The position numbers and the translations under genes are program-made. Shown in pieces: positions 1-64,000 of a stretch of DNA of 64,000 bases. Each line of letters opens with the position of its first letter. The stretch's first letter is position 1. The DNA comes from an uncultured Sphingomonadaceae bacterium (GTDB taxonomy: Bacteria; Pseudomonadota; Alphaproteobacteria; Sphingomonadales; Sphingomonadaceae): NCBI GenBank assembly GCA_947494305.1, contig CANLUL010000003.1, positions 62,001 through 126,000 on the forward strand, in the 5' to 3' direction. The notes below the pieces were generated by a model. It was not told where the DNA came from. It saw nothing but the letters and a program-made list of their open reading frames with translations, and did not search any database.

Positions 1-24
1 TGGATATTGTCCGACAATTGATAC

Positions 25-38
25 TGACACTGGTGTCA
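25..38. promoter_or_regulatory. Palindromic operator candidate upstream of the beta-helix/cytochrome pair
   Basis: TGACAC-TG-GTGTCA is a perfect 6+6 inverted repeat about 60 bases before the first start codon. A possible sigma-70-type promoter follows: TTGGCA at 45-50, a 17-base spacer, and CATTAT at 68-73. The shape resembles TetR-family operators, but no regulator gene is inside the window, so the binding protein is unknown. Confidence 0.45.
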
Positions 39-96
39 ATCCGCTTGGCATAATCTAAAAAATCAGCCATTATCCCCCGCAAAGAGGGAGAGAAAA

Positions 97-1287
97 ATGT
101 TCCGTAGCCTAATGATCGCCACCGCAATGTGCTTGAGCGCGCCAGCACTTGCCAAAACCATCACTGTGGAAGCCGGGGCAGACGCGCAGGAGCGCCTTCA
201 GGAGGCTTTGATTCTTGCAGAACCCGGCGATGTGGTTGAACTGGGCAAGGGACGTTTCGACCTGACCGATGGTCTGTCGCTGGATGTTGATAATGTCACG
301 GTGAAAGGACAGGGCAGCGACCAAAGCGTCTTGAACTTTGCCGGTCAATTGGGGGCGGGTGAAGGCTTGCTGGTCACTTCCGACAATGTCACGCTTCGCG
401 ATTTCGCAGTTGAGGATAGCAAGGGTGACGGCATTAAATCCAAAGGTGCCGACCAAATTATCTATCATGCCATTCGTGTCGAATGGACCGGCGGGCCAAA
501 GGCTACCAACGGCGCCTATGGCATATATCCCGTGGAGTCGAAAAATGTGCTGGTACAGGATAGCACCGTTCGTGGGGCTTCCGATGCAGGCATTTATGTC
601 GGCCAGTCGGACAATATCATCGTCCGCCGGAATACAGCGGTTGAGAATGTCGCCGGGATCGAAATCGAGAATAGCTATAACGCCGAAGTGACCGAGAATC
701 TGGCGACGAGAAACACCGGCGGGATACTGGTTTTTGACCTTCCCAACTTGCTGCAAATGGGCGGTCACAATGTGCTGGTGGCACGCAACGCGGTCATTGA
801 TAACAACACCGATAACTTTGCACCCGAAGGCAATATTGTTGCGGGTGTGCCAGCAGGGACCGGCGTCATGGTAATGGCTAATCGGGATGTGGTTGTGACG
901 GAAAATGCGATCATCAACAATGGCACATCAGCGGTCATGGTTGTCGCCTATACACAGAAATTTGATGATGCCAGCTACGACCCGACGGCGCGCAATGTTA
1001 CGGTCGCGAAGAATATTTACAGTCATTCGGGCTTTGCCCCTGATGTGGAGGGAGGGCAGTTATTGGCCCAGGCATTTGGCGGCAGCCTACCGGCGATTCT
1101 ATATGACGGGCTGGGTGCAGGATTTAATCTGGTCGACGATGTTCCGGCACTCGATTTGGGACTAACGAAAGCGGGGCAAAGTTTTGCCGATGCGCAACCG
1201 AAGCTCTATCAAAGGCCCCCTGCCGTAGCCATTAAAGAATTGAAAGCGATCACACTTCCAGCCTCAATGGAAGAGCGGTTAAAATAA
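97..1287 (+). CDS. Secreted parallel beta-helix repeat protein (SO2929-like)
   Basis: The 396-residue product has an N-terminal signal peptide (residues 1-19, ending A-L-A) and is therefore probably periplasmic or exported. The body consists of successive short beta-strand repeats with N-V-T-V/N-x-x-V-x-x-N patterns (about 65-290), typical of right-handed parallel beta-helix proteins of the pectate-lyase fold. A purine-rich ribosome site (gagggagag) precedes the ATG. It is followed 9 bases later by a di-heme cytochrome; this tandem pairing is the known SO2929/SO2930 arrangement of proteobacteria, whose function is not established. No pectate lyase catalytic signature was identified, so no enzymatic activity is claimed. 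Confidence 0.85.
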   Translation: MFRSLMIATAMCLSAPALAKTITVEAGADAQERLQEALILAEPGDVVELGKGRFDLTDGLSLDVDNVTVKGQGSDQSVLNFAGQLGAGEGLLVTSDNVTLRDFAVEDSKGDGIKSKGADQIIYHAIRVEWTGGPKATNGAYGIYPVESKNVLVQDSTVRGASDAGIYVGQSDNIIVRRNTAVENVAGIEIENSYNAEVTENLATRNTGGILVFDLPNLLQMGGHNVLVARNAVIDNNTDNFAPEGNIVAGVPAGTGVMVMANRDVVVTENAIINNGTSAVMVVAYTQKFDDASYDPTARNVTVAKNIYSHSGFAPDVEGGQLLAQAFGGSLPAILYDGLGAGFNLVDDVPALDLGLTKAGQSFADAQPKLYQRPPAVAIKELKAITLPASMEERLK

Positions 1288-1296
1288 GGGTTTCGC

Positions 1297-2310
1297 ATGC
1301 GGTTATTAGCAGGAGCAGGGGCGATTTGCCTGTTGGCGGTCGCGGCGCATGCCGACCGGCCTGTGCCGGTTGCGGATGATGTGATTTCCGGTGTCGTAAT
1401 GCCGAGAAACCTGTCCGACTATAACTTCTTTCAGGACGCCGGCGGTACGAAGCCCAATAAAGGCGTCACCCTGTATCGATTGAACAGTCCCTTGTTCACG
1501 GATTATGCGGATAAGTTTCGGTACATATACGTTCCGGCCGGGAAGACGCTTTCGGTAAACCCTGATAATCCCGAAGGCATGCTGCAATTCCCGGTTGGGT
1601 CGGCGATCATCAAGAGTTTCGGCTATGAAATGGACGGCAAGCCGCATCTGTTGGAAACGCGGGTGTTGCTGCATCGTGCCGATGGCTGGCTAGCCTTGCC
1701 TTATGTCTGGAACGAAGAGCAGACCGAGGCGACGCTCAAAGTTGCCGGTAAACGCATCCCGATTACGTTCACCGATCCATCGGGCAAAGAGCGATCAATC
1801 AGCTATGCGGTTCCCAACAAAAACCAGTGTAAGGAGTGCCATTCGCTTTCCGAGGCTGTGGTTCCCATCGGGCCAAAGCTCCGCAATTTGACCCATGACA
1901 GCAAAGACATTTTGGCTTCCAATGGTATCTTGAATGGTGTGACCGGAACCGAAATGGTTATGCCCGATTTTCGTGATGATGGGATGCCATTGGCCGATCG
2001 CGCACGCGCCTATCTCGACGCGAACTGCGCCCATTGTCACAATGGCGAAGGCTCGGCGAGCAACAGCGGCCTGTTCCTAACCTATGAAGAAAAAGAGCCG
2101 GTTCGTTTTGGGGTTGGCAAGCGACCCGTGGCGGCAGGACGCGGTAGCGGCGGACATGAGTTTTCTATCAAACCGGGCCATCCGGAGGAAAGCATCATGA
2201 TCTACCGGTTAAAAAGCCTCGATCCCGGAGTGGCGATGCCAGAGGTGGGACGCTCTTTGGTGCATGATGAGGGAGTGGCGCTACTCAGCGAGTGGATCGA
2301 TTCTTTATAA
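1297..2310 (+). CDS. SO2930-family di-heme c-type cytochrome
   Basis: The 337-residue protein begins with a signal peptide (about residues 1-19). It has two haem-attachment motifs: C-K-E-C-H at 178-182 and C-A-H-C-H at 244-248. It should mature in the periplasm as a di-haem electron carrier. Length and layout, with a long N-terminal domain and haems in the C-terminal half, fit the SO2930 family. It is translated just downstream of the beta-helix gene and probably shares its transcript. The substrate or redox partner is unknown. A long palindrome immediately after the stop codon probably ends the transcript. Confidence 0.85.
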   Translation: MRLLAGAGAICLLAVAAHADRPVPVADDVISGVVMPRNLSDYNFFQDAGGTKPNKGVTLYRLNSPLFTDYADKFRYIYVPAGKTLSVNPDNPEGMLQFPVGSAIIKSFGYEMDGKPHLLETRVLLHRADGWLALPYVWNEEQTEATLKVAGKRIPITFTDPSGKERSISYAVPNKNQCKECHSLSEAVVPIGPKLRNLTHDSKDILASNGILNGVTGTEMVMPDFRDDGMPLADRARAYLDANCAHCHNGEGSASNSGLFLTYEEKEPVRFGVGKRPVAAGRGSGGHEFSIKPGHPEESIMIYRLKSLDPGVAMPEVGRSLVHDEGVALLSEWIDSL

Positions 2311-2358
2311 CCTCAAACGCCGGGCGCAGGCGGATGCCTGCACCCGGCGTTTGAGGTT
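2309..2358. terminator. Long perfect-arm palindrome, likely bidirectional terminator (repeat family A)
   Basis: Two 23-base arms, with only one mismatch, surround a GGAT loop between the convergent genes ending at 2310 and 2365. The arms begin AACCTCAAACGCCGGG. The same core (acctca-gcgccgggcg) forms both ends of the 183-bp element at 18288-18470, so this may be a mobile or interspersed palindrome reused as a terminator. There is no long U tract on either side. Confidence 0.75.
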
Positions 2359-2364
2359 AAGAAA

Positions 2365-2793
2365 TTAACGCGCCCGCGACCAGTTTTGACCCTGGCAGAT
2401 AAAGGCAATGCAACCCTTGACCTTCAAACGATTGTTTGATGTCAAAATGACTTCAGACCGGTAACTTTTTCCGGTTTTCGGATCATATATCCGGCCCCGC
2501 CATTTCTTGCCGTCTTTTTTGAAACCGGTTAGCACCGCCGTACCCAATAGCTTGCGACTACGCAGTTTCTTGTTGGGGTTGTTCACATCTTTCTGGTTCA
2601 CGCCATTGGGAGGTGTCACCAGATATTTGTGAATCCGCCCGCAAACCGTGGCGCCGCATTTGCTGATTTTGACAACTGCGTCTTTCTCTTCGGTTATCCA
2701 GTTTCCGTTGATGGAATCGGCAGCCAGTGCGGGCGCCGTCAATCCGACGCTGGAAGCAACAAGAGCTGTCTTGATCAATATGTGCAATTTCAT
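2365..2793 (-). CDS. DUF2147 family secreted protein
   Basis: This 142-residue protein has a signal peptide (about residues 1-24, ending A-L-A-A). The mature region shows the DUF2147 pattern: an opening G-N-W segment, then V-x-I-x-x-C-G-x-x-x-C-G-x-I, then a central L-x-G-F-x-x-x-G-x-x-W-x-G-x-I-Y-D-P-x-x-G-K-x-Y block. A C-terminal cysteine pair (K-G-C-I-A-F-I-C-Q-G) could form a disulfide. DUF2147 proteins are small exported beta-rich proteins of unknown biochemical role. The gene is convergent with the cytochrome and 26 bases upstream in sequence of the efflux-pump gene, which lies behind it on the same strand. Confidence 0.85.
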   Translation of the reverse strand: MKLHILIKTALVASSVGLTAPALAADSINGNWITEEKDAVVKISKCGATVCGRIHKYLVTPPNGVNQKDVNNPNKKLRSRKLLGTAVLTGFKKDGKKWRGRIYDPKTGKSYRSEVILTSNNRLKVKGCIAFICQGQNWSRAR

Positions 2794-2819
2794 GCCGGTG
2801 GTTCTCCCGAAGATTAATT

Positions 2820-4082
2820 CTATATCTTGGTCTTCGCTGCTAGCCGCGGATCGGTTACACCAACGTGAACGCGGCGAAACAATTTTCCTTCTTCAGCCCA
2901 AAAGATGATGGTCAGTGATGCTATGCCGCATATCAAAAATCCGGCCGCCAGTGGCAGTATCGAGCCGTCAAATTGTAACCCAATGATGGCGCCTAACGAC
3001 GCCGAAATGGAGGAACGCGAGAAGTTTTGAAAGGAAGACGCTACGCCGGCAACTTTTCCAAAGGGCTGCATCGCAATCGAACTGAAATTGGCCCCAGTAA
3101 AACCGACCATGGCCATTGCCGGCATCAGCAACATTGTGAAGGTCACGATGTTAATTCCATCGGTCAGCACAAGGATCAGCTGAATTGTCGATATGAGAAT
3201 GAAAAAGATCAGCGCTGTTTGAGAAACCCGCCGCGCGCCAAAGCGCATAACAATGCGGCTGTTCAAAAAGTTCCCCAGTGACATGGCCGCGGCATTGAGC
3301 GCAAAAACGTAAACGAATATATCGGCTGCATCAAAAACATCGAAAAATATCTGCTGTGCGGTAGCGATATAGGAGAAAAGCGGCGCAAACATCAGGCCGC
3401 TCGCCATCACATGGCCAAAGGCGTTGCGATGAAAAATGACCTGCCGCCATGCGCTACCGATGGCTTTTGCGTTAATCGGTGTCTTGTTCTCTGGATTGAG
3501 CGTTTCCGGCAATCGCAAGAAAACCCAGAAGAACATGGCGAGCCCGCTTACCGATAATACCAGAAAAATGGCATGCCAATCACCGGCGACAAACAATACG
3601 GCCTGCCCCAACATGGGTGCGATAATTGGGACGATCATGAACACCATCATGATGGTCGACATCATCCTTGCCATGCCATCGCCTTCATAGCGGTCGCGAA
3701 TAATGCTGTTTACCAGCACGCCCATGGCGGATGCCGCGAGACCCTGAATAAAGCGGGCGATCAGCAACAGGTCATAGTCCCATGCCAGCGCGCACAGCAC
3801 GCCGAAGCCGACATAAATGACGGTGGTCGCCAAAAGTATCGGTTTGCGGCCATAGCGATCAGCCAGCGACCCATATATGATGGAGCCTATAGCCATGCCG
3901 AGAATATAGGATGTAACGACCCATTGCCGGTCGTTGGGGTCAGGCAATCCAAAGTCATCGGCGATTAAGCCAAGTGCGGGCAACATGATATCTATCGCAA
4001 GGGCGTTGAGCGACATGAGGCTCGCCATCAAGATGATGAGCTCTGTTCGTCCGAGAGAAAAGGAAGGGGCTGATTTTTGCAT
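2820..4082 (-). CDS. Bcr/CflA-type major facilitator multidrug efflux transporter
   Basis: The product is a polytopic inner-membrane protein of about 420 residues with roughly twelve hydrophobic segments. It carries the MFS loop 2-3 signature G-S-L-A-D-R-Y-G-R-K-P and an early D-I-M-L-P-A-L motif, both typical of the Bcr/CflA drug:proton antiporter group. The reading frame can be extended to a TTG at 4118, but the ATG at 4082 gives the usual family N terminus, so that start is preferred; neither has a strong ribosome site. It is divergent from the pentapeptide/LprI gene, with under 100 bases between them. The substrate cannot be told from sequence. Confidence 0.85.
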   Translation of the reverse strand: MQKSAPSFSLGRTELIILMASLMSLNALAIDIMLPALGLIADDFGLPDPNDRQWVVTSYILGMAIGSIIYGSLADRYGRKPILLATTVIYVGFGVLCALAWDYDLLLIARFIQGLAASAMGVLVNSIIRDRYEGDGMARMMSTIMMVFMIVPIIAPMLGQAVLFVAGDWHAIFLVLSVSGLAMFFWVFLRLPETLNPENKTPINAKAIGSAWRQVIFHRNAFGHVMASGLMFAPLFSYIATAQQIFFDVFDAADIFVYVFALNAAAMSLGNFLNSRIVMRFGARRVSQTALIFFILISTIQLILVLTDGINIVTFTMLLMPAMAMVGFTGANFSSIAMQPFGKVAGVASSFQNFSRSSISASLGAIIGLQFDGSILPLAAGFLICGIASLTIIFWAEEGKLFRRVHVGVTDPRLAAKTKI

Positions 4083-4173
4083 GTTCTTGGTTTGCGGGCC
4101 TATGGCAAGGAACCGCAAGTGTGGCTATAGTAGAAATGATAGACCGGTTCGAGTTGAGACTGAAGGACATAGG

Positions 4174-5745
4174 ATGATGAGGGGATTTCTAACGGGTGTT
4201 TCGGCACTGTTATTGGGGGCTGGCGGCACAGGTACTGCACAAGCAGAAACGCTCAGCAAAGCACCCACCTGCTTAAACGCTTATGGTGACATCTGGGACG
4301 AAAAGCAGAAGGAAATAGAGCGCAAGGAGATAGATGGGATTGCCCTTTCATCGCTTAAGGATCTTCAGCGCGCCATAACAGCTTCGCGTGGTGGTCTGAC
4401 AATCATCAAAGGTGGCGATTTTTCTGGTTGGGATTTTTCCAATGTGAACATCAATCAGACCTGTTTTGAAGAGAGCAAACTGGCAAACACCAATTGGACG
4501 GGCGGCGGTGGCTATGGGCTGGGTTTCATCAACACTGATCTGACCGGCGCCAATCTCACAAATGCCGACATGCCCTCTATAATGTTGCGCGATGTCAAAT
4601 TAGCCGACGTCAACGCATCCGGCGCGAATTTCACTGGCGGCCATTTCGATGGCGGTTGGTTTAAAGGCAATGTGGCGGGTTGGAATATTGATAGCGCGGA
4701 CTTGCGCGGTTTTACGTTCGATTGCGGCATCACCCTGGATGATGGCTGTCCGGTTTATCAGGGCGACGGTGAAATTAGTGCCAGAGGGACTGATTTCTCC
4801 GGTGCAACGCTGCATAGTTTTGGTCTCTATCGGATGGCAAGCGACGGCGCTGTGCTGGCCAATACCACCATTGGTCCAGCGCAATTGCCACAATTGGCGA
4901 AGGCTGAATTTCGTGGCGATATTGTGCTGCGCGGTGGCGATCAAGACGTTACCATTTCGCCGGATCAAGCGCAGACCATGCTTGCGGCTCACCGCGAACA
5001 GAAATTGCTCGAAGCTCGTCCCTCTTTTGACTGTGCAAAGGCTTCAACCAAGGTTGAGGCCGTGATTTGCGAAGAATATGCGTCGGATCTGCGCGCGATG
5101 GACCGCGATATTGCGGCGTTATATGGACAGGTAAGGGCAACCGATAATGGGGTTAAGCGCAGCCAGTTGGCATGGCTAAGAGCACGCAATGCTTGCGCCA
5201 GTCAGGAATTCCCCTCCGATTGCGTGAGCCAGTCTTACTCCAAACGAAAGGGCCAACTGCTGGGTCTTGTCGGAAACAAAAACTGGCTGAAGCTTGGACA
5301 AGCTGCTTATTTTGTTGATGAAGTGTTGCCGTTAACTCCAGCCTTCAAACAAACCCCGCTTTATCAGAAAATAACACCAGCTCTGGCCGGTGCATCCCAT
5401 ACGGAAATTTTGGTGCAGCGTCAGCAAGATGGCCTATATTCTATCCAGGGTTCTGCTGTCGGCGCCAATGCGCATTTGTGCTCCCTTGGCGCATCGCATC
5501 TTTATTTCGACCAGAAGACAGGGTGGTATATCCCGGTTTCTGAAGATACGGCGATGCCGATATTCAGGGTGTATAACGGGCGCCTGGAGGTCTTTGAAAA
5601 TGGCCGTCCGGATTATGAGAAATATCCCGATGCCTGGAACTTCATGTCCTGCGGGATGCGGGCCAGTTTTGGCGAGGTGATCCGTATGGAAGTAGGTGCG
5701 GAGCAGCTAGAGAAAGTTCGTAAAAGCATGGATACTGAAAGGTAG
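4174..5745 (+). CDS. Secreted pentapeptide-repeat protein with LprI-like (DUF1311) domain
   Basis: From the ATG at 4174 (ribosome site GAAGGA at 4162-4167) this is a 523-residue protein with a signal peptide ending near A-Q-A-E. The frame is open further upstream, but that part overlaps the divergent transporter gene and lacks a ribosome site. Residues about 82-185 contain pentapeptide repeats of the A(D/N)Lxx type, which fold as a quadrilateral beta-helix. Residues about 285-365 match the LprI/DUF1311 pattern: F-D-C-A-K-A, a second cysteine, L-x-x-x-D-x-x-I-A-x-L-Y, and W-L-x-x-R-N-A-C. LprI-type domains are linked to lysozyme inhibition in other bacteria. The last 150 residues are unassigned. 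Function as an envelope-protective protein is inference. Confidence 0.75.
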   Translation: MMRGFLTGVSALLLGAGGTGTAQAETLSKAPTCLNAYGDIWDEKQKEIERKEIDGIALSSLKDLQRAITASRGGLTIIKGGDFSGWDFSNVNINQTCFEESKLANTNWTGGGGYGLGFINTDLTGANLTNADMPSIMLRDVKLADVNASGANFTGGHFDGGWFKGNVAGWNIDSADLRGFTFDCGITLDDGCPVYQGDGEISARGTDFSGATLHSFGLYRMASDGAVLANTTIGPAQLPQLAKAEFRGDIVLRGGDQDVTISPDQAQTMLAAHREQKLLEARPSFDCAKASTKVEAVICEEYASDLRAMDRDIAALYGQVRATDNGVKRSQLAWLRARNACASQEFPSDCVSQSYSKRKGQLLGLVGNKNWLKLGQAAYFVDEVLPLTPAFKQTPLYQKITPALAGASHTEILVQRQQDGLYSIQGSAVGANAHLCSLGASHLYFDQKTGWYIPVSEDTAMPIFRVYNGRLEVFENGRPDYEKYPDAWNFMSCGMRASFGEVIRMEVGAEQLEKVRKSMDTER

Positions 5746-5758
5746 CAATCAACAAGCG

Positions 5759-7189
5759 CTAGCTTCTCAAACTTGCTCGAAAACGCGCCCATTTCTTGGT
5801 CCAATCGTTGAAGATCAAACTATCATAAGAGGCAAAGGCTGCCGCTTTATTATGTTCCGAACGATTGGGATAAGGCAGGATCAAACTGGCCATGCCGAAG
5901 GCCGATGACTTGCCTTGAATGGCCATCGCCCATGGTAGCAACAAGTCGCCGGCACCGCGTCCGATAATGGTTGCACCCAATACCTTACCTCCTTTTTTTA
6001 CCACTTTCACAAAGCCGGTGCGCTCTGCTTCCGCGATCGCTCGATCATTGTGGGAAAAATCCTCCCGCCAGACGGTGATTTTATCGCCATATTGCTCGCG
6101 TGCCTGCGCTTCGGTCATACCGACTTGCGCGACTTCTGGATCGGTATAGGTGACCCAGGGTAGCGCCTTGAAATCCACTTTGGTTGGCAGGCCAAAGCCG
6201 ATTTCGAGCACCACGTTCGAGCCTTCATAGCCGGAGACATGCGTGAATTGCGGGCCTGGCCGACAGTCACCAATAGCGTAGATGTGTTTTTTGTTGGTGC
6301 GGCGCCGGGCATCGACGTCGATACCGCCGCGACCATATTTTATCCCGGCAGCTTCCAGCCCCAGGCCATCAAAATTGGTTGTTCTGCCAGTTGCAACTAG
6401 AAGGTGACTGCCTTTGACAGTGCCACCATTCCCGTCTTTCACCGAGTAGGTGACGGCAATATTGCTGTCTTCATTTGCAATGCGATCTATATCTGCACCG
6501 GCTAAAATTTTGACGCCTTCCGCTTCAATATTCTGAATCGCTATGGCAGCTGCTTCGGGATCATCCTTGGCAAAGGGGGCGTCCCTGCTCAACACGGTGA
6601 CTTCGGAACCCAGTCGGCGGAAGGCATGGGCCATTTCCAAACCAATCGGGCCAGCGCCCAAAACAATCAAATGATCAGGCAGCTCCTTCAGTTCCCATAG
6701 ACTTTCGTTGGTCAGATAGTTGACGCCATCCAGTCCATCAATCGGAGGAACAAAGGGTTTCGAGCCAACCGCCAGGACAATGCGCGGAGCGGTCAGTGTC
6801 CTGCCATTGACTTCGACATCGCGGTCGCTGAGCATTTTGGCCTCGCCGCGAATAACCTCGACACCCATTTCTTCAAAACGTTCCTGGCTGTCTTCGGGTG
6901 CAATCGTCGCAATGGCGTCATGAATATGTTTGTTCACGGCGGGGAAATCGACTTTGGGTTCAGCCGCCTCAATGCCAAATTTAGCCGCATCGCGAAAATC
7001 ATGTGCACGGTGCGCTGCGGCGATGATCGCTTTTGAGGGTACACAGCCGCTGTTCAAACAGTCTCCGCCCATTTCCCCGCGCTCAATCAATGCGGCGTTC
7101 AGGCCAAGCATCGCGCAACCGCCGGCTGCGGTCAGCCCGCCAGCACCGGCACCAATTACAATTACATCATGTGTTTTTTTCATAGTCAT
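5759..7189 (-). CDS. FAD-dependent disulfide oxidoreductase (dihydrolipoamide dehydrogenase/mercuric reductase-like)
   Basis: This 476-residue flavoprotein has an N-terminal FAD-binding G-A-G-A-G-G motif (about 13-18) and the redox-active disulfide G-G-D-C-L-N-S-G-C-V-P-S-K. It also has a central NAD(P)-binding G-A-G-P-I-G-L-E segment and the A-I-G-D-C FAD site. The C-terminal catalytic position, normally H-P-x-x-x-E in dihydrolipoamide dehydrogenase and glutathione reductase, reads Y-P-N-R-S-E here. The glutamate is kept, but the acid-base histidine is replaced by tyrosine, as in MerA-like relatives. No E1/E2 dehydrogenase genes are nearby, so a role in the pyruvate dehydrogenase complex is unlikely. 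The substrate is unknown. Confidence 0.85.
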   Translation of the reverse strand: MTMKKTHDVIVIGAGAGGLTAAGGCAMLGLNAALIERGEMGGDCLNSGCVPSKAIIAAAHRAHDFRDAAKFGIEAAEPKVDFPAVNKHIHDAIATIAPEDSQERFEEMGVEVIRGEAKMLSDRDVEVNGRTLTAPRIVLAVGSKPFVPPIDGLDGVNYLTNESLWELKELPDHLIVLGAGPIGLEMAHAFRRLGSEVTVLSRDAPFAKDDPEAAAIAIQNIEAEGVKILAGADIDRIANEDSNIAVTYSVKDGNGGTVKGSHLLVATGRTTNFDGLGLEAAGIKYGRGGIDVDARRRTNKKHIYAIGDCRPGPQFTHVSGYEGSNVVLEIGFGLPTKVDFKALPWVTYTDPEVAQVGMTEAQAREQYGDKITVWREDFSHNDRAIAEAERTGFVKVVKKGGKVLGATIIGRGAGDLLLPWAMAIQGKSSAFGMASLILPYPNRSEHNKAAAFASYDSLIFNDWTKKWARFRASLRS

Positions 7190-7278
7190 ATGTTGGAGCC
7201 TAAGTCGCGATTGGTTACAATGCCAACAGAAATATTCATATCGGAGCCATATCCCTGTCTGATCCCGCCTCTGTTGAT

Positions 7279-8367
7279 GTGTTGCAACGCAAGATCATCC
7301 ATATTGATATGGATGCCTTCTTCGCGAGCGTTGAACAGAGGGATTACCCCGAGTTGCGCGGCAAGCCGGTTGCCGTCGGCGGCGCCTCCGGACGCGGTGT
7401 TGTGGCTGCAGCATCCTATGAGGCGCGCGAATTTGGCGTCAAATCGGCGATGCCGTCGGTCACGGCCAAAAGACGGTGCCCTGATTTGATATTCGTTAAA
7501 CACCGCTTCGATGTTTATCGAGATGTCTCTCGGCAAATTCGTGAAATTTTCAAAACGCACAGCGATCTGGTCGAACCGCTCTCGCTTGATGAAGCCTATA
7601 TTGATGTCACGCAGGACAAGATGGGTATCGGCAATGCGACCCGTATTGCCGAAATGATTCGCGCAGAGATCAAGCAGCAAACCCAACTGACCGCCAGCGC
7701 CGGTGTGAGTTATAATAAATTCATTGCCAAGATCGCTTCGGATCAGAACAAGCCCGATGGCATGTGCGTAATCAAACCGCATCAGGGTGCTGCTTTCGTC
7801 GCGCAGTTACCGGTAAGACGTTTTTTTGGAGTTGGCCCCAAGACGGCGGAACGCATGGCCAAACTAAACCTGCACACGGGAGCCGATTTGCGCGCGCAGA
7901 GCGAAGATTTCCTGCGTCAGCATTTCGGCAAATCGGCTGGTTATCTCTATCGGGCCTCTCGCGGGATTGATCATCGAGAGGTCAAGCCCAATCGCATTCG
8001 CAAGTCGGTGAGCAACGAGCGCACTTATGGTGATGATCTGGTGACCGACACCGACTTGCAGGATGCATTTGAACATATCATCGACATTACCTGGAAGAGC
8101 ATCGAAAAATCAGGTTCGCGTGGACGCACTGTTACGCTCAAGGCGCGATATGCTGATTTCAGAACCATCACCAGATCGCACTCGGTCGATCATTGGGTTG
8201 ATACCAAAGCCGAATTTGCCAGCATAAGTCATGATTTGCTGGCGCAAATCATGCCGGTGGAAAATGGTGTGCGGCTCTTGGGTCTTGGATTGGTCAATTT
8301 GGAAGGCACTGAGCAGCAACCGGTGCAATCAGTCGCTGAAGAAGGTCAGGCAGCGTTCGAGTTTTAA
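7279..8367 (+). CDS. dinB: DNA polymerase IV (Y-family, translesion synthesis)
   Basis: The roughly 362-residue product starts with the Y-family catalytic motif I-D-M-D-A-F-F-A-S-V-E-Q (D10, D12) and continues with S-L-D-E-A-Y-I-D-V (D104, E105), which bind the two metal ions. Thumb helix-hairpin-helix and little-finger regions follow. It performs error-prone synthesis past damaged bases. The annotated start is a GTG with no clear ribosome site; the frame stays open a few codons upstream, so the N terminus may be slightly longer. The C terminus ends Q-A-A-F-E-F, which could be a sliding-clamp-binding tail. Its stop codon overlaps that of convergent gshA in a shared TTAA. Confidence 0.93.
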   Translation: MLQRKIIHIDMDAFFASVEQRDYPELRGKPVAVGGASGRGVVAAASYEAREFGVKSAMPSVTAKRRCPDLIFVKHRFDVYRDVSRQIREIFKTHSDLVEPLSLDEAYIDVTQDKMGIGNATRIAEMIRAEIKQQTQLTASAGVSYNKFIAKIASDQNKPDGMCVIKPHQGAAFVAQLPVRRFFGVGPKTAERMAKLNLHTGADLRAQSEDFLRQHFGKSAGYLYRASRGIDHREVKPNRIRKSVSNERTYGDDLVTDTDLQDAFEHIIDITWKSIEKSGSRGRTVTLKARYADFRTITRSHSVDHWVDTKAEFASISHDLLAQIMPVENGVRLLGLGLVNLEGTEQQPVQSVAEEGQAAFEF

Positions 8368-9737
8368 AAACTCATCTCGTCATAGATCCGATTGAGATCG
8401 CCATTCCAATCGCCGTGATACCTATCGAGCAACTGGGCGGCAGGGGATTTGCCTTGTGCAACAATATCACGGAGCGGATCAAGAAACCCGCTCTCGTTAT
8501 CGCCGCTCGTGTTCAGTCTAGCGCGCGCCGTCAAACCCGCTGATGAAATTTCGAGTATCTCTTCGCCCAATTCTTTCAGCGTCTGGCCGTTGGGAATCGG
8601 CGTTTTGAGGCCGTGCTTGGGGACGTTGTTCCGCAAGTCTTCGCGCTCTTCCATTGTCCAGCCCTTCACCCGATCCCATGCCGCATCGAGCGCGGTCTGG
8701 TCATAGAGCAGGCCAACCCAGAAAGCGGGCAGCGCGCAAATCCGGTTCCACGGTCCGCCATCGGCACCGCGCATTTCCAGAAAGCTTTTCAAGCGGACTT
8801 CGGGGAATGCCGTCGAAAGATGGTCATTCCAGTCCGCCATTGTCGGTTTTTCACCCGGTGCGACCGAAAGCTCGCCTTTGAGGAAATCGCGAAAGCTTAA
8901 TCCCGCACAATCGACATATTTCCCGTCACGCACGATGAAATACATCGGCACGTCGAGCATATATTCGGTATAGCGTTCATATCCGAAATCTTCATCGAAC
9001 ACGAACGGCAGCATGCCAGTGCGATGTGGGTCTGTATCCGACCAAATATGACTGCGATAGCTTTCATAGCCATTGGGTTTGTTGTCGGTGAAGGGTGAAT
9101 TGGCAAACAGTGCCGTTGCCAACGGTTGCAACGCCAGGCCAACACGAAATTTTTGCGCCATGTCGGCTTCGCTGGAGTAATCGAGATTAACCTGAATCGT
9201 GCATGTTCTGAACATCATATCCAGGCCAAGGTTTCCGACCTTTGGCATATGGTTCATCATGATCTTATAGCGCCCCTTGGGCATGACCGACAGATCTTCG
9301 CGGCTTTTGTCGTGCCACATACCCATGCCAAGAAAAGCCTTGCCAGTCTTCTCCCCTATCGCTTTGACTTGCTGGAGATGTCGCCCGGTTTCGTTGCACG
9401 TTTGGTGCAGGTTTTCGAGCGGTGCGCCCGATAGTTCCAATTGGCCAGTCGGCTCAAGGCTAACCGCACCATCTGAACCAGAAAGCGCAATCACATTGTC
9501 GCCTTCGTAAATCGGCTCCCAACCAAATTCGGTCAGTGCCATCAATATATCGCGGATACCGCCGGGTTCTTCGTAGCTCGGAGAATGATGGTTTTTGACA
9601 CAATAGACGAATTTCTCGTGCTCTGTGCCAATGCGCCAGTCTTGTTTGGGCTTTTCACCCTTGATCATTGGCTCGAGAAGTTGGTCAAAACTCTCGATCA
9701 CAGGATCGTTGCCATTTGAAACCTGTCTTGTGCTCAT
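8364..9737 (-). CDS. gshA: Glutamate-cysteine ligase, plant/alphaproteobacterial type
   Basis: This 457-residue enzyme catalyses the first step of glutathione synthesis, joining glutamate to cysteine with ATP. The sequence has the family landmarks W-R-I-G-T-E-H-E-K-F near residue 36, L-E-P-T-G-Q-L-E-L-S-G-A-P, the M-Y-F-I-V-R-D-G segment, and G-L-L-Y-D. Length matches the plant-type GshA family rather than the E. coli type. It is a single gene on the minus strand, convergent with dinB; no gshB is within the window. Confidence 0.93.
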   Translation of the reverse strand: MSTRQVSNGNDPVIESFDQLLEPMIKGEKPKQDWRIGTEHEKFVYCVKNHHSPSYEEPGGIRDILMALTEFGWEPIYEGDNVIALSGSDGAVSLEPTGQLELSGAPLENLHQTCNETGRHLQQVKAIGEKTGKAFLGMGMWHDKSREDLSVMPKGRYKIMMNHMPKVGNLGLDMMFRTCTIQVNLDYSSEADMAQKFRVGLALQPLATALFANSPFTDNKPNGYESYRSHIWSDTDPHRTGMLPFVFDEDFGYERYTEYMLDVPMYFIVRDGKYVDCAGLSFRDFLKGELSVAPGEKPTMADWNDHLSTAFPEVRLKSFLEMRGADGGPWNRICALPAFWVGLLYDQTALDAAWDRVKGWTMEEREDLRNNVPKHGLKTPIPNGQTLKELGEEILEISSAGLTARARLNTSGDNESGFLDPLRDIVAQGKSPAAQLLDRYHGDWNGDLNRIYDEMSF

Positions 9738-9810
9738 GTGCTGGCTCTATAAAATCATCGCGGCCGATGCTACTTAAAAAAGTAATGGGCCGACAAAGTA
9801 AAACTGTTTG

Positions 9811-10392
9811 CTAGATCAGATATTTGACTGCGACAAAGCCGCCGACAAACAAAACGCCGCCGACAGTTGTGGCGAGGGCAAAATTCTTGTCGATCCATTC
9901 TTTCATCGGCGGGCCGAAATAGCGCAACAAAACCGCGACCAGGAAGAAACGTGCGGAGCGCGCCAGTATCGCTGCGGCTATGAGAATATAGAGCGGCATG
10001 GCGGTGCTACCGGCCGCAATGGTTATCACTTTGAAGGGAAGAGGTGTGAATCCGGCCAGCATCACCACAATCCAACCTTGTTCGTTGAAGCTCTGGGCAA
10101 AGCTATCAAATTTTTCACCGGCCCCATAAAAATCGAGGATTGCGGTGCCAACCGTTTCAAAAAGAAAGAAGCCGATCGCATAGCCCAAAAGCGCGCCCAG
10201 CACCGATGAAACTGTGCAGATAAAGGCATACCAATAAGCACGTTCCGGTTTTGCCAGACACATCGGTGCCAGCATGACATCGGGCGGAATTGGGAAGAAG
10301 CTCGATTCCATAAAGCTGATCCCGGACAACCATTTGGTGGCTTGGGGATGGCCAGCCTTATCCAGCATCCATTCGTAGAGGCGCTTAAGCAT
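9811..10392 (-). CDS. YqaA/DedA-like membrane protein
   Basis: This 193-residue integral membrane protein has about four to five hydrophobic segments. It shows the SNARE-associated/DedA-type features E-S-S-F-F-P-I-P-P-D-V and, near the middle, F-T-P-L-P-F-K-V-I-T-I-A-A-G, which are characteristic of the YqaA subgroup. DedA relatives are implicated in lipid-carrier recycling and membrane homeostasis, but the exact role of YqaA proteins is not settled. It lies downstream of the alanine symporter on the same strand, separated from it by a palindromic intergenic element. Confidence 0.85.
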   Translation of the reverse strand: MLKRLYEWMLDKAGHPQATKWLSGISFMESSFFPIPPDVMLAPMCLAKPERAYWYAFICTVSSVLGALLGYAIGFFLFETVGTAILDFYGAGEKFDSFAQSFNEQGWIVVMLAGFTPLPFKVITIAAGSTAMPLYILIAAAILARSARFFLVAVLLRYFGPPMKEWIDKNFALATTVGGVLFVGGFVAVKYLI

Positions 10393-10403
10393 GTATCAAA
10401 ATT

Positions 10404-10476
10404 CCGTCAGGGTTGGACTTGTCGAAACCTGCCTATAAACGAGAAGCATTGTTCGACAAGCTTGGGAATAACGGCC
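10404..10476. repeat. Degenerate interspersed palindrome (REP-like)
   Basis: In the 100-base gap between two minus-strand genes, CTTGTCGAA (10418-10426) pairs perfectly with TTCGACAAG (10452-10460), flanked by CCGT and ACGG ends. The 'acttgtcgaa...ttcgacaagc' layout resembles short interspersed palindromes common in alphaproteobacterial genomes. No U tract follows, so a terminator role is less likely. Confidence 0.5.
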
Positions 10477-10492
10477 TTTTCTGAATTTTTCA

Positions 10493-12049
10493 TCAATGAC
10501 CGGCGGCACCACTCACTTCTTCGGTCAGTTCAGTTGGCGTTTCCCGGCCATGGTCAGTCCCAGCACTGCGTTCGCCGCGGGCCAGTGCGAATACGACACC
10601 GGACAGAGCGAGCAAGGCGATGATGTTAGGGAATGTCATGGCTGCGTTGGAAATATCACCGAGGCGCCAGACCAGTTCGAGGTCCTGATAAGAACCGACG
10701 TAAATCACTACACACCAAGCGACCCGCCAAAGGAGATGCAACCGTGCTTCGCCTTTCAGACTGGATCCCGGGAATAGATCATAAAGATATGTGATCGCGC
10801 GCTCACCATAATAGCTCCATGTGAGCAAGGTGGTGAAAACGAACAAGATCAGCGCTACCGATACGATCAACGTGCCGATGGGAATGCCGATAACAGGCCA
10901 AGGGAACGCCGCTGCATAAGCGCCAGAGGTCATGGCAAAGCCATTGAGATCCGACTGCCAGGCATGCTCGACAACCTGTTTGACGCCATTGGCATCGGTG
11001 ACGGTGAAGTCGCCAGCCACGGTTAGCATGACCAGCGCGGTCATGGTGCAGATGACGATTGTGTCGATAAACGTACCCATCATCGCAAAACGGCCTTGAG
11101 CCGCCGGATCATTTGTTTGCGCAACGGCGTGGGCGATTGGCGTTGAACCTTGTCCCGCCTCATTGGAAAACAGCCCGCGAGCCACACCGGCGCGGATCGC
11201 AATCATTATCATCGCGCCAAGAAAACCACCCGTTGCGGCATCATAACCAAATGCACCGGCAAAAATGCGCGAGAAGGTTTCCGGCAAATAAGGTAGGTTG
11301 ATCATCAGCGCGACAAAAGCCATCACCAGATAAAGACCCGCCATCCAAGGGACGATTGTTTCGGCGACTTTACCGATCGACTTGATACCACCGATAATCA
11401 CCGCAAAAACGGCTATAGCAGCAACTGCGCCACCGACCCATTCCTCGACGCCAAATAGCTCGTTGGCACTATCGCCCAGACTATTGGCTTGAATGCCGTT
11501 TCCGGTAACCAGTGCCGAGAATAGCGCGCCCAGACAGAATAGCACTGCCAGCCAGGTCCATTTTGGTCCAAGGCCGTAGGTAATGTATGTCATCGGTCCG
11601 CCGCGGTAGGTGCCTGCCTCGGTTTTTTCGCGGAAACGAACGGCGAGGGAGCCTTCGGCAAAAGCCAAAGCCATGCCAAACAAAGCGGTGACCCACATCC
11701 AGAATATCGCTCCCGGTCCGCCGAGCGTTATGGCTGTCGCCACACCTGCCAGGTTACCAGTGCCAACCTGTCCTGAAAGAGCAGTAGACAAGGCAGCAAA
11801 GGGAGAGATTTCTCCGGCGCCCTTGCCATCAGATTTCTTGAACAGGCCTGCCAGCGCAGGGAAAAGACGGCGTAGTGGATAGCCCTTCAAGCCGATCATG
11901 AAATAGATGCCAGCGCCCAAGAGAATGACCACCATCGGCGGGATGGGAAGCACTTCTGCTCCGTTCCAGGTACCGCCCCAGATGAAATCTGAAACGTTGG
12001 TGACATTGTTGATTGCGGCTTCTGCGCTCGTCATTGGTGCTGCACTCAT
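10493..12049 (-). CDS. AGCS-family sodium:alanine symporter
   Basis: The product is a polytopic inner-membrane transporter of 518 residues. Family landmarks are S-G-Q-V-G-T-G-N-L-A-G-V-A-T-A early, G-G-P-M-T-Y-I, and V-A-R-G-L-F-S-N-E-A-G-Q-G-S in the second half, which together typify alanine or glycine:cation symporters. The ATG at 12049 has a strong GGGGAGAA site; the longer in-frame start at 12151 would add a non-membrane 34-residue tail and lacks such a site. It imports small neutral amino acids with Na+. The C-terminal tail is charged and cytoplasmic. It is divergent from the DUF2855 gene. Confidence 0.9.
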   Translation of the reverse strand: MSAAPMTSAEAAINNVTNVSDFIWGGTWNGAEVLPIPPMVVILLGAGIYFMIGLKGYPLRRLFPALAGLFKKSDGKGAGEISPFAALSTALSGQVGTGNLAGVATAITLGGPGAIFWMWVTALFGMALAFAEGSLAVRFREKTEAGTYRGGPMTYITYGLGPKWTWLAVLFCLGALFSALVTGNGIQANSLGDSANELFGVEEWVGGAVAAIAVFAVIIGGIKSIGKVAETIVPWMAGLYLVMAFVALMINLPYLPETFSRIFAGAFGYDAATGGFLGAMIMIAIRAGVARGLFSNEAGQGSTPIAHAVAQTNDPAAQGRFAMMGTFIDTIVICTMTALVMLTVAGDFTVTDANGVKQVVEHAWQSDLNGFAMTSGAYAAAFPWPVIGIPIGTLIVSVALILFVFTTLLTWSYYGERAITYLYDLFPGSSLKGEARLHLLWRVAWCVVIYVGSYQDLELVWRLGDISNAAMTFPNIIALLALSGVVFALARGERSAGTDHGRETPTELTEEVSGAAGH

Positions 12050-12192
12050 GAAATTCTCCCCGATCACGCGATTTTGGTACGCGTTATCTATTTGTTGCTG
12101 CCGGATTAGCAGTGAACGAAATTTTCGCAAATGCTTTTGCGAAACCGCCATCAGTGCCTATGAGTGATCCAAACATGAACGGAGTATAGAAT

Positions 12193-13257
12193 ATGAATAG
12201 TCTGTGGGTGAAGAAAGACGAGTTGGACAAAAGCGAATGGCATGGAGCCGAGGCAACAGATCTGGCCGATGGACAAATTTTGCTGCAGGTGGAAAAATAC
12301 GCACTGACCGCGAACAACATCACCTATGCCGCCGTGGGCGATGGATTTGGCTATTGGAATTTCTTTCCAACCGGTGATGCCGAGTGGGGCATCGTTCCGG
12401 TTTGGGGTTTTGCGCAGGTTGTCGCATCTGAAAATGTTGATGTTCAGGTGGGTGAGCGGGTCTACGGCTATCTGCCAATGGGCTCGCATCTGGTTGTCAG
12501 CCCTGGCAGCATCTCCGATGCTGGTTTTGTCGATATGGCAGAACACCGCCAAGGTTTGGCCATTATTTACAATCAATATCATCGGCTGGGTACTGAGCAA
12601 GGCGCGCTCGAAGCAGAACGGGCGATTTTCCAGCCGCTGTTTACGACCAGCTTTCTTATTGAGGACTTTATGCGCAGCGCAGATTGGTTCGGTGCAGAAG
12701 CTTTGGTGCTGACCAGCGCGTCTTCAAAAACTGGATTGGGATTGGCACAGGTTGTAAAGAATCTTAGTCCATCGATCAAACGCATTGGTCTTACCTCTGC
12801 AGGCAATGTAGATTTTGTTACGAAAACCGGATTATACGATCAAGTTCTAACCTATGACCAATTGGATCAGGCTGATGCTGGGCAACTGACGGTTTCCGTA
12901 GATTTTGCCGGCAACGGAAAATTGTTAGCCAATATCCATGCGCATTGGGGCGACAATTTGAAATTCAGCTCTCTGGTTGGGGTCACTCACATTGACGACC
13001 GTGGTAGTGCGGATGATCTGGCTGATCCGAAGCCAGAACTGTTCTTTGCGCCAACTGCGGCTGAGTCTTTGATCGGGAAAATTGGCCCAATTGAATTTCG
13101 TGCGCGGGTTGATGCCGAGTTTGCGATCTTTGTTAAAAATGCCAGTGACTATTTGCATGTAGAAAATCTGGAAGGGTCTGAAGCCCTGCAAAGCGCTTAT
13201 CTAAAAATGTTGGCCAATGAGGTTGCACCCAGCCGCGGTCTGATGTGTCATTTCTGA
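12193..13257 (+). CDS. DUF2855 family protein (medium-chain-reductase-like)
   Basis: This 354-residue cytosolic protein is recognised as DUF2855. N-terminal landmarks are L-T-A-N-N-I-T-Y-A-A-x-G-D, W-G-I-V-P-V-W-G-F-A, and G-E-R-V-Y-G-Y-L-P-M-G, resembling the GroES-like half of quinone oxidoreductases. A nucleotide-fold region with T-S-A-S-S-K-T-G-L-G follows near residue 175. No zinc-binding cysteines are seen. The reaction is unknown. A GGAG site precedes the ATG. The neighbouring patatin gene starts 79 bases downstream and could be co-transcribed. Confidence 0.8.
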   Translation: MNSLWVKKDELDKSEWHGAEATDLADGQILLQVEKYALTANNITYAAVGDGFGYWNFFPTGDAEWGIVPVWGFAQVVASENVDVQVGERVYGYLPMGSHLVVSPGSISDAGFVDMAEHRQGLAIIYNQYHRLGTEQGALEAERAIFQPLFTTSFLIEDFMRSADWFGAEALVLTSASSKTGLGLAQVVKNLSPSIKRIGLTSAGNVDFVTKTGLYDQVLTYDQLDQADAGQLTVSVDFAGNGKLLANIHAHWGDNLKFSSLVGVTHIDDRGSADDLADPKPELFFAPTAAESLIGKIGPIEFRARVDAEFAIFVKNASDYLHVENLEGSEALQSAYLKMLANEVAPSRGLMCHF

Positions 13258-13336
13258 TTGATTGCGAAACCCTTGATTCTTTTGGATCAAGTCGGGATAA
13301 TCGCGTCTGTCGGGTCGCACCGGTGGAGTTCATTCG

Positions 13337-15130
13337 ATGAATGATGATGTGAATACGCCTAGCCTTGCTCGTCACAGCTTGTTCGCTAACGTGGCATCCG
13401 ATGCGTTGCATGCATTGGAAGCGGCTTCAGAGATAGAAAACATCTCAGGCGGAGAGCCATTGGTTTCGCAGGGCGAAGATGCGGATGCTCTGTATTTTGT
13501 TGAATCCGGACGCTTTCGCGTTGTGGTGAACAAGGTGCGCATTGTCGCCCATATTGAAACCGGAGAGGCTGTCGGTGAATTGGCTTTTTTTGCTGGAGGG
13601 AAGCGTACTGCTGATGTCGTTGCTACACGGGATTCGCACGTCCGGAAAGTATCGCGCAGTGCGTTTGATGAAATAGCGCAGAAATATCCTGAACTGAATG
13701 CGGCGATGCTCAAATTGGTGTCAGAACGTTTGGCGGTTGCGACTGCCCGCACATCGGCGATGTCCACTAATATGCCGCGGGTTATAGCCATATTGCCCGC
13801 TGGCACCACACAACTTCCGGATGGTTTTCTGGTCCGGCTTGCCAATGCATTCGAGGCGACGGTCGGTGGTGAAACGCCGATCATTCCGGTCGACCGGGCG
13901 ACTAGCGAAGCATCAGATCGCTCGGCCTATCAGACCTGGCTGGCTGAACAGGAAAGCAAAGGTGCTTATGTTCTGGTCGACGGCAGCGGCGGTGATGAAT
14001 GGGGTGAAATGATCTGCCGCAATGCCGACGCGTTGTTGATGGTCGGACGGCCTGGGACGTTTGATCCGGAGCCCAGCGCGATGGAACAAACGGCCATGCG
14101 TTGGGTGGCTGAACCACAACGGACAGTTTTGTTGTTGCGGTCAAAGCAAAGCAAGTTGATCAGCAAAAGCGCGGAATGGATCGATCCCCGCAGTCCCAAA
14201 TTGCACCACCATGTTGCTTTGGACAGCGAAGATGATTTCAACAAAGTCGCACGCTTCCTGACTGGTCGGGCTGTGGGCGTAGTTCTGGCTGGCGGCGGTG
14301 CGCTAGGCTGTGCACATTTGGGCGTAATTAAAGCGTTGCGACAGGCGGATATTCCGATTGACTATATTGGCGGTGCCAGCGCTGGTGCAGCAATGGGCGG
14401 AGCCATTGCCCGCGGAATGACCGTTGACGAAACATTGGATCAAATGGAAGCCATGTTTATTGATGCAAAGGCGATGAAGCGCGTTACGCTGCCGCTCTAT
14501 TCTTTGCTCGATCCGACGGTCTTCGATAGAGAGTTACGAACGCGCTACGGCACCAAAGATATTGCCGACCAACCGATTAATTTCTTTGGCGTTTCCACTA
14601 ACCTGTCGACCAATGGCCTGCATATTCATCGCCGCGGCCCCCTATGGGAATGTGTGCGGGCATCGGGTTCGCTACCTACTATATTGCCGCCTTTTATTGA
14701 TAGTGATGGTAATATATTGGTCGATGGCGGGGTATTGGACAATGTGCCTGTGAAGGTCATGCATGATCTGAAAACCGGCCCCAATATCGTTGTCACTCTG
14801 GGCGATCCCAATGAGGTTTGGCGGACAGAGGTGGAATATGAAGCGGTACGTGGGCGATGGACTTTGATGAAAGATGTCCTCTTGCGACGCAAGAGAGATG
14901 CCGAGTTTCCATCTATCGTTGAAATAATGTCCCGTTCGATGGTGGTAGCGAGCCGTATGGCCTCCAAGGAGATGCTTGGCGAGCAGGATATTTTGGTAAA
15001 CCCACCTATTATTCCAAATATGCAGATACTGGACTGGCATCTCGGTCGAGAATTGGCGGAAATGGCGGCAGAATACATAACAGAGCAGGTTTTGATCAGT
15101 GCTGATTTCAAGGATAATTTTACCAAATAG
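13337..15130 (+). CDS. Cyclic-nucleotide-binding domain plus patatin-like phospholipase (NTE/RssA type)
   Basis: This 597-residue protein has two parts. Residues about 10-130 form a cyclic-nucleotide-binding (CAP_ED) domain with G-E-A-V-G-E-L-A-F-F and a following R-T-A pattern. Residues about 310-500 form a patatin lipase domain: oxyanion motif G-G-G-A-L-G (about 318), nucleophile elbow G-A-S-A-G (serine about 347) and the catalytic D-G-G (about 463). Such NTE-like proteins hydrolyse membrane (lyso)phospholipids and may be gated by the N-terminal domain. There is no signal peptide, so it is probably cytosolic or peripheral. The GGTGGAG site supports the start. It is the last gene before the GTA cluster; whether its activity matters for particle release is speculation. 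Confidence 0.88.
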   Translation: MNDDVNTPSLARHSLFANVASDALHALEAASEIENISGGEPLVSQGEDADALYFVESGRFRVVVNKVRIVAHIETGEAVGELAFFAGGKRTADVVATRDSHVRKVSRSAFDEIAQKYPELNAAMLKLVSERLAVATARTSAMSTNMPRVIAILPAGTTQLPDGFLVRLANAFEATVGGETPIIPVDRATSEASDRSAYQTWLAEQESKGAYVLVDGSGGDEWGEMICRNADALLMVGRPGTFDPEPSAMEQTAMRWVAEPQRTVLLLRSKQSKLISKSAEWIDPRSPKLHHHVALDSEDDFNKVARFLTGRAVGVVLAGGGALGCAHLGVIKALRQADIPIDYIGGASAGAAMGGAIARGMTVDETLDQMEAMFIDAKAMKRVTLPLYSLLDPTVFDRELRTRYGTKDIADQPINFFGVSTNLSTNGLHIHRRGPLWECVRASGSLPTILPPFIDSDGNILVDGGVLDNVPVKVMHDLKTGPNIVVTLGDPNEVWRTEVEYEAVRGRWTLMKDVLLRRKRDAEFPSIVEIMSRSMVVASRMASKEMLGEQDILVNPPIIPNMQILDWHLGRELAEMAAEYITEQVLISADFKDNFTK

Positions 15131-15140
15131 GTAAAAATTA

Positions 15141-15169
15141 TTGACATCGTCACGCTGTTTAGGTACATA
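15141..15169 (+). promoter_or_regulatory. Sigma-70-like promoter at the head of the GTA leader
   Basis: TTGACA (15141-15146), a 17-base spacer, and TACATA (15164-15169) lie 10 bases after the patatin stop codon. The -35 box is consensus and the -10 box partial. It is the best promoter candidate in the gap before the GTA genes, and transcription would start near 15176. A strong-spaced promoter followed within 90 bases by a hairpin and T tract suggests either a small RNA or an attenuated leader. Confidence 0.55.
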
Positions 15170-15175
15170 TCAAGA

Positions 15176-15264
15176 ACATCGAGAAAAAGTGATTCGGGCT
15201 GACAGGCTCTGAACGACGTACCGCGAAATTGTGCGAACCGTCTTTCAGGCGGTCGGCCTTTTTT
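15176..15264 (+). ncRNA. Candidate small RNA or GTA operon leader ending in a terminator-like hairpin
   Basis: The segment between the TTGACA/TACATA promoter and the T run is about 90 bases, has no convincing open reading frame, and ends in the hairpin described at 15237-15264. It does not match SRP RNA, tmRNA, 6S or tRNA patterns. Either it is an independent small RNA or the untranslated leader of the GTA transcript, in which case the hairpin would be an attenuator. Confidence 0.35.
15237..15264 (+). terminator. Terminator-like hairpin upstream of the first GTA gene
   Basis: ACCGTC (15237-15242) pairs with GGCGGT (15248-15253), with one G-T wobble, around a TTTCA loop. CGGCC and six T residues (15259-15264) follow. 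The T run starts five bases after the stem, so efficiency may be modest. It lies between the only good promoter candidate and the first GTA gene. Confidence 0.5.
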
Positions 15265-15282
15265 GTGACCAGTGTATGGGGG

Positions 15283-15301
15283 CTACTCTGGAGTGGAGTA
15301 G
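15283..15301 (+). promoter_or_regulatory. Inverted repeat over the ribosome-binding site of the first GTA gene
   Basis: CTACTC (15283-15288) and GAGTAG (15296-15301) form a 6-bp stem around TGGAGTG. The stem-loop includes the GGAGTGGAG ribosome site for the ATG at 15305. It could restrict translation as RNA or serve as a DNA operator; neither is shown. Confidence 0.4.
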
Positions 15302-15304
15302 TGA

Positions 15305-15790
15305 ATGTCCAAAAATCCGGTACAGCTTAAACGCGATATCAAACGAAAGAAAAAATTCCTCAAACACCTGGCGATGAGTTCGCATGTCACCCAATCCGCG
15401 AGAGCAGCGAACATTCCAATCTCTACGCTCTACCTTTGGCGTGAGCGGGATGCCGAATTTCTGGAAGACTGGCTAATCGCGCTCTCTGCGGGATATGAAT
15501 TGCTGGAAATGGAATTGCTGCACCGCGCCCGAAACGGCGTCGAGAAACCTGTTTTTCGCAACGGAGAAAAGGTCGCAACAGTGAAGGAATATGACAATGG
15601 CCTGGCGTTTCGATTATTGATGGCGCACAAGGATTTGGTCGCCAAAACACGGGCCGCTCGAGCTGAAAATACCGATAGGACGACCCAGCTACGCCAAACC
15701 CTGGATCAGAAAATAAACCAGATGCGCGAACGGCTGCAAAACCGTGAAGATTTCAACGGAAATATCAAGCACGGCAGTAATTCTGCATGA
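15305..15790 (+). CDS. GTA small terminase subunit (gp1-like), helix-turn-helix protein
   Basis: This 161-residue protein is at the first position of the cluster and overlaps the large terminase by 4 bases. A helix-turn-helix-like stretch (about 22-50: T-Q-S-A-R-A-A-N-I-P-I-S-T-L-Y-L-W-R) is followed by helical, charged sequence ending in a probable coiled coil (about 110-150). Layout and position fit a small terminase, which recruits DNA to the packaging motor. RcGTA gp1 is shorter (about 106 residues) and packages host DNA with little specificity. Whether the recognisable DNA-binding region here gives sequence preference is unknown. Confidence 0.7.
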   Translation: MSKNPVQLKRDIKRKKKFLKHLAMSSHVTQSARAANIPISTLYLWRERDAEFLEDWLIALSAGYELLEMELLHRARNGVEKPVFRNGEKVATVKEYDNGLAFRLLMAHKDLVAKTRAARAENTDRTTQLRQTLDQKINQMRERLQNREDFNGNIKHGSNSA

Positions 15791-17100
15791 GCCGTGTCTC
15801 GACGGCGACTCTTCTTGCAAGACTAACCAACGAAGAACAGGCCGCGTTTCTCGCCGGACTGTCTTCGTTTGATCTGGAAAAATTAATGCACAGCTGGAAA
15901 GTTTGGGCACGGCCGGATCAGATTGCGCCAAAAGGACATTGGGCAACCTGGATGATTATGGCCGGGCGCGGGTTTGGCAAGACCAGGGCTGGCGCCGAAT
16001 GGGTGCGGTCCATTGCCGAGCAAAATGGCGATGCCCGCTTTGCCCTGGTCGGGGCCAATTTTGCCGAAGTAAGAACCGTGATGGTGGAAGGAGAAAGCGG
16101 TCTATTATCCATCGCACCATCCTTTAATCGTCCGTTATGGGAGCCTTCTCTAAAGCGGGTGCAATGGTCAAATGGCGCGGAGGCGCGGCTCTATTCTGCT
16201 GCGGAACCCGAAGGCTTGCGTGGGCCTCAACATAGTCACGCCTGGTGTGATGAGATTGCCAAATGGATGAATAATGCCGGTCAGGCCGTTGCGACCTGGG
16301 ACAATTTGAAAATGGGATTGCGGTTAGGGAAATGGCCGCAAACGGTGGCCACAACAACGCCGCGACCAGTGCCGCTGGTTCGGAAGCTGGTAAAGGATAG
16401 TGCCGCCGTGATTACCAAGGGCCGAACAATCGACAATGAGTTAAACCTGCCCGAGGCATTTTTGACGGCGATGGCCATTGATTATGCGGGTACGCGATTG
16501 GGCCGGCAGGAACTGGACGGAGAGTTGATCGAAGAGTTGGAGGGCGCTTTGTGGACGCGTTCCATGATCGAAGCTTGTCTGATTGATGAGGTACCCAGCT
16601 TCGTTCGGATTGTGGTGGCGGTTGATCCCCCTGCATCCGCCAATGGTGATGCGTGCGGGATTATCGTTGCGGCGCTGGGCCACGACCGAAAAGCCTATGT
16701 TCTTGCCGATTGCAGTACCGAAAAGCCAAGTCCGGAAAAATGGGCAAGGGCCGTTGCGGATGCTGCGGCACTATGGGATGCCGACCGGGTGATTGCGGAA
16801 GCCAATCAAGGCGGTGCGATGGTGAAGTCAGTCTTGCAGGCTGCGGATATCTCACTGCCGGTCAAGTTGGTCCATGCATCGCGGGGCAAGGTGGCGCGAG
16901 CGGAACCGGTTGCAGCGCTATATGAAAATGATCGCGTTCACCATATCTGCGCCTTCCCTCGACTGGAGGATGAGCTTTGCGGTTTGATGATCGGCGGAGC
17001 CTATGAAGGACCAGGCCGGTCCCCGGACCGCGCCGATGCGTTGGTTTGGGCGTTGACGGAATTGATGTTGGGAAAGAAGAACGAACCGCGGGTTCGATGA
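15787..17100 (+). CDS. GTA large terminase (packaging ATPase/nuclease, gp2-like)
   Basis: This 437-residue motor protein pumps DNA into the capsid and cuts it. The Walker A-like motif A-G-R-G-F-G-K-T-R is at 59-67, the Walker B acidic pair D-E at 155-156, and a motor coupling region with T-T-T-P-R-P is near 190. The C-terminal RNase H-like nuclease begins with V-A-V-D-P-P (D280) and ends with R-A-D-A-L-V-W-A-L near 415. All key residues are present, so it is not visibly decayed. Its start overlaps the stop of the small terminase (ATGA), indicating translational coupling; the portal follows after 39 bases. Confidence 0.93.
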   Translation: MSRVSTATLLARLTNEEQAAFLAGLSSFDLEKLMHSWKVWARPDQIAPKGHWATWMIMAGRGFGKTRAGAEWVRSIAEQNGDARFALVGANFAEVRTVMVEGESGLLSIAPSFNRPLWEPSLKRVQWSNGAEARLYSAAEPEGLRGPQHSHAWCDEIAKWMNNAGQAVATWDNLKMGLRLGKWPQTVATTTPRPVPLVRKLVKDSAAVITKGRTIDNELNLPEAFLTAMAIDYAGTRLGRQELDGELIEELEGALWTRSMIEACLIDEVPSFVRIVVAVDPPASANGDACGIIVAALGHDRKAYVLADCSTEKPSPEKWARAVADAAALWDADRVIAEANQGGAMVKSVLQAADISLPVKLVHASRGKVARAEPVAALYENDRVHHICAFPRLEDELCGLMIGGAYEGPGRSPDRADALVWALTELMLGKKNEPRVR

Positions 17101-17139
17101 ATTCTCCGGTCTTCGCCGGGGCACGGATAGGGAAAAAAT

Positions 17140-18279
17140 ATGACACTTTGGGAAAATCTGTCTCTCGCCTTCAAGGGTGGGGGTGATCATTCACGACCGC
17201 CTTTGGGGCGTTCATATATCGGCACTTATGGAGGCGCATCACTATCGAGTGAGGCGCCTTTTTCTTATGTCAGTGCAGTGCATGAGGCTTATGTTGAAAA
17301 TGCAATAGCACAGCGCGCGGTTCGGATTGTCGCGGAGGGCGTTGGCGGCGCGCCGTTGGCTGATCTCTCTGATGATGTCTCTGCATTGGTCAATCAAACG
17401 AGTGCCGGTCAGTCTTTGCTCGAAACTGTTGCGGCGCATCTTTTATTGCATGGCAATGCTTATGTGCAGATAATTTGCGGCGGCGATGACAAGCCGTGTG
17501 AGCTGTTTGCATTGCGCCCCGATCGGATAACGATCGAACCAGATTCGAAGGGTTGGCCAGTGGCGTATCGATACCGTGCCGGCGAACATCAAACACGGTT
17601 TGCGGCGCAAGATCAGATGGGCCGTAACGCCGTCATTCATATCAAGGCCTTTCATCCCACTGATGACCACTATGGGCTGGGATGTCTGGGTGCGGCGGCA
17701 AAAGCAGTGGCGGTGCACAATGCTGCGGCCAAGTGGAACAAGGCGCTTCTCGACAATGCCGCACGCCCTTCCGGAGCTCTCGTCTATGATCCCGGCGCCG
17801 ATGGTTCCGCTTTAACCGGTGAACAGTTTGATCGTCTGAAAGCGGAGATGGAGGCGAGTTTTGCCGGGTCTGGCAATGCCGGGCGGCCGATGCTGCTTGA
17901 AGGCGGTCTGAAATGGCAGTCGATGAGCATGACGCCCGCCGATATGGATTTCGTTGCACTCAAAGAGGCCGCTGCACGGGAAATTGCACTGGCCTTTGGT
18001 GTGCCGCCAATGCTTCTTGGACTGCCGGGGGACAATAGTTATGCCAATTACCGCGAAGCCAATCGTGCGCTTTGGCGGCTGACCATATTGCCGTTGGCGG
18101 GTAAAATACTCCGCGGATTATCCGACGCGCTGATCAGCTGGTGGCCAGAGGAAAGCCTGTCGATCGACCGTGACCAGATCCCGGCGCTGTCGGAGGACAG
18201 GGAGCGGTTATGGAAGCAAGTTTGCGACGCGGACTTCATGTCTCCCGAAGAGAAGCGGGCGATGTTGGGATTGGATTAG
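17140..18279 (+). CDS. GTA/HK97-type portal protein (gp3-like)
   Basis: This 379-residue protein of the HK97 portal family forms the dodecameric ring at the capsid vertex through which DNA passes. Recognised segments are the N-terminal V-S-A-V-H-E-A-Y-V-E-N-A-I-A-Q-R-A-V region, L-L-L-H-G-N-A-Y-V, R-P-D-R-I near 125, the R-P-S-G-A-L-V segment near 210, and F-G-V-P-P-M-L-L-G-L-P-G-D-N-S-Y-A-N-Y near 290. Length is usual for the family. A 183-bp palindromic element follows directly after the stop codon. Confidence 0.93.
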   Translation: MTLWENLSLAFKGGGDHSRPPLGRSYIGTYGGASLSSEAPFSYVSAVHEAYVENAIAQRAVRIVAEGVGGAPLADLSDDVSALVNQTSAGQSLLETVAAHLLLHGNAYVQIICGGDDKPCELFALRPDRITIEPDSKGWPVAYRYRAGEHQTRFAAQDQMGRNAVIHIKAFHPTDDHYGLGCLGAAAKAVAVHNAAAKWNKALLDNAARPSGALVYDPGADGSALTGEQFDRLKAEMEASFAGSGNAGRPMLLEGGLKWQSMSMTPADMDFVALKEAAAREIALAFGVPPMLLGLPGDNSYANYREANRALWRLTILPLAGKILRGLSDALISWWPEESLSIDRDQIPALSEDRERLWKQVCDADFMSPEEKRAMLGLD

Positions 18280-18287
18280 TTTTTTAT

Positions 18288-18470
18288 GACCTCAAGCGCC
18301 GGGCGGGCGCATCCGCGCCCTAGGCTATCCTCGCTTTGCTGCGGACGCGCGGTCGCGCTTGCCGTTGCTTTGCAACGGTCCTCTCGCGATCGATAACTTG
18401 GTTCGAAGCGTATGAGCACCGAGCATAGCGAGGCAAGGCCGCACGGACATCGCGCCCGGCGCCTGAGGTC
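18288..18470. repeat. 183-bp imperfect inverted-repeat element inside the GTA cluster (repeat family A)
   Basis: The left end reads gacctcaagcgccgggcg and the right end is its near-complement cgcccggcgcctgaggtc. Similarity between the arms continues inward for about 55 bases with small gaps, including the pair cctcgctttgct / agcatagcgagg. The middle is unrelated loop sequence with no open frame. The terminal core is shared with the palindrome at 2309-2358. It looks like a non-autonomous interspersed palindrome (REP/MITE-like) sitting between the portal and DUF6127 genes. Confidence 0.7.
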
Positions 18471-18490
18471 AAAACGGAGTTTTAAAAGAA

Positions 18491-18799
18491 ATGCAAAATG
18501 AAGATATGCTCGCCCGCCTGATGGCGCAGGCGGAAAGTGACGGTGCGGATTTGATTACCTTGCGCGCGATTGTTGAGGAGGCCACCGATAATGGCGCGGT
18601 GCGGGTTATTGATCGTCTTGGTTTGGGCGACGCGACAGCCCACGGTGATTTGGACGAACTGCGCGAATTGCTGCAAGCTTGGCGAACGGCCAAGTCGAGT
18701 GCCTGGAAAGAAGTGGTGACTTGGACCGTACGCGCGGTGCTGACACTGCTGCTGATCGGTATCGCCGTCCGTCTTGGCCTAAGTGATATGATACGGTGA
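18491..18799 (+). CDS. DUF6127-type small membrane protein of the GTA cluster
   Basis: This 102-residue protein has a soluble, acidic helical N terminus (M-L-A-R-L-M-A-Q-A-E-S-D-G-A-D-L-I-T-L-R) and a single C-terminal transmembrane segment (about 78-96). It resembles proteins I know as DUF6127 from sphingomonad GTA-like clusters. It lies between portal and protease and overlaps the protease start by 4 bases. A function such as membrane tethering of the portal or assembly site is inference only. The ATG lies just downstream of a repeat element; a convincing ribosome site (cggagttttaaaag) is weak. Confidence 0.65.
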   Translation: MQNEDMLARLMAQAESDGADLITLRAIVEEATDNGAVRVIDRLGLGDATAHGDLDELRELLQAWRTAKSSAWKEVVTWTVRAVLTLLLIGIAVRLGLSDMIR

Positions 18800-19194
18800 G
18801 CGCGATGCGCTTCGCCGGCTATGCCGCGATTTTCGATCGAATAGACAAGGGCGGTGATATTATCCGCCCCGGGGCTTTTGGGTCGCTGAAGGAAGGCCAG
18901 AAACTCCCGCTCCTTTGGCAACATGATCCCGGTCAGCGTATCGGCAGCGTGACATACGCGCAGGAAGATAGAAGGGGTTTGCGGGTTATTGGTAACCTCT
19001 CTCGCACCAGGAAAACTGGTCGTGCGGCAGCTGCCATGCTCGCAAATGGAGCGGTTAACGGATTGAGCTTCGGTTATCGCGTGAAACGATGCGACGGCAG
19101 CAAGCCCCGGATTTTGTTGGATCTCGATATCGCTGAAATCTCATTGGTGAGTTTCCCGATGCAAAGCGCGGCAAAGATACACATGATTGCTTAG
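18796..19194 (+). CDS. GTA prohead protease (HK97 family, gp4-like)
   Basis: This 132-residue serine protease matures the capsid by removing the scaffold-like N-terminal region of the major capsid protein. It opens with F-A-G-Y-A-A-I-F-D and has the catalytic histidine in L-L-W-Q-H-D-P (H43) and serine in G-L-S-F-G-Y (S91). The herpesvirus-assemblin-like fold core is complete, but the protein is short because C-terminal extensions seen in some phages are absent. The start is either the GTG at 18796, coupled to the upstream stop, or the ATG at 18805. Confidence 0.88.
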   Translation: MSAMRFAGYAAIFDRIDKGGDIIRPGAFGSLKEGQKLPLLWQHDPGQRIGSVTYAQEDRRGLRVIGNLSRTRKTGRAAAAMLANGAVNGLSFGYRVKRCDGSKPRILLDLDIAEISLVSFPMQSAAKIHMIA

Positions 19195-19220
19195 AATTAC
19201 CGGAGAACATGAAATTGCAG

Positions 19221-19244
19221 CCGCCCCGAACCGGGCGGTTTTTT
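19221..19244 (+). terminator. Intrinsic terminator between GTA protease and capsid genes
   Basis: CCGCCC (19221-19226) pairs perfectly with GGGCGG (19233-19238) around CGAACC, followed immediately by TTTTTT (19239-19244). This is a textbook rho-independent terminator, placed inside an otherwise continuous operon, 38 bases before the capsid start. It must be read through, act as an RNA end or processing site, or be overridden by antitermination. Confidence 0.75.
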
Positions 19245-19281
19245 ATTGCCTGAACTACATTACGCCCACGAAAGGAATATT

Positions 19282-20466
19282 ATGGAACTCTCCCCCAAAA
19301 ACGAAATATCGGAAAAACTCGAAACCAAGGCCGACCCGCTGGAGGCATCCTTTGATGCTGTGGTTATGGCCGAAGATGTGGCCAGCCACAGTAACGCAAT
19401 CGACACATTACGAACCGATGTCGACGGTCTGAAATCGCAGATGATTGATATTTCCAAAGCCTCTGCCCGTCCCGCACTGGAAGGCATTAAAGGCATGACT
19501 GCCTCCCCCGCTGCGCAAGATTTCGTAACCAAATATCTGCGCCGGGGCGATCATACCGGTATTGAGTTGAAAAGTTTCTCTGGTGCGTCTGGCCCTGAAG
19601 GCGGTTTTGCCGTCCCGCAAGAAATCGATGCATTGATCGGCTCCACGTTGAAGGACATTTCGCCGATCCGATCCATCGCAACCGTCGTGCAAACCGGCAG
19701 TGCGGGATATCGCAAGCTTGTGACAGATGGCGGTACGCCCTCCGGTTGGGTCAGCGAAACCGCCAGCCGTCCGGAAACGGATACGCCGAATTTCAACGAG
19801 ATCGCGCCGCCTACTGGAGAGCTTTATGCCAATCCTGCGGCTTCACAGGCGATGCTCGATGATGCCGCCTTCGATGTCGAAACCTGGCTCGCCGATGAAA
19901 TTGCGCGCGAATTTGCTCAGGCCGAAGGCAGTGCTTTCGTCAATGGTTCCGGAACCAATCAACCGCGCGGTTTTCTGAATGCGGCAATGACCGATGAGGC
20001 GGATGATGTGCGCGCCTTTGGTTCGTTACAATATGTGCCGTCTGGTTCTTCGGGCAGCTTTTCCAGCGAAGATGCATTGGTCGATCTGGTTCACACGCTA
20101 AGACCAGCCTACCGGCAAGGCGCCACATTTGTCATGAATAGCTCGACGCTGGCCCAAATCCGCAAATTTAAAACCGCTGATGGTGCGTTCTTGTGGCAGC
20201 CTTCGCTGGCCAATGGTCAACCCGACACGCTGCTCGGTTATCCGGTGGTAGAGGCGGAAGATATGCCAGATATTGCGGCGGACAGCCTCTCTATTGCCTT
20301 TGGTAATTTCCGTGCGGGTTATCTCATAGCCGAACGCAGTGCCACCAACATTTTGCGCGATCCGTTCACCAACAAACCGTTTGTGCATTTCTATGCAACC
20401 AAGCGTGTTGGCGGTCAGGTGATGAATTCCGAAGCGATTAAACTGATGCAGTTCAGCGCTTCCTGA
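19282..20466 (+). CDS. GTA major capsid protein (HK97 fold, gp5-like)
   Basis: From the ATG at 19282 (ribosome site GAAAGGAA) this is a 394-residue capsid protein. A TTG 36 bases upstream is in frame but lies close to the terminator hairpin and lacks a ribosome site. The N-terminal ~100 residues are charged and helical, like the HK97 delta domain that the adjacent protease removes. The mature part starts around the G-P-E-G-G-F-A-V-P segment and includes F-V-N-G-S-G-T-N-Q-P-R-G-F-L and L-L-G-Y-P-V-V, typical of the HK97 family. Two palindromic structures separate it from the next gene. Confidence 0.93.
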   Translation: MELSPKNEISEKLETKADPLEASFDAVVMAEDVASHSNAIDTLRTDVDGLKSQMIDISKASARPALEGIKGMTASPAAQDFVTKYLRRGDHTGIELKSFSGASGPEGGFAVPQEIDALIGSTLKDISPIRSIATVVQTGSAGYRKLVTDGGTPSGWVSETASRPETDTPNFNEIAPPTGELYANPAASQAMLDDAAFDVETWLADEIAREFAQAEGSAFVNGSGTNQPRGFLNAAMTDEADDVRAFGSLQYVPSGSSGSFSSEDALVDLVHTLRPAYRQGATFVMNSSTLAQIRKFKTADGAFLWQPSLANGQPDTLLGYPVVEAEDMPDIAADSLSIAFGNFRAGYLIAERSATNILRDPFTNKPFVHFYATKRVGGQVMNSEAIKLMQFSAS

Positions 20467-20473
20467 CTTGCTA

Positions 20474-20548
20474 TCCCGTCATGCTGAACTTGTTTCAGCA
20501 TCTCCATTGGTAATCTCCATACGAGATCCTGAAACGCCTTCAGGATGG
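20474..20548. repeat. Two-hairpin interspersed palindromic element (REP/BIME-like) after the capsid gene
   Basis: Hairpin one is ATGCTGAA (20481-20488) with TTCAGCAT (20494-20501). Hairpin two is ATCCTGAA (20526-20533) with TTCAGGAT (20539-20546). The 'cgtcatgctgaacttgtttcagcat' type of sequence is a common intergenic palindrome in alphaproteobacteria. It starts only eight bases after the capsid stop, within the cluster. Confidence 0.65.
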
Positions 20549-20580
20549 CGAAATCAATTCGCTGCGTTTCAACGTGGCGA

Positions 20581-20620
20581 GCGCCCGCGCCGTATTGCTC
20601 CCCTTGGTCGGTGCGGGCGC
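20581..20620 (+). promoter_or_regulatory. 12-bp GC-rich stem-loop before the head-tail connector gene
   Basis: GCGCCCGCGCCG (20581-20592) pairs with CGGTGCGGGCGC (20609-20620), with one wobble, around a 16-base loop. No T run follows, so it is more likely an RNA stability or processing structure than a terminator. The connector gene's GAAAGGACGA site begins about 17 bases later. Confidence 0.5.
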
Positions 20621-20653
20621 ACCATTTCCCTCTCTTGAAAGGACGACGCAATC

Positions 20654-21199
20654 ATGAGTTTTCCTGTTGAAGACCTGCCTGATATTCCATCGGAAATGAT
20701 TGCAGATGTCAAAAAATTTGTCCGAATCGATCATGATTTGGATGATGCTGCGGTGGATGAATTTATCCGCAGTGCTGCTTCGCTTTGCGAAGATTTTGTC
20801 GGTCAAATGCTAGTCATGCGATCGGTGACCGACATGCTGCCAGTTCGATCCGAGTGGCAAAAACTGAACCGCATTCCTGTGCAGTCCATTGGTGCTGTGG
20901 AGTTTATCTCTTCTGATGGAGCGGCGGTAGCTTTGCCTGCCGAAGCTTATGCTCTGGACATCGACAGCGATGGCTTTGGCTGGATTCGCCTAGCAGACAA
21001 CCGCAATGGGTCTCGCCTCCGCGTGACGTACAACGCCGGTATCGGGGTAGATTGGAAAGATCTCCCGCAAACGCTGCGTCAGGGTATCGTACGACTGGCT
21101 GGCTATCTTTATACAAATCGCGATGGTGTGGATGCTGGCGGTCCGCCCAGCGCGGTGACGGCGCTCTGGCGGCCCCATCGCCGGCTGAGGCTGGCCTGA
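20654..21199 (+). CDS. GTA head-tail connector protein (gp6-like)
   Basis: This 181-residue protein belongs to the phage gp6/phiE125 gp8-type connector family that docks beneath the portal. Landmarks include the N-terminal D-D-A-A-V-D-E-F-I-R-S-A-A-S-L-C-E-D-F helix, P-V-Q-S-I-G-A-V-E-F, and the V-T-Y-N-A-G segment followed by a helix (L-R-Q-G-I-V-R-L-A-G-Y-L-Y). Its stop codon overlaps the start of the next gene (TGATG). Length is near that of the RcGTA homologue. Confidence 0.85.
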   Translation: MSFPVEDLPDIPSEMIADVKKFVRIDHDLDDAAVDEFIRSAASLCEDFVGQMLVMRSVTDMLPVRSEWQKLNRIPVQSIGAVEFISSDGAAVALPAEAYALDIDSDGFGWIRLADNRNGSRLRVTYNAGIGVDWKDLPQTLRQGIVRLAGYLYTNRDGVDAGGPPSAVTALWRPHRRLRLA

Positions 21200-21525
21200 T
21201 GAGCGCTGAATTCGCAGGCGTACTGCGTGAACGCATTCGGATCGAAAGACCCTCTGCGGCGGGCGATAGCTTGGCCTCTGGTTCTACTGAAACCGAACTC
21301 GTGGGTGAATTTTGGGCGGCAATTGAAGCGCAAGGCGCCGGGTCAGAAGCCACTGCCGAGAGTCGATCAGCCATGCAGCGTTGGCGTTTCATCCTCCGTC
21401 AAACCGACAAGATCCTTCCCGGTGACCGGCTGATCTGGTCGGAACGAAATATGCTGATCCGCACAGTTTCTGAGGACAGGCGACTATTGCCCAGAACAAT
21501 TTTGGATGCCGAGGAGATTCGATGA
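21199..21525 (+). CDS. GTA head-tail adaptor protein (gp7-like)
   Basis: The ATG at 21199 overlaps the previous stop (TGATG) and gives a 108-residue protein. The frame stays open further upstream, but only inside the connector gene. It has the head-closure family pattern: L-R-E-R-I-x-I-E-R near the start, E-F-W-A-A-I-E-A in the middle, W-R-F-I-L-R, and the C-terminal G-D-R-L-I-W-S-E-R-N-M-L-I-R-T-V. It would join the connector ring to the tail. The stop overlaps the next small gene by 4 bases. Confidence 0.85.
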   Translation: MSAEFAGVLRERIRIERPSAAGDSLASGSTETELVGEFWAAIEAQGAGSEATAESRSAMQRWRFILRQTDKILPGDRLIWSERNMLIRTVSEDRRLLPRTILDAEEIR

Positions 21526-21743
21526 TGGACAGGTTATTGCAAAAGGGAAAACGGCTGGCGGAACAGAAAAAGGCCAAGGCCCGATGGGAAGTCAAAGCGG
21601 CTCTGGATGAATCGCTGCCAGACCATGTTGTGATAGAAGAGCAGGGTGATGGCCTTTTAGTCAAAGGTCCCAATCTCTCCGAACAAATTAGCGATAACAG
21701 CAGCTTGCGAGACGTTGCCTTTTTGATGCGGGGCGTTCGATGA
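21522..21743 (+). CDS. Small conserved-position GTA-cluster protein of unknown function
   Basis: This 73-residue, highly charged protein overlaps both neighbours by 4 bases, so it is clearly part of the translated operon. The N-terminal half is a basic helix (K-x-x-R-L-A-E-Q-K-K-A-K-A-R-W), and the C-terminal half looks like a small beta element (V-V-I-E-E-Q-G-D-G-L-L-V-K-G-P). I recall similar short proteins at this position in sphingomonad phage-like clusters. It has no counterpart in the RcGTA gene set that I can name. Confidence 0.6.
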   Translation: MMDRLLQKGKRLAEQKKAKARWEVKAALDESLPDHVVIEEQGDGLLVKGPNLSEQISDNSSLRDVAFLMRGVR

Positions 21744-22138
21744 GCAGCGCGCTTGAGGCCGTGCAAACTTCCATGGTTGCATCCTTGCAATCACACCAAC
21801 CGCTAGTGGACATGGTCACCGGTATATTTGATGGATCGCCGGCACGCGCCAAATTCCCTTATATCGTTTTGGCAACGGGAGCATCGCTCGATTGGAGCCA
21901 TAAGACAGGTGAAGGCCGCGCGCTTAGTCTGGCGCTAAGGGTGCATGATGACGGTGCCAGTGCGGCGCGCCTCCACCGGACCATGGCACTGGTCGAGGAT
22001 GCGCTGAAAGATGGTTTGAGCGATCCGCCTGATTGGCAAATCGTCACATTCGATTTCAGACGCACAAGAATCTTGCGCAGCGCAATCAGCCCCTGGAACG
22101 GACTGCTCGAATATCGCGCGCGCTGTCTAAAAACCTAA
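21740..22138 (+). CDS. GTA tail terminator/completion protein, DUF3168 (gp8-like)
   Basis: This 132-residue DUF3168 protein begins S-A-L-E-A-V-Q-T-S-M-V and contains the family run F-P-Y-I-V-L-A-T-G, W-S-H-K-T-G-E-G-R-A-L-S-L-A-L-R-V-H-D-D, and a C-terminal beta strand region ending Y-R-A-R-C. DUF3168 proteins cap the tail tube at the head-proximal end. The gene overlaps the previous one by 4 bases, with 20 bases to the tail tube gene. Confidence 0.85.
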   Translation: MSSALEAVQTSMVASLQSHQPLVDMVTGIFDGSPARAKFPYIVLATGASLDWSHKTGEGRALSLALRVHDDGASAARLHRTMALVEDALKDGLSDPPDWQIVTFDFRRTRILRSAISPWNGLLEYRARCLKT

Positions 22139-22158
22139 ATCTTTGAAAGGAACAACTT

Positions 22159-22566
22159 ATGGCAGCAGAAAAAGGCAGCGCCTTTCTTCTGAAAATTGGC
22201 GACGGAGAATCGCCGGCAGGATACACAACCATAGCTGGATTGCGCACCACGCAGATGTCGATTAACGGCGAACCGGTGGTTATCACAAACAAAGATAGTG
22301 GCGGCTGGCGGCAATTGCTGTCGGGTGCTGGTGTGCGGTCGGTTTCGGTTTCCGGGGCCGGTGTTTTCACTGGTTCTGATGCCGAAAATCGGATGAAGAA
22401 CCATGCGCTAGGCGGAACGATTGATGCGTTCGAACTCAGCTTCGAAAGCGGTGAAAAAATGCAAGGCGATTTCCTGATCTCGCGGCTGGATTATAGCGGC
22501 GATTTTAACGGTGAACGAAGCTATACAATGAGCCTGGAAAGCTCGGGCGCTGTCATCAATGCCTGA
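22159..22566 (+). CDS. GTA major tail (tube) protein (gp9-like)
   Basis: This 135-residue tail tube protein of the TP901-1/RcGTA type has a strong GAAAGGAAC ribosome site. Landmarks are K-G-S-A-F-L-L-K-I-G-D-G at the start, the G-L-R-T-T-Q-M-S-I-N segment, W-R-Q-L-L-S-G-A-G-V-R-S-V-S-V-S-G-A-G-V-F, and a final S-Y-T-M-S-L-E-S-S-G. It polymerises into the non-contractile tube. Its end overlaps the next gene by 8 bases. Confidence 0.88.
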   Translation: MAAEKGSAFLLKIGDGESPAGYTTIAGLRTTQMSINGEPVVITNKDSGGWRQLLSGAGVRSVSVSGAGVFTGSDAENRMKNHALGGTIDAFELSFESGEKMQGDFLISRLDYSGDFNGERSYTMSLESSGAVINA

Positions 22567-22897
22567 CCGGCCGGCTAACCCTATCCGCGGTGAAGCATCG
22601 CTGACACTGGCATCTGGAACCTATGTTCTGCGCCCAAGTTTTGAAGCTTTGGTTGCCGCGGAGGAAGAACTGGGTTCGCTTTTTGCGTTGGTGGAGCGGG
22701 CCGCCCATGGAAAACTGCTTCTGTCAGAAATCGTCACATTGTTCTGGCATTGTGTCGGCAGTAAACCGGAAGAACTGGATCGTGACCAATATGGCAGCGA
22801 GTTAGTATCTCTTGGATTGGCGCAGCTAACGCCGCCACTCAAGATGTTGCTCAAACAAATATTGGCGGGCAGCGCTCCCGATGACCAAGCCGTTTAG
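22559..22897 (+). CDS. GTA tail assembly protein (gp10, GTA TAM family)
   Basis: This 112-residue protein begins with a short linker, then G-E-A-S-L-T-L-A-S-G-T-Y-V-L-R-P-S-F-E-A-L-V-A-A-E-E-E-L-G-S-L, the signature of the GTA gp10 family, and continues with helical sequence (I-V-T-L-F-W-H-C-V). It probably acts as a tail assembly chaperone together with the next gene, analogous to the gpG/gpGT pair of lambda-like phages. It overlaps both neighbours. Confidence 0.85.
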   Translation: MPDRPANPIRGEASLTLASGTYVLRPSFEALVAAEEELGSLFALVERAAHGKLLLSEIVTLFWHCVGSKPEELDRDQYGSELVSLGLAQLTPPLKMLLKQILAGSAPDDQAV

Positions 22898-23087
22898 CGA
22901 AGGTGCCGAGAAACTATCGGCAATAGCGGTATGTTTACTCGGTTGGTCACCAGATCAATTCTGGTGTGTGACGCCGCAGGAACTGACGACGGCATTTAGC
23001 GCCTTAGATCATGAAAGCGGGGAAACCGCTGCACCGCTTGACAATACGCATCTCGAAAAACTGAAAGACAAATTCCCAGATGGATGA
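22881..23087 (+). CDS. GTA tail assembly chaperone (Rcc01693/gp10.1-like)
   Basis: This 68-residue protein overlaps the end of gp10 by 17 bases in another frame and the tape measure start by 8 bases. It includes a W-S-P-D-Q-F-W motif followed by T-P-Q-E-L-T-T-A-F, characteristic of the Rcc01693 chaperone family. In lambda-like phages the second chaperone part is made by frameshifting from the first; here it is a separate but overlapping gene, as in RcGTA. Confidence 0.82.
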   Translation: MTKPFSEGAEKLSAIAVCLLGWSPDQFWCVTPQELTTAFSALDHESGETAAPLDNTHLEKLKDKFPDG

Positions 23088-23658
23088 AGAAATTGAACGA
23101 CTGGTGATCAGCGTGCGCGCTGATACTGCCGGCTTTGCTAAAGATGTTGGTGAAATGCAGAACCTGCTTGATGGCCCGCTGGCAAGTGGCTTGGAACGGG
23201 CTGGAGCACTACTTGAAAACACCCTGAGCCGTGCGATCAGAAAGGGCCGTTTGGATTTTCAGGATCTGAAGCAAGTTGCGCTATCCGTGATATCCGATGT
23301 CGCCGATGCCGCCATCAGTAGCGGCTTTGGTTCGCTTTTCGGTGGCAATGGCGGCGGCGGTTTACTGGGTGTTGGCACGTCAATTTTGACTTCATTGCTC
23401 GGCGCGCCGGGCAGAGCGACCGGAGGCCCGGTCAGCGGAGGGCGCGCCTATATGGTGGGCGAGCGTGGTCCGGAACTATTTGTTCCAACATCGTCTGGAC
23501 GGGTTGAGCAAAATAGTGCGAGCGGTGCAGCCCCCAATATTCGTCTGACCATCAACATCTCGGACAACGGTCAAACCAGCGCTCCCGATCAAATGCGTCG
23601 ATCCAGCAGGCAAATTGCCCGAGCTGTGCGTAGTGCTCTTGCAAGCAAGGCGGACTGA
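23080..23658 (+). CDS. GTA tape measure protein (gp11-like, short)
   Basis: This 192-residue protein follows the tail chaperones and precedes the distal tail gene, the invariant position of tape measures. It has an N-terminal helical region (I-S-V-R-A-D-T-A-G-F-A-K-D), a hydrophobic glycine-rich middle (about 85-125), and the common G-G-P-V-S-G-G-R-A-Y-M-V-G-E-R-G-P-E-L-F-V-P motif near 120-140. Phage tape measures are usually 600 to over 1000 residues. This size matches the very short tape measure of RcGTA and predicts a short tail. Confidence 0.88.
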   Translation: MDEEIERLVISVRADTAGFAKDVGEMQNLLDGPLASGLERAGALLENTLSRAIRKGRLDFQDLKQVALSVISDVADAAISSGFGSLFGGNGGGGLLGVGTSILTSLLGAPGRATGGPVSGGRAYMVGERGPELFVPTSSGRVEQNSASGAAPNIRLTINISDNGQTSAPDQMRRSSRQIARAVRSALASKAD

Positions 23659-23660
23659 TC

Positions 23661-26003
23661 ATGGGATACTGGCTCGCGAAGGAACGAACTTCGCAGCAAA
23701 CCAGTTTTATGCAGCGATTTGATCCACGCTTTTGGACGATCAATTTCCCACGCCCTATGATGGCATCGATTGTGACAACCGCATCAGATGCCCTCAAAGT
23801 CGATGCTGTTTTCTACAATTCAGATGATCTTGCCGGATTGATTTGGGATAGCGAAGACACGCTCGATCATCCGTTACTCGCTTACGAAACACTGAAAGAT
23901 TACGCTCGTCTCAGCTGGCGATTTCATTGGAAATCTTCGGGTATCATGCCTCTGGATGCGGTGAACGGACCAACGCTAACTATCGAAGGGCGGGATGCGT
24001 CGGGTAATCCCAAAGCCTGGTATGTACGGCTTTGGAACTATGCTTCTGGGAGTCCAACAGATGCGCAGATATCAATAGAGTTTTCCAAACTGGATGGCGG
24101 TTTTCTGTTGCCGGGCGAGGCGGATCCGGTTCACCCGGATGATATAGACAGGCTGTTCATTTCGATCATCCCGCCCGAATATGATGCACTGGGCACGCGT
24201 TATGACACACCCAAAGTCGGGTGGGCTGAGATGAGTGAAATCCAAATTGATGGCGGCGGTGCGGTGCTTGAAATTGGCGATGTCATGGTTCCCGAAAACG
24301 GATTGTCCATGGCAACCGCCTATGATGACAGTTTCAATCAAACGCCGGAGCGGTTGCTGCGCTCGATCCGCGCGCTGGGCTATCGCGGAAGCATTAATCA
24401 CTATCTGGGGATGAGCCATTATTTCCGGCTCGGCACATCGGGCGAAGGGCTGTATGTTAGCCTTTCTCAACCGCAGTCTGGTGAAGAATTCGCGGCGATC
24501 AATCAACCATGCGCGGTATGGCATCGGGATTTTTTAAGGCGCGCCGATGCGATGGGTTTCGATGTCATTCAGTCGCTTTCTTATGAACTGTTCAACGCAC
24601 ACTGCTGGAACGACTGGAAACAGCGAGCCGAAAATGGTGATCAAGCGCTAACTGGGTGGGTACCGCCATCCACATTGCTGTCGCCTGCCAACGCCAATGC
24701 TATGGGTTATCTTCGGGCGGTGGCCCGGGCCTTTACTGCTATTGCCCGAGATGCCGGAGTGGCGATTAAGTTTCAGGTGGGTGAACCCTGGTGGTGGATC
24801 ATGCCGGATAAGCGGATTTGTCTGTACGATGCAGCTGCCAGTTCTGTCTTTGGATCACAAAGCGTGAGCATTGCCAGCATCGATGGCCCGAAAACCGACG
24901 CCCAAAAAGCCATGTTGGATCAAGCTGGTGCCATGCTGGCACAGTCCACCTCCAACTTGCTCGCTGCTGTAAAAAGCGAAGCCGGGGCAATGCCAGTTGA
25001 AACGCTGTTGCTGGCTTATCTGCCAACGATAGTGGATGCAAAAGCACCGGAAGCAAAGCGCGCAAACCTGCCCATCGGTTGGTCTGCGCCTGCCTTTGAT
25101 GTCCTGCAACTGGAAGATTATGACTGGGTGATAGCAGGTGATCGCCATGCCACACGGCGTGGGATCAACCTGGCGACCCAGCGGCTTGGCTATCCTATTG
25201 ATCGGCAGCATTATTTTGCGGGTTTTACCTTGTTGCCGGAAGATGATTTTATCTGGTCCAATATGGTGGAGGCGATTGATGATGCGCAGGACAGGGCCAC
25301 GCCCGCGATCTATGTCTGGGCGCTACCCCAAGTAGCGCGCGATGGATTTACCTATTTTGATGAAGAGGAAGAAAATGTGGATGCATTTGATGATGTCGAG
25401 TTTCCCATTGCAATCGGTCAGGGTGCGATCGTAGCACCAACATTCTCAACGGGTGTCATTACGACCTTATCGGGGCATGAGAAAAGAAATAGCGACTGGT
25501 CCGATGCCAAGATGGAATATGACGCAGGACCCGGTGTTCGCAGCGAAGACGAGTTAAGAACCTTAATAGATTTTTTCCGTGCGAGGCGCGGAGCAGCGAA
25601 AGCTTTCCGTTTCCGCGATCCATTGGACCATAGCTCGAATGCCATGACCGCTTCGCCCACCGCGCTTGATCAACAAATTGGTGTTGGAAACGGCCAGAAT
25701 ACCGAATTCGATTTGATTAAAACTTATGGGCAGGATGAATTCCAAAGCCGCCGAATCACCCGGCCTGTAGCTAACTCGTTGACTGTTGCAATCGATGGAC
25801 AAGCCGTTTCAAACTGGAGTTTAGAGCCATTGGGCCGGATTTTATTCGATCAACCGCCAGCGAGTGGAACGGTCGTCACAGCGGGCTTTCTGTTTGATGT
25901 TGCGGTACGCTTCGCCTCAGATCAATTGGAAGTCAGTCATGTAACGTTTCTGGCAGGAGAAGTGCCAGAGATACGGCTCTTAGAAGTCAGGGAAGCAGCG
26001 TGA
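23661..26003 (+). CDS. GTA distal tail protein (gp12, DUF2460) with large N-terminal TIM-barrel-like region
   Basis: This is a 780-residue fusion. Residues about 575-780 are the DUF2460 domain known from RcGTA gp12 (F-P-x-x-I-x-x-G-A, E-x-R-N, F-F-R-A-R-R-G, F-R-F-R-D-P). RcGTA gp12 is only about 210 residues. Residues 1-210 look beta-rich, and about 215-560 resemble a glycosidase-type TIM barrel, with F-Q-V-G-E-P-W-W-W (E375) and V-L-Q-L-E-D-Y-D-W as possible strand ends. The extra part may sheath or decorate the tail, or bind a surface polysaccharide. The barrel assignment is from sequence appearance only. There is no frameshift or stop at the junction, and the stop overlaps gp13. Confidence 0.8.
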   Translation: MGYWLAKERTSQQTSFMQRFDPRFWTINFPRPMMASIVTTASDALKVDAVFYNSDDLAGLIWDSEDTLDHPLLAYETLKDYARLSWRFHWKSSGIMPLDAVNGPTLTIEGRDASGNPKAWYVRLWNYASGSPTDAQISIEFSKLDGGFLLPGEADPVHPDDIDRLFISIIPPEYDALGTRYDTPKVGWAEMSEIQIDGGGAVLEIGDVMVPENGLSMATAYDDSFNQTPERLLRSIRALGYRGSINHYLGMSHYFRLGTSGEGLYVSLSQPQSGEEFAAINQPCAVWHRDFLRRADAMGFDVIQSLSYELFNAHCWNDWKQRAENGDQALTGWVPPSTLLSPANANAMGYLRAVARAFTAIARDAGVAIKFQVGEPWWWIMPDKRICLYDAAASSVFGSQSVSIASIDGPKTDAQKAMLDQAGAMLAQSTSNLLAAVKSEAGAMPVETLLLAYLPTIVDAKAPEAKRANLPIGWSAPAFDVLQLEDYDWVIAGDRHATRRGINLATQRLGYPIDRQHYFAGFTLLPEDDFIWSNMVEAIDDAQDRATPAIYVWALPQVARDGFTYFDEEEENVDAFDDVEFPIAIGQGAIVAPTFSTGVITTLSGHEKRNSDWSDAKMEYDAGPGVRSEDELRTLIDFFRARRGAAKAFRFRDPLDHSSNAMTASPTALDQQIGVGNGQNTEFDLIKTYGQDEFQSRRITRPVANSLTVAIDGQAVSNWSLEPLGRILFDQPPASGTVVTAGFLFDVAVRFASDQLEVSHVTFLAGEVPEIRLLEVREAA

Positions 26004-26818
26004 GCCTAACATGGTTGGACCGCGACCTTACGACAACAGCTTATGGGTGGCGACTTGATCGTGCTGATGGTGTGTCTTTCGGTTTTACCTCCCACGATCG
26101 AGATATTGTGGTCGACAATTTCCGCTATCGAGCAACCCCGGGGATGATACCGTCAACAATTTCTCTGAACGACAGTTTGGACGTCGATAGCGTGGAAATC
26201 GAAGGTGTCTTAAACGCTTCGGCAATTACAGAGGAAGACCTAGTCGCCGGTCGATGGAACGGAGCGCAATTACAGATTGTGCTGCTCAATTGGGAATCTC
26301 CGAATGATGAAGCCAAGCATTTGATTTCCGGAGAATTTGGTGAAATCACGCGTTCCGGTAATTCTTTTCAAGTCGAAATACTGGGCCCTACATCATTTCT
26401 AGACGAGGCCATTGTCCCCTTAACATCACCAACATGTAGAGCGCGATTTGGCGACAAGCAATGCAAGTTAAGCCTGCATGAGTATCAGCAAGAAGTGACG
26501 CTGAGTGGGCGCGATGGATCTCGAATGGAAATTGAAGATTTGGCGGGGCTGGCTTCAAGCTATGCCTTTGGTGAGCTGCGCTGGCTGAGTGGTCATAATT
26601 GTGGCCTATCGTCGGCAGTTTTGAAAGGCGAAGGCAATGCAGTCTGGTTGGCCGATGCGCCGGCAGACGTGGCGGTAATTGGCGAAAGAGTGCTGTTGAC
26701 AGCGGGATGTGATAAAAATTTCACGACCTGTCAAAACCGATTTGCAAATAGCCTAAATTTTCGTGGCGAACCGCATTTGCCTGGCAATGACTTGCTAACC
26801 CGATATCCGGGAACTTGA
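26000..26818 (+). CDS. GTA baseplate hub protein, DUF2163 (gp13-like)
   Basis: This 272-residue DUF2163 protein starts at a GTG overlapping the previous stop (GTGA). Landmarks include Y-G-W-R-L-D-R-A-D-G-V-S-F-G-F-T-S-H-D-R-D near the start and a cysteine-rich region: T-S-P-T-C-R-A-R-F-G-D-K-Q-C, then G-H-N-C, then G-C-D-K-N-F-T-T-C-Q-N-R-F. In RcGTA, gp13 forms part of the hub and coordinates a metal cluster through conserved cysteines; the same cysteine spacing is visible here. It ends with N-F-R-G-E-P-H-L-P-G-N-D. Confidence 0.88.
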   Translation: MSLTWLDRDLTTTAYGWRLDRADGVSFGFTSHDRDIVVDNFRYRATPGMIPSTISLNDSLDVDSVEIEGVLNASAITEEDLVAGRWNGAQLQIVLLNWESPNDEAKHLISGEFGEITRSGNSFQVEILGPTSFLDEAIVPLTSPTCRARFGDKQCKLSLHEYQQEVTLSGRDGSRMEIEDLAGLASSYAFGELRWLSGHNCGLSSAVLKGEGNAVWLADAPADVAVIGERVLLTAGCDKNFTTCQNRFANSLNFRGEPHLPGNDLLTRYPGT

Positions 26819-26819
26819 A

Positions 26820-27233
26820 ATGAAAGATCGAGCAACTGCATTGGCAGATGAAGCGCTTTTATTGTGCGGCACCGATTTCCGGTTGCATGGCCGGGATGCG
26901 GAAACTGGATTAGATTGCGTTGGGCTTGCAGGTCTTTGTATATCTGCCGTCAATCTGCAATCCATGGTTCCGACCGGATACTCCCTGCGCGGTGGTAACG
27001 TAGAGGTCATTATCGGCCTTATGGAGCAAGCCGGGTTTGAAAAAGTCTGCCGCCAAAGCGCGCCTCTTGACGGTGATGTGCTGTTGGTTCGGGTCAGCCC
27101 GGTTCAACTCCATTTCATGATTCGCGCACAAGATGGATATGTGCATGCACATGCGGGTTTGCGGAAAGTTGTTCTTTCCCCTGGGTCATGCCCCTGGCCG
27201 ATTTTAGCAATATTCCGAATTATGGAGTCCTGA
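26820..27233 (+). CDS. GTA cell-wall peptidase, NlpC/P60-like (gp14-like)
   Basis: This 137-residue protein is of the NlpC/P60 papain-like fold. The nucleophile is C33 in G-L-D-C-V-G-L-A-G-L-C, and the catalytic histidine lies in Y-V-H-A-H-A-G-L (H109 or H111). It sits at the tail tip and would cut peptidoglycan during DNA injection. It starts one base after the hub gene's stop codon and is followed immediately by gp15. Confidence 0.88.
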   Translation: MKDRATALADEALLLCGTDFRLHGRDAETGLDCVGLAGLCISAVNLQSMVPTGYSLRGGNVEVIIGLMEQAGFEKVCRQSAPLDGDVLLVRVSPVQLHFMIRAQDGYVHAHAGLRKVVLSPGSCPWPILAIFRIMES

Positions 27234-29441
27234 ATGGCAACTCTAGTTTTAACGGCTGTAGGGACGGCTGTCGGTGGCCCCATTGGCGGCGCATTGGGCG
27301 CACTGGTGGGCCAACAGGTTGACCAGAACATCCTTTTCAAACCCCCGGCGCGCGAAGGCCCGAGAATCCAGGAACTGGCAGTTCAGACATCCAGCTACGG
27401 AACACAAATCCCGCGAATTTTTGGTAGCATGCGCATCGCTGGTTCTGTTATTTGGGCAACCGATCTTAAGGAAACCCAAAATACGGAGGGCGGGAAAGGG
27501 CGTCCTGACACAACAACATACAGCTATTCCGCCTGTTTCGCTGTAGCTTTATCCAGTCGACCTATTCGAGGAATTGGCCGCATTTGGGCAGATGGAAATC
27601 TGTTTCGCGGTGTTGCTGGAGATTTTAAAACCGCAACTGGATTTCGCTTTTTCGAGGGTCATGAAGATCAATCACGAGATGGTTTAATTGCGTCAGCCGA
27701 GGGCGTAGATGCTGCGCCTGCCTATCGCGGGATGGCTATCGCCGTTTTTGAAGAAATGGAATTGGCGGATTATGGAAATCGCATTCCATCACTGACCTTT
27801 GAAATTATCGCTGATGATGGCTCAATAGATCTGGTCGATATCGTAAATGATCTTTCTGATCATCGGATATCCCTTTACTCACAAGAACGGCTCGATGGTT
27901 ATGCGGCATCTGGAGAAAACCGTCGAGCAGCCATGGACCCTATTGTCGACAACTATCGTTTGTCATTTTCGGCCGAAAATGGCGTGATTTTTGGACATTC
28001 TAGAATGAAAAGCACTTCCTCTGTGAAGGCTATCAAGACAGCCAGTTACGTTACTGACATAAATGGATCTGCAGTGGCGAAACCCCAATTTGAAACTGTT
28101 TCTGAAACGAAAATACCGGGTCAACTGACTCTTCGATACTATGAACCGGAAAGAGATTATCAGTCTGGATCACAGAGTGGTTTTCGACCGGGGATTAGCC
28201 GGGTCATTGCCCAACAAGATTTTCCTGCGGCAATCAATGCTTCTTTGGCTAAGCGCATAAGCCAAGAACTTTTATGGAATATATATTTCGAGAGATCCTC
28301 CGCTTCGATCGAGGTTCCCCGCGATGCTCAATTGGGGAAGCCTGGTGATCTCGTGCAACTGGACGGCCAAAAAGCATGGGTCATTCGAAATCATGAATTT
28401 CGGGCTGGATCTGCATCTCTGTCCTTGACCAGCACTGGTACCCATTTGGAAATGGCAGATTTAGAAAGTGACGGCGGCAGATCGGTTTCCAACTTGGATG
28501 CCACTGCTGGCGTCACCAGACTGGCTTTGTTCGATTTGCCTTTTGCGCCACAAGCACCAAATCAGGCTGCAACATCAGCGCAATTATTTGCCATTGCAGC
28601 TGGAGGAAAAGGCTGGCGCAATGCTGATCTGTACCAAGCGCAAGCGGATGGATCAGTTGGCAAATTTGTGGGAAAGTTGTCTTCACCGGGCATATTGGGC
28701 TCCGTAGAACAAGTTTTTGAACCCGGAAGCGCTTTACTGCTGGATCAAAACACGACCGTGACGGTTAAGCTGCATCATTCTGATATGCGGCTCAACGACG
28801 CAGATGACGTCCAACTTTATGCTGGCAAGAACGTTGCGATACTAGGGCAAGAAATCATACAATTTGCTAGAGCTGAGGCTCTGGGTGATGGACGATATTT
28901 ATTGTCGCGTTTTTATAGAGGTTTGGCTGGAACAGAACGTTTTATTGAAAACCACAAATCCCAGGAAGTCTTTATGTTGGTTGAACTGGCTTCTGCGACT
29001 TCAATATCTCCAAGTCATTTTACTCTCTTCGAGCCGGTAAAATTTGCGGCTTTGGGTCGCGATGATGCAGTGCCAGTTCTTGCTGAAATCGATTCGCCTG
29101 GAAACGCGTTGAGACCAAGGGAGCCGGTCCATATAAAATCCAGCTTCACTGACGCAGGTGATTTGGAACTGGTCTGGACAAGGCGTTCAAGAGCAGGTTC
29201 TGAATGGGTGGATCATGTCGACATGCCACTAGCCGAAGAGTTTGAAGAATATTTAGTCGAATGGAAAAGCAGTTCAGGTGAATCGCTAGGCGAGGCATCG
29301 GTTGGGGCGCCTCAATTCAGTGTGATGAAGTCGCAGATTTTGGATTATCGTGAACAGGAAATATCTCAAATCCAATTCAATGTACGACAACGGGGGCAAT
29401 ATACGATGTCTGCCGCGGCTTCGTTGACGGTCTCAATATAG
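27234..29441 (+). CDS. GTA host-specificity/tail tip protein (gp15-like), short form
   Basis: This 735-residue protein has the gp15 N terminus: a glycine/alanine-rich hydrophobic stretch (T-A-V-G-G-P-I-G-G-A-L-G-A-L-V-G), P-R-I-F-G-S-M-R-I-A-G-S-V-I-W-A-T, and A-P-A-Y-R-G-M-A-I-A-V-F-E-E-M-E-L. It goes directly on to the phage-tail hub region, and I see no internal GTA TIM-barrel segment. RcGTA gp15 is about 1300 residues and contains such a barrel. It would form the central hub and megatron-like tip contacting the recipient cell. Base composition appears somewhat more AT-rich than the terminase end of the cluster, judged by eye. Confidence 0.87.
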   Translation: MATLVLTAVGTAVGGPIGGALGALVGQQVDQNILFKPPAREGPRIQELAVQTSSYGTQIPRIFGSMRIAGSVIWATDLKETQNTEGGKGRPDTTTYSYSACFAVALSSRPIRGIGRIWADGNLFRGVAGDFKTATGFRFFEGHEDQSRDGLIASAEGVDAAPAYRGMAIAVFEEMELADYGNRIPSLTFEIIADDGSIDLVDIVNDLSDHRISLYSQERLDGYAASGENRRAAMDPIVDNYRLSFSAENGVIFGHSRMKSTSSVKAIKTASYVTDINGSAVAKPQFETVSETKIPGQLTLRYYEPERDYQSGSQSGFRPGISRVIAQQDFPAAINASLAKRISQELLWNIYFERSSASIEVPRDAQLGKPGDLVQLDGQKAWVIRNHEFRAGSASLSLTSTGTHLEMADLESDGGRSVSNLDATAGVTRLALFDLPFAPQAPNQAATSAQLFAIAAGGKGWRNADLYQAQADGSVGKFVGKLSSPGILGSVEQVFEPGSALLLDQNTTVTVKLHHSDMRLNDADDVQLYAGKNVAILGQEIIQFARAEALGDGRYLLSRFYRGLAGTERFIENHKSQEVFMLVELASATSISPSHFTLFEPVKFAALGRDDAVPVLAEIDSPGNALRPREPVHIKSSFTDAGDLELVWTRRSRAGSEWVDHVDMPLAEEFEEYLVEWKSSSGESLGEASVGAPQFSVMKSQILDYREQEISQIQFNVRQRGQYTMSAAASLTVSI

Positions 29442-29492
29442 GCGAGTTGTCTCGAATTTCTTCAGATACTGGATTTAACAGGAATTTTCATC

Positions 29493-29939
29493 ATGCAATC
29501 ATTACAAACGCCGCGCTATAAATTACCATTGTTAGCGACAGGGCAAGCCCACAAGGAGCGATTTCATAATGAAGCGCTCACTTTGCTGGACTTCTTAGTA
29601 TGTCCGATTGTGCAAGCTAAGCATAGCGATCCAAATATACTCGTGCCATCTGAAGGGAAAGCATGGCTGGTGGATGCAAATCCAACAGGCGACTGGGTTT
29701 CTCGAACGAATCAAATCGCAATTTGGACCGCTGGAGGATGGCGTTTCGTGGAACCAAATATTGGCGCGGAAATATTTATAGCTGATGCCAATGAAACTGC
29801 CATTTTTCGGGGAAACAATTGGGTTTCTCATGGAGCGATTGTTGGACCCGAAGGGGGCTCCGTAATCGATATCGAAGCCAGAATCGCCATTGATTCGATG
29901 CTGGAAGCGCTAAGAATCAAAGCAGTAATCGAAGGTTAG
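29493..29939 (+). CDS. DUF2793 tail-fibre-like protein
   Basis: This 148-residue protein carries the DUF2793 pattern: L-P-L-L-A-T-G-Q-A-H-K-E-R-F-H-N-E-A-L-T-L-L-D near residue 12, then W-L-V-D-A-N-P-T-G-D-W, and W-R-F-V-E-P-N-I-G-A. DUF2793 proteins are tail or head fibres; in R. capsulatus the related Rcc00171 is encoded away from the main cluster and is much longer. Here only the attachment-like domain is present, ending in a short helical tail. It is probably the last gene of the GTA transcript. Confidence 0.82.
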   Translation: MQSLQTPRYKLPLLATGQAHKERFHNEALTLLDFLVCPIVQAKHSDPNILVPSEGKAWLVDANPTGDWVSRTNQIAIWTAGGWRFVEPNIGAEIFIADANETAIFRGNNWVSHGAIVGPEGGSVIDIEARIAIDSMLEALRIKAVIEG

Positions 29940-30026
29940 GAATTGAAATCAGGCGATTTTCACCGAACAAGAGCCAAGAAATCAGTGATTTTGACGGAAT
30001 TCGCGATCATTTTTTGCCCTAAATAT

Positions 30027-30046
30027 CGAAAATGGCGACATTTTCG
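30027..30046. promoter_or_regulatory. Perfect 8-bp-arm palindrome with GNRA loop upstream of the OmpA-like gene
   Basis: CGAAAATG-GCGA-CATTTTCG lies in the 199-base gap between the GTA cluster and the porin gene. No T run follows. It could be an operator or an RNA stem-loop at the 3' end of the GTA message. A loose promoter candidate (TTGCAC at 30070, TACAAA at 30093, 17-base spacing) follows it. Confidence 0.4.
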
Positions 30047-30138
30047 CAACAGTTCCATCATTTGTCAGCTTGCACTGTTGGGCCGCAATGGCTACAAAGC
30101 GCCGTGAATTTAGAACCTAATTGAGAAGGGGAATATAA

Positions 30139-31245
30139 ATGCGGAAGCTAGCCATAGGATTGGCGCTTGCCTCCACGGCGCTTGCTTCACCTGCTCTGGC
30201 ACGTGATGGCCAGTGGTATGTGGGCATCGAGGGCGGTGCACTGCTTGTTGAGGATGTTACGTCCGATGTAGGCATAGTAACTGACACTAACGAAGTGGAT
30301 CATGATACAGGTTATGATTTCGATGGAATCGTTGGTTATGACTTTGGAGGATTCCGGTTGGAGTCTGAAGTTGCTTATAAATCAGCTGCGGCTGAAAGAG
30401 TTCAGGCCGGAGCTCCTGGCATTCCAACGCTTGCCAACGGTGCCGGAACATTTATTGGCACAACGCCAATTTCTGGCGAAATTAATTCGTTGAGCTTCAT
30501 GATCAACGGTCTGTTGGACTTTGGTGATGATGATGGCATTCAAGGTTTCGCTGGCGTCGGTGTTGGTGTGGCACGTACGGAAGTTACCAATATCTTTGCT
30601 GGTCCATATTTGGATGATTCAGATACTGGTTTTGCTTGGCAAGTTCTTGCGGGTATCCGTGCACCACTGAGCGATAGCTGGGACGTTGGTCTTAAATATC
30701 GTTTCTACAATGCTGACAGAATTAGCCTAGTTGACCAAGTTGGTCGGAATGTGGAAACGCGTATGCGTTCGCATTCTATGCTTGGTAGCTTGATCTACAA
30801 CTTTGGCGGTGAACCAGAGGCACCACCTCCACCACCTCCTCCACCACCTCCACCACCTCCACCTCCACCACCACCGCCACCTCCGGCAGCTGTGTGTGCT
30901 CCTGGACCATATATTGTATTCTTTGACTGGGATCAGTCAGATATCACACCAGAAGCAGCTACGGTTCTGGACAATGCGGTCACGGCATATGGTGATTGCG
31001 GTAACGCAGCAGTGATGCTTGCGGGTAATGCGGATAAATCTGGTTCTGCAAGCTACAATGTTGGTCTATCTCAACGTCGTAACGCAGCAGTTCGTGCTTA
31101 TCTTGAATCACGCGGCATTAATGGCGGTGTGATCTCTAGTGAAGCCTTCGGTGAATCGCGTCCTCGCGTTGACACTGCAGACGGTGTTCGCGAACCACAA
31201 AACAGAAACGTTACCATTCAATATGGTCCGGGTTCTGGAAACTAG
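30139..31245 (+). CDS. OmpA-family outer membrane protein with polyproline linker
   Basis: This 368-residue protein has a signal peptide (residues 1-21, ending A-L-A). An N-terminal eight-stranded beta-barrel-like region (about 24-222) is followed by 21 consecutive prolines (residues 229-249) and a C-terminal OmpA-like peptidoglycan-binding domain (about 255-368). That domain contains F-F-D-W-D-Q-S-D-I-T-P, G-N-A-D-K-S-G and L-S-Q-R-R-N-A-A-V. It anchors the outer membrane to the cell wall. The start has an AGAAGGGGAA ribosome site, and a strong terminator follows, so it is a monocistronic, probably highly expressed gene. Confidence 0.93.
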   Translation: MRKLAIGLALASTALASPALARDGQWYVGIEGGALLVEDVTSDVGIVTDTNEVDHDTGYDFDGIVGYDFGGFRLESEVAYKSAAAERVQAGAPGIPTLANGAGTFIGTTPISGEINSLSFMINGLLDFGDDDGIQGFAGVGVGVARTEVTNIFAGPYLDDSDTGFAWQVLAGIRAPLSDSWDVGLKYRFYNADRISLVDQVGRNVETRMRSHSMLGSLIYNFGGEPEAPPPPPPPPPPPPPPPPPPPPPAAVCAPGPYIVFFDWDQSDITPEAATVLDNAVTAYGDCGNAAVMLAGNADKSGSASYNVGLSQRRNAAVRAYLESRGINGGVISSEAFGESRPRVDTADGVREPQNRNVTIQYGPGSGN

Positions 31246-31267
31246 TCTTATTTACTAGTTAACAAGA

Positions 31268-31297
31268 GGGCTGGTCGAGAGACCGGCCCTTTTTTTT
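31268..31297 (+). terminator. Strong intrinsic terminator of the OmpA-like gene
   Basis: GGGCTGGTC (31268-31276) and GACCGGCCC (31281-31289) pair around a GAGA tetraloop, with one G-T wobble, followed by eight T residues. Confidence 0.9.
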
Positions 31298-31391
31298 GAT
31301 ATCTACGGACATGTTCCGTTCTTGGTAGAGATCAAATAGCAATTACTTAGTTTCAGCTGGAAGATGCTCACTCCTTGTTGGGGGTGTAATC

Positions 31392-31946
31392 GTGATTCCA
31401 TTTTCACAAATAAACCGGCCAAATGATGCCAATCATAGACCGAACTATCAACGTCATCACTTGATCCCTCGTCAGGCTCGTTTGGAATCCGGCCTTCAGA
31501 ATATCTTTCACAGTTTACAAGATGGCGGTTTCAATTTGGAAGATTTTGAAACAAACGGCATTTTGCTTCCCAGTTGTGAGAACGAAGCTTTGCGGACTGG
31601 TTGGCCTCTTCATAGAGGGCCGCATCCGCGGTACAATGAAATTGTAATAGAGCGACTTGTTCACATATCGAAACTTGGAGATCAAATTGATAAACCCGCT
31701 GAACGACAAGGCTTCATTCAATTCAGGTTGTTTCTGTTACTTTCCAGTTTGCACTCTGGACTTAACAAGCAACGCTTCAAGAAAATTTCTCTAAGTCACC
31801 GTGATCCTTTGCGATCAAAACATAAATTTGATTTAATCGATTCGCGGATCGAAAAAATGCATAAAAAAATGCCGGATCGGTCACAGAAACGAGCTTGTTT
31901 TACTTTGAAGAATCTTGAAAACCGAAAGTATATTTCGGAACTTTAA
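31392..31946 (+). CDS. AHH-domain nuclease-like protein
   Basis: This 184-residue protein has no signal peptide and starts at a GTG after a GGGGG-rich ribosome site. Residues about 20-90 show the AHH pattern of the HNH/Endo VII superfamily: R-H-H-L-I-P-R-Q (H22, H23), a middle F-x-x-N-G-I-L-L-P, and [11 protein letters not shown] (H74, H78). AHH nucleases are best known as toxin tips, but stand-alone copies like this are, as I recall, common in sphingomonads. No immunity-like gene sits next to it. The stop overlaps that of convergent purQ in a shared TTAA. Catalysis has not been shown. Confidence 0.75.
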
Positions 31947-32599
31947 GCCGCTAAACTTTCAAAAAGTTTCAATCCATCAGTGCCGCCGTGGCACAGCTCA
32001 ATCGCCCGCTCAGGATGGGGCATCATGCCTAACACATTGCCTTCCCGATTGATGATACCGGCAATATTCCGTTGGGATCCATTAACATTGTCACCATATC
32101 GAAAGACGATACGACCCTCACTTTCCAGTTCAGTGAGGACATCATCATTTGCAAAATAGTTTCCGTCATGATGTGCGATCGGTAATGTAATAGAGGTTTG
32201 GGAAGAATAGCCAGACGAGAAATGTGAAGTCGAGTTTTCGACCTGTAGTTGAACATCTTTACATAAGAAGTTCATTTGACTGTTGCGCATTAAGGCTCCC
32301 GGCAACAGTCCGATTTCGGTCAGTATCTGAAAGCCGTTACATACACCCAATACCCGAACTCCTCTTTTGGCAGCAGCTAGGATGGGGTCAATTATATGTG
32401 TTCTCGATGCCATCGCGCCGCATCTGAGATAGTCACCATAGGAAAAACCACCGGGAATAGCGATAACGTCTAGATTTTCGGGAAGTTCGGTCTCGCCATG
32501 CCAAACCATCTTCGGTTGCTCACCAGTTACTTTTGCCAGCGCAACAGCCATATCTCGATCGCAATTGGACCCTGGAAAAACTATCACGGCTGATTTCAT
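31943..32599 (-). CDS. purQ: Phosphoribosylformylglycinamidine synthase, glutaminase subunit
   Basis: This 218-residue class I glutamine amidotransferase supplies ammonia to PurL in step four of purine synthesis. The nucleophile cysteine is C87 in L-G-V-C-N-G-F-Q, and the C-terminal His-Glu pair lies in M-M-P-H-P-E-R. N-terminal P-G-S-N-C-D-R-D and the glycine-rich P-G-G-F-S-Y-G-D-Y are also typical. Its start overlaps the end of purS by 4 bases. The large subunit purL is not in the window. Confidence 0.95.
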
Positions 32600-32850
32600 T
32601 GTTGAGCCATTTCCGTTGGCTCAATTTTTTCTATCTCGAAATCTTCGATGACGGTGTTGGCAAGAAGCTTTTCGCACATTGCCTGAATTTCCTCATCGCT
32701 AACATCGTCCGAAACGTCCAATTCGATTAATTTACCCGCTCGAACATTGTTGACGCCAGCAAAGTCTAGACTCTCCAGGGCATGGAGAATAGCTTTCCCT
32801 TGAGGATCAAGGACTCCATTTTTCAGGGTTACAAAAATTTTTATTTTCAT
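32596..32850 (-). CDS. purS: Phosphoribosylformylglycinamidine synthase subunit PurS
   Basis: The ATG at 32850 gives the standard 84-residue PurS ([20 protein letters not shown]). The frame extends to 32940, but the extra 30 residues do not look like the family. PurS dimers bridge PurQ and PurL to make the active complex. It overlaps purQ by 4 bases. The usual neighbour purC is separated from it here by the Slam/lipoprotein pair. Confidence 0.93.
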
Positions 32851-32964
32851 TGCGCAATGACCCATCTGCGGTGACGAAGTTGTGAACTCTATAACGTCAT
32901 CATCGTTCGTCGCAAGGAAAGATGGAGATTTCCAAGGCAAAGAAATTTGGAACTGTTGTTCTAG

Positions 32965-34386
32965 TTAGAAAAACTTCGCGAGCTTGAAATTCACACGGTG
33001 GCGATTCATTTGATACAGATCGTAATTGCTGTCTACGCGCGAGTAGTTGTAATCAATCGAAGGTGAAAATCCTAGAAACCGGACTTTACGATTACCAACA
33101 TAGGCTCGAGCATAGCTACGCCAATCTGAACGTTTCTCTGCTGAGTAGAATATTATTGCTTCGTCAAAAACCGAACGACTGATGCTTCCAGAAACTCCAG
33201 CATTGAAGCCAAGCGGCAATTCTCCCCCGATACCCATGTTTAACCCATAGTTTAGGCTCGAAAAACCGTCTGATTCCAAAAGGTCTCTGCGCGCAAAAAT
33301 ACTAGCTGAAGCGATAAGTGATTTTCCAATCAGGTGTTCATAAGTAGCATTGGCTCCTAGTCGCCAGCCCGAATAGCTATCGCTCAATTTGGAATCTATC
33401 TTGCGCGCATCCAGCTCCACTCCCATTCTTTGGCCTTGGCTGAGAACTTTTTGCAGACCTAACCGTCCACCATATTCGCGGGTGGCCAGGCTACCGCCAA
33501 ACCAGCGTTGTTGGCCAACAGCTTGTACGGAAACACTTGTATAGCTTCCCAATTTGATTTCCGGACCGAAAGCCAGTTGACTGACAATGTCATCCGACGC
33601 CGTACCTTTGTAGTTTATCATCCGGCTATCTGCATCGAAGAGGAAAGCTAGTTTTTCGTTGGCTTTCAGCCTTATTCCTCCCGAAAATCCGGCCGTCTGA
33701 CCAATCCCAGACGTTTCTCTCGCCTCATCACTCAATGTTAGACGCTGTTTGATTGGGCCAAAATTAAAATCGATCGTTTCTGCGTTGGTCGCACCGTTAA
33801 TGTTTGTATCTGGCGCGAATCCGAAATCGAAACTGAAACGCCAGATACGCTGATCCCTCAAGATACTACGCGTATTGCGGATGGTACGAGCAATCTCGTC
33901 GGGGAGATGTTCATCATTTTGCGCGAGACGGAAGTGATAGTCGGCGCTGGCTTCTTTGCCGCTCAGCAAATAGGCGCGAGCAAGCTCTAACCGGACACGG
34001 GTTTGGCCAGGATTATCGTTCAAAATTGACCGAAAACTCTTGATCGCGCCCTTTAGGTCACCTGTCTCAACGGCAATGTAACCGGCCAAAAATTGTTGTT
34101 GAAACTTTAGCTCTGGTACTTGGCCGAGAGCATCAATCAGTGGCGCTGCGGCTTGGTAGTTTTTCTCTTGAACCAGCGCTTCGGCTTTGGCCAGAAGTTG
34201 TGTCGGTGTCACTCGGACGCGGCAGGTGCCGGCCGTATCACATTTGGGTTTTAGTATTTGGGCCTCTATTGCTTCTGCATCAGCTGCTAAATCGGATATT
34301 CCTGCTGATGCAGGCGTTCCGATAAGGAAGCCTGTCATCAGCGAAGAAGATAATAGCAACCGAGCCGCATGGCTGCGCCGTTTCAC
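32965..34386 (-). CDS. Slam-type outer membrane protein (surface lipoprotein assembly modifier, DUF560)
   Basis: This 473-residue protein has a signal peptide (about 1-28) and a periplasmic TPR-like helical region (about 45-165, A-R-A-Y-L-L-S-G-K-E-A-S-A-D-Y-H-F). A C-terminal DUF560 beta-barrel (about 190-473) alternates hydrophobic strands and ends with the outer-membrane-type terminal phenylalanine. Slam proteins move specific lipoproteins to the outer face of the outer membrane. The gene starts 9 bases after a TbpB-like lipoprotein gene on the same strand, which is the usual exporter/substrate arrangement. Recognition is from architecture and context, so confidence is good but not absolute. 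Confidence 0.82.
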   Translation of the reverse strand: MKRRSHAARLLLSSSLMTGFLIGTPASAGISDLAADAEAIEAQILKPKCDTAGTCRVRVTPTQLLAKAEALVQEKNYQAAAPLIDALGQVPELKFQQQFLAGYIAVETGDLKGAIKSFRSILNDNPGQTRVRLELARAYLLSGKEASADYHFRLAQNDEHLPDEIARTIRNTRSILRDQRIWRFSFDFGFAPDTNINGATNAETIDFNFGPIKQRLTLSDEARETSGIGQTAGFSGGIRLKANEKLAFLFDADSRMINYKGTASDDIVSQLAFGPEIKLGSYTSVSVQAVGQQRWFGGSLATREYGGRLGLQKVLSQGQRMGVELDARKIDSKLSDSYSGWRLGANATYEHLIGKSLIASASIFARRDLLESDGFSSLNYGLNMGIGGELPLGFNAGVSGSISRSVFDEAIIFYSAEKRSDWRSYARAYVGNRKVRFLGFSPSIDYNYSRVDSNYDLYQMNRHRVNFKLAKFF

Positions 34387-34395
34387 AGATTGCTC

Positions 34396-35655
34396 CTAAG
34401 GTTCAACGCCGACAAATGTTCCCAAGATATCAATCCGTTCGTCCGGTGTGCCACCAACGATACGATAGCCACCACCGACTTCTTCGGCGTTGGGACCATA
34501 AAAAGCACCATCAATGCTGGAGCCGGCAATGACCAGATCCAGTCGCGCACCACCGGGATTGACGAACCAGGCTTCATTGAACTGGCCAAAAAAGCCGCCT
34601 GCTTGAACCAGATCGACTTGACCGGCGCCGTTGGCAAAAAAGTCAGCGTTTGTTTGAATACTATGCTGTCGGCTGGTGCCATCAAACATTGGTGCGCCAA
34701 CTGAACCTTCGAGTGAAAGAGAGAATGTATTTGCGCCAAAATCAACATTGGTAGTGGCTTGTCCCGCAATCCATTGGAAATAAGTGTCGAAGTTTCCATT
34801 GATATCTGGCTGGTCATTGAAAACCATGGTTGCCAGAGTTGTGCCGGTGAACGTGCCGGTTCCAGTGGTTGGAACCTGGTCGTTGATTGTGTTTTCTCCG
34901 AAGGCAAAGGCACCGCGTTCCAAATCATTCCGCTGCCGGATAAACTCGGTGGTTGATCCATCTGCGTTATCTATCTCTATGTTTGTGACAGTCGCTTTGT
35001 TTCTAAGATAGCCAGCGAAAGTCACATATTGGGTTTCGGTACCTGGGGTTTGGTAAAAGAAAGTGGAAACATCGTAACTGCCCCCTTCGTCTGGATTCAC
35101 AAGACCGAAAACAAATTCATTTGGTATCGACGTGAATACATTGTTACTTGAACCTGATTCCAGATAATTGATCCCTGGAATGTTGAATGCAGCCGCACCT
35201 AAATTGGGAGTGCCGAATTGTGGCTCCACAGCGCCACCAAAGTCGGTTCGGTGCACTGGATCCTGAAAACGGGTGGCAGCAGTTGTTCCTGCCAAGGCGT
35301 TTACAAAGCTGACATCGAAAATGGCATCTCTTGGATTATATTCGATTGTCAAATTGGTATTGCGTATTGTCGTTGCATCACCTTGATACAGCTGACCAAT
35401 TTGGCTTGCATTTCCATTGATCGCATCTTCAACGGTATATTCGTAACTATGCGTACTACCAACGGCCTGGTACGTTCTTGTTTCTGTTGGATCAACAAAT
35501 GTATGAGGATTACCGCTGCCATCGCCGCTACCACTTCCTACTCCGCCGCCAATGCCGCTACCGGTAGGAGGGGCACTGCCACCTGCGGTTTGGGGGCCGG
35601 CTCCGCCACAAGCGGCAAGCATTGTTGTACAGGCTAGCAAGATTAACGTGCGCAT
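34396..35655 (-). CDS. TbpB-like surface lipoprotein, probable Slam substrate
   Basis: This 419-residue lipoprotein has the lipobox L-A-A-C (lipidated C16) followed by a glycine/serine-rich flexible linker (about 20-50). The C-terminal half (about 265-419) has the eight-stranded barrel pattern of transferrin-binding-protein-like lipoproteins, including the near-terminal F/Y-G-P-N-A-E-E-V-G-G-G-Y-R-I-V-G-G motif. It contains one barrel lobe, compared with two in neisserial TbpB. The Slam exporter gene follows after 9 bases. The ligand is unknown: iron, haem or another host or environmental molecule would be guesses. Confidence 0.82.
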   Translation of the reverse strand: MRTLILLACTTMLAACGGAGPQTAGGSAPPTGSGIGGGVGSGSGDGSGNPHTFVDPTETRTYQAVGSTHSYEYTVEDAINGNASQIGQLYQGDATTIRNTNLTIEYNPRDAIFDVSFVNALAGTTAATRFQDPVHRTDFGGAVEPQFGTPNLGAAAFNIPGINYLESGSSNNVFTSIPNEFVFGLVNPDEGGSYDVSTFFYQTPGTETQYVTFAGYLRNKATVTNIEIDNADGSTTEFIRQRNDLERGAFAFGENTINDQVPTTGTGTFTGTTLATMVFNDQPDINGNFDTYFQWIAGQATTNVDFGANTFSLSLEGSVGAPMFDGTSRQHSIQTNADFFANGAGQVDLVQAGGFFGQFNEAWFVNPGGARLDLVIAGSSIDGAFYGPNAEEVGGGYRIVGGTPDERIDILGTFVGVEP

Positions 35656-35665
35656 CGGAAAAATT

Positions 35666-35688
35666 CCTCATATGAGTTCCACATGAGG
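35666..35688 (-). promoter_or_regulatory. Hairpin covering the ribosome site of the surface lipoprotein gene
   Basis: Reading the minus strand, CCTCAT and ATGAGG pair around an 11-base loop just before the start codon, and the 3' arm contains the GAGGAA ribosome site. An overlapping CTCATATGAG palindrome is also present. It could damp translation or act as an operator. Confidence 0.35.
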
Positions 35689-35808
35689 GCGGTGCTATCA
35701 TTCGAATGGTTAAAATGGCGTAAACCATGTTCAATATTCTAGGCTATGCCCCGCCCTTCTGAGGCGGGTAATCGCATTGTCACCTAACCATGATAGAAAA
35801 GACTATGG

Positions 35809-36588
35809 TTACTTTCCGCGCTTCTTTCGTTCACTATCTAGGTCTGCGACTTCGCTGACATTGCCTTCCGGAAACAGCCCCAAACGCCGTGCAACTTCCT
35901 GATAAGCTTCGGCTTCTCCGCCCAGATCGCGGCGAAAACGGTCTTTATCCAGCTTTTCGTTGGTCTCTATATCCCATAGACGGCACCCGTCGGGGCTGAT
36001 TTCATCGGCAAGAATTATGCGAGAGAAATCACCATCAAACAAACGGCCAAATTCCAGTTTGAAATCGACCAATTTTATGCCGATTCCTCCGAACATTCCG
36101 GCCATAAAGTCGTTGATCCGGATCGCCATCGCGGAAATATCCTGCATCTCTTCCTGACTGGCCCATCCGAAACAGGCAATATGCTCCTCGGCAATGAGAG
36201 GATCGCCCAAGGCATCATCCTTGTAGCAATATTCGATCAATGTGTGGGGAAGCTGCGTGCCTTCTTCTATGCCCAGTCGCTTGGTTAGCGAGCCAGCCGC
36301 ATAGTTGCGGACAATGACCTCAATCGGAACGATCTCAACCTGCTTGACCAACTGCTCGCGCATATTCAGTCGGCGAATAAAGTGGCTCGGAATCCCGATT
36401 TGCTGGAGCAATGTGAAAATATGCTCGGAAACGCGATTGTTGATCACGCCTTTGCCATTAATTGTGCCCTTTTTTTCGGCATTGAAAGCCGTGGCATCAT
36501 CCTTGAAATATTGGATGATGGTTCCGGGCTCCGGGCCTTCGTAAAGAATTTTGGCCTTGCCTTCATAAATTTGGCGACGACGGGACAT
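35809..36588 (-). CDS. purC: SAICAR synthetase
   Basis: This 259-residue enzyme condenses CAIR with aspartate using ATP in purine synthesis. Landmarks are Y-E-G-K-A-K-I-L-Y near residue 8, [10 protein letters not shown], the N-N-R-V-S-E segment, [12 protein letters not shown], and L-A-D-E-I-S-P-D-(G)-C-R-L-W-D. Length is typical of the bacterial short form. It is on the same strand as purS and purQ but is separated from them by about 3 kb carrying the Slam and lipoprotein genes. Confidence 0.95.
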
Positions 36589-36625
36589 TGGCTGTTTCCT
36601 ACTCGATTGGTGAGCGAAAAATCAT

Positions 36626-36666
36626 GCCCCGCCCAATCGAATCATAAAGAAACGAAAGGGCGGGGC
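36626..36666. terminator. Inverted repeat between the DUF4349 and purC genes
   Basis: GCCCCGCCC (36626-36634) and GGGCGGGGC (36658-36666) form a 9-bp perfect stem around a 23-base AT-rich loop, in the 118-base gap between two minus-strand genes. There is no T run, so it may be a factor-dependent terminator, an RNA-stabilising stem or a repeat. Confidence 0.4.
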
Positions 36667-36706
36667 AGCGAGAAAATCCTATACGCCAAACTACAGGTCG
36701 GCGCAA

Positions 36707-37636
36707 TTATTCCTGAATTGGTTCGGGATTTTCAATTTTTCTGCCCCAAAATGTGCGATCATAAGCCTTAAAGCGTCTGCGGATGTAAATTATCAAACCC
36801 AGTACCAATATCCACGGCAGTAGCGCCGCAATGAAGGTAATCGCCGTTCCGATGGAATTGCCCAACATTGAAGAAATCCCGCCAAATGCCTCACGAATGG
36901 GTTGCAGGAAGCCGCCCGATCCAGGAGCGCTGGATTGGTAGTTCACAACAATCTTGCTGAACGCTACTCGGCCGCGCATTTCGTTCAGCCAGCTGCGGGC
37001 TTGATCGATTTCTTCGTTGACCTGGGTGACCGCGCGCTCTGCTTCAACCAGCTCCTTCACCGAACCACTTTTGGTTCGCAGCAACTCGGTTAGTCGTTGG
37101 GATAGCAATACCCGGCTGCGCAGACGTGCTTCGGTATCAACAATCTGTTTCGAAAGATCTTCCCCGCTGATGGAGGCAGCAATTTGGCTACCACCATATT
37201 CGTCAGCCGCTTTGGCCAAGTCGGCACCAAATGGTCGCGCCTGTTTTGCTGCCACTTCCAAATGCAGCATTCCGGTTGCATAGTCGCCTTCGCCGCCACT
37301 ATTTTCCATATTGAGTACCCGGCAAATTTTCGGCCCGCGCTTTTCACATAACGTGACATGTGCCTGTTGCGCTTTGGGAATTTCTATCGCCGGCAGACGG
37401 TAGCCATATTGATAGCTATAAGCGATTTGAGGAATGGAAACCGGGATTTCACCACCGGCATCGGAACCGCTCGCACTCACATCCCCGGGAGCTGCTTGTT
37501 CCATGGCCAGTTCGCCTTCCGGCGCCTCCATCGCGGTTTCTTCAACCATGTCATAGTCGGCCATGCTTTCGCTGGATTCACTGCTGCATGCCGCGAGGGC
37601 AAACAGGGATGCTGTAACAACTAGAACTTTGGTCAT
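36707..37636 (-). CDS. DUF4349 lipoprotein
   Basis: This 309-residue protein has a lipobox A-L-A-A-C (C17) and an acidic, low-complexity N-terminal segment (about 18-65). A DUF4349 core (about 75-240) includes the helical coiled-coil stretch T-E-L-L-R-T-K-S-G-S-V-K-E-L-V-E-A-E-R-A-V-T-Q-V, and a C-terminal transmembrane helix (about 262-288) is followed by a basic tail. The combination of lipid anchor and transmembrane helix suggests a periplasm-spanning role. The function of DUF4349 is unknown. A small acidic lipoprotein gene lies 76 bases upstream on the same strand. Confidence 0.82.
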   Translation of the reverse strand: MTKVLVVTASLFALAACSSESSESMADYDMVEETAMEAPEGELAMEQAAPGDVSASGSDAGGEIPVSIPQIAYSYQYGYRLPAIEIPKAQQAHVTLCEKRGPKICRVLNMENSGGEGDYATGMLHLEVAAKQARPFGADLAKAADEYGGSQIAASISGEDLSKQIVDTEARLRSRVLLSQRLTELLRTKSGSVKELVEAERAVTQVNEEIDQARSWLNEMRGRVAFSKIVVNYQSSAPGSGGFLQPIREAFGGISSMLGNSIGTAITFIAALLPWILVLGLIIYIRRRFKAYDRTFWGRKIENPEPIQE

Positions 37637-37712
37637 AGCGGGATGTTCCTAGTTAGAGAATGAGATGAAAGGGAGCCAGCCGTTATAGAGATAGCCGGCC
37701 CCCAGTGTTGAT

Positions 37713-37937
37713 CTATTCGGAAACTTCCTTTTCCTCCGAACCTTCACCTTCAGACTTGGCATCTTGCGATGCTTCATCATCCGAAGATTTACGATCAGTG
37801 ACTGTATCTTCGGAATTGCTGTCAGGCTCCTCGACTTCCTGCTCGGTCGGATCGGGCTCGGGGGAAGCCTCCTCTCCCTGTGAGCAGGCTGCCAGTGGCA
37901 AAGCCAGCGCCGATATGGTCAATAGTGTTTTACGCAT
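37713..37937 (-). CDS. Small, extremely acidic lipoprotein
   Basis: This 74-residue lipoprotein precursor has the lipobox L-P-L-A-A-C (C18). The mature 57 residues are almost entirely E, D, S, P and Q, with no predicted fold. An AGAGGAC ribosome site six bases before the ATG supports it as a real gene. It precedes the DUF4349 lipoprotein gene on the same strand. A disordered anionic surface or periplasmic protein is all that can be said. Confidence 0.7.
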   Translation of the reverse strand: MRKTLLTISALALPLAACSQGEEASPEPDPTEQEVEEPDSNSEDTVTDRKSSDDEASQDAKSEGEGSEEKEVSE

Positions 37938-37995
37938 TTTATGTCCTCTTCTTAGTTCAGGGACGGCCAGAATTAATGTGATAATATTACCTAGT

Positions 37996-38027
37996 CAACG
38001 ATGAATCGTTGTTTATGAACGATGAAT
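37996..38027. promoter_or_regulatory. Palindrome plus direct repeat, operator candidate
   Basis: CAACGAT-GA-ATCGTTG (37996-38011) is a perfect 7+7 inverted repeat. AACGATGAAT occurs in it and again at 38018-38027. It lies in the 176-base divergent gap between the small lipoprotein gene and the NTF2-like gene, so it could control either. The regulator is unknown. Confidence 0.4.
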
Positions 38028-38113
38028 TGAGTTTCTGGGCAGTTTTCCACCTGATGCAGCGGTTTTTTTTCTTTACCATGCTATGCAGTTTATGATGGTT
38101 TGAGGGAGATATC

Positions 38114-38581
38114 ATGACCAAATACGCGACGATCGATGAGATCCTGAACACGCTCTATGATTGTATTTCAGGACCACCAGGTGGTCAGGATTGGGAACGC
38201 GACCGCGAAATATATCATCCGCGCTGCGTGATGGTTCGCACTCGTATAGAGGATGGAAAGCCGGTTGCTTATCCGTTTAGTTTCGATGAATTTGTCGAAG
38301 CGACCAAACCGATCCTGGAAGGCGTGTCATTTTACGAAATCGAAATTGGCCGCAAAGTGGAGATATTTGGCCAGGTCGCACATGTCTATTCCGCCTATGA
38401 AGCGCGAGAGGCACCGGAGCATCCTGAAATCCAGTTTCGCGGCGTCAATATGACCCATTTGTGGAATGACGGGATGGGTGATGATGGTAAACCGAATGGC
38501 CGTTGGTGGATCATGGGTATGATCTGGGATAATGAGCGCGAAGGGCTGGAATTGCCGGCAGAATGGCTGGCCAGAAACTAG
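38114..38581 (+). CDS. NTF2/SnoaL-like protein
   Basis: This 155-residue cytosolic protein has a GAGGGAGA ribosome site. It resembles the NTF2-like superfamily: an N-terminal helix, Y-H-P-R-C-V-M-V-R-T, a middle F-D-E-F-V-E-A-T-K-P, then beta strands with F-G-Q-V-A-H-V-Y-S-A-Y-E-A-R and a final W-W-I-M-G-M-I-W-D-N-E. These small cone-shaped folds serve as enzymes or ligand binders; no catalytic residues are assigned. Its stop overlaps that of the convergent gene in a shared CTAG. Confidence 0.78.
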   Translation: MTKYATIDEILNTLYDCISGPPGGQDWERDREIYHPRCVMVRTRIEDGKPVAYPFSFDEFVEATKPILEGVSFYEIEIGRKVEIFGQVAHVYSAYEAREAPEHPEIQFRGVNMTHLWNDGMGDDGKPNGRWWIMGMIWDNEREGLELPAEWLARN

Positions 38582-39111
38582 TTAGATTTGAAAAGCGGTG
38601 TCGATGCCTTCGGTTCGCAATCCACAAACCATTTCATGGGATGCTTTTGTGGGATACGTTCAATGAATGCACCGGTCCCAGCATCGTACCACACGGCATT
38701 GAAGCTTCCATCGGTTTTCAAACTGGCGCGCCAGTTAACGGCTTTCTCGGTTCCGCCAAATCGATCCCGCCGAGGGTGATCTTCCGGTGGTTCTCCCAGC
38801 ACATTCAAATTGATTAGATAATCATCAAGCTGAGCTTCTACCGTTTCGCTGTTTCGCACTGAAACCCAAATTGGGGTCGCAATATGTTCAATTGTTTGGG
38901 TTGGATCAGAGGCCCTTTTCGTGCCCCATGCGATCCGCAGGTTGCATCCATTTCTGATCGACGAGATCAGCTTACCGATATCTCCGGACAGCGCCTTTCC
39001 TTCACGATCATGGTGTAGTGCAACATGCCATTTGTCTTGGGCGAAGGCTGACCAAGAGGACATGATCATGATCGCGCCGACCAAGGTAAACACAGTTTTT
39101 TTAGCTTCCAT
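38578..39111 (-). CDS. Secreted protein of unknown function
   Basis: From the ATG at 39111 this is a 177-residue protein with a signal peptide ending S-A-F-A-Q. A TTG 9 bases further out is also in frame. The mature part has conserved-looking blocks (W-H-V-A-L-H-H-D-R-E-G-K, L-R-I-A-W-G-T-K-R, N-W-R-A-S-L-K-T-D-G-S-F-N-A-V-W-Y-D) suggesting a beta-rich periplasmic domain. Two cysteines, one in R-N-G-C-N-L and one near the end in F-V-D-C, could form a disulfide. I do not recognise the family. It lies between convergent and divergent neighbours and is probably its own transcript. Confidence 0.65.
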   Translation of the reverse strand: MEAKKTVFTLVGAIMIMSSWSAFAQDKWHVALHHDREGKALSGDIGKLISSIRNGCNLRIAWGTKRASDPTQTIEHIATPIWVSVRNSETVEAQLDDYLINLNVLGEPPEDHPRRDRFGGTEKAVNWRASLKTDGSFNAVWYDAGTGAFIERIPQKHPMKWFVDCEPKASTPLFKSN

Positions 39112-39191
39112 AAGTGTCAAATATCAGAAAATCATATTCTACTCAAACTTCCCCCTACCATCGCAGAATCGACCCTGCTATCGCTCTCTCC

Positions 39192-41465
39192 ATGAGTGAT
39201 GTAACCGATGCGCCGCCCGAAGAACCTGAAGATGAATTTGATGCGATTGTAGACGCGCCGTTCGATGCGGCTCTGTCTGAGCGCTATCTTATTTACGCCA
39301 TGTCGACGATCACGGCCAGATCCCTGCCGGATCTGCGTGATGGTTTGAAGCCGGTTCATCGCCGCCTGCTCTGGGCGATGCGGCTGCTCAAGCTTGACCC
39401 CTCGCAGGGTTACAAAAAATGCGCCCGCGTAGTTGGCGATGTCATTGGTAAATATCACCCCCACGGCGATCAATCGGTTTATGACGCCATGGTCCGTCTC
39501 GCGCAGACATTTTCGCTGCGATATCCCTTGGTCGACGGGCAGGGGAATTTCGGCAATATCGACGGCGATAATGCGGCTGCCTATCGGTACACCGAAGCCC
39601 GCATGACCCGCACGGCGATTGAGCTAATGCACGGTCTCGACGAAGGCACGGTTGATTTCAAACCCACTTATAATGGCGAAGATGAAGAGCCAGAGGTCAT
39701 GCCAGGCTTGTTCCCCAATCTCTTGGCTAACGGCGCCAGCGGGATCGCCGTGGGCATGGCGACCAATATCCCGTCACACAATGTCGCAGAGATTATCGAT
39801 GCTGCGACGCTGCTGATTGATTCTCCCAAATCCGAACATGCCGATATAATGCAGATTATCAAAGGTCCCGACTTTGCGACTGGCGGGACATTGGTTGACC
39901 CTAAAGAAGTGATCGATGCGGCGTATGAAAGCGGCAAGGGCGCCATGCGGCTCCGCTGCAAGTGGGAGAAGGAAGATGCCGAAGGCCGAGGCGCTTGGCA
40001 AATCGTGGTCACTGAAATTCCGTATCAGGTGCAAAAAGGCAAACTGATCGAACAGATTGCCCAGATTATCGCCGACAAGAAATTACCGATCCTTGCCGAC
40101 ATTAGAGATGAATCCGATGAACAGGTGCGGATCGTTCTCGAACCTAAGAGCCGCGCGGTTGATGCTGATGTGTTGATGGAAAGTCTTTTCAAAATTTCCG
40201 ATCTCGAGAACCGCTTCTCGCTCAACTTGAATGTGCTCGACGAAACCCGCACACCGAAGGTTATGGGCATCCGTGAGGTGCTAAAAGAATGGATTCGGCA
40301 CCAAATTGCAGTGCTGGTGCGTCGTTCTCAGCACCGGATGGACAAGATTGACGCCCGGCTGGAACTGCTCGACGGCTATATCATTGCCTTCCTCAATCTT
40401 GACCGCGTGATCGAGATTATCCGTTACGAGGACGATCCCAAAGGCGAGTTGATGAAAGAGTTCAAGCTTACCGACCGTCAGGCGGAGGCAATCCTCAACA
40501 TGCGTTTGCGGAGCTTACGTAAGTTGGAGGAAATGGAGCTAAAATCCGAACGGGATGCGCTCAAGGAAGAACGTGAAGGGCTCGAACTGCTGATTGGCAG
40601 CAAGGATCGTCAGAAGACCCGCCTCAAGAAAGACCTGAAAGAGCTGCGCAAGCTCTATGCCGAGGATACCGAGATCGGCGCGCGTCGGACGATGCTGATC
40701 GAGGCTGCTCCGGCAAAGGATATTCCGCTCGAGGCAATGATCGAGAAAGAACCGGTTACCGTGATCATGTCACAGCGCGGCTGGATCAAGGCGATGAAGG
40801 GCCATGCTGACCTTAGCGCGCCCGAAGCGTTCAAGTTTAAGGAGGGTGACGAGCATAAATTCGCCTTCCACGCACAGACGACCGACAAGCTGCTGATGTG
40901 CTGTGACAATGGCCGTTTCTATACGATTGGCGCAGATAAACTTCCCGGTGCACGCGGTTTTGGCGAACCGGTTGCGTCGATGGTCGATATGGACCCAGAT
41001 ACCGGTCCTATAGCGCTGATGGTTGCTGATCCCAAAGGCAAGCTGCTGCTCGCCTCGACTTGGGGACGTGGGTTTATTGCCAATATTGCCGACGTTGTGG
41101 CCGAAACCAAAAAAGGCCGTCAGGTCGCGAACCTGAAAGGTGATGCACGGTTGTTGGTCGTGCGCGAGGTTCCCAAAGACGCGGACCATGTTGCTGCGAT
41201 TGGCGAGAACCGGAAGCTGGTTGTCTTTGCGCTCAGTGAAATGCCCGAAATGGCCAAAGGGCAGGGCGTGATGCTGCAACGTTACAAAGATGGCGGGCTT
41301 TCCGATGCGACCTGTTTCACCCTGGAAGAAGGGTTGAGCTGGACTATGGGCGGCGATAGCGGCCGCACGCGGACCGAAAACGATCTCACCATGTGGCGCG
41401 TCGCACGTGGTGCAGCAGGGCGGTTGCCGCCGACCGGATTTCCCAAGAGTGGGAAGTTTGATTAG
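39192..41465 (+). CDS. parC: DNA topoisomerase IV subunit A
   Basis: This is a 757-residue type IIA topoisomerase subunit that decatenates daughter chromosomes together with ParE. The start at 39192 (M-S-D-V-T-D-A-P) matches alphaproteobacterial ParC; the frame continues to a GTG at 39114, but that part overlaps the divergent gene. The catalytic tyrosine is Y133 in A-A-Y-R-Y-T-E. The quinolone-resistance region includes G-D-V-I-G-K-Y-H-P-H-G-D-Q-S-V-Y-D, with the usual serine. The C-terminal region (about 500-757) has beta-pinwheel repeats. parE is not in the window. Confidence 0.95.
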   Translation: MSDVTDAPPEEPEDEFDAIVDAPFDAALSERYLIYAMSTITARSLPDLRDGLKPVHRRLLWAMRLLKLDPSQGYKKCARVVGDVIGKYHPHGDQSVYDAMVRLAQTFSLRYPLVDGQGNFGNIDGDNAAAYRYTEARMTRTAIELMHGLDEGTVDFKPTYNGEDEEPEVMPGLFPNLLANGASGIAVGMATNIPSHNVAEIIDAATLLIDSPKSEHADIMQIIKGPDFATGGTLVDPKEVIDAAYESGKGAMRLRCKWEKEDAEGRGAWQIVVTEIPYQVQKGKLIEQIAQIIADKKLPILADIRDESDEQVRIVLEPKSRAVDADVLMESLFKISDLENRFSLNLNVLDETRTPKVMGIREVLKEWIRHQIAVLVRRSQHRMDKIDARLELLDGYIIAFLNLDRVIEIIRYEDDPKGELMKEFKLTDRQAEAILNMRLRSLRKLEEMELKSERDALKEEREGLELLIGSKDRQKTRLKKDLKELRKLYAEDTEIGARRTMLIEAAPAKDIPLEAMIEKEPVTVIMSQRGWIKAMKGHADLSAPEAFKFKEGDEHKFAFHAQTTDKLLMCCDNGRFYTIGADKLPGARGFGEPVASMVDMDPDTGPIALMVADPKGKLLLASTWGRGFIANIADVVAETKKGRQVANLKGDARLLVVREVPKDADHVAAIGENRKLVVFALSEMPEMAKGQGVMLQRYKDGGLSDATCFTLEEGLSWTMGGDSGRTRTENDLTMWRVARGAAGRLPPTGFPKSGKFD

Positions 41466-41542
41466 AGAAAAATCGTTTCGGTGATTGCTCCGAACACGAT
41501 TCGCTCTTCTAACAATCCGAGTTCAGCGCTGATCCATTGCCA

Positions 41543-43606
41543 TCAGAAACTGAACCGCACACTTACCCGCAATTGTCTGGGTTCAACAGGATGAAAATGC
41601 ACATCTTCGACGGCCGAAGCCTCGCCTCGAAGCTGCGATTCAAAGAAATAGGAGATGTCTGAATCTCGCGCGTTAAATGCATTTAGCAGTTCGAGAGAGA
41701 ACGAAACATTGTTCCACTCATACGTGGCGCCAAGATTGATCAGTGTTGTTGGCTGCGACGTTACAGATCCGTCCTCGATCAGCGGAGCTTCACCAAAATG
41801 ACGAAGGCGGGCGCTGATTGTAAAGGGGGCAAAGCGGGCCAGAAATCCTCCGCCGATAACCGTTTCCACTGCACCGGGAATTGCGGTGGCAGTGCCGGGA
41901 ATATCAAACTTTGCATCAGTATGGGCGAAGGATAAATCCGCAATCAGCCAGTCGGTAGGCAGCCAGAATAGACTAGCTTCGACTCCGGATCGTGTTGAAG
42001 CATCATTTGCTTCCGTTGTTCCAGCATCGCCGACAAAAACCAGCTCTGAATCCAGATCGAGACTGAACACGGCCAAAGTGGCACGAAACGATCCGCTTTC
42101 CAGTCGAATACCCAGCTCCGCACCTTCTGAACGGACCAATAACGGTACCTGATTGATAGGTGCTCCGCTCTGTGGATCAATATTGATTGTCGCACCGCGC
42201 GCATCATTGGAATGAAAGCCCCGGCCATAGTTTCCATATAGTTCCAGGCCATCGACCAACTGCCAGGCCAATGCTGCGCTGGGGCTCCACAGGCTGTCAT
42301 GAGCGGAACCTCCGTTGGCGGGCAGGCTGATGGCCGTAACATCGGCGTTGAAATAGTCACCGCGCAGGCCGAAATTTGCACGCAAACGATCGGTCACAGC
42401 GATTTCGGCCTCGCCCCATAGGCTCAGGCTGAATTCTTCAACTTTGTCACGCCGGACAGTCGACAGGCGCTGTCGGTCGGTTGTCTTGAAAAGGCCAATA
42501 TCGGATATGTCATCATAGCGGGTTTCCATACCAATCCGTAGCTGAAGCCGATCACTTAAGGACTCACTGTGGACGAGGCGCGCTCCAAAATATGTACGCT
42601 TATCACGTTGTTCAAATTCATCACCATTAACTGGATCATCCAGGAAATAGGTGAAGTTGGAAAAAAGAGAAAAATCATAGGAAACGGCATAAGTTTGAAA
42701 TTCAGTTTCCGCGCCTTTCTCATGTTGGTACGCTATGGATCCATTGACGCCCAGCCGCGTCGAACTGCCACCGAGGTCATCATCAACGAAACCGAACCGG
42801 TCTATAACTCCGGATGCAACAGCACGTTGGGGTATCTGGTCGGTTGCAACCCAACTGCTGTCATATGCTGATGCGGAGAGTTTTAGGTTCCAAGGTCCCG
42901 ACTGGTGGCTCAATTTTGCAAATCCGTTGAATTTTTCCAGATCCTGATCAAGTATCCAGGGCCCGTTGTGGGCAATACCTTCCGCCGCGAGGAGCAAGTT
43001 ACTGCTAGAGGAAAGAGCAAAATCTACCGCCGCGACGCCGCGGATATAACCAAATGCACCGACCGAAAGATCAATGAAATCGCGATCCAGTCTGTCGCGA
43101 GTAACATAGCGTGCGGAACCCGCCGAAGAGAAGTCGCCGGTGGAAGCGCGATAGGGTCCTTTTCGAAAATCAACCCGTTCAATGATCTCTGGAATAATGA
43201 AGTTGAGATCCAGATAGCCCTGACCATGACCATGCGTTCTGAGGTTTATTGGTACACCATCAATATAGGCGGAAAAATCCGTGCCGTGGTCCAGGTTGAA
43301 GCCGCGTAGAAAGTACTGGTTCGCCTTGCCTTCACCGGAATGCTGGGTTGCAACGGCTCCAGGAATAACTTCAACCAGTTCACCGGTACGAGACAAAGGC
43401 CGGTCTTCGAAATCTGCATATCCGACCGTGCCTTCTGAGGCGGTACTAGCCTGTCCGATTAGTTCAAGTCCGCGCCCATAGACAATAATTGCGTCATTGG
43501 TGTCTTCTGTTTGGGTAAGATCGGATTGCGGTTGCCCGTCTTGCGCGGCAGCAGCCTGAAAAGGAATGAAAATTATGGGAAAGAGAGAATAGGGAAAATA
43601 GCGCAT
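41543..43606 (-). CDS. TonB-dependent receptor
   Basis: This 687-residue outer membrane receptor has a signal peptide ending A-A-A-A-Q-D. A TonB-box-like D-A-I-I-V-Y-G lies near residue 40, followed by a plug domain (about 55-165, with F-L-R-G-F-N-L-D-H-G-T-D-F and V-D-F-R-K-G-P-Y) and a 22-strand barrel ending V-R-F-S-F. The transported molecule is unknown. The absence of a siderophore-synthesis or Fur-linked context leaves both iron complexes and other substrates possible. It sits downstream of parC (convergent) and is separate from tamB. Confidence 0.88.
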   Translation of the reverse strand: MRYFPYSLFPIIFIPFQAAAAQDGQPQSDLTQTEDTNDAIIVYGRGLELIGQASTASEGTVGYADFEDRPLSRTGELVEVIPGAVATQHSGEGKANQYFLRGFNLDHGTDFSAYIDGVPINLRTHGHGQGYLDLNFIIPEIIERVDFRKGPYRASTGDFSSAGSARYVTRDRLDRDFIDLSVGAFGYIRGVAAVDFALSSSSNLLLAAEGIAHNGPWILDQDLEKFNGFAKLSHQSGPWNLKLSASAYDSSWVATDQIPQRAVASGVIDRFGFVDDDLGGSSTRLGVNGSIAYQHEKGAETEFQTYAVSYDFSLFSNFTYFLDDPVNGDEFEQRDKRTYFGARLVHSESLSDRLQLRIGMETRYDDISDIGLFKTTDRQRLSTVRRDKVEEFSLSLWGEAEIAVTDRLRANFGLRGDYFNADVTAISLPANGGSAHDSLWSPSAALAWQLVDGLELYGNYGRGFHSNDARGATINIDPQSGAPINQVPLLVRSEGAELGIRLESGSFRATLAVFSLDLDSELVFVGDAGTTEANDASTRSGVEASLFWLPTDWLIADLSFAHTDAKFDIPGTATAIPGAVETVIGGGFLARFAPFTISARLRHFGEAPLIEDGSVTSQPTTLINLGATYEWNNVSFSLELLNAFNARDSDISYFFESQLRGEASAVEDVHFHPVEPRQLRVSVRFSF

Positions 43607-43713
43607 GTCTTAGATTAGGGATCTTGAGGGGAGATTTCAGTCTTTGTTTCAATAGAAAATGTTTTGCAACTGTAACTTTAGAGTGATGCCCAATGGAGAA
43701 AGAACTCACCCAT

Positions 43714-46700
43714 CTAATAATCCCGACTTACCCGCACATTGGCACTTTGCCTGCCAAGCGTGGAAATACTCGACAGGATTGATAGCCATCTGGTTATCTG
43801 AAATTCAAGACGCGTCGCACTATAACCTTTTCCGTCAGTAATGAGTTCGACATAGGCGCGGCGAGTAATATATTTACCGGCCGCGATCGATGTTCCCTGG
43901 CCGCTATTTATATCGGATGGAAGGATGCGCAGGCGATCCAATCCAACCGCCTTGCGAAGCTGATTAATCGGATCAAGGCCACCACCGCTGTTTAACGACG
44001 CCACAGCTGCTGCCAATTGTACTGCCTCTGGAGCTGAAAGGTCGGCAATAGAAGCTCCAAACAAAATACGTGATAACAACTCGTCTTCGGGCAGAGCCGG
44101 AATGCTGTTAAAGGCAATTTCAGGACGGTTGCCTGTTCCCGTCACATTGATCGTTGCGTTGAGACCAGTCAGGTTTGCTTCCGCTTCAATATCCAGCACC
44201 GGATTAACGGGCTGATTGCCAACAAACCTTATGCGTCCCCGCTCCAGGCTGAACCGTCGTCCGGCAAAAGTATAATTCCCGCGGATCAAGTTGGCATTAC
44301 CGGCGAGGGCAAAATTATCGACCGGTCCAGAGACCTTGAGGTTGGCACGCCATTCGCTGTCTAACCCCAGCCCATCGACCATCAATCGGTTGGGTGCATC
44401 GGCATTGATTGCAAAGCGCCAAGGCCGGCTGCTTATCCGGCGCGGTCTCTCGTCCGCGCGGCGGTTTACTTCTCGCGTGTTGATTTGCGGCAGTGCGGCG
44501 ACCGCACTGGCTTGCCCAAACCGGAAGAAGCTGCGGTTGAGAACTACGTCCCCCGATATCAGGCCACCATCTTTGGAACTGCGGATTTTAATAGGGCCGG
44601 TAATCGTTGCGGCAAAATCATCGCGCGCGATCAAGGCTGCCTTTGATGCGTTTACATCCATAACAATGCCGATGCCTTCATCGGGTTCAACCGCAAAATT
44701 GAAGCTACCGTTGCCGCTGACAGTGCCGCCGCCCTTTGTATTGCCGGTGACATTGGGCAGAATCAGGCGAGAACCATCAAATTGTCCATTTGCTTTTATG
44801 CCTGTGACAACCGTACCCGTCAGGCCACTCTCCAAACGAGCACTGGTGGTGCGAAATTGGCCCTCTATTTGTGGGTTTTCCAAGGTTCCGGCAACGTCTG
44901 CGCTAAGTGAAACAGGGCCAGTGAGATCAAAAGTTTCAACCTCGGTCAGTCTCCAAAGGCTCTCGGCTTCTCCGTTGAAACGGGCTTGCGCAAAAAGCGG
45001 GTTTCGCAGTAATTCAGTTTTCCAATTGCCGCTGCCTAGTCCTGTAACCCGCCCTTGAAAGCGTCCAATTGTCTTACCCGCATTCGATTGAATGATACCG
45101 CGCGCAGCCGCGTTGCGATTTGAGATGGCAATATTCAAACCCAGATCGACCGGTCTGGAAGTCAAGATCAGACCAGATCGTGTCAGGCCCTTTATCGTGA
45201 GTTTCGCATCACCAATCGGTGTTTGAGAATTGGTCTGAGACAATTTCACCGTCCCCGATGCAAATCCGCCAAGCTCCAAATCATCAAAGGCAATATCCAT
45301 TAGTGATAAGGGCATTTTTGACATGTTGAGGTTAAGACTGGATCGACCGCTGCCCCAGCGACCAGAGAGCCGTGTGGACCCGCTGCCGTAGCTGATCGTC
45401 GTTGGAGCGGCTGTCCAACCATCGCTCACACGGCGTAAATCCAATGGCTTTGAAAGTCGCAGACGGCGACCTTCGAAAAGACCATTGCCAGTTAACACAT
45501 AGCGGTCAGGTGTAATATTTGCTCGGGCCTGAAATTCAAATGTGCTGCCCCTTGTACCTGCAAGAGAGAACACGGCCGTTCCGGTGCCATTGTTAAGCTT
45601 CGCATTGCCAGCAATTCGGCCGACCATCAATTCACCCCGGCTAATGCCTTGGGCTTGCAGCGTAGCATTGATGTCGGACTTACCGTCAATCAGGATTACA
45701 TCCGCATTCAGTTTACCAGTTCGAATGAAAATCGCTGGACTTCCATCAAATCGCGCATTTTTTGCAACTAGATTGGCGCGGATCACTTGCCGGTTTGATC
45801 CGGGTTCGAAGCGAACCGCTCCATTGACGCCACCACCGCTGATATTGAGGCTTCCTGCCAGCCCTGCGCTGCTTGGCCGGATTATCCCGGTCGCCATTGT
45901 CTCCGACACCAAAAGTCGATTCACGCGAATGAGCGTTTCTTCGCCTGTGACAATTACCCCTTCGCTATCAAATGGTCCGAGCGTTGATCCGCCAGATGCT
46001 TGATAGCTGAACCCATTGGCAACGGGGTCAAGCGCAAGGCGGACTTTTGAAAGTCCAGCGGCAGGTAAAGGATTGTCCAGGACAAGCGCAATTTGTGGGC
46101 GATTGAGCGGGCCATCCAAAGCCAAATCAAAACTGCCATATTGATTGTGCTTGCCCGTACCTGCAAACGCGAATTCAGTTGCATTGGTTTGGTCGCCAGA
46201 ACCAGAAAATTTCAGTTTAGGAGCAGAAATTCTGATGTTCTGGAATTGTAACAAGTTTCCAGAACCCAGTGAGAGTTCGGAGGTTATCTCCGGTATGCCG
46301 CCGCCTAGTTCCCTTAGGAAATCGTTGTCAAAGCGCCTAAACTTTACTGCAGCATCCCCGTTCAGGGCCAAGCCATTGGTGCCTGGGCGGAGATTTACTG
46401 ACGCCAATATGTCCGCAATACCCAAGCCATTGATCAAAAACCCGGGGGCCTGCGCATCAACCAACACAGCATAGTCACCAGTTGCTGGTCTCAGCTCTAT
46501 ATCAGCTTTTCCTTTCAGACTATCGGTTTGGAAAAAACCATTGTCGGCAAACAAAAGACCTTGCTCAAACCGGAAATTTGCCTTGCTCTGAAAACCAGAT
46601 GCCAGTCGTTTCGCCAGCTCACCGTTGCCAATCAACTGATCTGCGGACAGTGCAATGGGTATGTCCCAACCACCTGGATCACGTTGTCCTTTCCCTTCGG

Positions 46701-47880
46701 CCTGCACACCCATGAACAAGCTTTTTCCAAAAGCTATTTGTGGAGCAGTAGCTAGATATTGATATCTGAGTTCCGAAAAACTGCCATTCAGCAAGGTTCG
46801 CAACTCCAGGTTTTGCGCTTTCATATTGGTTAGCAATGCGGATGGGTTTTGAAGCTTTGCCTCGACCCGCATCGCATCCAAGGCGTTCTTGGTCAGATTA
46901 ATGCCACCATTGGCTGACACGGAGATTGCGCGAGATTCTGCAACCAGATCGACACCAGCAATACCATTATCATAGGTCATTGTACCATTTATCGCGAGTT
47001 GGGGTGCCGTCATCCGTCTGGCAATTCCCGCCGGTAAGATGGTGTTTTCCACGGCGCTGTTGATTCCGAAGACACCACCCCGACCCGCTATAAACGTTCT
47101 AGCTGCTATTTGATCATTGCGTTCAACCGCAAACTGGCCGTCCCACCGATCCCAATTACCATCTCCATTAACGGTTACGTCAATGGCTTCAGTCAAACCT
47201 AGATAATTCGCTATCGCACCACCCACGGGCGCAGCTACATCGGCCTGCAGTTCCAGTTTCCCTCGCTCCGGTTCAGCATTGAATATCAGTTGCACTTTGT
47301 CGCCGCTTTTGGTGGTCGCCGCATCCAGATTGAGCATGGCGCGACCAGAAGTAATATCAAGTGCACCCGCCAAATCTGCGAATTGCTCTTCTCCAGTAAC
47401 CGCTGCCCCAATCGATAAGTTATCAGCACGAAAGGTGCCGACATAAATGTCAAAACTGGGCAGTAAGGGAGTTTCTTCTGTGGATGGGATGAGGGCCGGC
47501 AGTCGTTCCAATCTTGCCTGCGAGACAACAGCACGGGAAATGTTGAGCTCGTTGAAAATCCAGGCTAACGGATTCCAATCAAGTGTTGTTTCACCAGCGG
47601 TAAAGAACGTGCCATCGGGATCGCTAAGCTTCAAATCTTTGATCTTTGTGCTGTTGAAGATGGAGCCATCCAGTCGACCAATTTTGATTCGCAAGCCGTC
47701 TGCGGGCTCAAGGCCCTCGACTTGGTCAATAATAAAATTATGACCGCTATCGCTGTCGAGCCAATAGGCTGCACCAACAGTACCAATAGAAAGTATCACG
47801 ACAACGGCCAACAGGCTGGTCCATATGGTCCGAATTACAGTTGATTTGGATGCAGGTTCTTTGATGTCGACATCCGCCAT
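43714..47880 (-). CDS. tamB: Translocation and assembly module protein TamB
   Basis: This 1388-residue protein has a single N-terminal transmembrane anchor (about 17-42), a very long periplasmic beta-helical groove built of repetitive G-x-L-x-x-x-G-N/D units, and a conserved DUF490 C terminus (about 1050-1388). That C terminus includes G-R-I-R-F-V-G-N-Q-P-V-N-P, L-P-E-D-E-L-L-S-R-I-L-F-G and a final strand. It bridges the two membranes with TamA and is implicated in outer-membrane protein insertion and phospholipid transport. Its ATG overlaps the tamA stop (TGATG), so the two are translationally coupled. Confidence 0.93.
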   Translation of the reverse strand: MADVDIKEPASKSTVIRTIWTSLLAVVVILSIGTVGAAYWLDSDSGHNFIIDQVEGLEPADGLRIKIGRLDGSIFNSTKIKDLKLSDPDGTFFTAGETTLDWNPLAWIFNELNISRAVVSQARLERLPALIPSTEETPLLPSFDIYVGTFRADNLSIGAAVTGEEQFADLAGALDITSGRAMLNLDAATTKSGDKVQLIFNAEPERGKLELQADVAAPVGGAIANYLGLTEAIDVTVNGDGNWDRWDGQFAVERNDQIAARTFIAGRGGVFGINSAVENTILPAGIARRMTAPQLAINGTMTYDNGIAGVDLVAESRAISVSANGGINLTKNALDAMRVEAKLQNPSALLTNMKAQNLELRTLLNGSFSELRYQYLATAPQIAFGKSLFMGVQAEGKGQRDPGGWDIPIALSADQLIGNGELAKRLASGFQSKANFRFEQGLLFADNGFFQTDSLKGKADIELRPATGDYAVLVDAQAPGFLINGLGIADILASVNLRPGTNGLALNGDAAVKFRRFDNDFLRELGGGIPEITSELSLGSGNLLQFQNIRISAPKLKFSGSGDQTNATEFAFAGTGKHNQYGSFDLALDGPLNRPQIALVLDNPLPAAGLSKVRLALDPVANGFSYQASGGSTLGPFDSEGVIVTGEETLIRVNRLLVSETMATGIIRPSSAGLAGSLNISGGGVNGAVRFEPGSNRQVIRANLVAKNARFDGSPAIFIRTGKLNADVILIDGKSDINATLQAQGISRGELMVGRIAGNAKLNNGTGTAVFSLAGTRGSTFEFQARANITPDRYVLTGNGLFEGRRLRLSKPLDLRRVSDGWTAAPTTISYGSGSTRLSGRWGSGRSSLNLNMSKMPLSLMDIAFDDLELGGFASGTVKLSQTNSQTPIGDAKLTIKGLTRSGLILTSRPVDLGLNIAISNRNAAARGIIQSNAGKTIGRFQGRVTGLGSGNWKTELLRNPLFAQARFNGEAESLWRLTEVETFDLTGPVSLSADVAGTLENPQIEGQFRTTSARLESGLTGTVVTGIKANGQFDGSRLILPNVTGNTKGGGTVSGNGSFNFAVEPDEGIGIVMDVNASKAALIARDDFAATITGPIKIRSSKDGGLISGDVVLNRSFFRFGQASAVAALPQINTREVNRRADERPRRISSRPWRFAINADAPNRLMVDGLGLDSEWRANLKVSGPVDNFALAGNANLIRGNYTFAGRRFSLERGRIRFVGNQPVNPVLDIEAEANLTGLNATINVTGTGNRPEIAFNSIPALPEDELLSRILFGASIADLSAPEAVQLAAAVASLNSGGGLDPINQLRKAVGLDRLRILPSDINSGQGTSIAAGKYITRRAYVELITDGKGYSATRLEFQITRWLSILSSISTLGRQSANVRVSRDY

Positions 47881-49976
47881 CAGAATGCCTGCCCCAATGA
47901 AACATAAACTGCGATACGGGAGTCGCCGGACTGCCGATTAATCGGTGTACCAAGGTCAATTCTGATGGGCCCGAAATCGCTATAATATCTGAATCCTAAA
48001 CCCGCTCCGTAGCGCAATCCGGAAAATTGCGGCAGTGGATCGGTATAGACATTGCCTGCGTCAATAAAGGGAACCAGGCCGAGATTGCCGCCGAGAAATC
48101 CGGTTTTTACACGGGCTTCGAGGGAAAATTCCACGAGTGACCTACCGCCGATCGGATCGTTGCTCGCATCCCTTGGCCCAATTCGTTGAAAGCCATAGCC
48201 GCGCACTGATCCGCCGCCGCCTGCATAGAGTCTGCGTGACGGCGCAATCCGGTTGTTTCCAGCGCCGACAATTGACCCAAGTCGCGCGCGTCCGGCCAGC
48301 GTCATATTGTCTGAGACAGGGATATAAGCACTCGCGTCTATCTGCCCACGGCCATAGAAAAAGCTACCATCCTGTAGCGATACTTCGGGGGAGATGCGGG
48401 CACCAATTCTAAATCCCTTTTTGGGATCTAACAGATCATCACTGGCATCGTATAGAACGGTTGCCGGCAAGGCGCCGATGAAAAAAGTCTGGCGATTGGT
48501 TCTGCCGGTCAGTCCCACAACATCGCGTTCATCAGAGGCAAGCAGTTCAATCCCAGTCGACCAGCTCCAGCGCTTTTGATAAATTAAGTTGCTCTGTCGC
48601 TCGATATTTGCGGAGACAGAAAATGTTCTGGCAGCGAAGGCAGAGCGGTCGACATTGCTAAGAGCTACACGACCATTCAGGATATTGTCTCGCCGCTTAA
48701 AATTGTTGCGCCGATAGGTTACACCGCCGGATTGTTCCTGCGTACCGGCAACAGCGGACAGTCGGATCAGACCCTCTGGTGGGAAGAAGTTGCGATGTTC
48801 CCAACTTACTTCTGTGCGCAAACCTTCGCCGGTTCCATAGCCGACTTCTCCGGCAATAGTTCTCAGCGGAGCTGGCGTTAGATTTATGGCAAGATCAACC
48901 TTCTCAGGATCTTCGGATCGGACAGGATCCAAAGTGACAGTTGAAACGAGACCGGTCGCAATCAGGGCTCTGCGAAGATCGTCTACATCTGAGGCCTTGA
49001 ATAGATCGCCTTCTTCAAACCGCGCTATTTTTTGTATGTGCTTGGCATTGAACAAATCTTCGCTCGCCAATTGTATCGAACCAAAATCATAGCGTCCACC
49101 GGGGACAACCGGCTGTGTCAAATTGCCATTGCGCTCGGCATGATCAACAATCAGTTCGGGATCTTCAGTTCTGGCAAAAGCATAGCCGTTTTCTGCCATA
49201 GCGGTGTTTAATTGCGCCCGGCCAAGGACAATCTGATCACTGTTGATGACATCACCAATATTCACGTCAAATGCGGTGCGAAGCGATTCTGCATCCTCCG
49301 GTCGAGCCTTTTCAATACCTGGCAGACTCACATCGCCGATTTTATATTGTGGGCCTGCAATGGTGTTGATGATTGCGGTAACGTCATTGGGGTCGGTGGT
49401 GTCCGCCTGAGCCGAAAAGCGAATACGAACCACGGCGTCATAATAACCTTCGATGCGCAAAAGTCGTTCTACAAGCTCTCGATCGGTATCAGCGCGTCGC
49501 TTGATTTGAGCAAAATTGGCATCGTCGCCCTTATACTGCTCCAGAGCGGACAGAATATCGAACCGATCGTAAAAACCCTGTCCGATGTCACTGGGAATTC
49601 CGTCAAACTCGATCTTATAACCAGTCTCCGCGAGGCTATCTTCCGGTTGGAAAACATCAGCTATCAGTTGTTCTTCGAAGATATCTGCCTCAGTTTCAAC
49701 ACTGGACTCGACAGTCTCATCGCGCTGATCGGGCAGCGGTGTACTATCTGCTGAATCATCCGGTTCGACATTGATAGATTCTATTTCATCGTCGAGATCA
49801 GGCCATGCAACCCCAAAATCAGGGATGTCGGCCATGGGTTTATCTGGATCAAGTGGTTGCGCTTCAAAATTGGTCGGTAAGTTTGCGCGTTGCGCGAACA
49901 GGGGTGCAGTAGGCGTGGCTAGACCTACGCAAACCGGTATCCATAGAAAGCAACTGCGACACACTGGCGAGGCCAT
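47880..49976 (-). CDS. tamA: TamA, BamA/Omp85-family outer membrane protein
   Basis: This 698-residue protein has a signal peptide (about 1-29), an unusual acidic low-complexity segment (about 40-105), POTRA domains (about 115-395) and an Omp85 barrel (about 400-698). The barrel carries the conserved G-G-G-G-S-V-R-G-Y motif and a terminal aromatic residue. It is the outer-membrane half of the TAM complex with tamB directly downstream. The long E/D-rich linker before the first POTRA is not part of the standard TamA layout. Confidence 0.92.
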   Translation of the reverse strand: MASPVCRSCFLWIPVCVGLATPTAPLFAQRANLPTNFEAQPLDPDKPMADIPDFGVAWPDLDDEIESINVEPDDSADSTPLPDQRDETVESSVETEADIFEEQLIADVFQPEDSLAETGYKIEFDGIPSDIGQGFYDRFDILSALEQYKGDDANFAQIKRRADTDRELVERLLRIEGYYDAVVRIRFSAQADTTDPNDVTAIINTIAGPQYKIGDVSLPGIEKARPEDAESLRTAFDVNIGDVINSDQIVLGRAQLNTAMAENGYAFARTEDPELIVDHAERNGNLTQPVVPGGRYDFGSIQLASEDLFNAKHIQKIARFEEGDLFKASDVDDLRRALIATGLVSTVTLDPVRSEDPEKVDLAINLTPAPLRTIAGEVGYGTGEGLRTEVSWEHRNFFPPEGLIRLSAVAGTQEQSGGVTYRRNNFKRRDNILNGRVALSNVDRSAFAARTFSVSANIERQSNLIYQKRWSWSTGIELLASDERDVVGLTGRTNRQTFFIGALPATVLYDASDDLLDPKKGFRIGARISPEVSLQDGSFFYGRGQIDASAYIPVSDNMTLAGRARLGSIVGAGNNRIAPSRRLYAGGGGSVRGYGFQRIGPRDASNDPIGGRSLVEFSLEARVKTGFLGGNLGLVPFIDAGNVYTDPLPQFSGLRYGAGLGFRYYSDFGPIRIDLGTPINRQSGDSRIAVYVSLGQAF

Positions 49977-50191
49977 GGTAAATCCCTAGCTCGTCAGACT
50001 ATGGGATGCCAATAAAATTGCCGGTAAATGGGCAAGTAATTCATTTTGAACGATGATTTGATGTCGAAAGGGCAAATGCGACGAGTCGCGACGAATTTAA
50101 CCCCCTGTTAACTATCACGCTTCATATTTTGCATGATTAGAAATGGCAAAGCCGATTTCAGCTGGGCCAAGAGTAAATTTTGGAATGAACC

Positions 50192-50776
50192 ATGACTATG
50201 AAACACAATATTTTTGTCGAAACTGCCTTGGTCTTTGCTGTGTTGGCGACGGGGATCACTGCCTCAAATATAGCGCACGCCGCACCCGCTGCCGCAGCGC
50301 AAGCAGCGGTTGATCCACGTTCTAACGTTAAGATCGAGAGTGTTGCCCAGGTTGAAAGAACCGAGAAAGATGCAAGCGGAAATGATGTTACCAAGCTCTA
50401 TTCTCCTACAGAGGTAAAAGTTATTCCGGGAGATCGCTTGGTATTTACCAACTCTTATCGGAATGCCGGTGCTGTTCCGGTGAACGGCTTTGTCGTAAAC
50501 AATCCTATTCATGCCGCCGTTTCATTCGTGGAAGTATCGGAAGACTGGGCTGTGGTCTCGGTGGATGGCGGTAAGAATTTTGGAAAACTGGATGCGTTAA
50601 CCGTTGCGGTGGTTCCCGACGAAACGGAAGCAAGTGATGCGCTATCCGAGGTTAGCGAAGGGCCTAGCAATAGGGCCGCACAGCCATCTGACGTCACCCA
50701 TATTCGCTGGACTTTTGCCAACGCTATTGCAGCTGGAGCTTCCGGAAAGTTAGTATTTCGCGGTATCGTGAAATAG
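50192..50776 (+). CDS. Secreted DUF11-like protein
   Basis: This 194-residue protein has a signal peptide (about 1-31, ending A-H-A-A-P) and an alanine-rich start to the mature region. A single beta-sandwich-like domain contains V-I-P-G-D-R-L-V-F-T-N-S-Y-R-N-A-G-A-V-P-V-N-G-F-V-V-N-N-P-I, the pattern of DUF11/conserved-repeat surface proteins, and ends R-W-T-F-A-N-A-I-A-A-G-A-S-G-K-L-V-F-R-G. It is probably periplasmic or extracellular with unknown function. Two in-frame ATGs (50192, 50198) are possible starts. Confidence 0.75.
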   Translation: MTMKHNIFVETALVFAVLATGITASNIAHAAPAAAAQAAVDPRSNVKIESVAQVERTEKDASGNDVTKLYSPTEVKVIPGDRLVFTNSYRNAGAVPVNGFVVNNPIHAAVSFVEVSEDWAVVSVDGGKNFGKLDALTVAVVPDETEASDALSEVSEGPSNRAAQPSDVTHIRWTFANAIAAGASGKLVFRGIVK

Positions 50777-50786
50777 CAATGAACGG

Positions 50787-51704
50787 CTAAATGCTAGTGG
50801 TTTCAACATGCACAGGTCGTTGTCCCTGGCGTGTCGCCAAGACACAGCCGGCGACGATCAGCATCGTTCCTATCACAGTGCTTAGAGTGATGGGTTCCTG
50901 AAAGAATATCCAACCCAAAATCGCGGCCCAAATGAAGGCGCTATATTCTAGGTTGACCAATATCTTTGCCTCGGCACGACCATATCCCCACATCACAAAA
51001 AGTATCGATATAATTGCCAAAACCGCCGCCAGCCATATTGGCAACCAGCTCTCTGTTGGCGGAACAGTCGCGAACCAAGGCGCAACAGAAACATAAGCCA
51101 GAAATACGATCAGGTTTTGGTAAAAGCTTACCTCGATCGGTCCCGCGCGGAGGGCTTGATAACGCTGGATTACTAGATTGGCTCCGTAGAGAACGGCTGA
51201 AATTAAAATGGCGCCGATACCCCATAACACATCGACCGGGTAATCTCCGCTGAGCTTCTCGAAAACCATGACACCGACTCCAGTCAGTCCAAAAAGAGAA
51301 GCCCAAATAGCCTGAGGAGGGACGGTTTCTTTCAGAAAAATAGCAGCGAGGTAAAGTGCAATAAGTGGTGCTATAAAGCTTAACGCAACACCCTCTGCCA
51401 AGGGCACCTTTGTAAGACCCCAAAAAAACAAATAGGCCATGAAAACTATCATCACGCTACGCAAAATATGAATTTTCATGATCTCAGGCTCTGGCCAGCG
51501 TGGCTTTTGCAGGAAAAACAATATGCCGATCATTATTAAACCGGCCGCATAGCGCCACAAGATTGCATTGTATGGGCCTAGTGACAGGCTAAGACTTTTC
51601 ATGACCGCATCCATGGCCGAGAAAGATGCAAGGCCAATCAATACCGACCCCATTGGCAGCAATGGAGCTTTGTTTGCTATGGTTTCGGTGGCTCGTTCGG
51701 TCAT
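50787..51704 (-). CDS. EamA/DMT family transporter
   Basis: This 305-residue inner-membrane protein has about ten hydrophobic segments arranged as two EamA repeats (about 15-150 and 165-290). Typical features are W-R-Y-A-A-G near the third helix, a glutamate after A-L-S-F-I-A-P-L, and E-Y-S-A-F-I-W-A-A-I-L-G-W in the second repeat. It exports or exchanges small metabolites; the substrate is unknown. It is convergent with the DUF11-like gene. Confidence 0.87.
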   Translation of the reverse strand: MTERATETIANKAPLLPMGSVLIGLASFSAMDAVMKSLSLSLGPYNAILWRYAAGLIMIGILFFLQKPRWPEPEIMKIHILRSVMIVFMAYLFFWGLTKVPLAEGVALSFIAPLIALYLAAIFLKETVPPQAIWASLFGLTGVGVMVFEKLSGDYPVDVLWGIGAILISAVLYGANLVIQRYQALRAGPIEVSFYQNLIVFLAYVSVAPWFATVPPTESWLPIWLAAVLAIISILFVMWGYGRAEAKILVNLEYSAFIWAAILGWIFFQEPITLSTVIGTMLIVAGCVLATRQGQRPVHVETTSI

Positions 51705-51813
51705 CCAGACGCTATCGTTTCCGTTGCTGCGCTTGTCCAGCGGTTAAAGCCCATCTGCCAAACGGCAAAACCCGCATACCGATAAAATGGATTCGCCACT
51801 TTCCCATCGCTTC

Positions 51814-52251
51814 CTAGACTGCAATGGCTTTCAACGCGGAACGCAACGCATTGGGAAGCGGGATGGGACGCCGCGTTTCGCGGTCGACATAAACATGGGT
51901 AAAGCTCCCTGCCGCAGAGGCTGATGTCTGGTCCCCTCGAAACAATCCGACACCATATGTGACACTGCTATTGCCAAGTCGGTCTACGCGAATGCGAGCC
52001 ATGACTTCGTCCGGAAAGGCAATGGGTGCGAAATAATCACAGCTCGTGTTGACGACCAACCCGATGATATCACCACCGGTGATATCAAGAGCGCCTTGCT
52101 CAACCAAGTAACGATTCACAGCGGTATCAAACCAGAAATAGTAGATGGCGTTGTTGACATGGCCATAGGGGTCATTGTCATTCCAACGGGTGGTGATGCG
52201 GGATCCTTCGCGATAATCACTTCGCACAGGCGGCTCACCACGCGGCATCAT
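51814..52251 (-). CDS. 4-hydroxybenzoyl-CoA thioesterase-like (hotdog) acyl-CoA thioesterase
   Basis: This 145-residue hotdog-fold protein has the 4HBT motif R-W-N-D-N-D-P-Y-G-H-V-N-N-A-I-Y near residue 24, containing the catalytic aspartate. A middle strand (V-V-N-T-S-C-D-Y-F-A-P-I) and a C-terminal F-T-H-V-Y-V-D segment follow. It should cleave a CoA thioester. It overlaps the end of the alcohol dehydrogenase gene by 17 bases on the same strand, so the two are co-transcribed and may act on one pathway. Confidence 0.85.
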   Translation of the reverse strand: MMPRGEPPVRSDYREGSRITTRWNDNDPYGHVNNAIYYFWFDTAVNRYLVEQGALDITGGDIIGLVVNTSCDYFAPIAFPDEVMARIRVDRLGNSSVTYGVGLFRGDQTSASAAGSFTHVYVDRETRRPIPLPNALRSALKAIAV

Positions 52252-53395
52252 ATATCTTTTGTGCGTCTACCAAGGACAGTTCTCTGGGATTGTTAACTAG
52301 AAGCCGGGTTTGCAACATTGCTGCTTCGGCTAGTTCAGGGGTGGCGTCTTTCGAGATTCCGATGTCCCGCAATTTTCGCGGAGCCTTTACGGAAACCGCT
52401 AATCCTTCCAAATAGTCAATAAAGGCCTGTGCTTTTGCTTCGGCACCATTTTCCAATCCCGTTAAAATATTCAAAGCACTCGCCAGTTCTGCATATAGCG
52501 GAGCAGCGGCCTCAAGATTGAACTGCATAACATAGGGCATGACCAGTGCATTGGAGAGGCCATGCGGTATATGATAGATACCGCCAAGTGGGTATGCCAG
52601 CGCGTGTATGGCGCCAACGGGGCTGTTGGCAAAGGCCTGTCCGGCCAACATCGAACCACGCAGCATTGCTTCCCGCGCTTCGATATTCGAACCATTGGAG
52701 CAGGCGGTCTCGATATTCGCTGTCAGCAGTTTAAGTGCTTCAATAGCCAACATGTCAGAAACCGGGTTCTTTGCATGTTGGCCGGTATAGGCTTCGATGG
52801 CGTGAACCATCGCATCGATACCCGTCGCTGCCGTAACTGGTGCAGGCAGTCCAATTGTCAACATGGGGTCAAGCAAAGCGACATCGGCGAAAAGATGCGG
52901 TGAGACGATGCCGGCTTTGGTTGTTTCGCCGGTGGTGATAATCGAAATAGCGGTTACTTCTGATCCAGTGCCTGAAGTCGTTGGAATTAATATGGTTGGC
53001 AGTCCCTTTTTGGCCAGTAGACCAACGCCATAAATATCGGGCAGTGGCTGCGCATTATCTATTGCCAGAGCCGCAACCACCTTTGCAGTGTCGAGCGAAC
53101 TGCCGCCCCCTAAGCCAATCACGATATCTGCTTCGGCTGATTTGGCCGCAGCAATGGCGTCTAGGACTATTGCCTCTGGAGGGTCGGCAATGACCGCATC
53201 GAAAATTGAAACTTCCAGACCTGCAGAGGTCAAAATTTCTGCTACTGGTGCTATTAAACCTGCAGCGATGATACCCTTATCAGTAACAATCATCGGTCTG
53301 GATGCGCGCAATGCCGAAATCTGTTCAGGCAATTGTGAGAGACACCCTTCGCCGAAATGCAGGATGGGTACGGTTTGAAAGCTAAAATTTTTCAT
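52235..53395 (-). CDS. Iron-containing alcohol dehydrogenase
   Basis: This 386-residue group III alcohol dehydrogenase has the nucleotide-binding G-L-G-G-G-S-S-L-D-T-A-K near residue 100, T-T-S-G-T-G-S-E-V-T, and metal-ligand segments D-A-M-V-H-A-I-E-A-Y and A-L-A-Y-P-L-G-G-I-Y-H-I-P-H-G. The aspartate and three histidines that hold the catalytic metal are all present. It oxidises or reduces an unidentified alcohol/aldehyde pair with NAD(P). The thioesterase gene overlaps its 3' end. Confidence 0.9.
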   Translation of the reverse strand: MKNFSFQTVPILHFGEGCLSQLPEQISALRASRPMIVTDKGIIAAGLIAPVAEILTSAGLEVSIFDAVIADPPEAIVLDAIAAAKSAEADIVIGLGGGSSLDTAKVVAALAIDNAQPLPDIYGVGLLAKKGLPTILIPTTSGTGSEVTAISIITTGETTKAGIVSPHLFADVALLDPMLTIGLPAPVTAATGIDAMVHAIEAYTGQHAKNPVSDMLAIEALKLLTANIETACSNGSNIEAREAMLRGSMLAGQAFANSPVGAIHALAYPLGGIYHIPHGLSNALVMPYVMQFNLEAAAPLYAELASALNILTGLENGAEAKAQAFIDYLEGLAVSVKAPRKLRDIGISKDATPELAEAAMLQTRLLVNNPRELSLVDAQKIYDAAW

Positions 53396-53443
53396 AGGCT
53401 CGTCTTTGCATCAAAGCCCGCTCGTCGCAACCATCGGCATAAC

Positions 53444-53470
53444 AAAAAAGGGGCCGGTAAAACCGGCCCC
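53444..53470 (-). terminator. Intrinsic terminator of the large TonB-dependent receptor gene
   Basis: On the minus strand GGGGCCGGT and ACCGGCCCC form a perfect 9-bp stem with a three-base loop, followed by six U residues (A run 53444-53449 on the plus strand). It ends the receptor transcript before the alcohol dehydrogenase gene. Confidence 0.9.
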
Positions 53471-53511
53471 TCATTGCTGGGTGACGAATGCCCCCAAAAT
53501 TCCAATTCAAC

Positions 53512-56118
53512 CTAGAACTTGCCGCGAAGCGTCAGGCCGAACATGCGTGGTTCTTGAACGAAGGCCGACCGTGAACCGGAACGCAGCACAGTGTTGAACG
53601 TAACACCGCGCGTAATTTCGTTGGTCAGGTTGGTTACCCAAGCTTCGATACCCCATGCATCGTCGATATCAGCGATACCAGCACGCATGTTGATTTTGAT
53701 GTTGCCATCTTGGACATCAAATGGGTTCAGAGCCGCCGCATCCACCGCTGCCTGAACATCACCGCCAAAATTGTTGGCGATAACTGTTCCGCTTGGCACA
53801 ACAACAGCTTGTGTTGAAGTCCGGCGATCGCTCTCCATACGGACCTGAGCGTTGACAAAGAACTTCATGCTATCACCAAGATCACGGTCATAAGTAGCAC
53901 CCAAGATGCTAACCCAGCTAGGAGCATTTGTGAGAGAATTTCCACACAGAGCCAGAACATTGGCAGAAGTTTGCGTGCCTGCACAGTTCGTAGGATAACG
54001 AGCATCCGTGTAGGTCAAACCGGCGTTAACCGTGATGTTCTCGCTTGGCCGAATGACTGTTTCCAGCTCAACACCCGTTGATTTCGCAACCGGAACGTTA
54101 AAGGTGGTGAATTGAGCTCCAGTGAATTCCAGAACTTGGAAGTTCGAAAATTCCTCATGGAAACCAGCAACATTCAAAGTAACGGCGTTGTCCAGGAACT
54201 TGGCTTTCAAACCAACTTCATAGGCGTCCACTTCTTCCGAAAGGAAGCGTGGGTCAGCACCACCAGCAGCAGCCGTTGAATCGAGGTTGAAACCGCCTGA
54301 TTTGTAGCCGTGCGTGAAGCTTGCATAGATCGTTACCGGATCAGCAAACTCATAGCTGACTTTACCGGTGTAGATCAGCTCTTCATCACTGAAGTCAGCG
54401 TCAAACGGACGTGGTAAAGGAAATGCTATCGCATCACTGCCGATGGCCGGTGCGGTAAATGCAAAACAACCTAGCGCTGCAACGGTGTTCGCGAGAGGAG
54501 CAGGAACGTTACCGGCGCCAACTTGACCCAATGTTGGGAGACAGAGGTTGTTGTTGATACCCGGTTGAGTAAACGAACCATCTTTACTTTCGTCAGAATA
54601 GCGAAGTCCTACAGTAAACTTAAGGCCGTCCAAAACTTCCAATGTATTGTGCGTAAAGATCGACCAGCTTTTACTGCTTTGCGTATAAGCATTTGCGGTC
54701 TGCACAGTGGATGGATCAACACCCGTCAGGTTTTGCAATGGTGTTGCGCCAAGGAAAGTGGCACCACCGGCATATAGAGCGTTGGTTGGATCAAGTGTTC
54801 CGCCCGCGGTCGCGCCAGCTAGCAATGCACCAACTAAACGGTCATAATCCGCACCGAGACCAAAGTTGGCTGTCTGGCTGATATCCTCATCAGAGTAGTA
54901 GCCACCAACAAGCCAATTCAATGAGCCGCCAAGCGCTTCACCTTGAACCCGCAGTTCGTGTGTCATTGTGTCAATGGCGGTTCCTCCACCGAATCCGAAA
55001 TCAGGAATGACATTGAACACATCGATACCGGTAAAGTCAGAATCGTAAGATTCACTAGCACGGAATTCCCGGTATGAACCGATGTAGATCACATCAGCGC
55101 TATCACTGATTGGGAATTCAACTTCTGCAGTGATGCCCCATTGATCATTGCTGTTGCTTGATAGAAAATTCTCCGTTGCAACACGATCATCCACTGCTTG
55201 CTGGGCAGCGCCGGTGTCAAATGCAGTATTGGAGGCAAATGGAGCAGCTTGGCCGCCACGTGCGCCAAGTCCTACGGCATTGAAAATTCCACCAAGTTCG
55301 AGGCCCGAACGCTGAACTTCAACCGCGCTACAGCAGCTTGCTGTGCTCTTGGAATAGTCTGCAATCAAACGCGCTTTGACACCGCTATCACTTTCAAAGC
55401 CAAGTTGGCCACGAATGAGATACTGATCGGTAGTGTTGGATTCGCCGAGCTGTGTGCCAGTCGCGTTAAGAACGTCTACGAAACCATCACGCTTGCGATA
55501 AGCACCGGTTACACGAAGAGCCAATGTGTCTTCAATGAGTGGTGCGTTAATCGCGCCTTGCACACTAATATGGTCAAAGTTACCATAGGTTGCGTTTACA
55601 AAGCCGCCGAACTCGTTGAGATCTGGACGCTTGTTGGTAATGTTCAGAGCACCAGCCGAAGTGTTGCGACCGAATAGAGTGCCTTGCGGACCGCGCAGAA
55701 CTTCCACACGTTCAACGTCAACAAACTCACCAAGAGCAACACCTGGGCGTGATTGATAAGCGCCGTCAACGAAAATACCGACAGCGGATTCAAATCCGAT
55801 GTTGTTGGAAGTCGTACCGACACCGCGAATACGAAGAACTACGGTTCCCGATGCGGTTTGTGCATTGGAGGTTGAGAAGCTTGGTGAAACGCTGCCAATA
55901 TTCTGGACGTTTACCACACCCTGTTGTTCCAGCTGAACCGGGCTAACCGCGGTCACAGCAATTGGAATATCCTGGACATCTTCGGCGCGGCGGGTTGCGG
56001 TCACGATGATGACATTGTCATCTACGTTCTCTGCACCATCCTGGTCCTGGGCAAAGGCGGGGGTTGCCATTGCGGTGCTGCACATCGCAGCCATGAGTAC
56101 TTTATTCAAAACTCGCAT
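53512..56118 (-). CDS. TonB-dependent receptor (large)
   Basis: The ATG at 56118 with a GGGAGA site gives an 868-residue receptor; the frame opens 7 residues further upstream without a site. It has a signal peptide ending A-F-A-Q, a TonB box-like N-V-I-I-V-T-A-T-R-R, a plug domain with V-F-V-D-G and V-E-V-L-R-G-P-Q-G-T-L-F-G-R-N-T-S-A-G, and a long barrel ending L-R-G-K-F. Sphingomonad receptors of this type take up varied organic molecules. It is divergent from a DUF3604 lipoprotein with about 220 bases between start codons, and shared control is plausible. The ligand is unknown. Confidence 0.92.
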   Translation of the reverse strand: MRVLNKVLMAAMCSTAMATPAFAQDQDGAENVDDNVIIVTATRRAEDVQDIPIAVTAVSPVQLEQQGVVNVQNIGSVSPSFSTSNAQTASGTVVLRIRGVGTTSNNIGFESAVGIFVDGAYQSRPGVALGEFVDVERVEVLRGPQGTLFGRNTSAGALNITNKRPDLNEFGGFVNATYGNFDHISVQGAINAPLIEDTLALRVTGAYRKRDGFVDVLNATGTQLGESNTTDQYLIRGQLGFESDSGVKARLIADYSKSTASCCSAVEVQRSGLELGGIFNAVGLGARGGQAAPFASNTAFDTGAAQQAVDDRVATENFLSSNSNDQWGITAEVEFPISDSADVIYIGSYREFRASESYDSDFTGIDVFNVIPDFGFGGGTAIDTMTHELRVQGEALGGSLNWLVGGYYSDEDISQTANFGLGADYDRLVGALLAGATAGGTLDPTNALYAGGATFLGATPLQNLTGVDPSTVQTANAYTQSSKSWSIFTHNTLEVLDGLKFTVGLRYSDESKDGSFTQPGINNNLCLPTLGQVGAGNVPAPLANTVAALGCFAFTAPAIGSDAIAFPLPRPFDADFSDEELIYTGKVSYEFADPVTIYASFTHGYKSGGFNLDSTAAAGGADPRFLSEEVDAYEVGLKAKFLDNAVTLNVAGFHEEFSNFQVLEFTGAQFTTFNVPVAKSTGVELETVIRPSENITVNAGLTYTDARYPTNCAGTQTSANVLALCGNSLTNAPSWVSILGATYDRDLGDSMKFFVNAQVRMESDRRTSTQAVVVPSGTVIANNFGGDVQAAVDAAALNPFDVQDGNIKINMRAGIADIDDAWGIEAWVTNLTNEITRGVTFNTVLRSGSRSAFVQEPRMFGLTLRGKF

Positions 56119-56338
56119 TAATATTCTCCCGTTGAACAATCCACCGTGCGCTTGATTTAAGGGGGTAGGGTGCGCTTCACCGATGGGTCGCTTGCGTCAG
56201 TCACGCAAATCCGCCATTAAATCAAGTTGCGAAACGGAACTATTGCCGATTCTGAAATTGATGTGGCATTTATGTGACAAGGGTTTTTGCCAAAGATGAG
56301 GGAAATTAGGTCAGATGATCAGTAGGAGAGATGCAAAA

Positions 56339-58255
56339 ATGACACGCAATTTATTGGTATGTGTTGCACTTGGCGCTTTAGTGGCAGGATGTACGGCTAT
56401 TGATGACGGCAACACCAGTGACGATTCGGAAATACTGGCTCCCGGAGAATCTTCAGCAGAAGGCGCCAATCCGAATAGAAACGTCTATTTCGGCGACTTG
56501 CATATCCATACGCGCAATAGTTTTGATGCGTATATATTCAATGTGCGCACCACGCCGGATGATGCGTATAAATTTGGACTTGGTGAAACGGTCAAGCATC
56601 CGGCCGGATATGATCTCAAATTAGAAGGCCCACCGCTCGACTTTATGGCTGTGACCGATCATGCTGCCTATTTGGGGCACCTTCCAGCAATGGACACAGA
56701 AGGCACAGAATTGTCTAAACTGGATATGGCCAAAGATATGTTCAGCGATGACAATGACAAAATTCTGGCGGCTTTTCAGTTGATTGGTGGCTCAATCCGT
56801 AATGGGGTTAAGATTGAAGAAGCCTTTGATCCGAAAGTAACAGCCAGCGTCTGGAAAGACACCATCGATGCGGCAGACAAATATTACAAGCCCGGTAAAT
56901 TTACAACTTTCGCTGCCTATGAATATACAGCTGTACGTGTAACGCGCGGCGAAGAAGGCGGTTTTGCTGGGGGTAATCTCCATCGCAATGTTGTGTTTAG
57001 AGGCAGTGCGCCGGACATGCCATTCTCTACGCTAGATTCAACCAATCCCGAAGATTTGTGGACATGGATGGATGAACAACGTGAAGCGGGCAATGAATCT
57101 CTAGCCATGCCGCACAATAGCAACGTTTCGGATGGCGAGATGTTTAAGATGGAGACTTATGACGGCGCTCCTTTGACCAAGGAATATGCCGAACAACGCA
57201 TGCGCAACGAACCGATTGTCGAAATGACGCAGGTAAAGGGCACATCGGAAACCCATCCATCGCTGTCCCCCAACGATGAATGGGCCGATTTTGGCATTTA
57301 TGACAAATTGCTGTCTTCGCCTGTGGCTTCAAAAACCGATACCGGAGACTATGTCCGGCAGGCACTGGCCAATGGTGTAAAGTTGATGGAAACCATCGGC
57401 GTCAATCCTTTTGCGTTCGGCCTGATCGGCTCTAGCGACACGCATGTTGTTGGCGGCTCTTTTGATGAGAAAAATTTCTGGTCCAAAGTCGGTATATTGG
57501 ATGCTTCACCTGAGCAACGCGGTTCTGTTCCGCCGGGCGGTGCTAAAACCTGGGAAGGTGTAAAGCTTGATCCCAATGCCGATCTCTGGTTCTCTCGTTG
57601 GGGTGCATCCGGTTTTGCTGCTGTCTGGGCTGAAGAGAATACTCGTGAAAGTATTTTTGATGCGATGCGGCGCAAGGAAACCTATGCAACCACCGGTACG
57701 CGGCTGAAAGTGCGGTTCTTTGGCGGCTTTGGATTTAATGAAGCCATGCTTGATGATCCAGAGATGGTTTCCAAGGCTTATGCCAATGGCGTGCCGATGG
57801 GTGGCGACTTGATTGGTAATGGCGAGGCGCCAAGTTTCCTAGTTTGGGCATTGCGCGATCCAATGAGCGCACCGCTGCAACGATTGCAAGTCGTGAAGGT
57901 CTGGGTTGAAGGTGGCCAAACCAAAGAAAAATTGTTCGATGTCGCTTGTAGCGATGGCGGAACAGTGGATCCCGCAACAGGCCGTTGCCCGGACAATGGT
58001 GCCAAAGTGGATTTGAGCAATTGTGCAATTTCGCAAGACAAAGGCGCGCCGGAACTCAAAACCATGTGGACAGATCCAGAGTATAAATCCGATCAGCGGG
58101 CGTCCTACTACGTTCGTGTGCTGGAAAACCCAGTATGTCGCTGGTCAACTTGGGATGCTCTGCGCGCTAATGTACCGCCTAACCCCAAGCTGCCCAAGAC
58201 GATCCAGGAACGCGCATGGACATCGCCGATCTGGTTGGCGCCAAGCGAAGCTTGA
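56339..58255 (+). CDS. DUF3604 lipoprotein (PHP-like metal-dependent hydrolase)
   Basis: The ATG at 56339 after AGGAGAG gives a 638-residue protein with lipobox L-V-A-G-C (C18). The DUF3604 body starts with V-Y-F-G-D-L-H-I-H-T, an H-x-H metal-binding pattern like PHP phosphoesterases. It continues with A-V-T-D-H-A-A-Y-L-G-H, A-M-P-H-N-S-N, and I-G-S-S-D-T-H, all possible metal ligands. The reaction is not established. It is followed by a parvulin-type isomerase gene after 26 bases and lies opposite a TonB-dependent receptor. Confidence 0.85.
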   Translation: MTRNLLVCVALGALVAGCTAIDDGNTSDDSEILAPGESSAEGANPNRNVYFGDLHIHTRNSFDAYIFNVRTTPDDAYKFGLGETVKHPAGYDLKLEGPPLDFMAVTDHAAYLGHLPAMDTEGTELSKLDMAKDMFSDDNDKILAAFQLIGGSIRNGVKIEEAFDPKVTASVWKDTIDAADKYYKPGKFTTFAAYEYTAVRVTRGEEGGFAGGNLHRNVVFRGSAPDMPFSTLDSTNPEDLWTWMDEQREAGNESLAMPHNSNVSDGEMFKMETYDGAPLTKEYAEQRMRNEPIVEMTQVKGTSETHPSLSPNDEWADFGIYDKLLSSPVASKTDTGDYVRQALANGVKLMETIGVNPFAFGLIGSSDTHVVGGSFDEKNFWSKVGILDASPEQRGSVPPGGAKTWEGVKLDPNADLWFSRWGASGFAAVWAEENTRESIFDAMRRKETYATTGTRLKVRFFGGFGFNEAMLDDPEMVSKAYANGVPMGGDLIGNGEAPSFLVWALRDPMSAPLQRLQVVKVWVEGGQTKEKLFDVACSDGGTVDPATGRCPDNGAKVDLSNCAISQDKGAPELKTMWTDPEYKSDQRASYYVRVLENPVCRWSTWDALRANVPPNPKLPKTIQERAWTSPIWLAPSEA

Positions 58256-58281
58256 TGCGCGCTGTCTGAAAGGCTGGAAAA

Positions 58282-59118
58282 GTGAAAAAGTTGCTGCGTG
58301 AGCCGTTGGTGCATTTTCTCGCCGTTGGATTTCTTGTTTTCTTTGCGAACTATTTTTGGACTGGCGGCCAGAGTGTGGATGATCAGACAATCGCGGTGAG
58401 CGATTCTGTTCTGGCGCGTCTGGATGATTCATGGATCAGAACAACGGGCCGGAAACCGTCTGCGGAAGATCGCAATGGTTTGATTGCCCAATATGTTCAG
58501 GAAGAAGCCTTGGCCAGGGAAGCACAGCGACTGGGTTTGGCGGAAGGCGATGAGATTATCAAACGTCGCCTCGCGCAAAAAATGCGCTTCATGGTCGACC
58601 GCGAGGAAGCCGTCGATGAACCCTCTGACAGCGAACTGGAAACGTGGTTTGCGGAGAATCGGGACAAATTCAACATTGCCGAACGCCGCAGCTTTAATCA
58701 TGTCTATTTTAGTCCTGAGCAACACGGGGATGGTCTGGAAGGCAAAGCTTCTGCTGCCCTGTTGGAACTGCAAAGAGGTACCAATTGGCAATCACTAGGT
58801 GATCCGTTCATGCAAAAACGAACCTATGTTACCGTGCCGCAAGGGGAAGTGACGAGAGCCTTTGGGCCTGATTTCGCACAAGCGATTTTTGCATTACCAA
58901 AAGGTCAATGGAGCAAACCTATCGGGTCGGCATTCGGCTTGCATCTGGTTCGAATCGAAGCGGTGGATCAGGCCGCACAGGCAGATTTTTCTGCAAATCG
59001 CGACCGTATCCGCGACGCCTATATGGAGACCATGGCAGAAACGGAGCGGCAGGAAGAAATCGAGCGGATCGTTGGTCGATATGACGTTGTGGTGAGCAAT
59101 CCGGAATCTGGAAAATAG
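58282..59118 (+). CDS. Periplasmic parvulin-type peptidyl-prolyl isomerase (PpiC/SurA-like)
   Basis: This 278-residue protein has an N-terminal membrane anchor (about 9-26), a helical chaperone-like region (about 50-115) and a rotamase domain (about 120-240). The domain includes [31 protein letters not shown]. It probably helps fold exported proteins at the periplasmic face. As I recall, this isomerase type commonly follows DUF3604 genes, often with a HupE/UreJ-like gene, which is absent here. Confidence 0.82.
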
Positions 59119-59185
59119 TTACTTTGCCTCTAGTCTGCCCAGACCAGCGCCGCTAAGAAGCTCGCAACAACAAACAGGACTCTTT

Positions 59186-59872
59186 ATGCCTCAACTAGTA
59201 CTTCTGCGTCACGGCCAATCACAATGGAATCTGGAAAATCGCTTCACCGGCTGGTGGGATGTCGACGTCACTGAAAAAGGTGTTGAGGAAGCGCGAGCGG
59301 CCGGTCGGCTGATGAAGGAAAAGGGCGTCGAATCAGATCTTTGTTTTACGTCTCTTCAGTCGCGGGCGATTAAAACGCTCAATCTGGCACTCGAAGAAAT
59401 GGACCGGTTGTGGCTTCCGGTTGAGAAAAACTATCGGTTGAACGAACGGCACTATGGCGGATTAACCGGGCTCAATAAGCAAGAGACTCGCGACAAGCAC
59501 GGTGATGAACAGGTCCATATCTGGCGGCGTTCCTTCGATACTCCGCCGCCGCCTATGGCCGCTGATAGTGAATATCAGATGACCTCCGATCCGCGTTACA
59601 AGGGCATTGAAGTGCCAGCAACTGAAAGTCTGAAAGACACGATTGCCCGGGTATTGCCCTATTGGAAAAGCCGAATCGCACCGGAGCTGCAAAATGGCAA
59701 ACGCGTGCTGATCTCGGCTCACGGAAACAGTTTACGTGCGTTGGTTAAGCATCTGTCCAATATCGCTGATGATGAAATCACCAGCCTAGAAATTCCGACA
59801 GGCCAGCCGATCATTTACGAACTCGATGATGATTTGAACGAGGTGGAACGCTATTATTTGTCCGAGCGTTAA
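59186..59872 (+). CDS. gpmA: 2,3-bisphosphoglycerate-dependent phosphoglycerate mutase
   Basis: This 228-residue glycolytic enzyme interconverts 3- and 2-phosphoglycerate. The phosphohistidine motif [10 protein letters not shown] is at the N terminus, [11 protein letters not shown] near 90, and the second catalytic histidine in S-A-H-G-N-S-L-R near 180. Length is that of the dPGM family. It stands alone, convergent with the GGDEF gene. Confidence 0.94.
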
Positions 59873-59884
59873 CGCGAAAGCGGA

Positions 59885-60463
59885 CTAACTTGCCTTTCTT
59901 TTTTCCCGGTACATAGCCGCATCTGCGCGGGACAAGAGGTCCTCTACATTATCCTGTGGTCCGACAAAGCAATGGCCAATGGCTGCGCTAAGGTTTAAGC
60001 ATTGCTGGCCAAATTTTATGTCGGCACCTTGGATCAGGTTCAGCAAGGAGGCAACTTTTTGCTCCAATTGCACGGGTTCTATGTTGTCGAGCAGAACGGC
60101 AAATTCGTCACCGCCAATGCGCGCAACCATGTCGGAGACACGGACATTATCGCTCAATATTGTCGCTAGGCTGGTCAGCAGCAAGTCACCCGCCTGATGG
60201 CCATGTCGATCATTGACTTGTTTTAGGCCATCGACGTCGAGAAACAGCAACGCAGTCTGATCACCATAGCGCTGGCAGCGTGAAATCCGGACTTTCAGAC
60301 CTTCCATAAAAAAGCGGCGATTGGCTAGACCCGTAAGGACATCGTGGTGAGCGCGGTTTTCCATCTCGCGCAATTGCTCTTTTAGGCGTGTATTTTCCTG
60401 CAACAACACGCCACAGCGGTCGCAATCCGTTTTTGCGGAAGATTCAGAGTTATTGTGCCCCAT
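59885..60463 (-). CDS. GGDEF diguanylate cyclase, minimal soluble form
   Basis: This 192-residue protein has no membrane segment. A C-x-x-C pair in D-C-D-R-C-G (about 14-17) and a short coiled coil (about 20-40) precede the GGDEF domain. The domain shows D-V-D-G-L-K-Q-V-N-D-R-H-G and an intact R-I-G-G-D-E-F active site, with an R-V-S-D inhibitory-site motif five residues before it. It should make c-di-GMP with product inhibition. The cysteine pair might sense redox or bind a metal ion (inference). Confidence 0.88.
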   Translation of the reverse strand: MGHNNSESSAKTDCDRCGVLLQENTRLKEQLREMENRAHHDVLTGLANRRFFMEGLKVRISRCQRYGDQTALLFLDVDGLKQVNDRHGHQAGDLLLTSLATILSDNVRVSDMVARIGGDEFAVLLDNIEPVQLEQKVASLLNLIQGADIKFGQQCLNLSAAIGHCFVGPQDNVEDLLSRADAAMYREKRKAS

Positions 60464-60677
60464 AGTCTTTCGTGTCCCCCAACACGGCTGATCTAACTGG
60501 TGAAAATAGTAGGTTGGCGCTTTCTATTTCGCCGACCAATTAGCGTATTTCGTTGATAAAGCAAGATTTTGATCGTGCCTTGCAATACATCAAACACCTG
60601 ATCGGTGAGTGATGCATTGCGCCCTCCCTGATTCGAAGCTAGGAGGTTTTGCTTCCGCGATAACATTCAGGTGAAAC

Positions 60678-61166
60678 ATGGCCGAAGCGCCTCCAAAAAT
60701 TGGAATCATTATGGGCAGTCAATCCGACTGGCCGGTTATGCAATTAGGCAGCGAGATATTGGACACGCTCGGTATTGCGCACGAGGTTAAAATCGTATCG
60801 GCCCATCGCACACCGGATCGCCTTTATGAGTATGCAAAATCGGCCGCCGACAAGGGCCTAAAAGCCATTATCGCTGGTGCCGGCGGGGCGGCGCACCTTC
60901 CCGGCATGGCCGCGTCCATGACCCGTATTCCGGTGCTTGGCGTTCCTATCCAGTCCAAGGCTCTCAATGGTATCGACAGTTTGTTGTCGATTGCGCAAAT
61001 GCCTGCCGGTGTTCCGGTTGGAACCCTTGCAATTGGTGAAGCCGGCGCCAAAAATGCTGCGCTTTTGGCCGCCGCGATAGTCGCAAACGAAGACCATGCG
61101 GTAGCAGATAAACTAGATGCCTGGCGCGCCGCTCAAAGCGCAGCGGTGGCGGAACAGCCGAAATAG
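60678..61166 (+). CDS. purE: N5-carboxyaminoimidazole ribonucleotide mutase
   Basis: This 162-residue class I PurE moves the carboxyl group of N5-CAIR to C4 in purine synthesis. Landmarks are [13 protein letters not shown] near residue 10, V-S-A-H-R-T-P-D-R, and [11 protein letters not shown]. It is followed after a few bases by purK, which makes its substrate, so they form an operon. The 214-base gap upstream holds no gene; a loose GGTTGGCG/CGCCGACC-type inverted repeat near 60512-60537 is the only structure seen. Confidence 0.95.
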
Positions 61167-61174
61167 TCTTGATC

Positions 61175-62245
61175 ATGGCATCTTTGGCTCCCGGATCAAC
61201 AGTAGGCATTTTGGGCGGAGGACAACTCGGTCGGATGATGGCGGTTTCGGCTGCACAATTGGGTTTTCATTGCCATATTTATGCTCCCGAGGAAGATAGC
61301 GTTGCTGCGCATGTCGCACGTCAATTCACTTGCGCGGAATATCATGATTCGGGCGCGCTGATCTCCTTTGCCGAGAGCTGTGATGTGATCACTTTTGAAT
61401 GGGAAAATGTACCTGTTTCACCATTAGCGTTGATTCAGGACAACAGCCCCCTTCATCCATCTATCGGCGCTTTGAATGTTGCGCAAAACCGCGTTGATGA
61501 GAAAAACCTTGCCCGGGCGCATGGCGGTCAAACGGCGCCTTTTGCCGTTGTAAATGATCGCGGCGATCTTGAAGCGGCTCTGGAACAAACTGGCTATCCG
61601 GCAATATTGAAAACCACGCGCATGGGTTATGATGGCAAGGGACAGGCTCGTATTCATAGCGACGAAAATCTGTCTCAGCACTGGCATGATGTCGGTCGCC
61701 AGCCGTCTATTGCCGAGGGTTTTATCAACTTTTCCCATGAATTCTCGGTCATTTTGGTGCGCGGCCAGGATGGAGCAATTCGCTATTGGGATACACCACA
61801 TAATATCCACGAAGATGGCATATTGGCGCATAGTATGGTTCCGGCTCCATCCGAAATCCTGAATCAGGAAACAGAAGCTCGTGCGCTGGCCGCCAAGCTG
61901 GCAGAAGAAATGGATTATATTGGTGTTCTCACTTGTGAATTCTTCGCCACAGCAGATGGACCGGTGTTCAACGAAATGGCACCGCGCGTGCACAATAGTG
62001 GTCATTGGACCATCGAAGGTGCAGTGACCAGTCAGTTTGAAAACCACATCCGCGCAATTTGCGGTTTGCCATTGGGCGATACAGGGCTAGCGGCAAAGCG
62101 CGTGGAGATGCATAATTTGATCGGACATCAAGCGGATGACTGGGGAGAGTTGCTGGCCGAAAGTGGCAATCACCTCCATCTCTACGGAAAGACAGAGGTG
62201 CGCGATGGCCGCAAAATGGGGCACGTCACCAAGCTGTTTTTCTAA
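61175..62245 (+). CDS. purK: N5-carboxyaminoimidazole ribonucleotide synthase
   Basis: This ATP-grasp enzyme of about 356 residues carboxylates AIR to N5-CAIR. Landmarks are G-I-L-G-G-G-Q-L-G-R-M-M at the N terminus, L-K-T-T-R-M-G-Y-D-G-K-G-Q near 150, and N-E-M-A-P-R-V-H-N-S-G-H-W-T-I-E near 265. The frame opens at a TTG at 61169, but the ATG at 61175 is the more likely start. It is coupled to purE. Confidence 0.94.
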   Translation: MASLAPGSTVGILGGGQLGRMMAVSAAQLGFHCHIYAPEEDSVAAHVARQFTCAEYHDSGALISFAESCDVITFEWENVPVSPLALIQDNSPLHPSIGALNVAQNRVDEKNLARAHGGQTAPFAVVNDRGDLEAALEQTGYPAILKTTRMGYDGKGQARIHSDENLSQHWHDVGRQPSIAEGFINFSHEFSVILVRGQDGAIRYWDTPHNIHEDGILAHSMVPAPSEILNQETEARALAAKLAEEMDYIGVLTCEFFATADGPVFNEMAPRVHNSGHWTIEGAVTSQFENHIRAICGLPLGDTGLAAKRVEMHNLIGHQADDWGELLAESGNHLHLYGKTEVRDGRKMGHVTKLFF

Positions 62246-62269
62246 ACTCAATTGCGCTAGGCCCGTTTC

Positions 62270-62764
62270 ATGGATCATCCCGAAATCTTTCTGATACTGG
62301 CGCGTGCTGACAATGGAGTGATCGGGAAAGATGGGGATATGCCATGGCATTTGCCTAGTGATTTGCGCCGTTTCAAATCTCTGACATCGGGCAAACCCAT
62401 GATCATGGGGCGAAAGACATTTGATAGTTTGCCTGGGCTATTATCCGGTCGTCGCCATATTGTTCTGACCCGAGATCGGGATTGGCAGGCAGATGGCGCA
62501 GAGGTCGTGTATAGCGTGGAAGAAGCTTTGAGGATTGCCAACGCCCCGCATATAGCGATTATTGGTGGTGCAGAGATCTACAACTTGTTTCTTGAAAAAG
62601 CCGATCGGATCGAATTGACCGAAGTACATGTTAAACCGGATGGCGATACGATGATCGATGGCTTTGACTACCGGCATTGGCGAGAGATAAAACGAGAAAC
62701 CATCGAGGCAGAAGATAGCAAGCCTGCTCATAGTTTCGTGACACTGATGAAGGAAATATCATGA
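62270..62764 (+). CDS. folA: Dihydrofolate reductase
   Basis: This 164-residue NADPH-dependent enzyme regenerates tetrahydrofolate. Landmarks are A-R-A-D-N-G-V-I-G-K-D-G-D-M-P-W-H-L-P-S-D-L-R-R-F-K (catalytic aspartate in S-D-L), M-I-M-G-R-K-T-F-D-S-L-P, and I-I-G-G-A-E-I-Y. It follows purK by 24 bases and overlaps the dipeptidase gene by 4 bases (ATGA). thyA is not in the window. Confidence 0.94.
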   Translation: MDHPEIFLILARADNGVIGKDGDMPWHLPSDLRRFKSLTSGKPMIMGRKTFDSLPGLLSGRRHIVLTRDRDWQADGAEVVYSVEEALRIANAPHIAIIGGAEIYNLFLEKADRIELTEVHVKPDGDTMIDGFDYRHWREIKRETIEAEDSKPAHSFVTLMKEIS

Positions 62765-63990
62765 AAAAAATTGGTCTGTCACTACTGGGTTTGCTTGTCA
62801 TCGCCGTTATTGCATGGTTCCTTTTCGCGCCAGCTCAGTTTGAAAAACAAACCAACATGATCGACGGCGAACCATTGCCGGAAATCAGGGCTGATGCTCA
62901 AAAATTGCACGACAGTTTGCTAATTGTCGATCTGCACGGCGATACATTGTTATGGAAGCGCAAGGTTACCGACAGCGTCGACCGCGGCCATATTGATCTG
63001 CAGCGGATGCAGAAAGGCAATGTCGGGCTGCAGATTTTTTCCAGTGTCAGCAAAACACCGCGCGGGCAGAATTACGATAGCAACAGCGACGAAACAGACA
63101 ATATCACACTGCTGGCGATAACGCAGTTACAGCCCATGCGTACCTGGTTCTCCTTGCTCGAGCGGCAGCTTTATCATGGCATGAAACTGAGTGATGCTGT
63201 GACCGATTCCGAAGGTGCTTTAACGCAAATCCAGTCTGCTAGTGATGCAGATGGGCTCCCCGAACTGCGCGGAAAAACCGCGGAAGAAAACGGACAGGCA
63301 GTCATAGGAACGCTATTTTCTGCGGAGGGTTTACAAACCCTCGAGGGCAAACAGGAAAATCTCCAGAAACTCTATGACGCCGGGATGCGAATGGCGGGCC
63401 TAGTTCATTTCTTTGATAATGAACTAGCCGGTTCCATGCATGGTGTCGAAAAAGGCGGATTGACCGATTTTGGCCGCACTATCATGCGCAATATGGAAGA
63501 AATGGGCATGATCGTTGATATCGCCCATAGCAGCCATGAGACGGTTGCCGAAGTGCTCGAAATCGCGCGCAGGCCGGTTGTTTCCAGCCATGGCGGCGTG
63601 CAGGCCGTATGCGGTGTTAATCGCAACCTGACCGATGAAGAGATTAAGGGCGTGGCCGCAACCGGCGGCGTGATAGGTTTGGGTTATTGGGATGGTGCGA
63701 TGTGCGACACCGATCCCAAAACGGTTGCCAAAGCCGTCAAACATGTTCGTGATCTGGTCGGGATTGAACATGCGGCACTGGGCAGTGATTTTGACGGGGC
63801 TGTGACGACGCGCTTTGATACCAGCGGCATTGTGCATATCACGCAGGCGTTGATGGATGCGGGCTTTACCGAAGAAGAAATCCACGCCGTGATGGGCCTC
63901 AATGCCATGCGGTTGATTCAAAAGGGCCTGATCCCGATGAAAGACTTGCCGCAAGAACTAGTTGAAGAATCAGGCGAATCTAGTCAGTAG
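62761..63990 (+). CDS. Membrane dipeptidase (peptidase M19)
   Basis: This 409-residue protein begins with a hydrophobic anchor or signal segment (about 3-24). Metal ligands of the renal-dipeptidase family are visible: V-D-L-H-G-D-T-L (H-x-D, near 58), F-S-A-E-G-L-Q-T-L (glutamate), I-V-D-I-A-H-S-S-H and V-V-S-S-H-G-G-V (histidines), and G-S-D-F-D-G near the C terminus. It should hydrolyse dipeptides in the periplasm. Translation is coupled to folA. The gene is complete, ending 10 bases before the window edge. Confidence 0.92.
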   Translation: MKKIGLSLLGLLVIAVIAWFLFAPAQFEKQTNMIDGEPLPEIRADAQKLHDSLLIVDLHGDTLLWKRKVTDSVDRGHIDLQRMQKGNVGLQIFSSVSKTPRGQNYDSNSDETDNITLLAITQLQPMRTWFSLLERQLYHGMKLSDAVTDSEGALTQIQSASDADGLPELRGKTAEENGQAVIGTLFSAEGLQTLEGKQENLQKLYDAGMRMAGLVHFFDNELAGSMHGVEKGGLTDFGRTIMRNMEEMGMIVDIAHSSHETVAEVLEIARRPVVSSHGGVQAVCGVNRNLTDEEIKGVAATGGVIGLGYWDGAMCDTDPKTVAKAVKHVRDLVGIEHAALGSDFDGAVTTRFDTSGIVHITQALMDAGFTEEEIHAVMGLNAMRLIQKGLIPMKDLPQELVEESGESSQ

Positions 63991-64000
63991 CCAATATATG

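What the first reader, a model, noticed from the sequence alone, without database searches (positions are those of the whole stretch)
15305..29939. Apparently complete and intact RcGTA-like gene transfer agent cluster
Eighteen co-directional genes follow the RcGTA order from small terminase to gp15 plus a DUF2793 gene. They have mostly overlapping ends and all visible catalytic residues of terminase, protease and peptidase. There is no integrase, replication, repressor or lysis gene. RcGTA-like clusters are known in Alphaproteobacteria, including Sphingomonadales; intactness here suggests maintained function.
Basis: partly seen in the sequence, partly recalled or inferred. Interest (0 to 1): 0.7.

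Follow-up and report, generated by a model that had tools for sequence, protein, structure and literature searches.

The report
Sphingomonad gene transfer agent, distinct tail
This is an intact set of genes for a virus-like particle with which a sphingomonad bacterium probably passes pieces of its own DNA to its neighbours; its tail protein is built differently from the textbook version, and its control switches can now be tested.

Summary
The cluster is real: 19 co-directional open genes (15305-29939) in RcGTA order, portal domain single-copy in the genome, no tyrosine-integrase domain on its contig, order kept in 39 of 40 family loci, dN/dS medians 0.07-0.34 in relatives. A lysis pair (GH108 endolysin, GTA holin) and a GafA-type regulator (DUF6456) lie elsewhere in the genome. 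The GTA reading is supported; prophage is unlikely. 125 of 199 family genomes carry this barrel; in 385 class genomes the two barrels never co-occur (5 versus 36). (2) A conserved leader (15121-15264) precedes gp1: inverted repeat, sigma-70-type promoter with conserved spacer, terminator-like hairpin. (3) The repeat (AACC-N5-GGTT type) also precedes the endolysin and an XRE regulator divergent from the DUF6456 gene (exact in 60 of 67 related loci). So one repressor probably gates regulator, particle and lysis genes, with GafZ-type read-through. Binding, sheath assembly and DNA transfer are untested. New variant of a known kind.

The parts
15121..15133 (+). operator-like inverted repeat TACCAAATAGGTA, 7 bp before the -35; overlaps the stop codon of the upstream gene
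   Evidence: 2 mismatches to AACC-N5-GGTT itself; <=2 mismatches exactly 7-8 bp before the -35 in 45 of 47 leaders, background 0.7%; 11-mer core occurs 4 times in the genome, 3 of them GTA-linked
15141..15169 (+). promoter TTGACA-N17-TACATA with conserved spacer GTCACGCT (15149-15156)
   Evidence: leader motif in 31 of 35 testable family loci
15196..15264 (+). terminator-like hairpin (15196-15259) and T run before gp1
   Evidence: z -2.32, 5 of 200 dinucleotide shuffles fold as well; like shape in 16 congeneric leaders
15305..15790 (+). gp1, small terminase
   Evidence: PHROG 4044 E 1.6e-23
15787..17100 (+). gp2, large terminase
   Evidence: Terminase_6N and _6C
17140..18279 (+). gp3, portal
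   Evidence: PF04860 E 1.3e-75, only copy in genome
18491..18799 (+). gp3.5, DUF6127
   Evidence: E 9.3e-26
18796..19194 (+). gp4, prohead protease S78
   Evidence: E 2.1e-23
19282..20466 (+). gp5, major capsid protein
   Evidence: PF05065 E 7.2e-90
20654..21199 (+). gp6, head-tail connector
   Evidence: PF05135 E 1.4e-6
21199..21525 (+). gp7, head completion
   Evidence: PF05521 E 3.7e-8
21522..21743 (+). gp7.5, small ORF (73 aa)
   Evidence: no family match; found in the congeneric loci
21740..22138 (+). gp8, tail completion
   Evidence: PF11367 E 7e-11
22159..22566 (+). gp9, tail tube
   Evidence: PF06199 E 1.8e-39
22559..22897 (+). gp10
   Evidence: PF11836 GTA-gp10 E 1.7e-17
22881..23087 (+). 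gp10.1, tail assembly chaperone
   Evidence: PF09550 E 3.3e-12
23080..23658 (+). gp11, short tape measure (192 aa)
   Evidence: PHROG 30701 (unknown function) E 8.3e-59 and tape-measure PHROGs, best 3.5e-12
23661..26003 (+). gp12 fusion: sheath N-domain (aa 17-206), TIM barrel (211-563), DUF2460 distal tail domain (577-777)
   Evidence: E 2.4e-94, 3.3e-160, 2.3e-72; N4 sheath chains and RcGTA Dit in PDB
26000..26818 (+). gp13, hub
   Evidence: PF09931 E 1.3e-47, PF09356
26820..27233 (+). gp14, NlpC/P60-like peptidase
   Evidence: E 0.014, below cut-off; position
27234..29441 (+). gp15, baseplate protein without GTA_TIM
   Evidence: Rcc01698_C, Phage-tail_3; 390 bits against a cut-off of 800 for GTA_megatron
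29493..29939 (+). DUF2793 tail-fibre-type gene
   Evidence: E 2.1e-24
30139..31245 (+). OmpA-family outer-membrane protein, conserved neighbour; membership in the system unproven
   Evidence: in 34 of 40 family loci, beyond DUF2793 in the same direction

Best explanation
A host-encoded, vertically inherited RcGTA-like gene transfer agent of sphingomonad type. When a XRE repressor (RogA-like) leaves the AACC-N5-GGTT sites, three promoters open together: the repressor/DUF6456 (GafZ-like) pair, the particle operon and the endolysin-holin pair. At the particle operon the GafZ-like protein loads at the conserved -35/-10 spacer and lets polymerase pass the leader hairpin. Terminase fills small heads with host DNA; the short tail carries a sheath-TIM-Dit fusion; lysis releases the particles. 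Shown: genes, order, conservation, purifying selection in relatives, shared repeat, predicted hairpin. Inferred: who binds the repeat, antitermination, sheath assembly, packaging, transfer.
For: Cluster content; order in 39 of 40 family loci; dN/dS medians 0.07-0.34; lysis pair and DUF6456 elsewhere in the genome. Repeat: <=2 mismatches 7-8 bp before the -35 in 45 of 47 leaders; exact within 60 bp of 60 of 67 XRE starts (background 1.1%); 0-2 mismatches, six exact, 27-42 bp before the nine best GH108 loci, against 3-4 mismatches at the other three. XRE divergent from DUF6456 in 68 of 70 loci. In one MAG (L182) that pair sits about 1.7 kb upstream of a GTA promoter and gp1. DUF6456 is the C-terminal part of longer GafA-like ORFs in other orders, and in Caulobacter GafZ, homologous to the GafA C-terminus, is an antiterminator with a putative site between -35 and -10 (passages of PMC11150451). 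Sheath-Dit fusion.
Against: No production or transfer data. Caulobacter RogA binds a different repeat (GGAA-N4-TTCC), at gafYZ and one promoter unchanged in GTA induction. The XRE C-terminal half matches no Pfam family, so RogA kinship is by layout only. GafY was not searched for. By one simple rule a hairpin with T run was found in 8 of 29 leaders outside the genus and 11 of 19 within it; the congeneric leader L076 shows none. The repeat is short: <=2 mismatches occurs in about 10% of random 45-bp stretches, and the degenerate genome pattern has 10 sites against 6 for the reversed control. GH108 was found in only 11 of 34 family genomes. Carbon content shows no clear GTA signature (cluster 2.805, other window genes 2.82, phage-like homologues 2.84-2.91). 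The window itself is in none of the 25 dN/dS pairs.
Confidence: 0.72

Rival explanations
1. A prophage or remnant that still makes or made phage.
For: All structural genes are phage-like; phage-like loci with related tail modules exist (L086, L127).
Against: No Phage_integrase on the contig, no att-like repeats, about 15 kb only, order kept across the family, dN/dS like that of flanking genes, distances congruent with flanking genes.
Confidence: 0.05
2. A GTA cluster kept by descent but no longer making particles in this strain.
For: Decay happens nearby: gp12 barrel split into adjacent pieces in 3 of 125 family genomes (G042, G044, G140), gp12 and most of gp13 missing in L128, gp5-gp11 unmatched in L038 and gp13-gp15 unmatched in congener L079, one stop in congener G204, and no barrel match in 8 of 32 congeners (5 of the 24 that are at least 90% complete).
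Against: All 19 window ORFs are open; relatives are under purifying selection; the DUF6456 and endolysin matches lie in open frames without stops.
Confidence: 0.2
3. The inverted repeat is bound by the DUF6456 protein or another factor (IHF, a GafY-like activator), as an activator site, not by the XRE protein as an operator.
For: In Caulobacter GafY and IHF bind upstream of GTA promoters, and GafY sits upstream of 9 of the 10 most induced loci. Position 7-8 bp before the -35 also suits an activator.
Against: The best repeat lies 5-30 bp from the XRE start codon in the 67 loci scored, the layout of an autoregulated XRE gene; it is a two-fold symmetric site as Cro/CI-type dimers use (recalled knowledge).
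Confidence: 0.3
4. The gp12 extension is a receptor-binding or glycan-cleaving appendage, not a sheath.
For: N4 gp65 is both sheath and receptor binder (passages); the barrel keeps invariant glutamates (E165, E275 of A1) as in glycoside hydrolases (recalled).
Against: The N-terminal sheath domain is present over its whole profile.
Confidence: 0.45

Closest known systems
RcGTA of Rhodobacter capsulatus (head-tail cluster, GafA, endolysin/holin)
   Same: Gene order gp1-gp15, DUF2460 Dit, hub, peptidase, baseplate protein, separate lysis pair with GTA_holin_3TM, DUF6456 regulator (RcGTA order partly recalled).
   Different: gp12 is a 780-aa sheath-TIM-Dit fusion; gp15 lacks GTA_TIM and scores 390 bits against a cut-off of 800 as GTA_megatron; DUF6456 is a separate short gene; DUF2793 sits in the cluster.
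CcGTA of Caulobacter crescentus with RogA, GafY, GafZ
   Same: XRE-type repressor candidate, DUF6456 protein as GafZ counterpart, conserved element between -35 and -10, terminator-like structure early in the operon.
   Different: Other repeat sequence, here at three GTA-linked promoters instead of gafYZ and one unrelated promoter; hairpin lies before the first gene, not after it.
N4 gp64/gp65 non-contractile sheath; Lokivirus tail genes
   Same: Sheath N-domain and TIM barrel match N4 chains (E 6e-17 and 4.8e-43) and phage Loki ORF17.
   Different: In Loki and in L127 and L086 the distal tail gene comes first and the sheath gene lies behind it as a separate match; here the two are one ORF in the opposite order.
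Sphingomonadales GTA clusters of Kogay et al. and of Sphingomonas sp. AAP5
   Same: Same kind of cluster; Kogay et al. state that g12 and g15 differ in length in Sphingomonadales (PMC7360931, passages) and that only 7 of 55 Sphingomonadales genomes had a detectable g7 (PMC9765227, passages), in line with gp7 in 8 of 40 loci here; AAP5 is reported to hold a complete cluster (PMC8067484, passages).
   Different: The domain exchange and the control leader are not described in the passages that I saw.

Membership tests
RcGTA-like gene transfer agent | head-tail cluster with RcGTA gene content and order | tested here: met
RcGTA-like gene transfer agent | no integrase or own replication/att sites | tested here: met
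   Phage_integrase absent from contig; no att-like repeats; named ORFs in the cluster are structural; serine recombinases not searched
RcGTA-like gene transfer agent | GafA-type regulator and endolysin/holin at other loci | tested here: met
RcGTA-like gene transfer agent | vertical descent and purifying selection | tested here: met
   selection measured on relatives
RcGTA-like gene transfer agent | RcGTA-type megatron gp15 with GTA_TIM | tested here: not met
   this marks the RcGTA type, not GTAs in general
RcGTA-like gene transfer agent | head spikes ghsA/ghsB | not tested
   no query held
RcGTA-like gene transfer agent | particles carry random host DNA and transfer it | not testable with these tools
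   needs culture
Non-contractile tail sheath (Pfam NCTSP) | both NCTSP domains above Pfam cut-off | tested here: met
Non-contractile tail sheath (Pfam NCTSP) | polymerises round the tail tube | not testable with these tools
   needs cryo-EM
RogA | N-terminal HTH of XRE/LexA-like repressor | tested here: met
   HTH_31 and HTH_3 in 43 of 43 proteins scanned (43 of the 65 listed)
RogA | degenerate S24 C-terminal domain | tested here: inconclusive
RogA | GGAA-N4-TTCC site at the regulator promoter | not tested
   another repeat, AACC-N5-GGTT, is conserved there; GGAA-N4-TTCC was not scanned for
GafZ / GafA C-terminal part | DUF6456 domain | tested here: met
   E 4.8e-37
GafY / GafA N-terminal part | HTH partner protein | not tested

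The most novel reading that the evidence does not exclude
Sphingomonad GTAs form a separate particle and control type: a short tail clad or tipped by a phage sheath-TIM module fused to the distal tail protein in place of the RcGTA baseplate barrel, and a one-tier switch in which a single XRE repressor holds the regulator, particle and lysis promoters through one shared operator, with GafZ-dependent read-through of a leader terminator.
Probability: 0.42. Interest if true: 0.75.

Novelty: new variant of a known kind. Interest (0 to 1): 0.6.

Why it matters
Whether the GTA clusters of Sphingomonadales are working machines is open as far as I saw: the listings show no report of their production, and the AAP5 paper reports only the gene cluster (passages). 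The shared repeat names the gene to delete (the XRE gene) to switch production on, which would let transfer be tested directly. The exchange of one TIM barrel for another without detectable kinship suggests that GTA tails have been rebuilt with phage parts, which bears on host range and on how GTAs are told from prophages: the best 80 'viral' IMG/VR loci with this barrel sit on contigs of at most 25.3 kb.

Tried and rejected
att sites: only weak repeats. Relocation of the gp15 barrel into gp12: no support, the two barrel profiles show no similarity (HHalign probability 0.5%; a shared fold is not excluded). Carbon-content signature: no clear signal. Rfam: no match in the window. RNAalifold on 17 leaders found only a short conserved helix without two-sided changes, because the stem sequences do not align; the long hairpin rests on single-sequence folds. 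The promoter scan tool did not list the gp1 promoter (its rule wants T at the last -10 position) and found fewer promoter-like sites than shuffles (6 versus 11.6) and no excess of terminators (17 versus 17.7), although the 15237 hairpin is on its list; the case for the leader is comparative. A second phage-like copy in congener G214 (L086) is not a GTA by gene order. Validation of the leader in viral contigs was weak: of 80 loci 30 hold gp2, 5 hold it at least 900 bp inside, and 3 of these 5 carried the leader. The fourth exact repeat of the genome lies before an NAD-dependent epimerase gene; not followed.

Rows dropped before counts: L077 from the leaders (false hit in coding sequence, found; recount); L076 and L077 from the hairpin set; 5 of 40 family loci not testable for the leader (cut, or no gp2). 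The XRE count of 67 is the 68 divergent loci minus L202, whose match does not begin at residue 1. I took the nine best GH108 loci (E up to 1.0e-23) as GTA-type; a holin-like ORF beside the endolysin is in the ORF listing of four of them (L219, L223, L224, L225). Their start positions were set by hand, several approximately, and 120 bp were scanned for each, so the two-mismatch row (L220) means little.
Full report
OBSERVATION. The 15305-29939 stretch holds 19 co-directional ORFs in RcGTA order. Pfam puts 15 of them above its cut-off; PHROGs adds gp1 and gp11; gp14 is weak and gp7.5 unnamed. The genome (3.35 Mb, 11 contigs, 100% complete by the tool) has one portal domain, no Phage_integrase match on the contig of the window (6 matches elsewhere), and no att-like direct repeats round the cluster. 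Half of the junctions overlap (9 of 18); the gaps after gp3 and gp5 hold inverted repeats.

SOURCE. The genus is probably Parasphingorhabdus: the contig lengths of three congeners equal those of public records (G217 contig of 3,564,916 = NZ_LR732707.1, Sphingorhabdus sp. 109; G153 and G225 equal two uncultured Sphingomonadaceae isolates), and Parasphingorhabdus flavimaris is among the close DUF6456 relatives. This is inference.

GTA OR PROPHAGE. In the family sample 125 of 199 genomes carry the gp12 barrel and 128 of 199 the GTA gp10 domain; by my comparison of the two lists 120 have both. Of the 125 I fetched 40 loci: the genes matched are co-directional and in order in 39; L065 has an inverted segment. 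Presence in the 40: gp3, gp4, gp12, gp13, gp15 and DUF2793 in 40; gp2, gp5, gp6, gp9, gp10, gp11, gp14 in 39; gp3.5 and gp10.1 in 37; gp1 and gp8 in 32 (some loci cut); gp7 in 8; gp7.5 in 2. All 16 further congeneric loci keep the order; L079 lacks gp13-gp15 matches. dN/dS by a Nei-Gojobori script on the 25 pairs closest in gp5 dS (of 786 pairs with dS below 1.2): medians per gene 0.07-0.34, single values up to 0.75, pairs not independent and partly between genera; upstream patatin gene 0.11, OmpA-type 0.18, purQ 0.06. The window is in none of these pairs, so selection on its own lineage is inferred. GTA distances agree with those of two flanking genes in 10 genomes (r 0.79, 0 of 2000). Carbon content gave no clear signal.

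ACCESSORY LOCI. One DUF6456 gene (C1:481402) and one GH108 endolysin (C1:469472) were found in the genome, 12 kb apart. The endolysin is followed by a GTA_holin_3TM gene (E 3.6e-30), and the DUF6456 gene is divergent from a 187-aa XRE protein. ghsAB and GafY were not searched for. GH108 itself was found in 11 of 34 family genomes, so the lysis gene differs or is missing in many relatives.

TAIL. gp12 has a sheath N-domain, a TIM barrel and a C-terminal DUF2460 domain. PDB matches are the two N4 sheath subunits and the RcGTA and R4C distal tail proteins; the N4 preprint describes gp64:gp65 as a six-fold non-contractile sheath, gp65 being the receptor binder (PMC12633501, passages). In 40 family loci gp12 has a median of 775.5 aa (four shorter: L048, L065, L066, L067) and gp15 683-763 aa; none of 8 family gp15 proteins scanned has GTA_TIM. 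In 385 class genomes the gp12 barrel occurs in 5 (4 of this family, 1 other) and GTA_TIM in 36, with no overlap. The two barrels show no profile similarity. In phage Loki and in two phage-like loci the distal tail gene precedes a separate sheath gene, so the fusion in swapped order looks like a sphingomonad GTA trait; in 79 of 80 fetched viral-contig loci one match covers at least 95% of gp12. In the phages collection 431 records match gp12 and one, a 5.4-kb fragment, covers at least 80% of it. Kogay et al. note that g12 and g15 differ in length in Sphingomonadales (PMC7360931, passages). The listings show no description of this sheath in a GTA.

CONTROL LEADER. Upstream of gp1 lie an inverted repeat (15121-15133), TTGACA-N17-TACATA (15141-15169) with a conserved spacer, a conserved transcribed stretch, and a hairpin with T run (15196-15264). 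The promoter motif was found in 31 of 35 testable family loci, 27 of them with at most one mismatch (L039, L062, L065 and L072 without). In 47 leaders (window, family and congeners) the repeat lies 7-8 bp before the -35 in 45; a random pair of positions matches in 0.7%. The window and 16 congeneric leaders fold into one long hairpin from GGGC to the T run although stem sequences differ (z -1.9 to -5.6 against mononucleotide shuffles); for the window, dinucleotide shuffles give z -2.32. Outside the genus a simple rule found a hairpin with T run in 8 of 29 leaders, so the hairpin is not shown to be family-wide.

REGULON. The exact 11-mer ACCAAATAGGT occurs four times in the genome, where about 1.6 are expected for equal base use (own arithmetic): GTA promoter, endolysin, XRE/DUF6456 gap, and an epimerase gene; the degenerate pattern has 10 sites against 6 for the reversed control. 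In 70 Sphingomonadales loci the XRE gene is divergent from DUF6456 in 68; AACC-N5-GGTT is exact within 60 bp of the XRE start in 60 of 67 (background 1.1%), and 0-2 mismatches lie 27-42 bp before the nine best GH108 genes, six exact. In L182 the XRE/DUF6456 pair stands about 1.7 kb upstream of a GTA promoter and gp1. In Caulobacter RogA binds GGAA-N4-TTCC at gafYZ and one promoter that does not change on GTA induction (PMC9632790, one section read), and GafZ is an antiterminator with a putative site between -35 and -10 (PMC11150451, passages and one section). Which protein binds the repeat here is not shown.

VERDICT. New, as far as my searches show, are the tail exchange, the leader and the shared repeat; all three are comparative results and need bench tests.

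Noticed in passing
window 30139-31245: An OmpA-family gene follows DUF2793 in the same direction in 34 of 40 family loci; partner or mere fixed neighbour is open.
   Followed up: partly
window 18284-18474 and 20477-20620: Two intergenic stretches inside the operon hold long inverted repeats, perhaps mobile palindromes; one arm tested has no second copy in the window.
   Followed up: partly
   Followed up: partly
L065 (G140), L128 (G043), L038 (G004): Decaying or cut clusters: split gp12 with an inverted gp8-gp10.1 segment; loss of gp12 with most of gp13; gp5-gp11 unmatched.
   Followed up: no
L143 1501-1511 (own genome C2:180499): Fourth exact repeat, about 90 bp before an NAD-dependent epimerase/dehydratase gene; surface sugars matter for GTA uptake in Rhodobacter (recalled).
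   Followed up: no
window 31392-31946: An AHH-type nuclease gene (PF14412, E 6.6e-16) downstream of the cluster.
   Followed up: no
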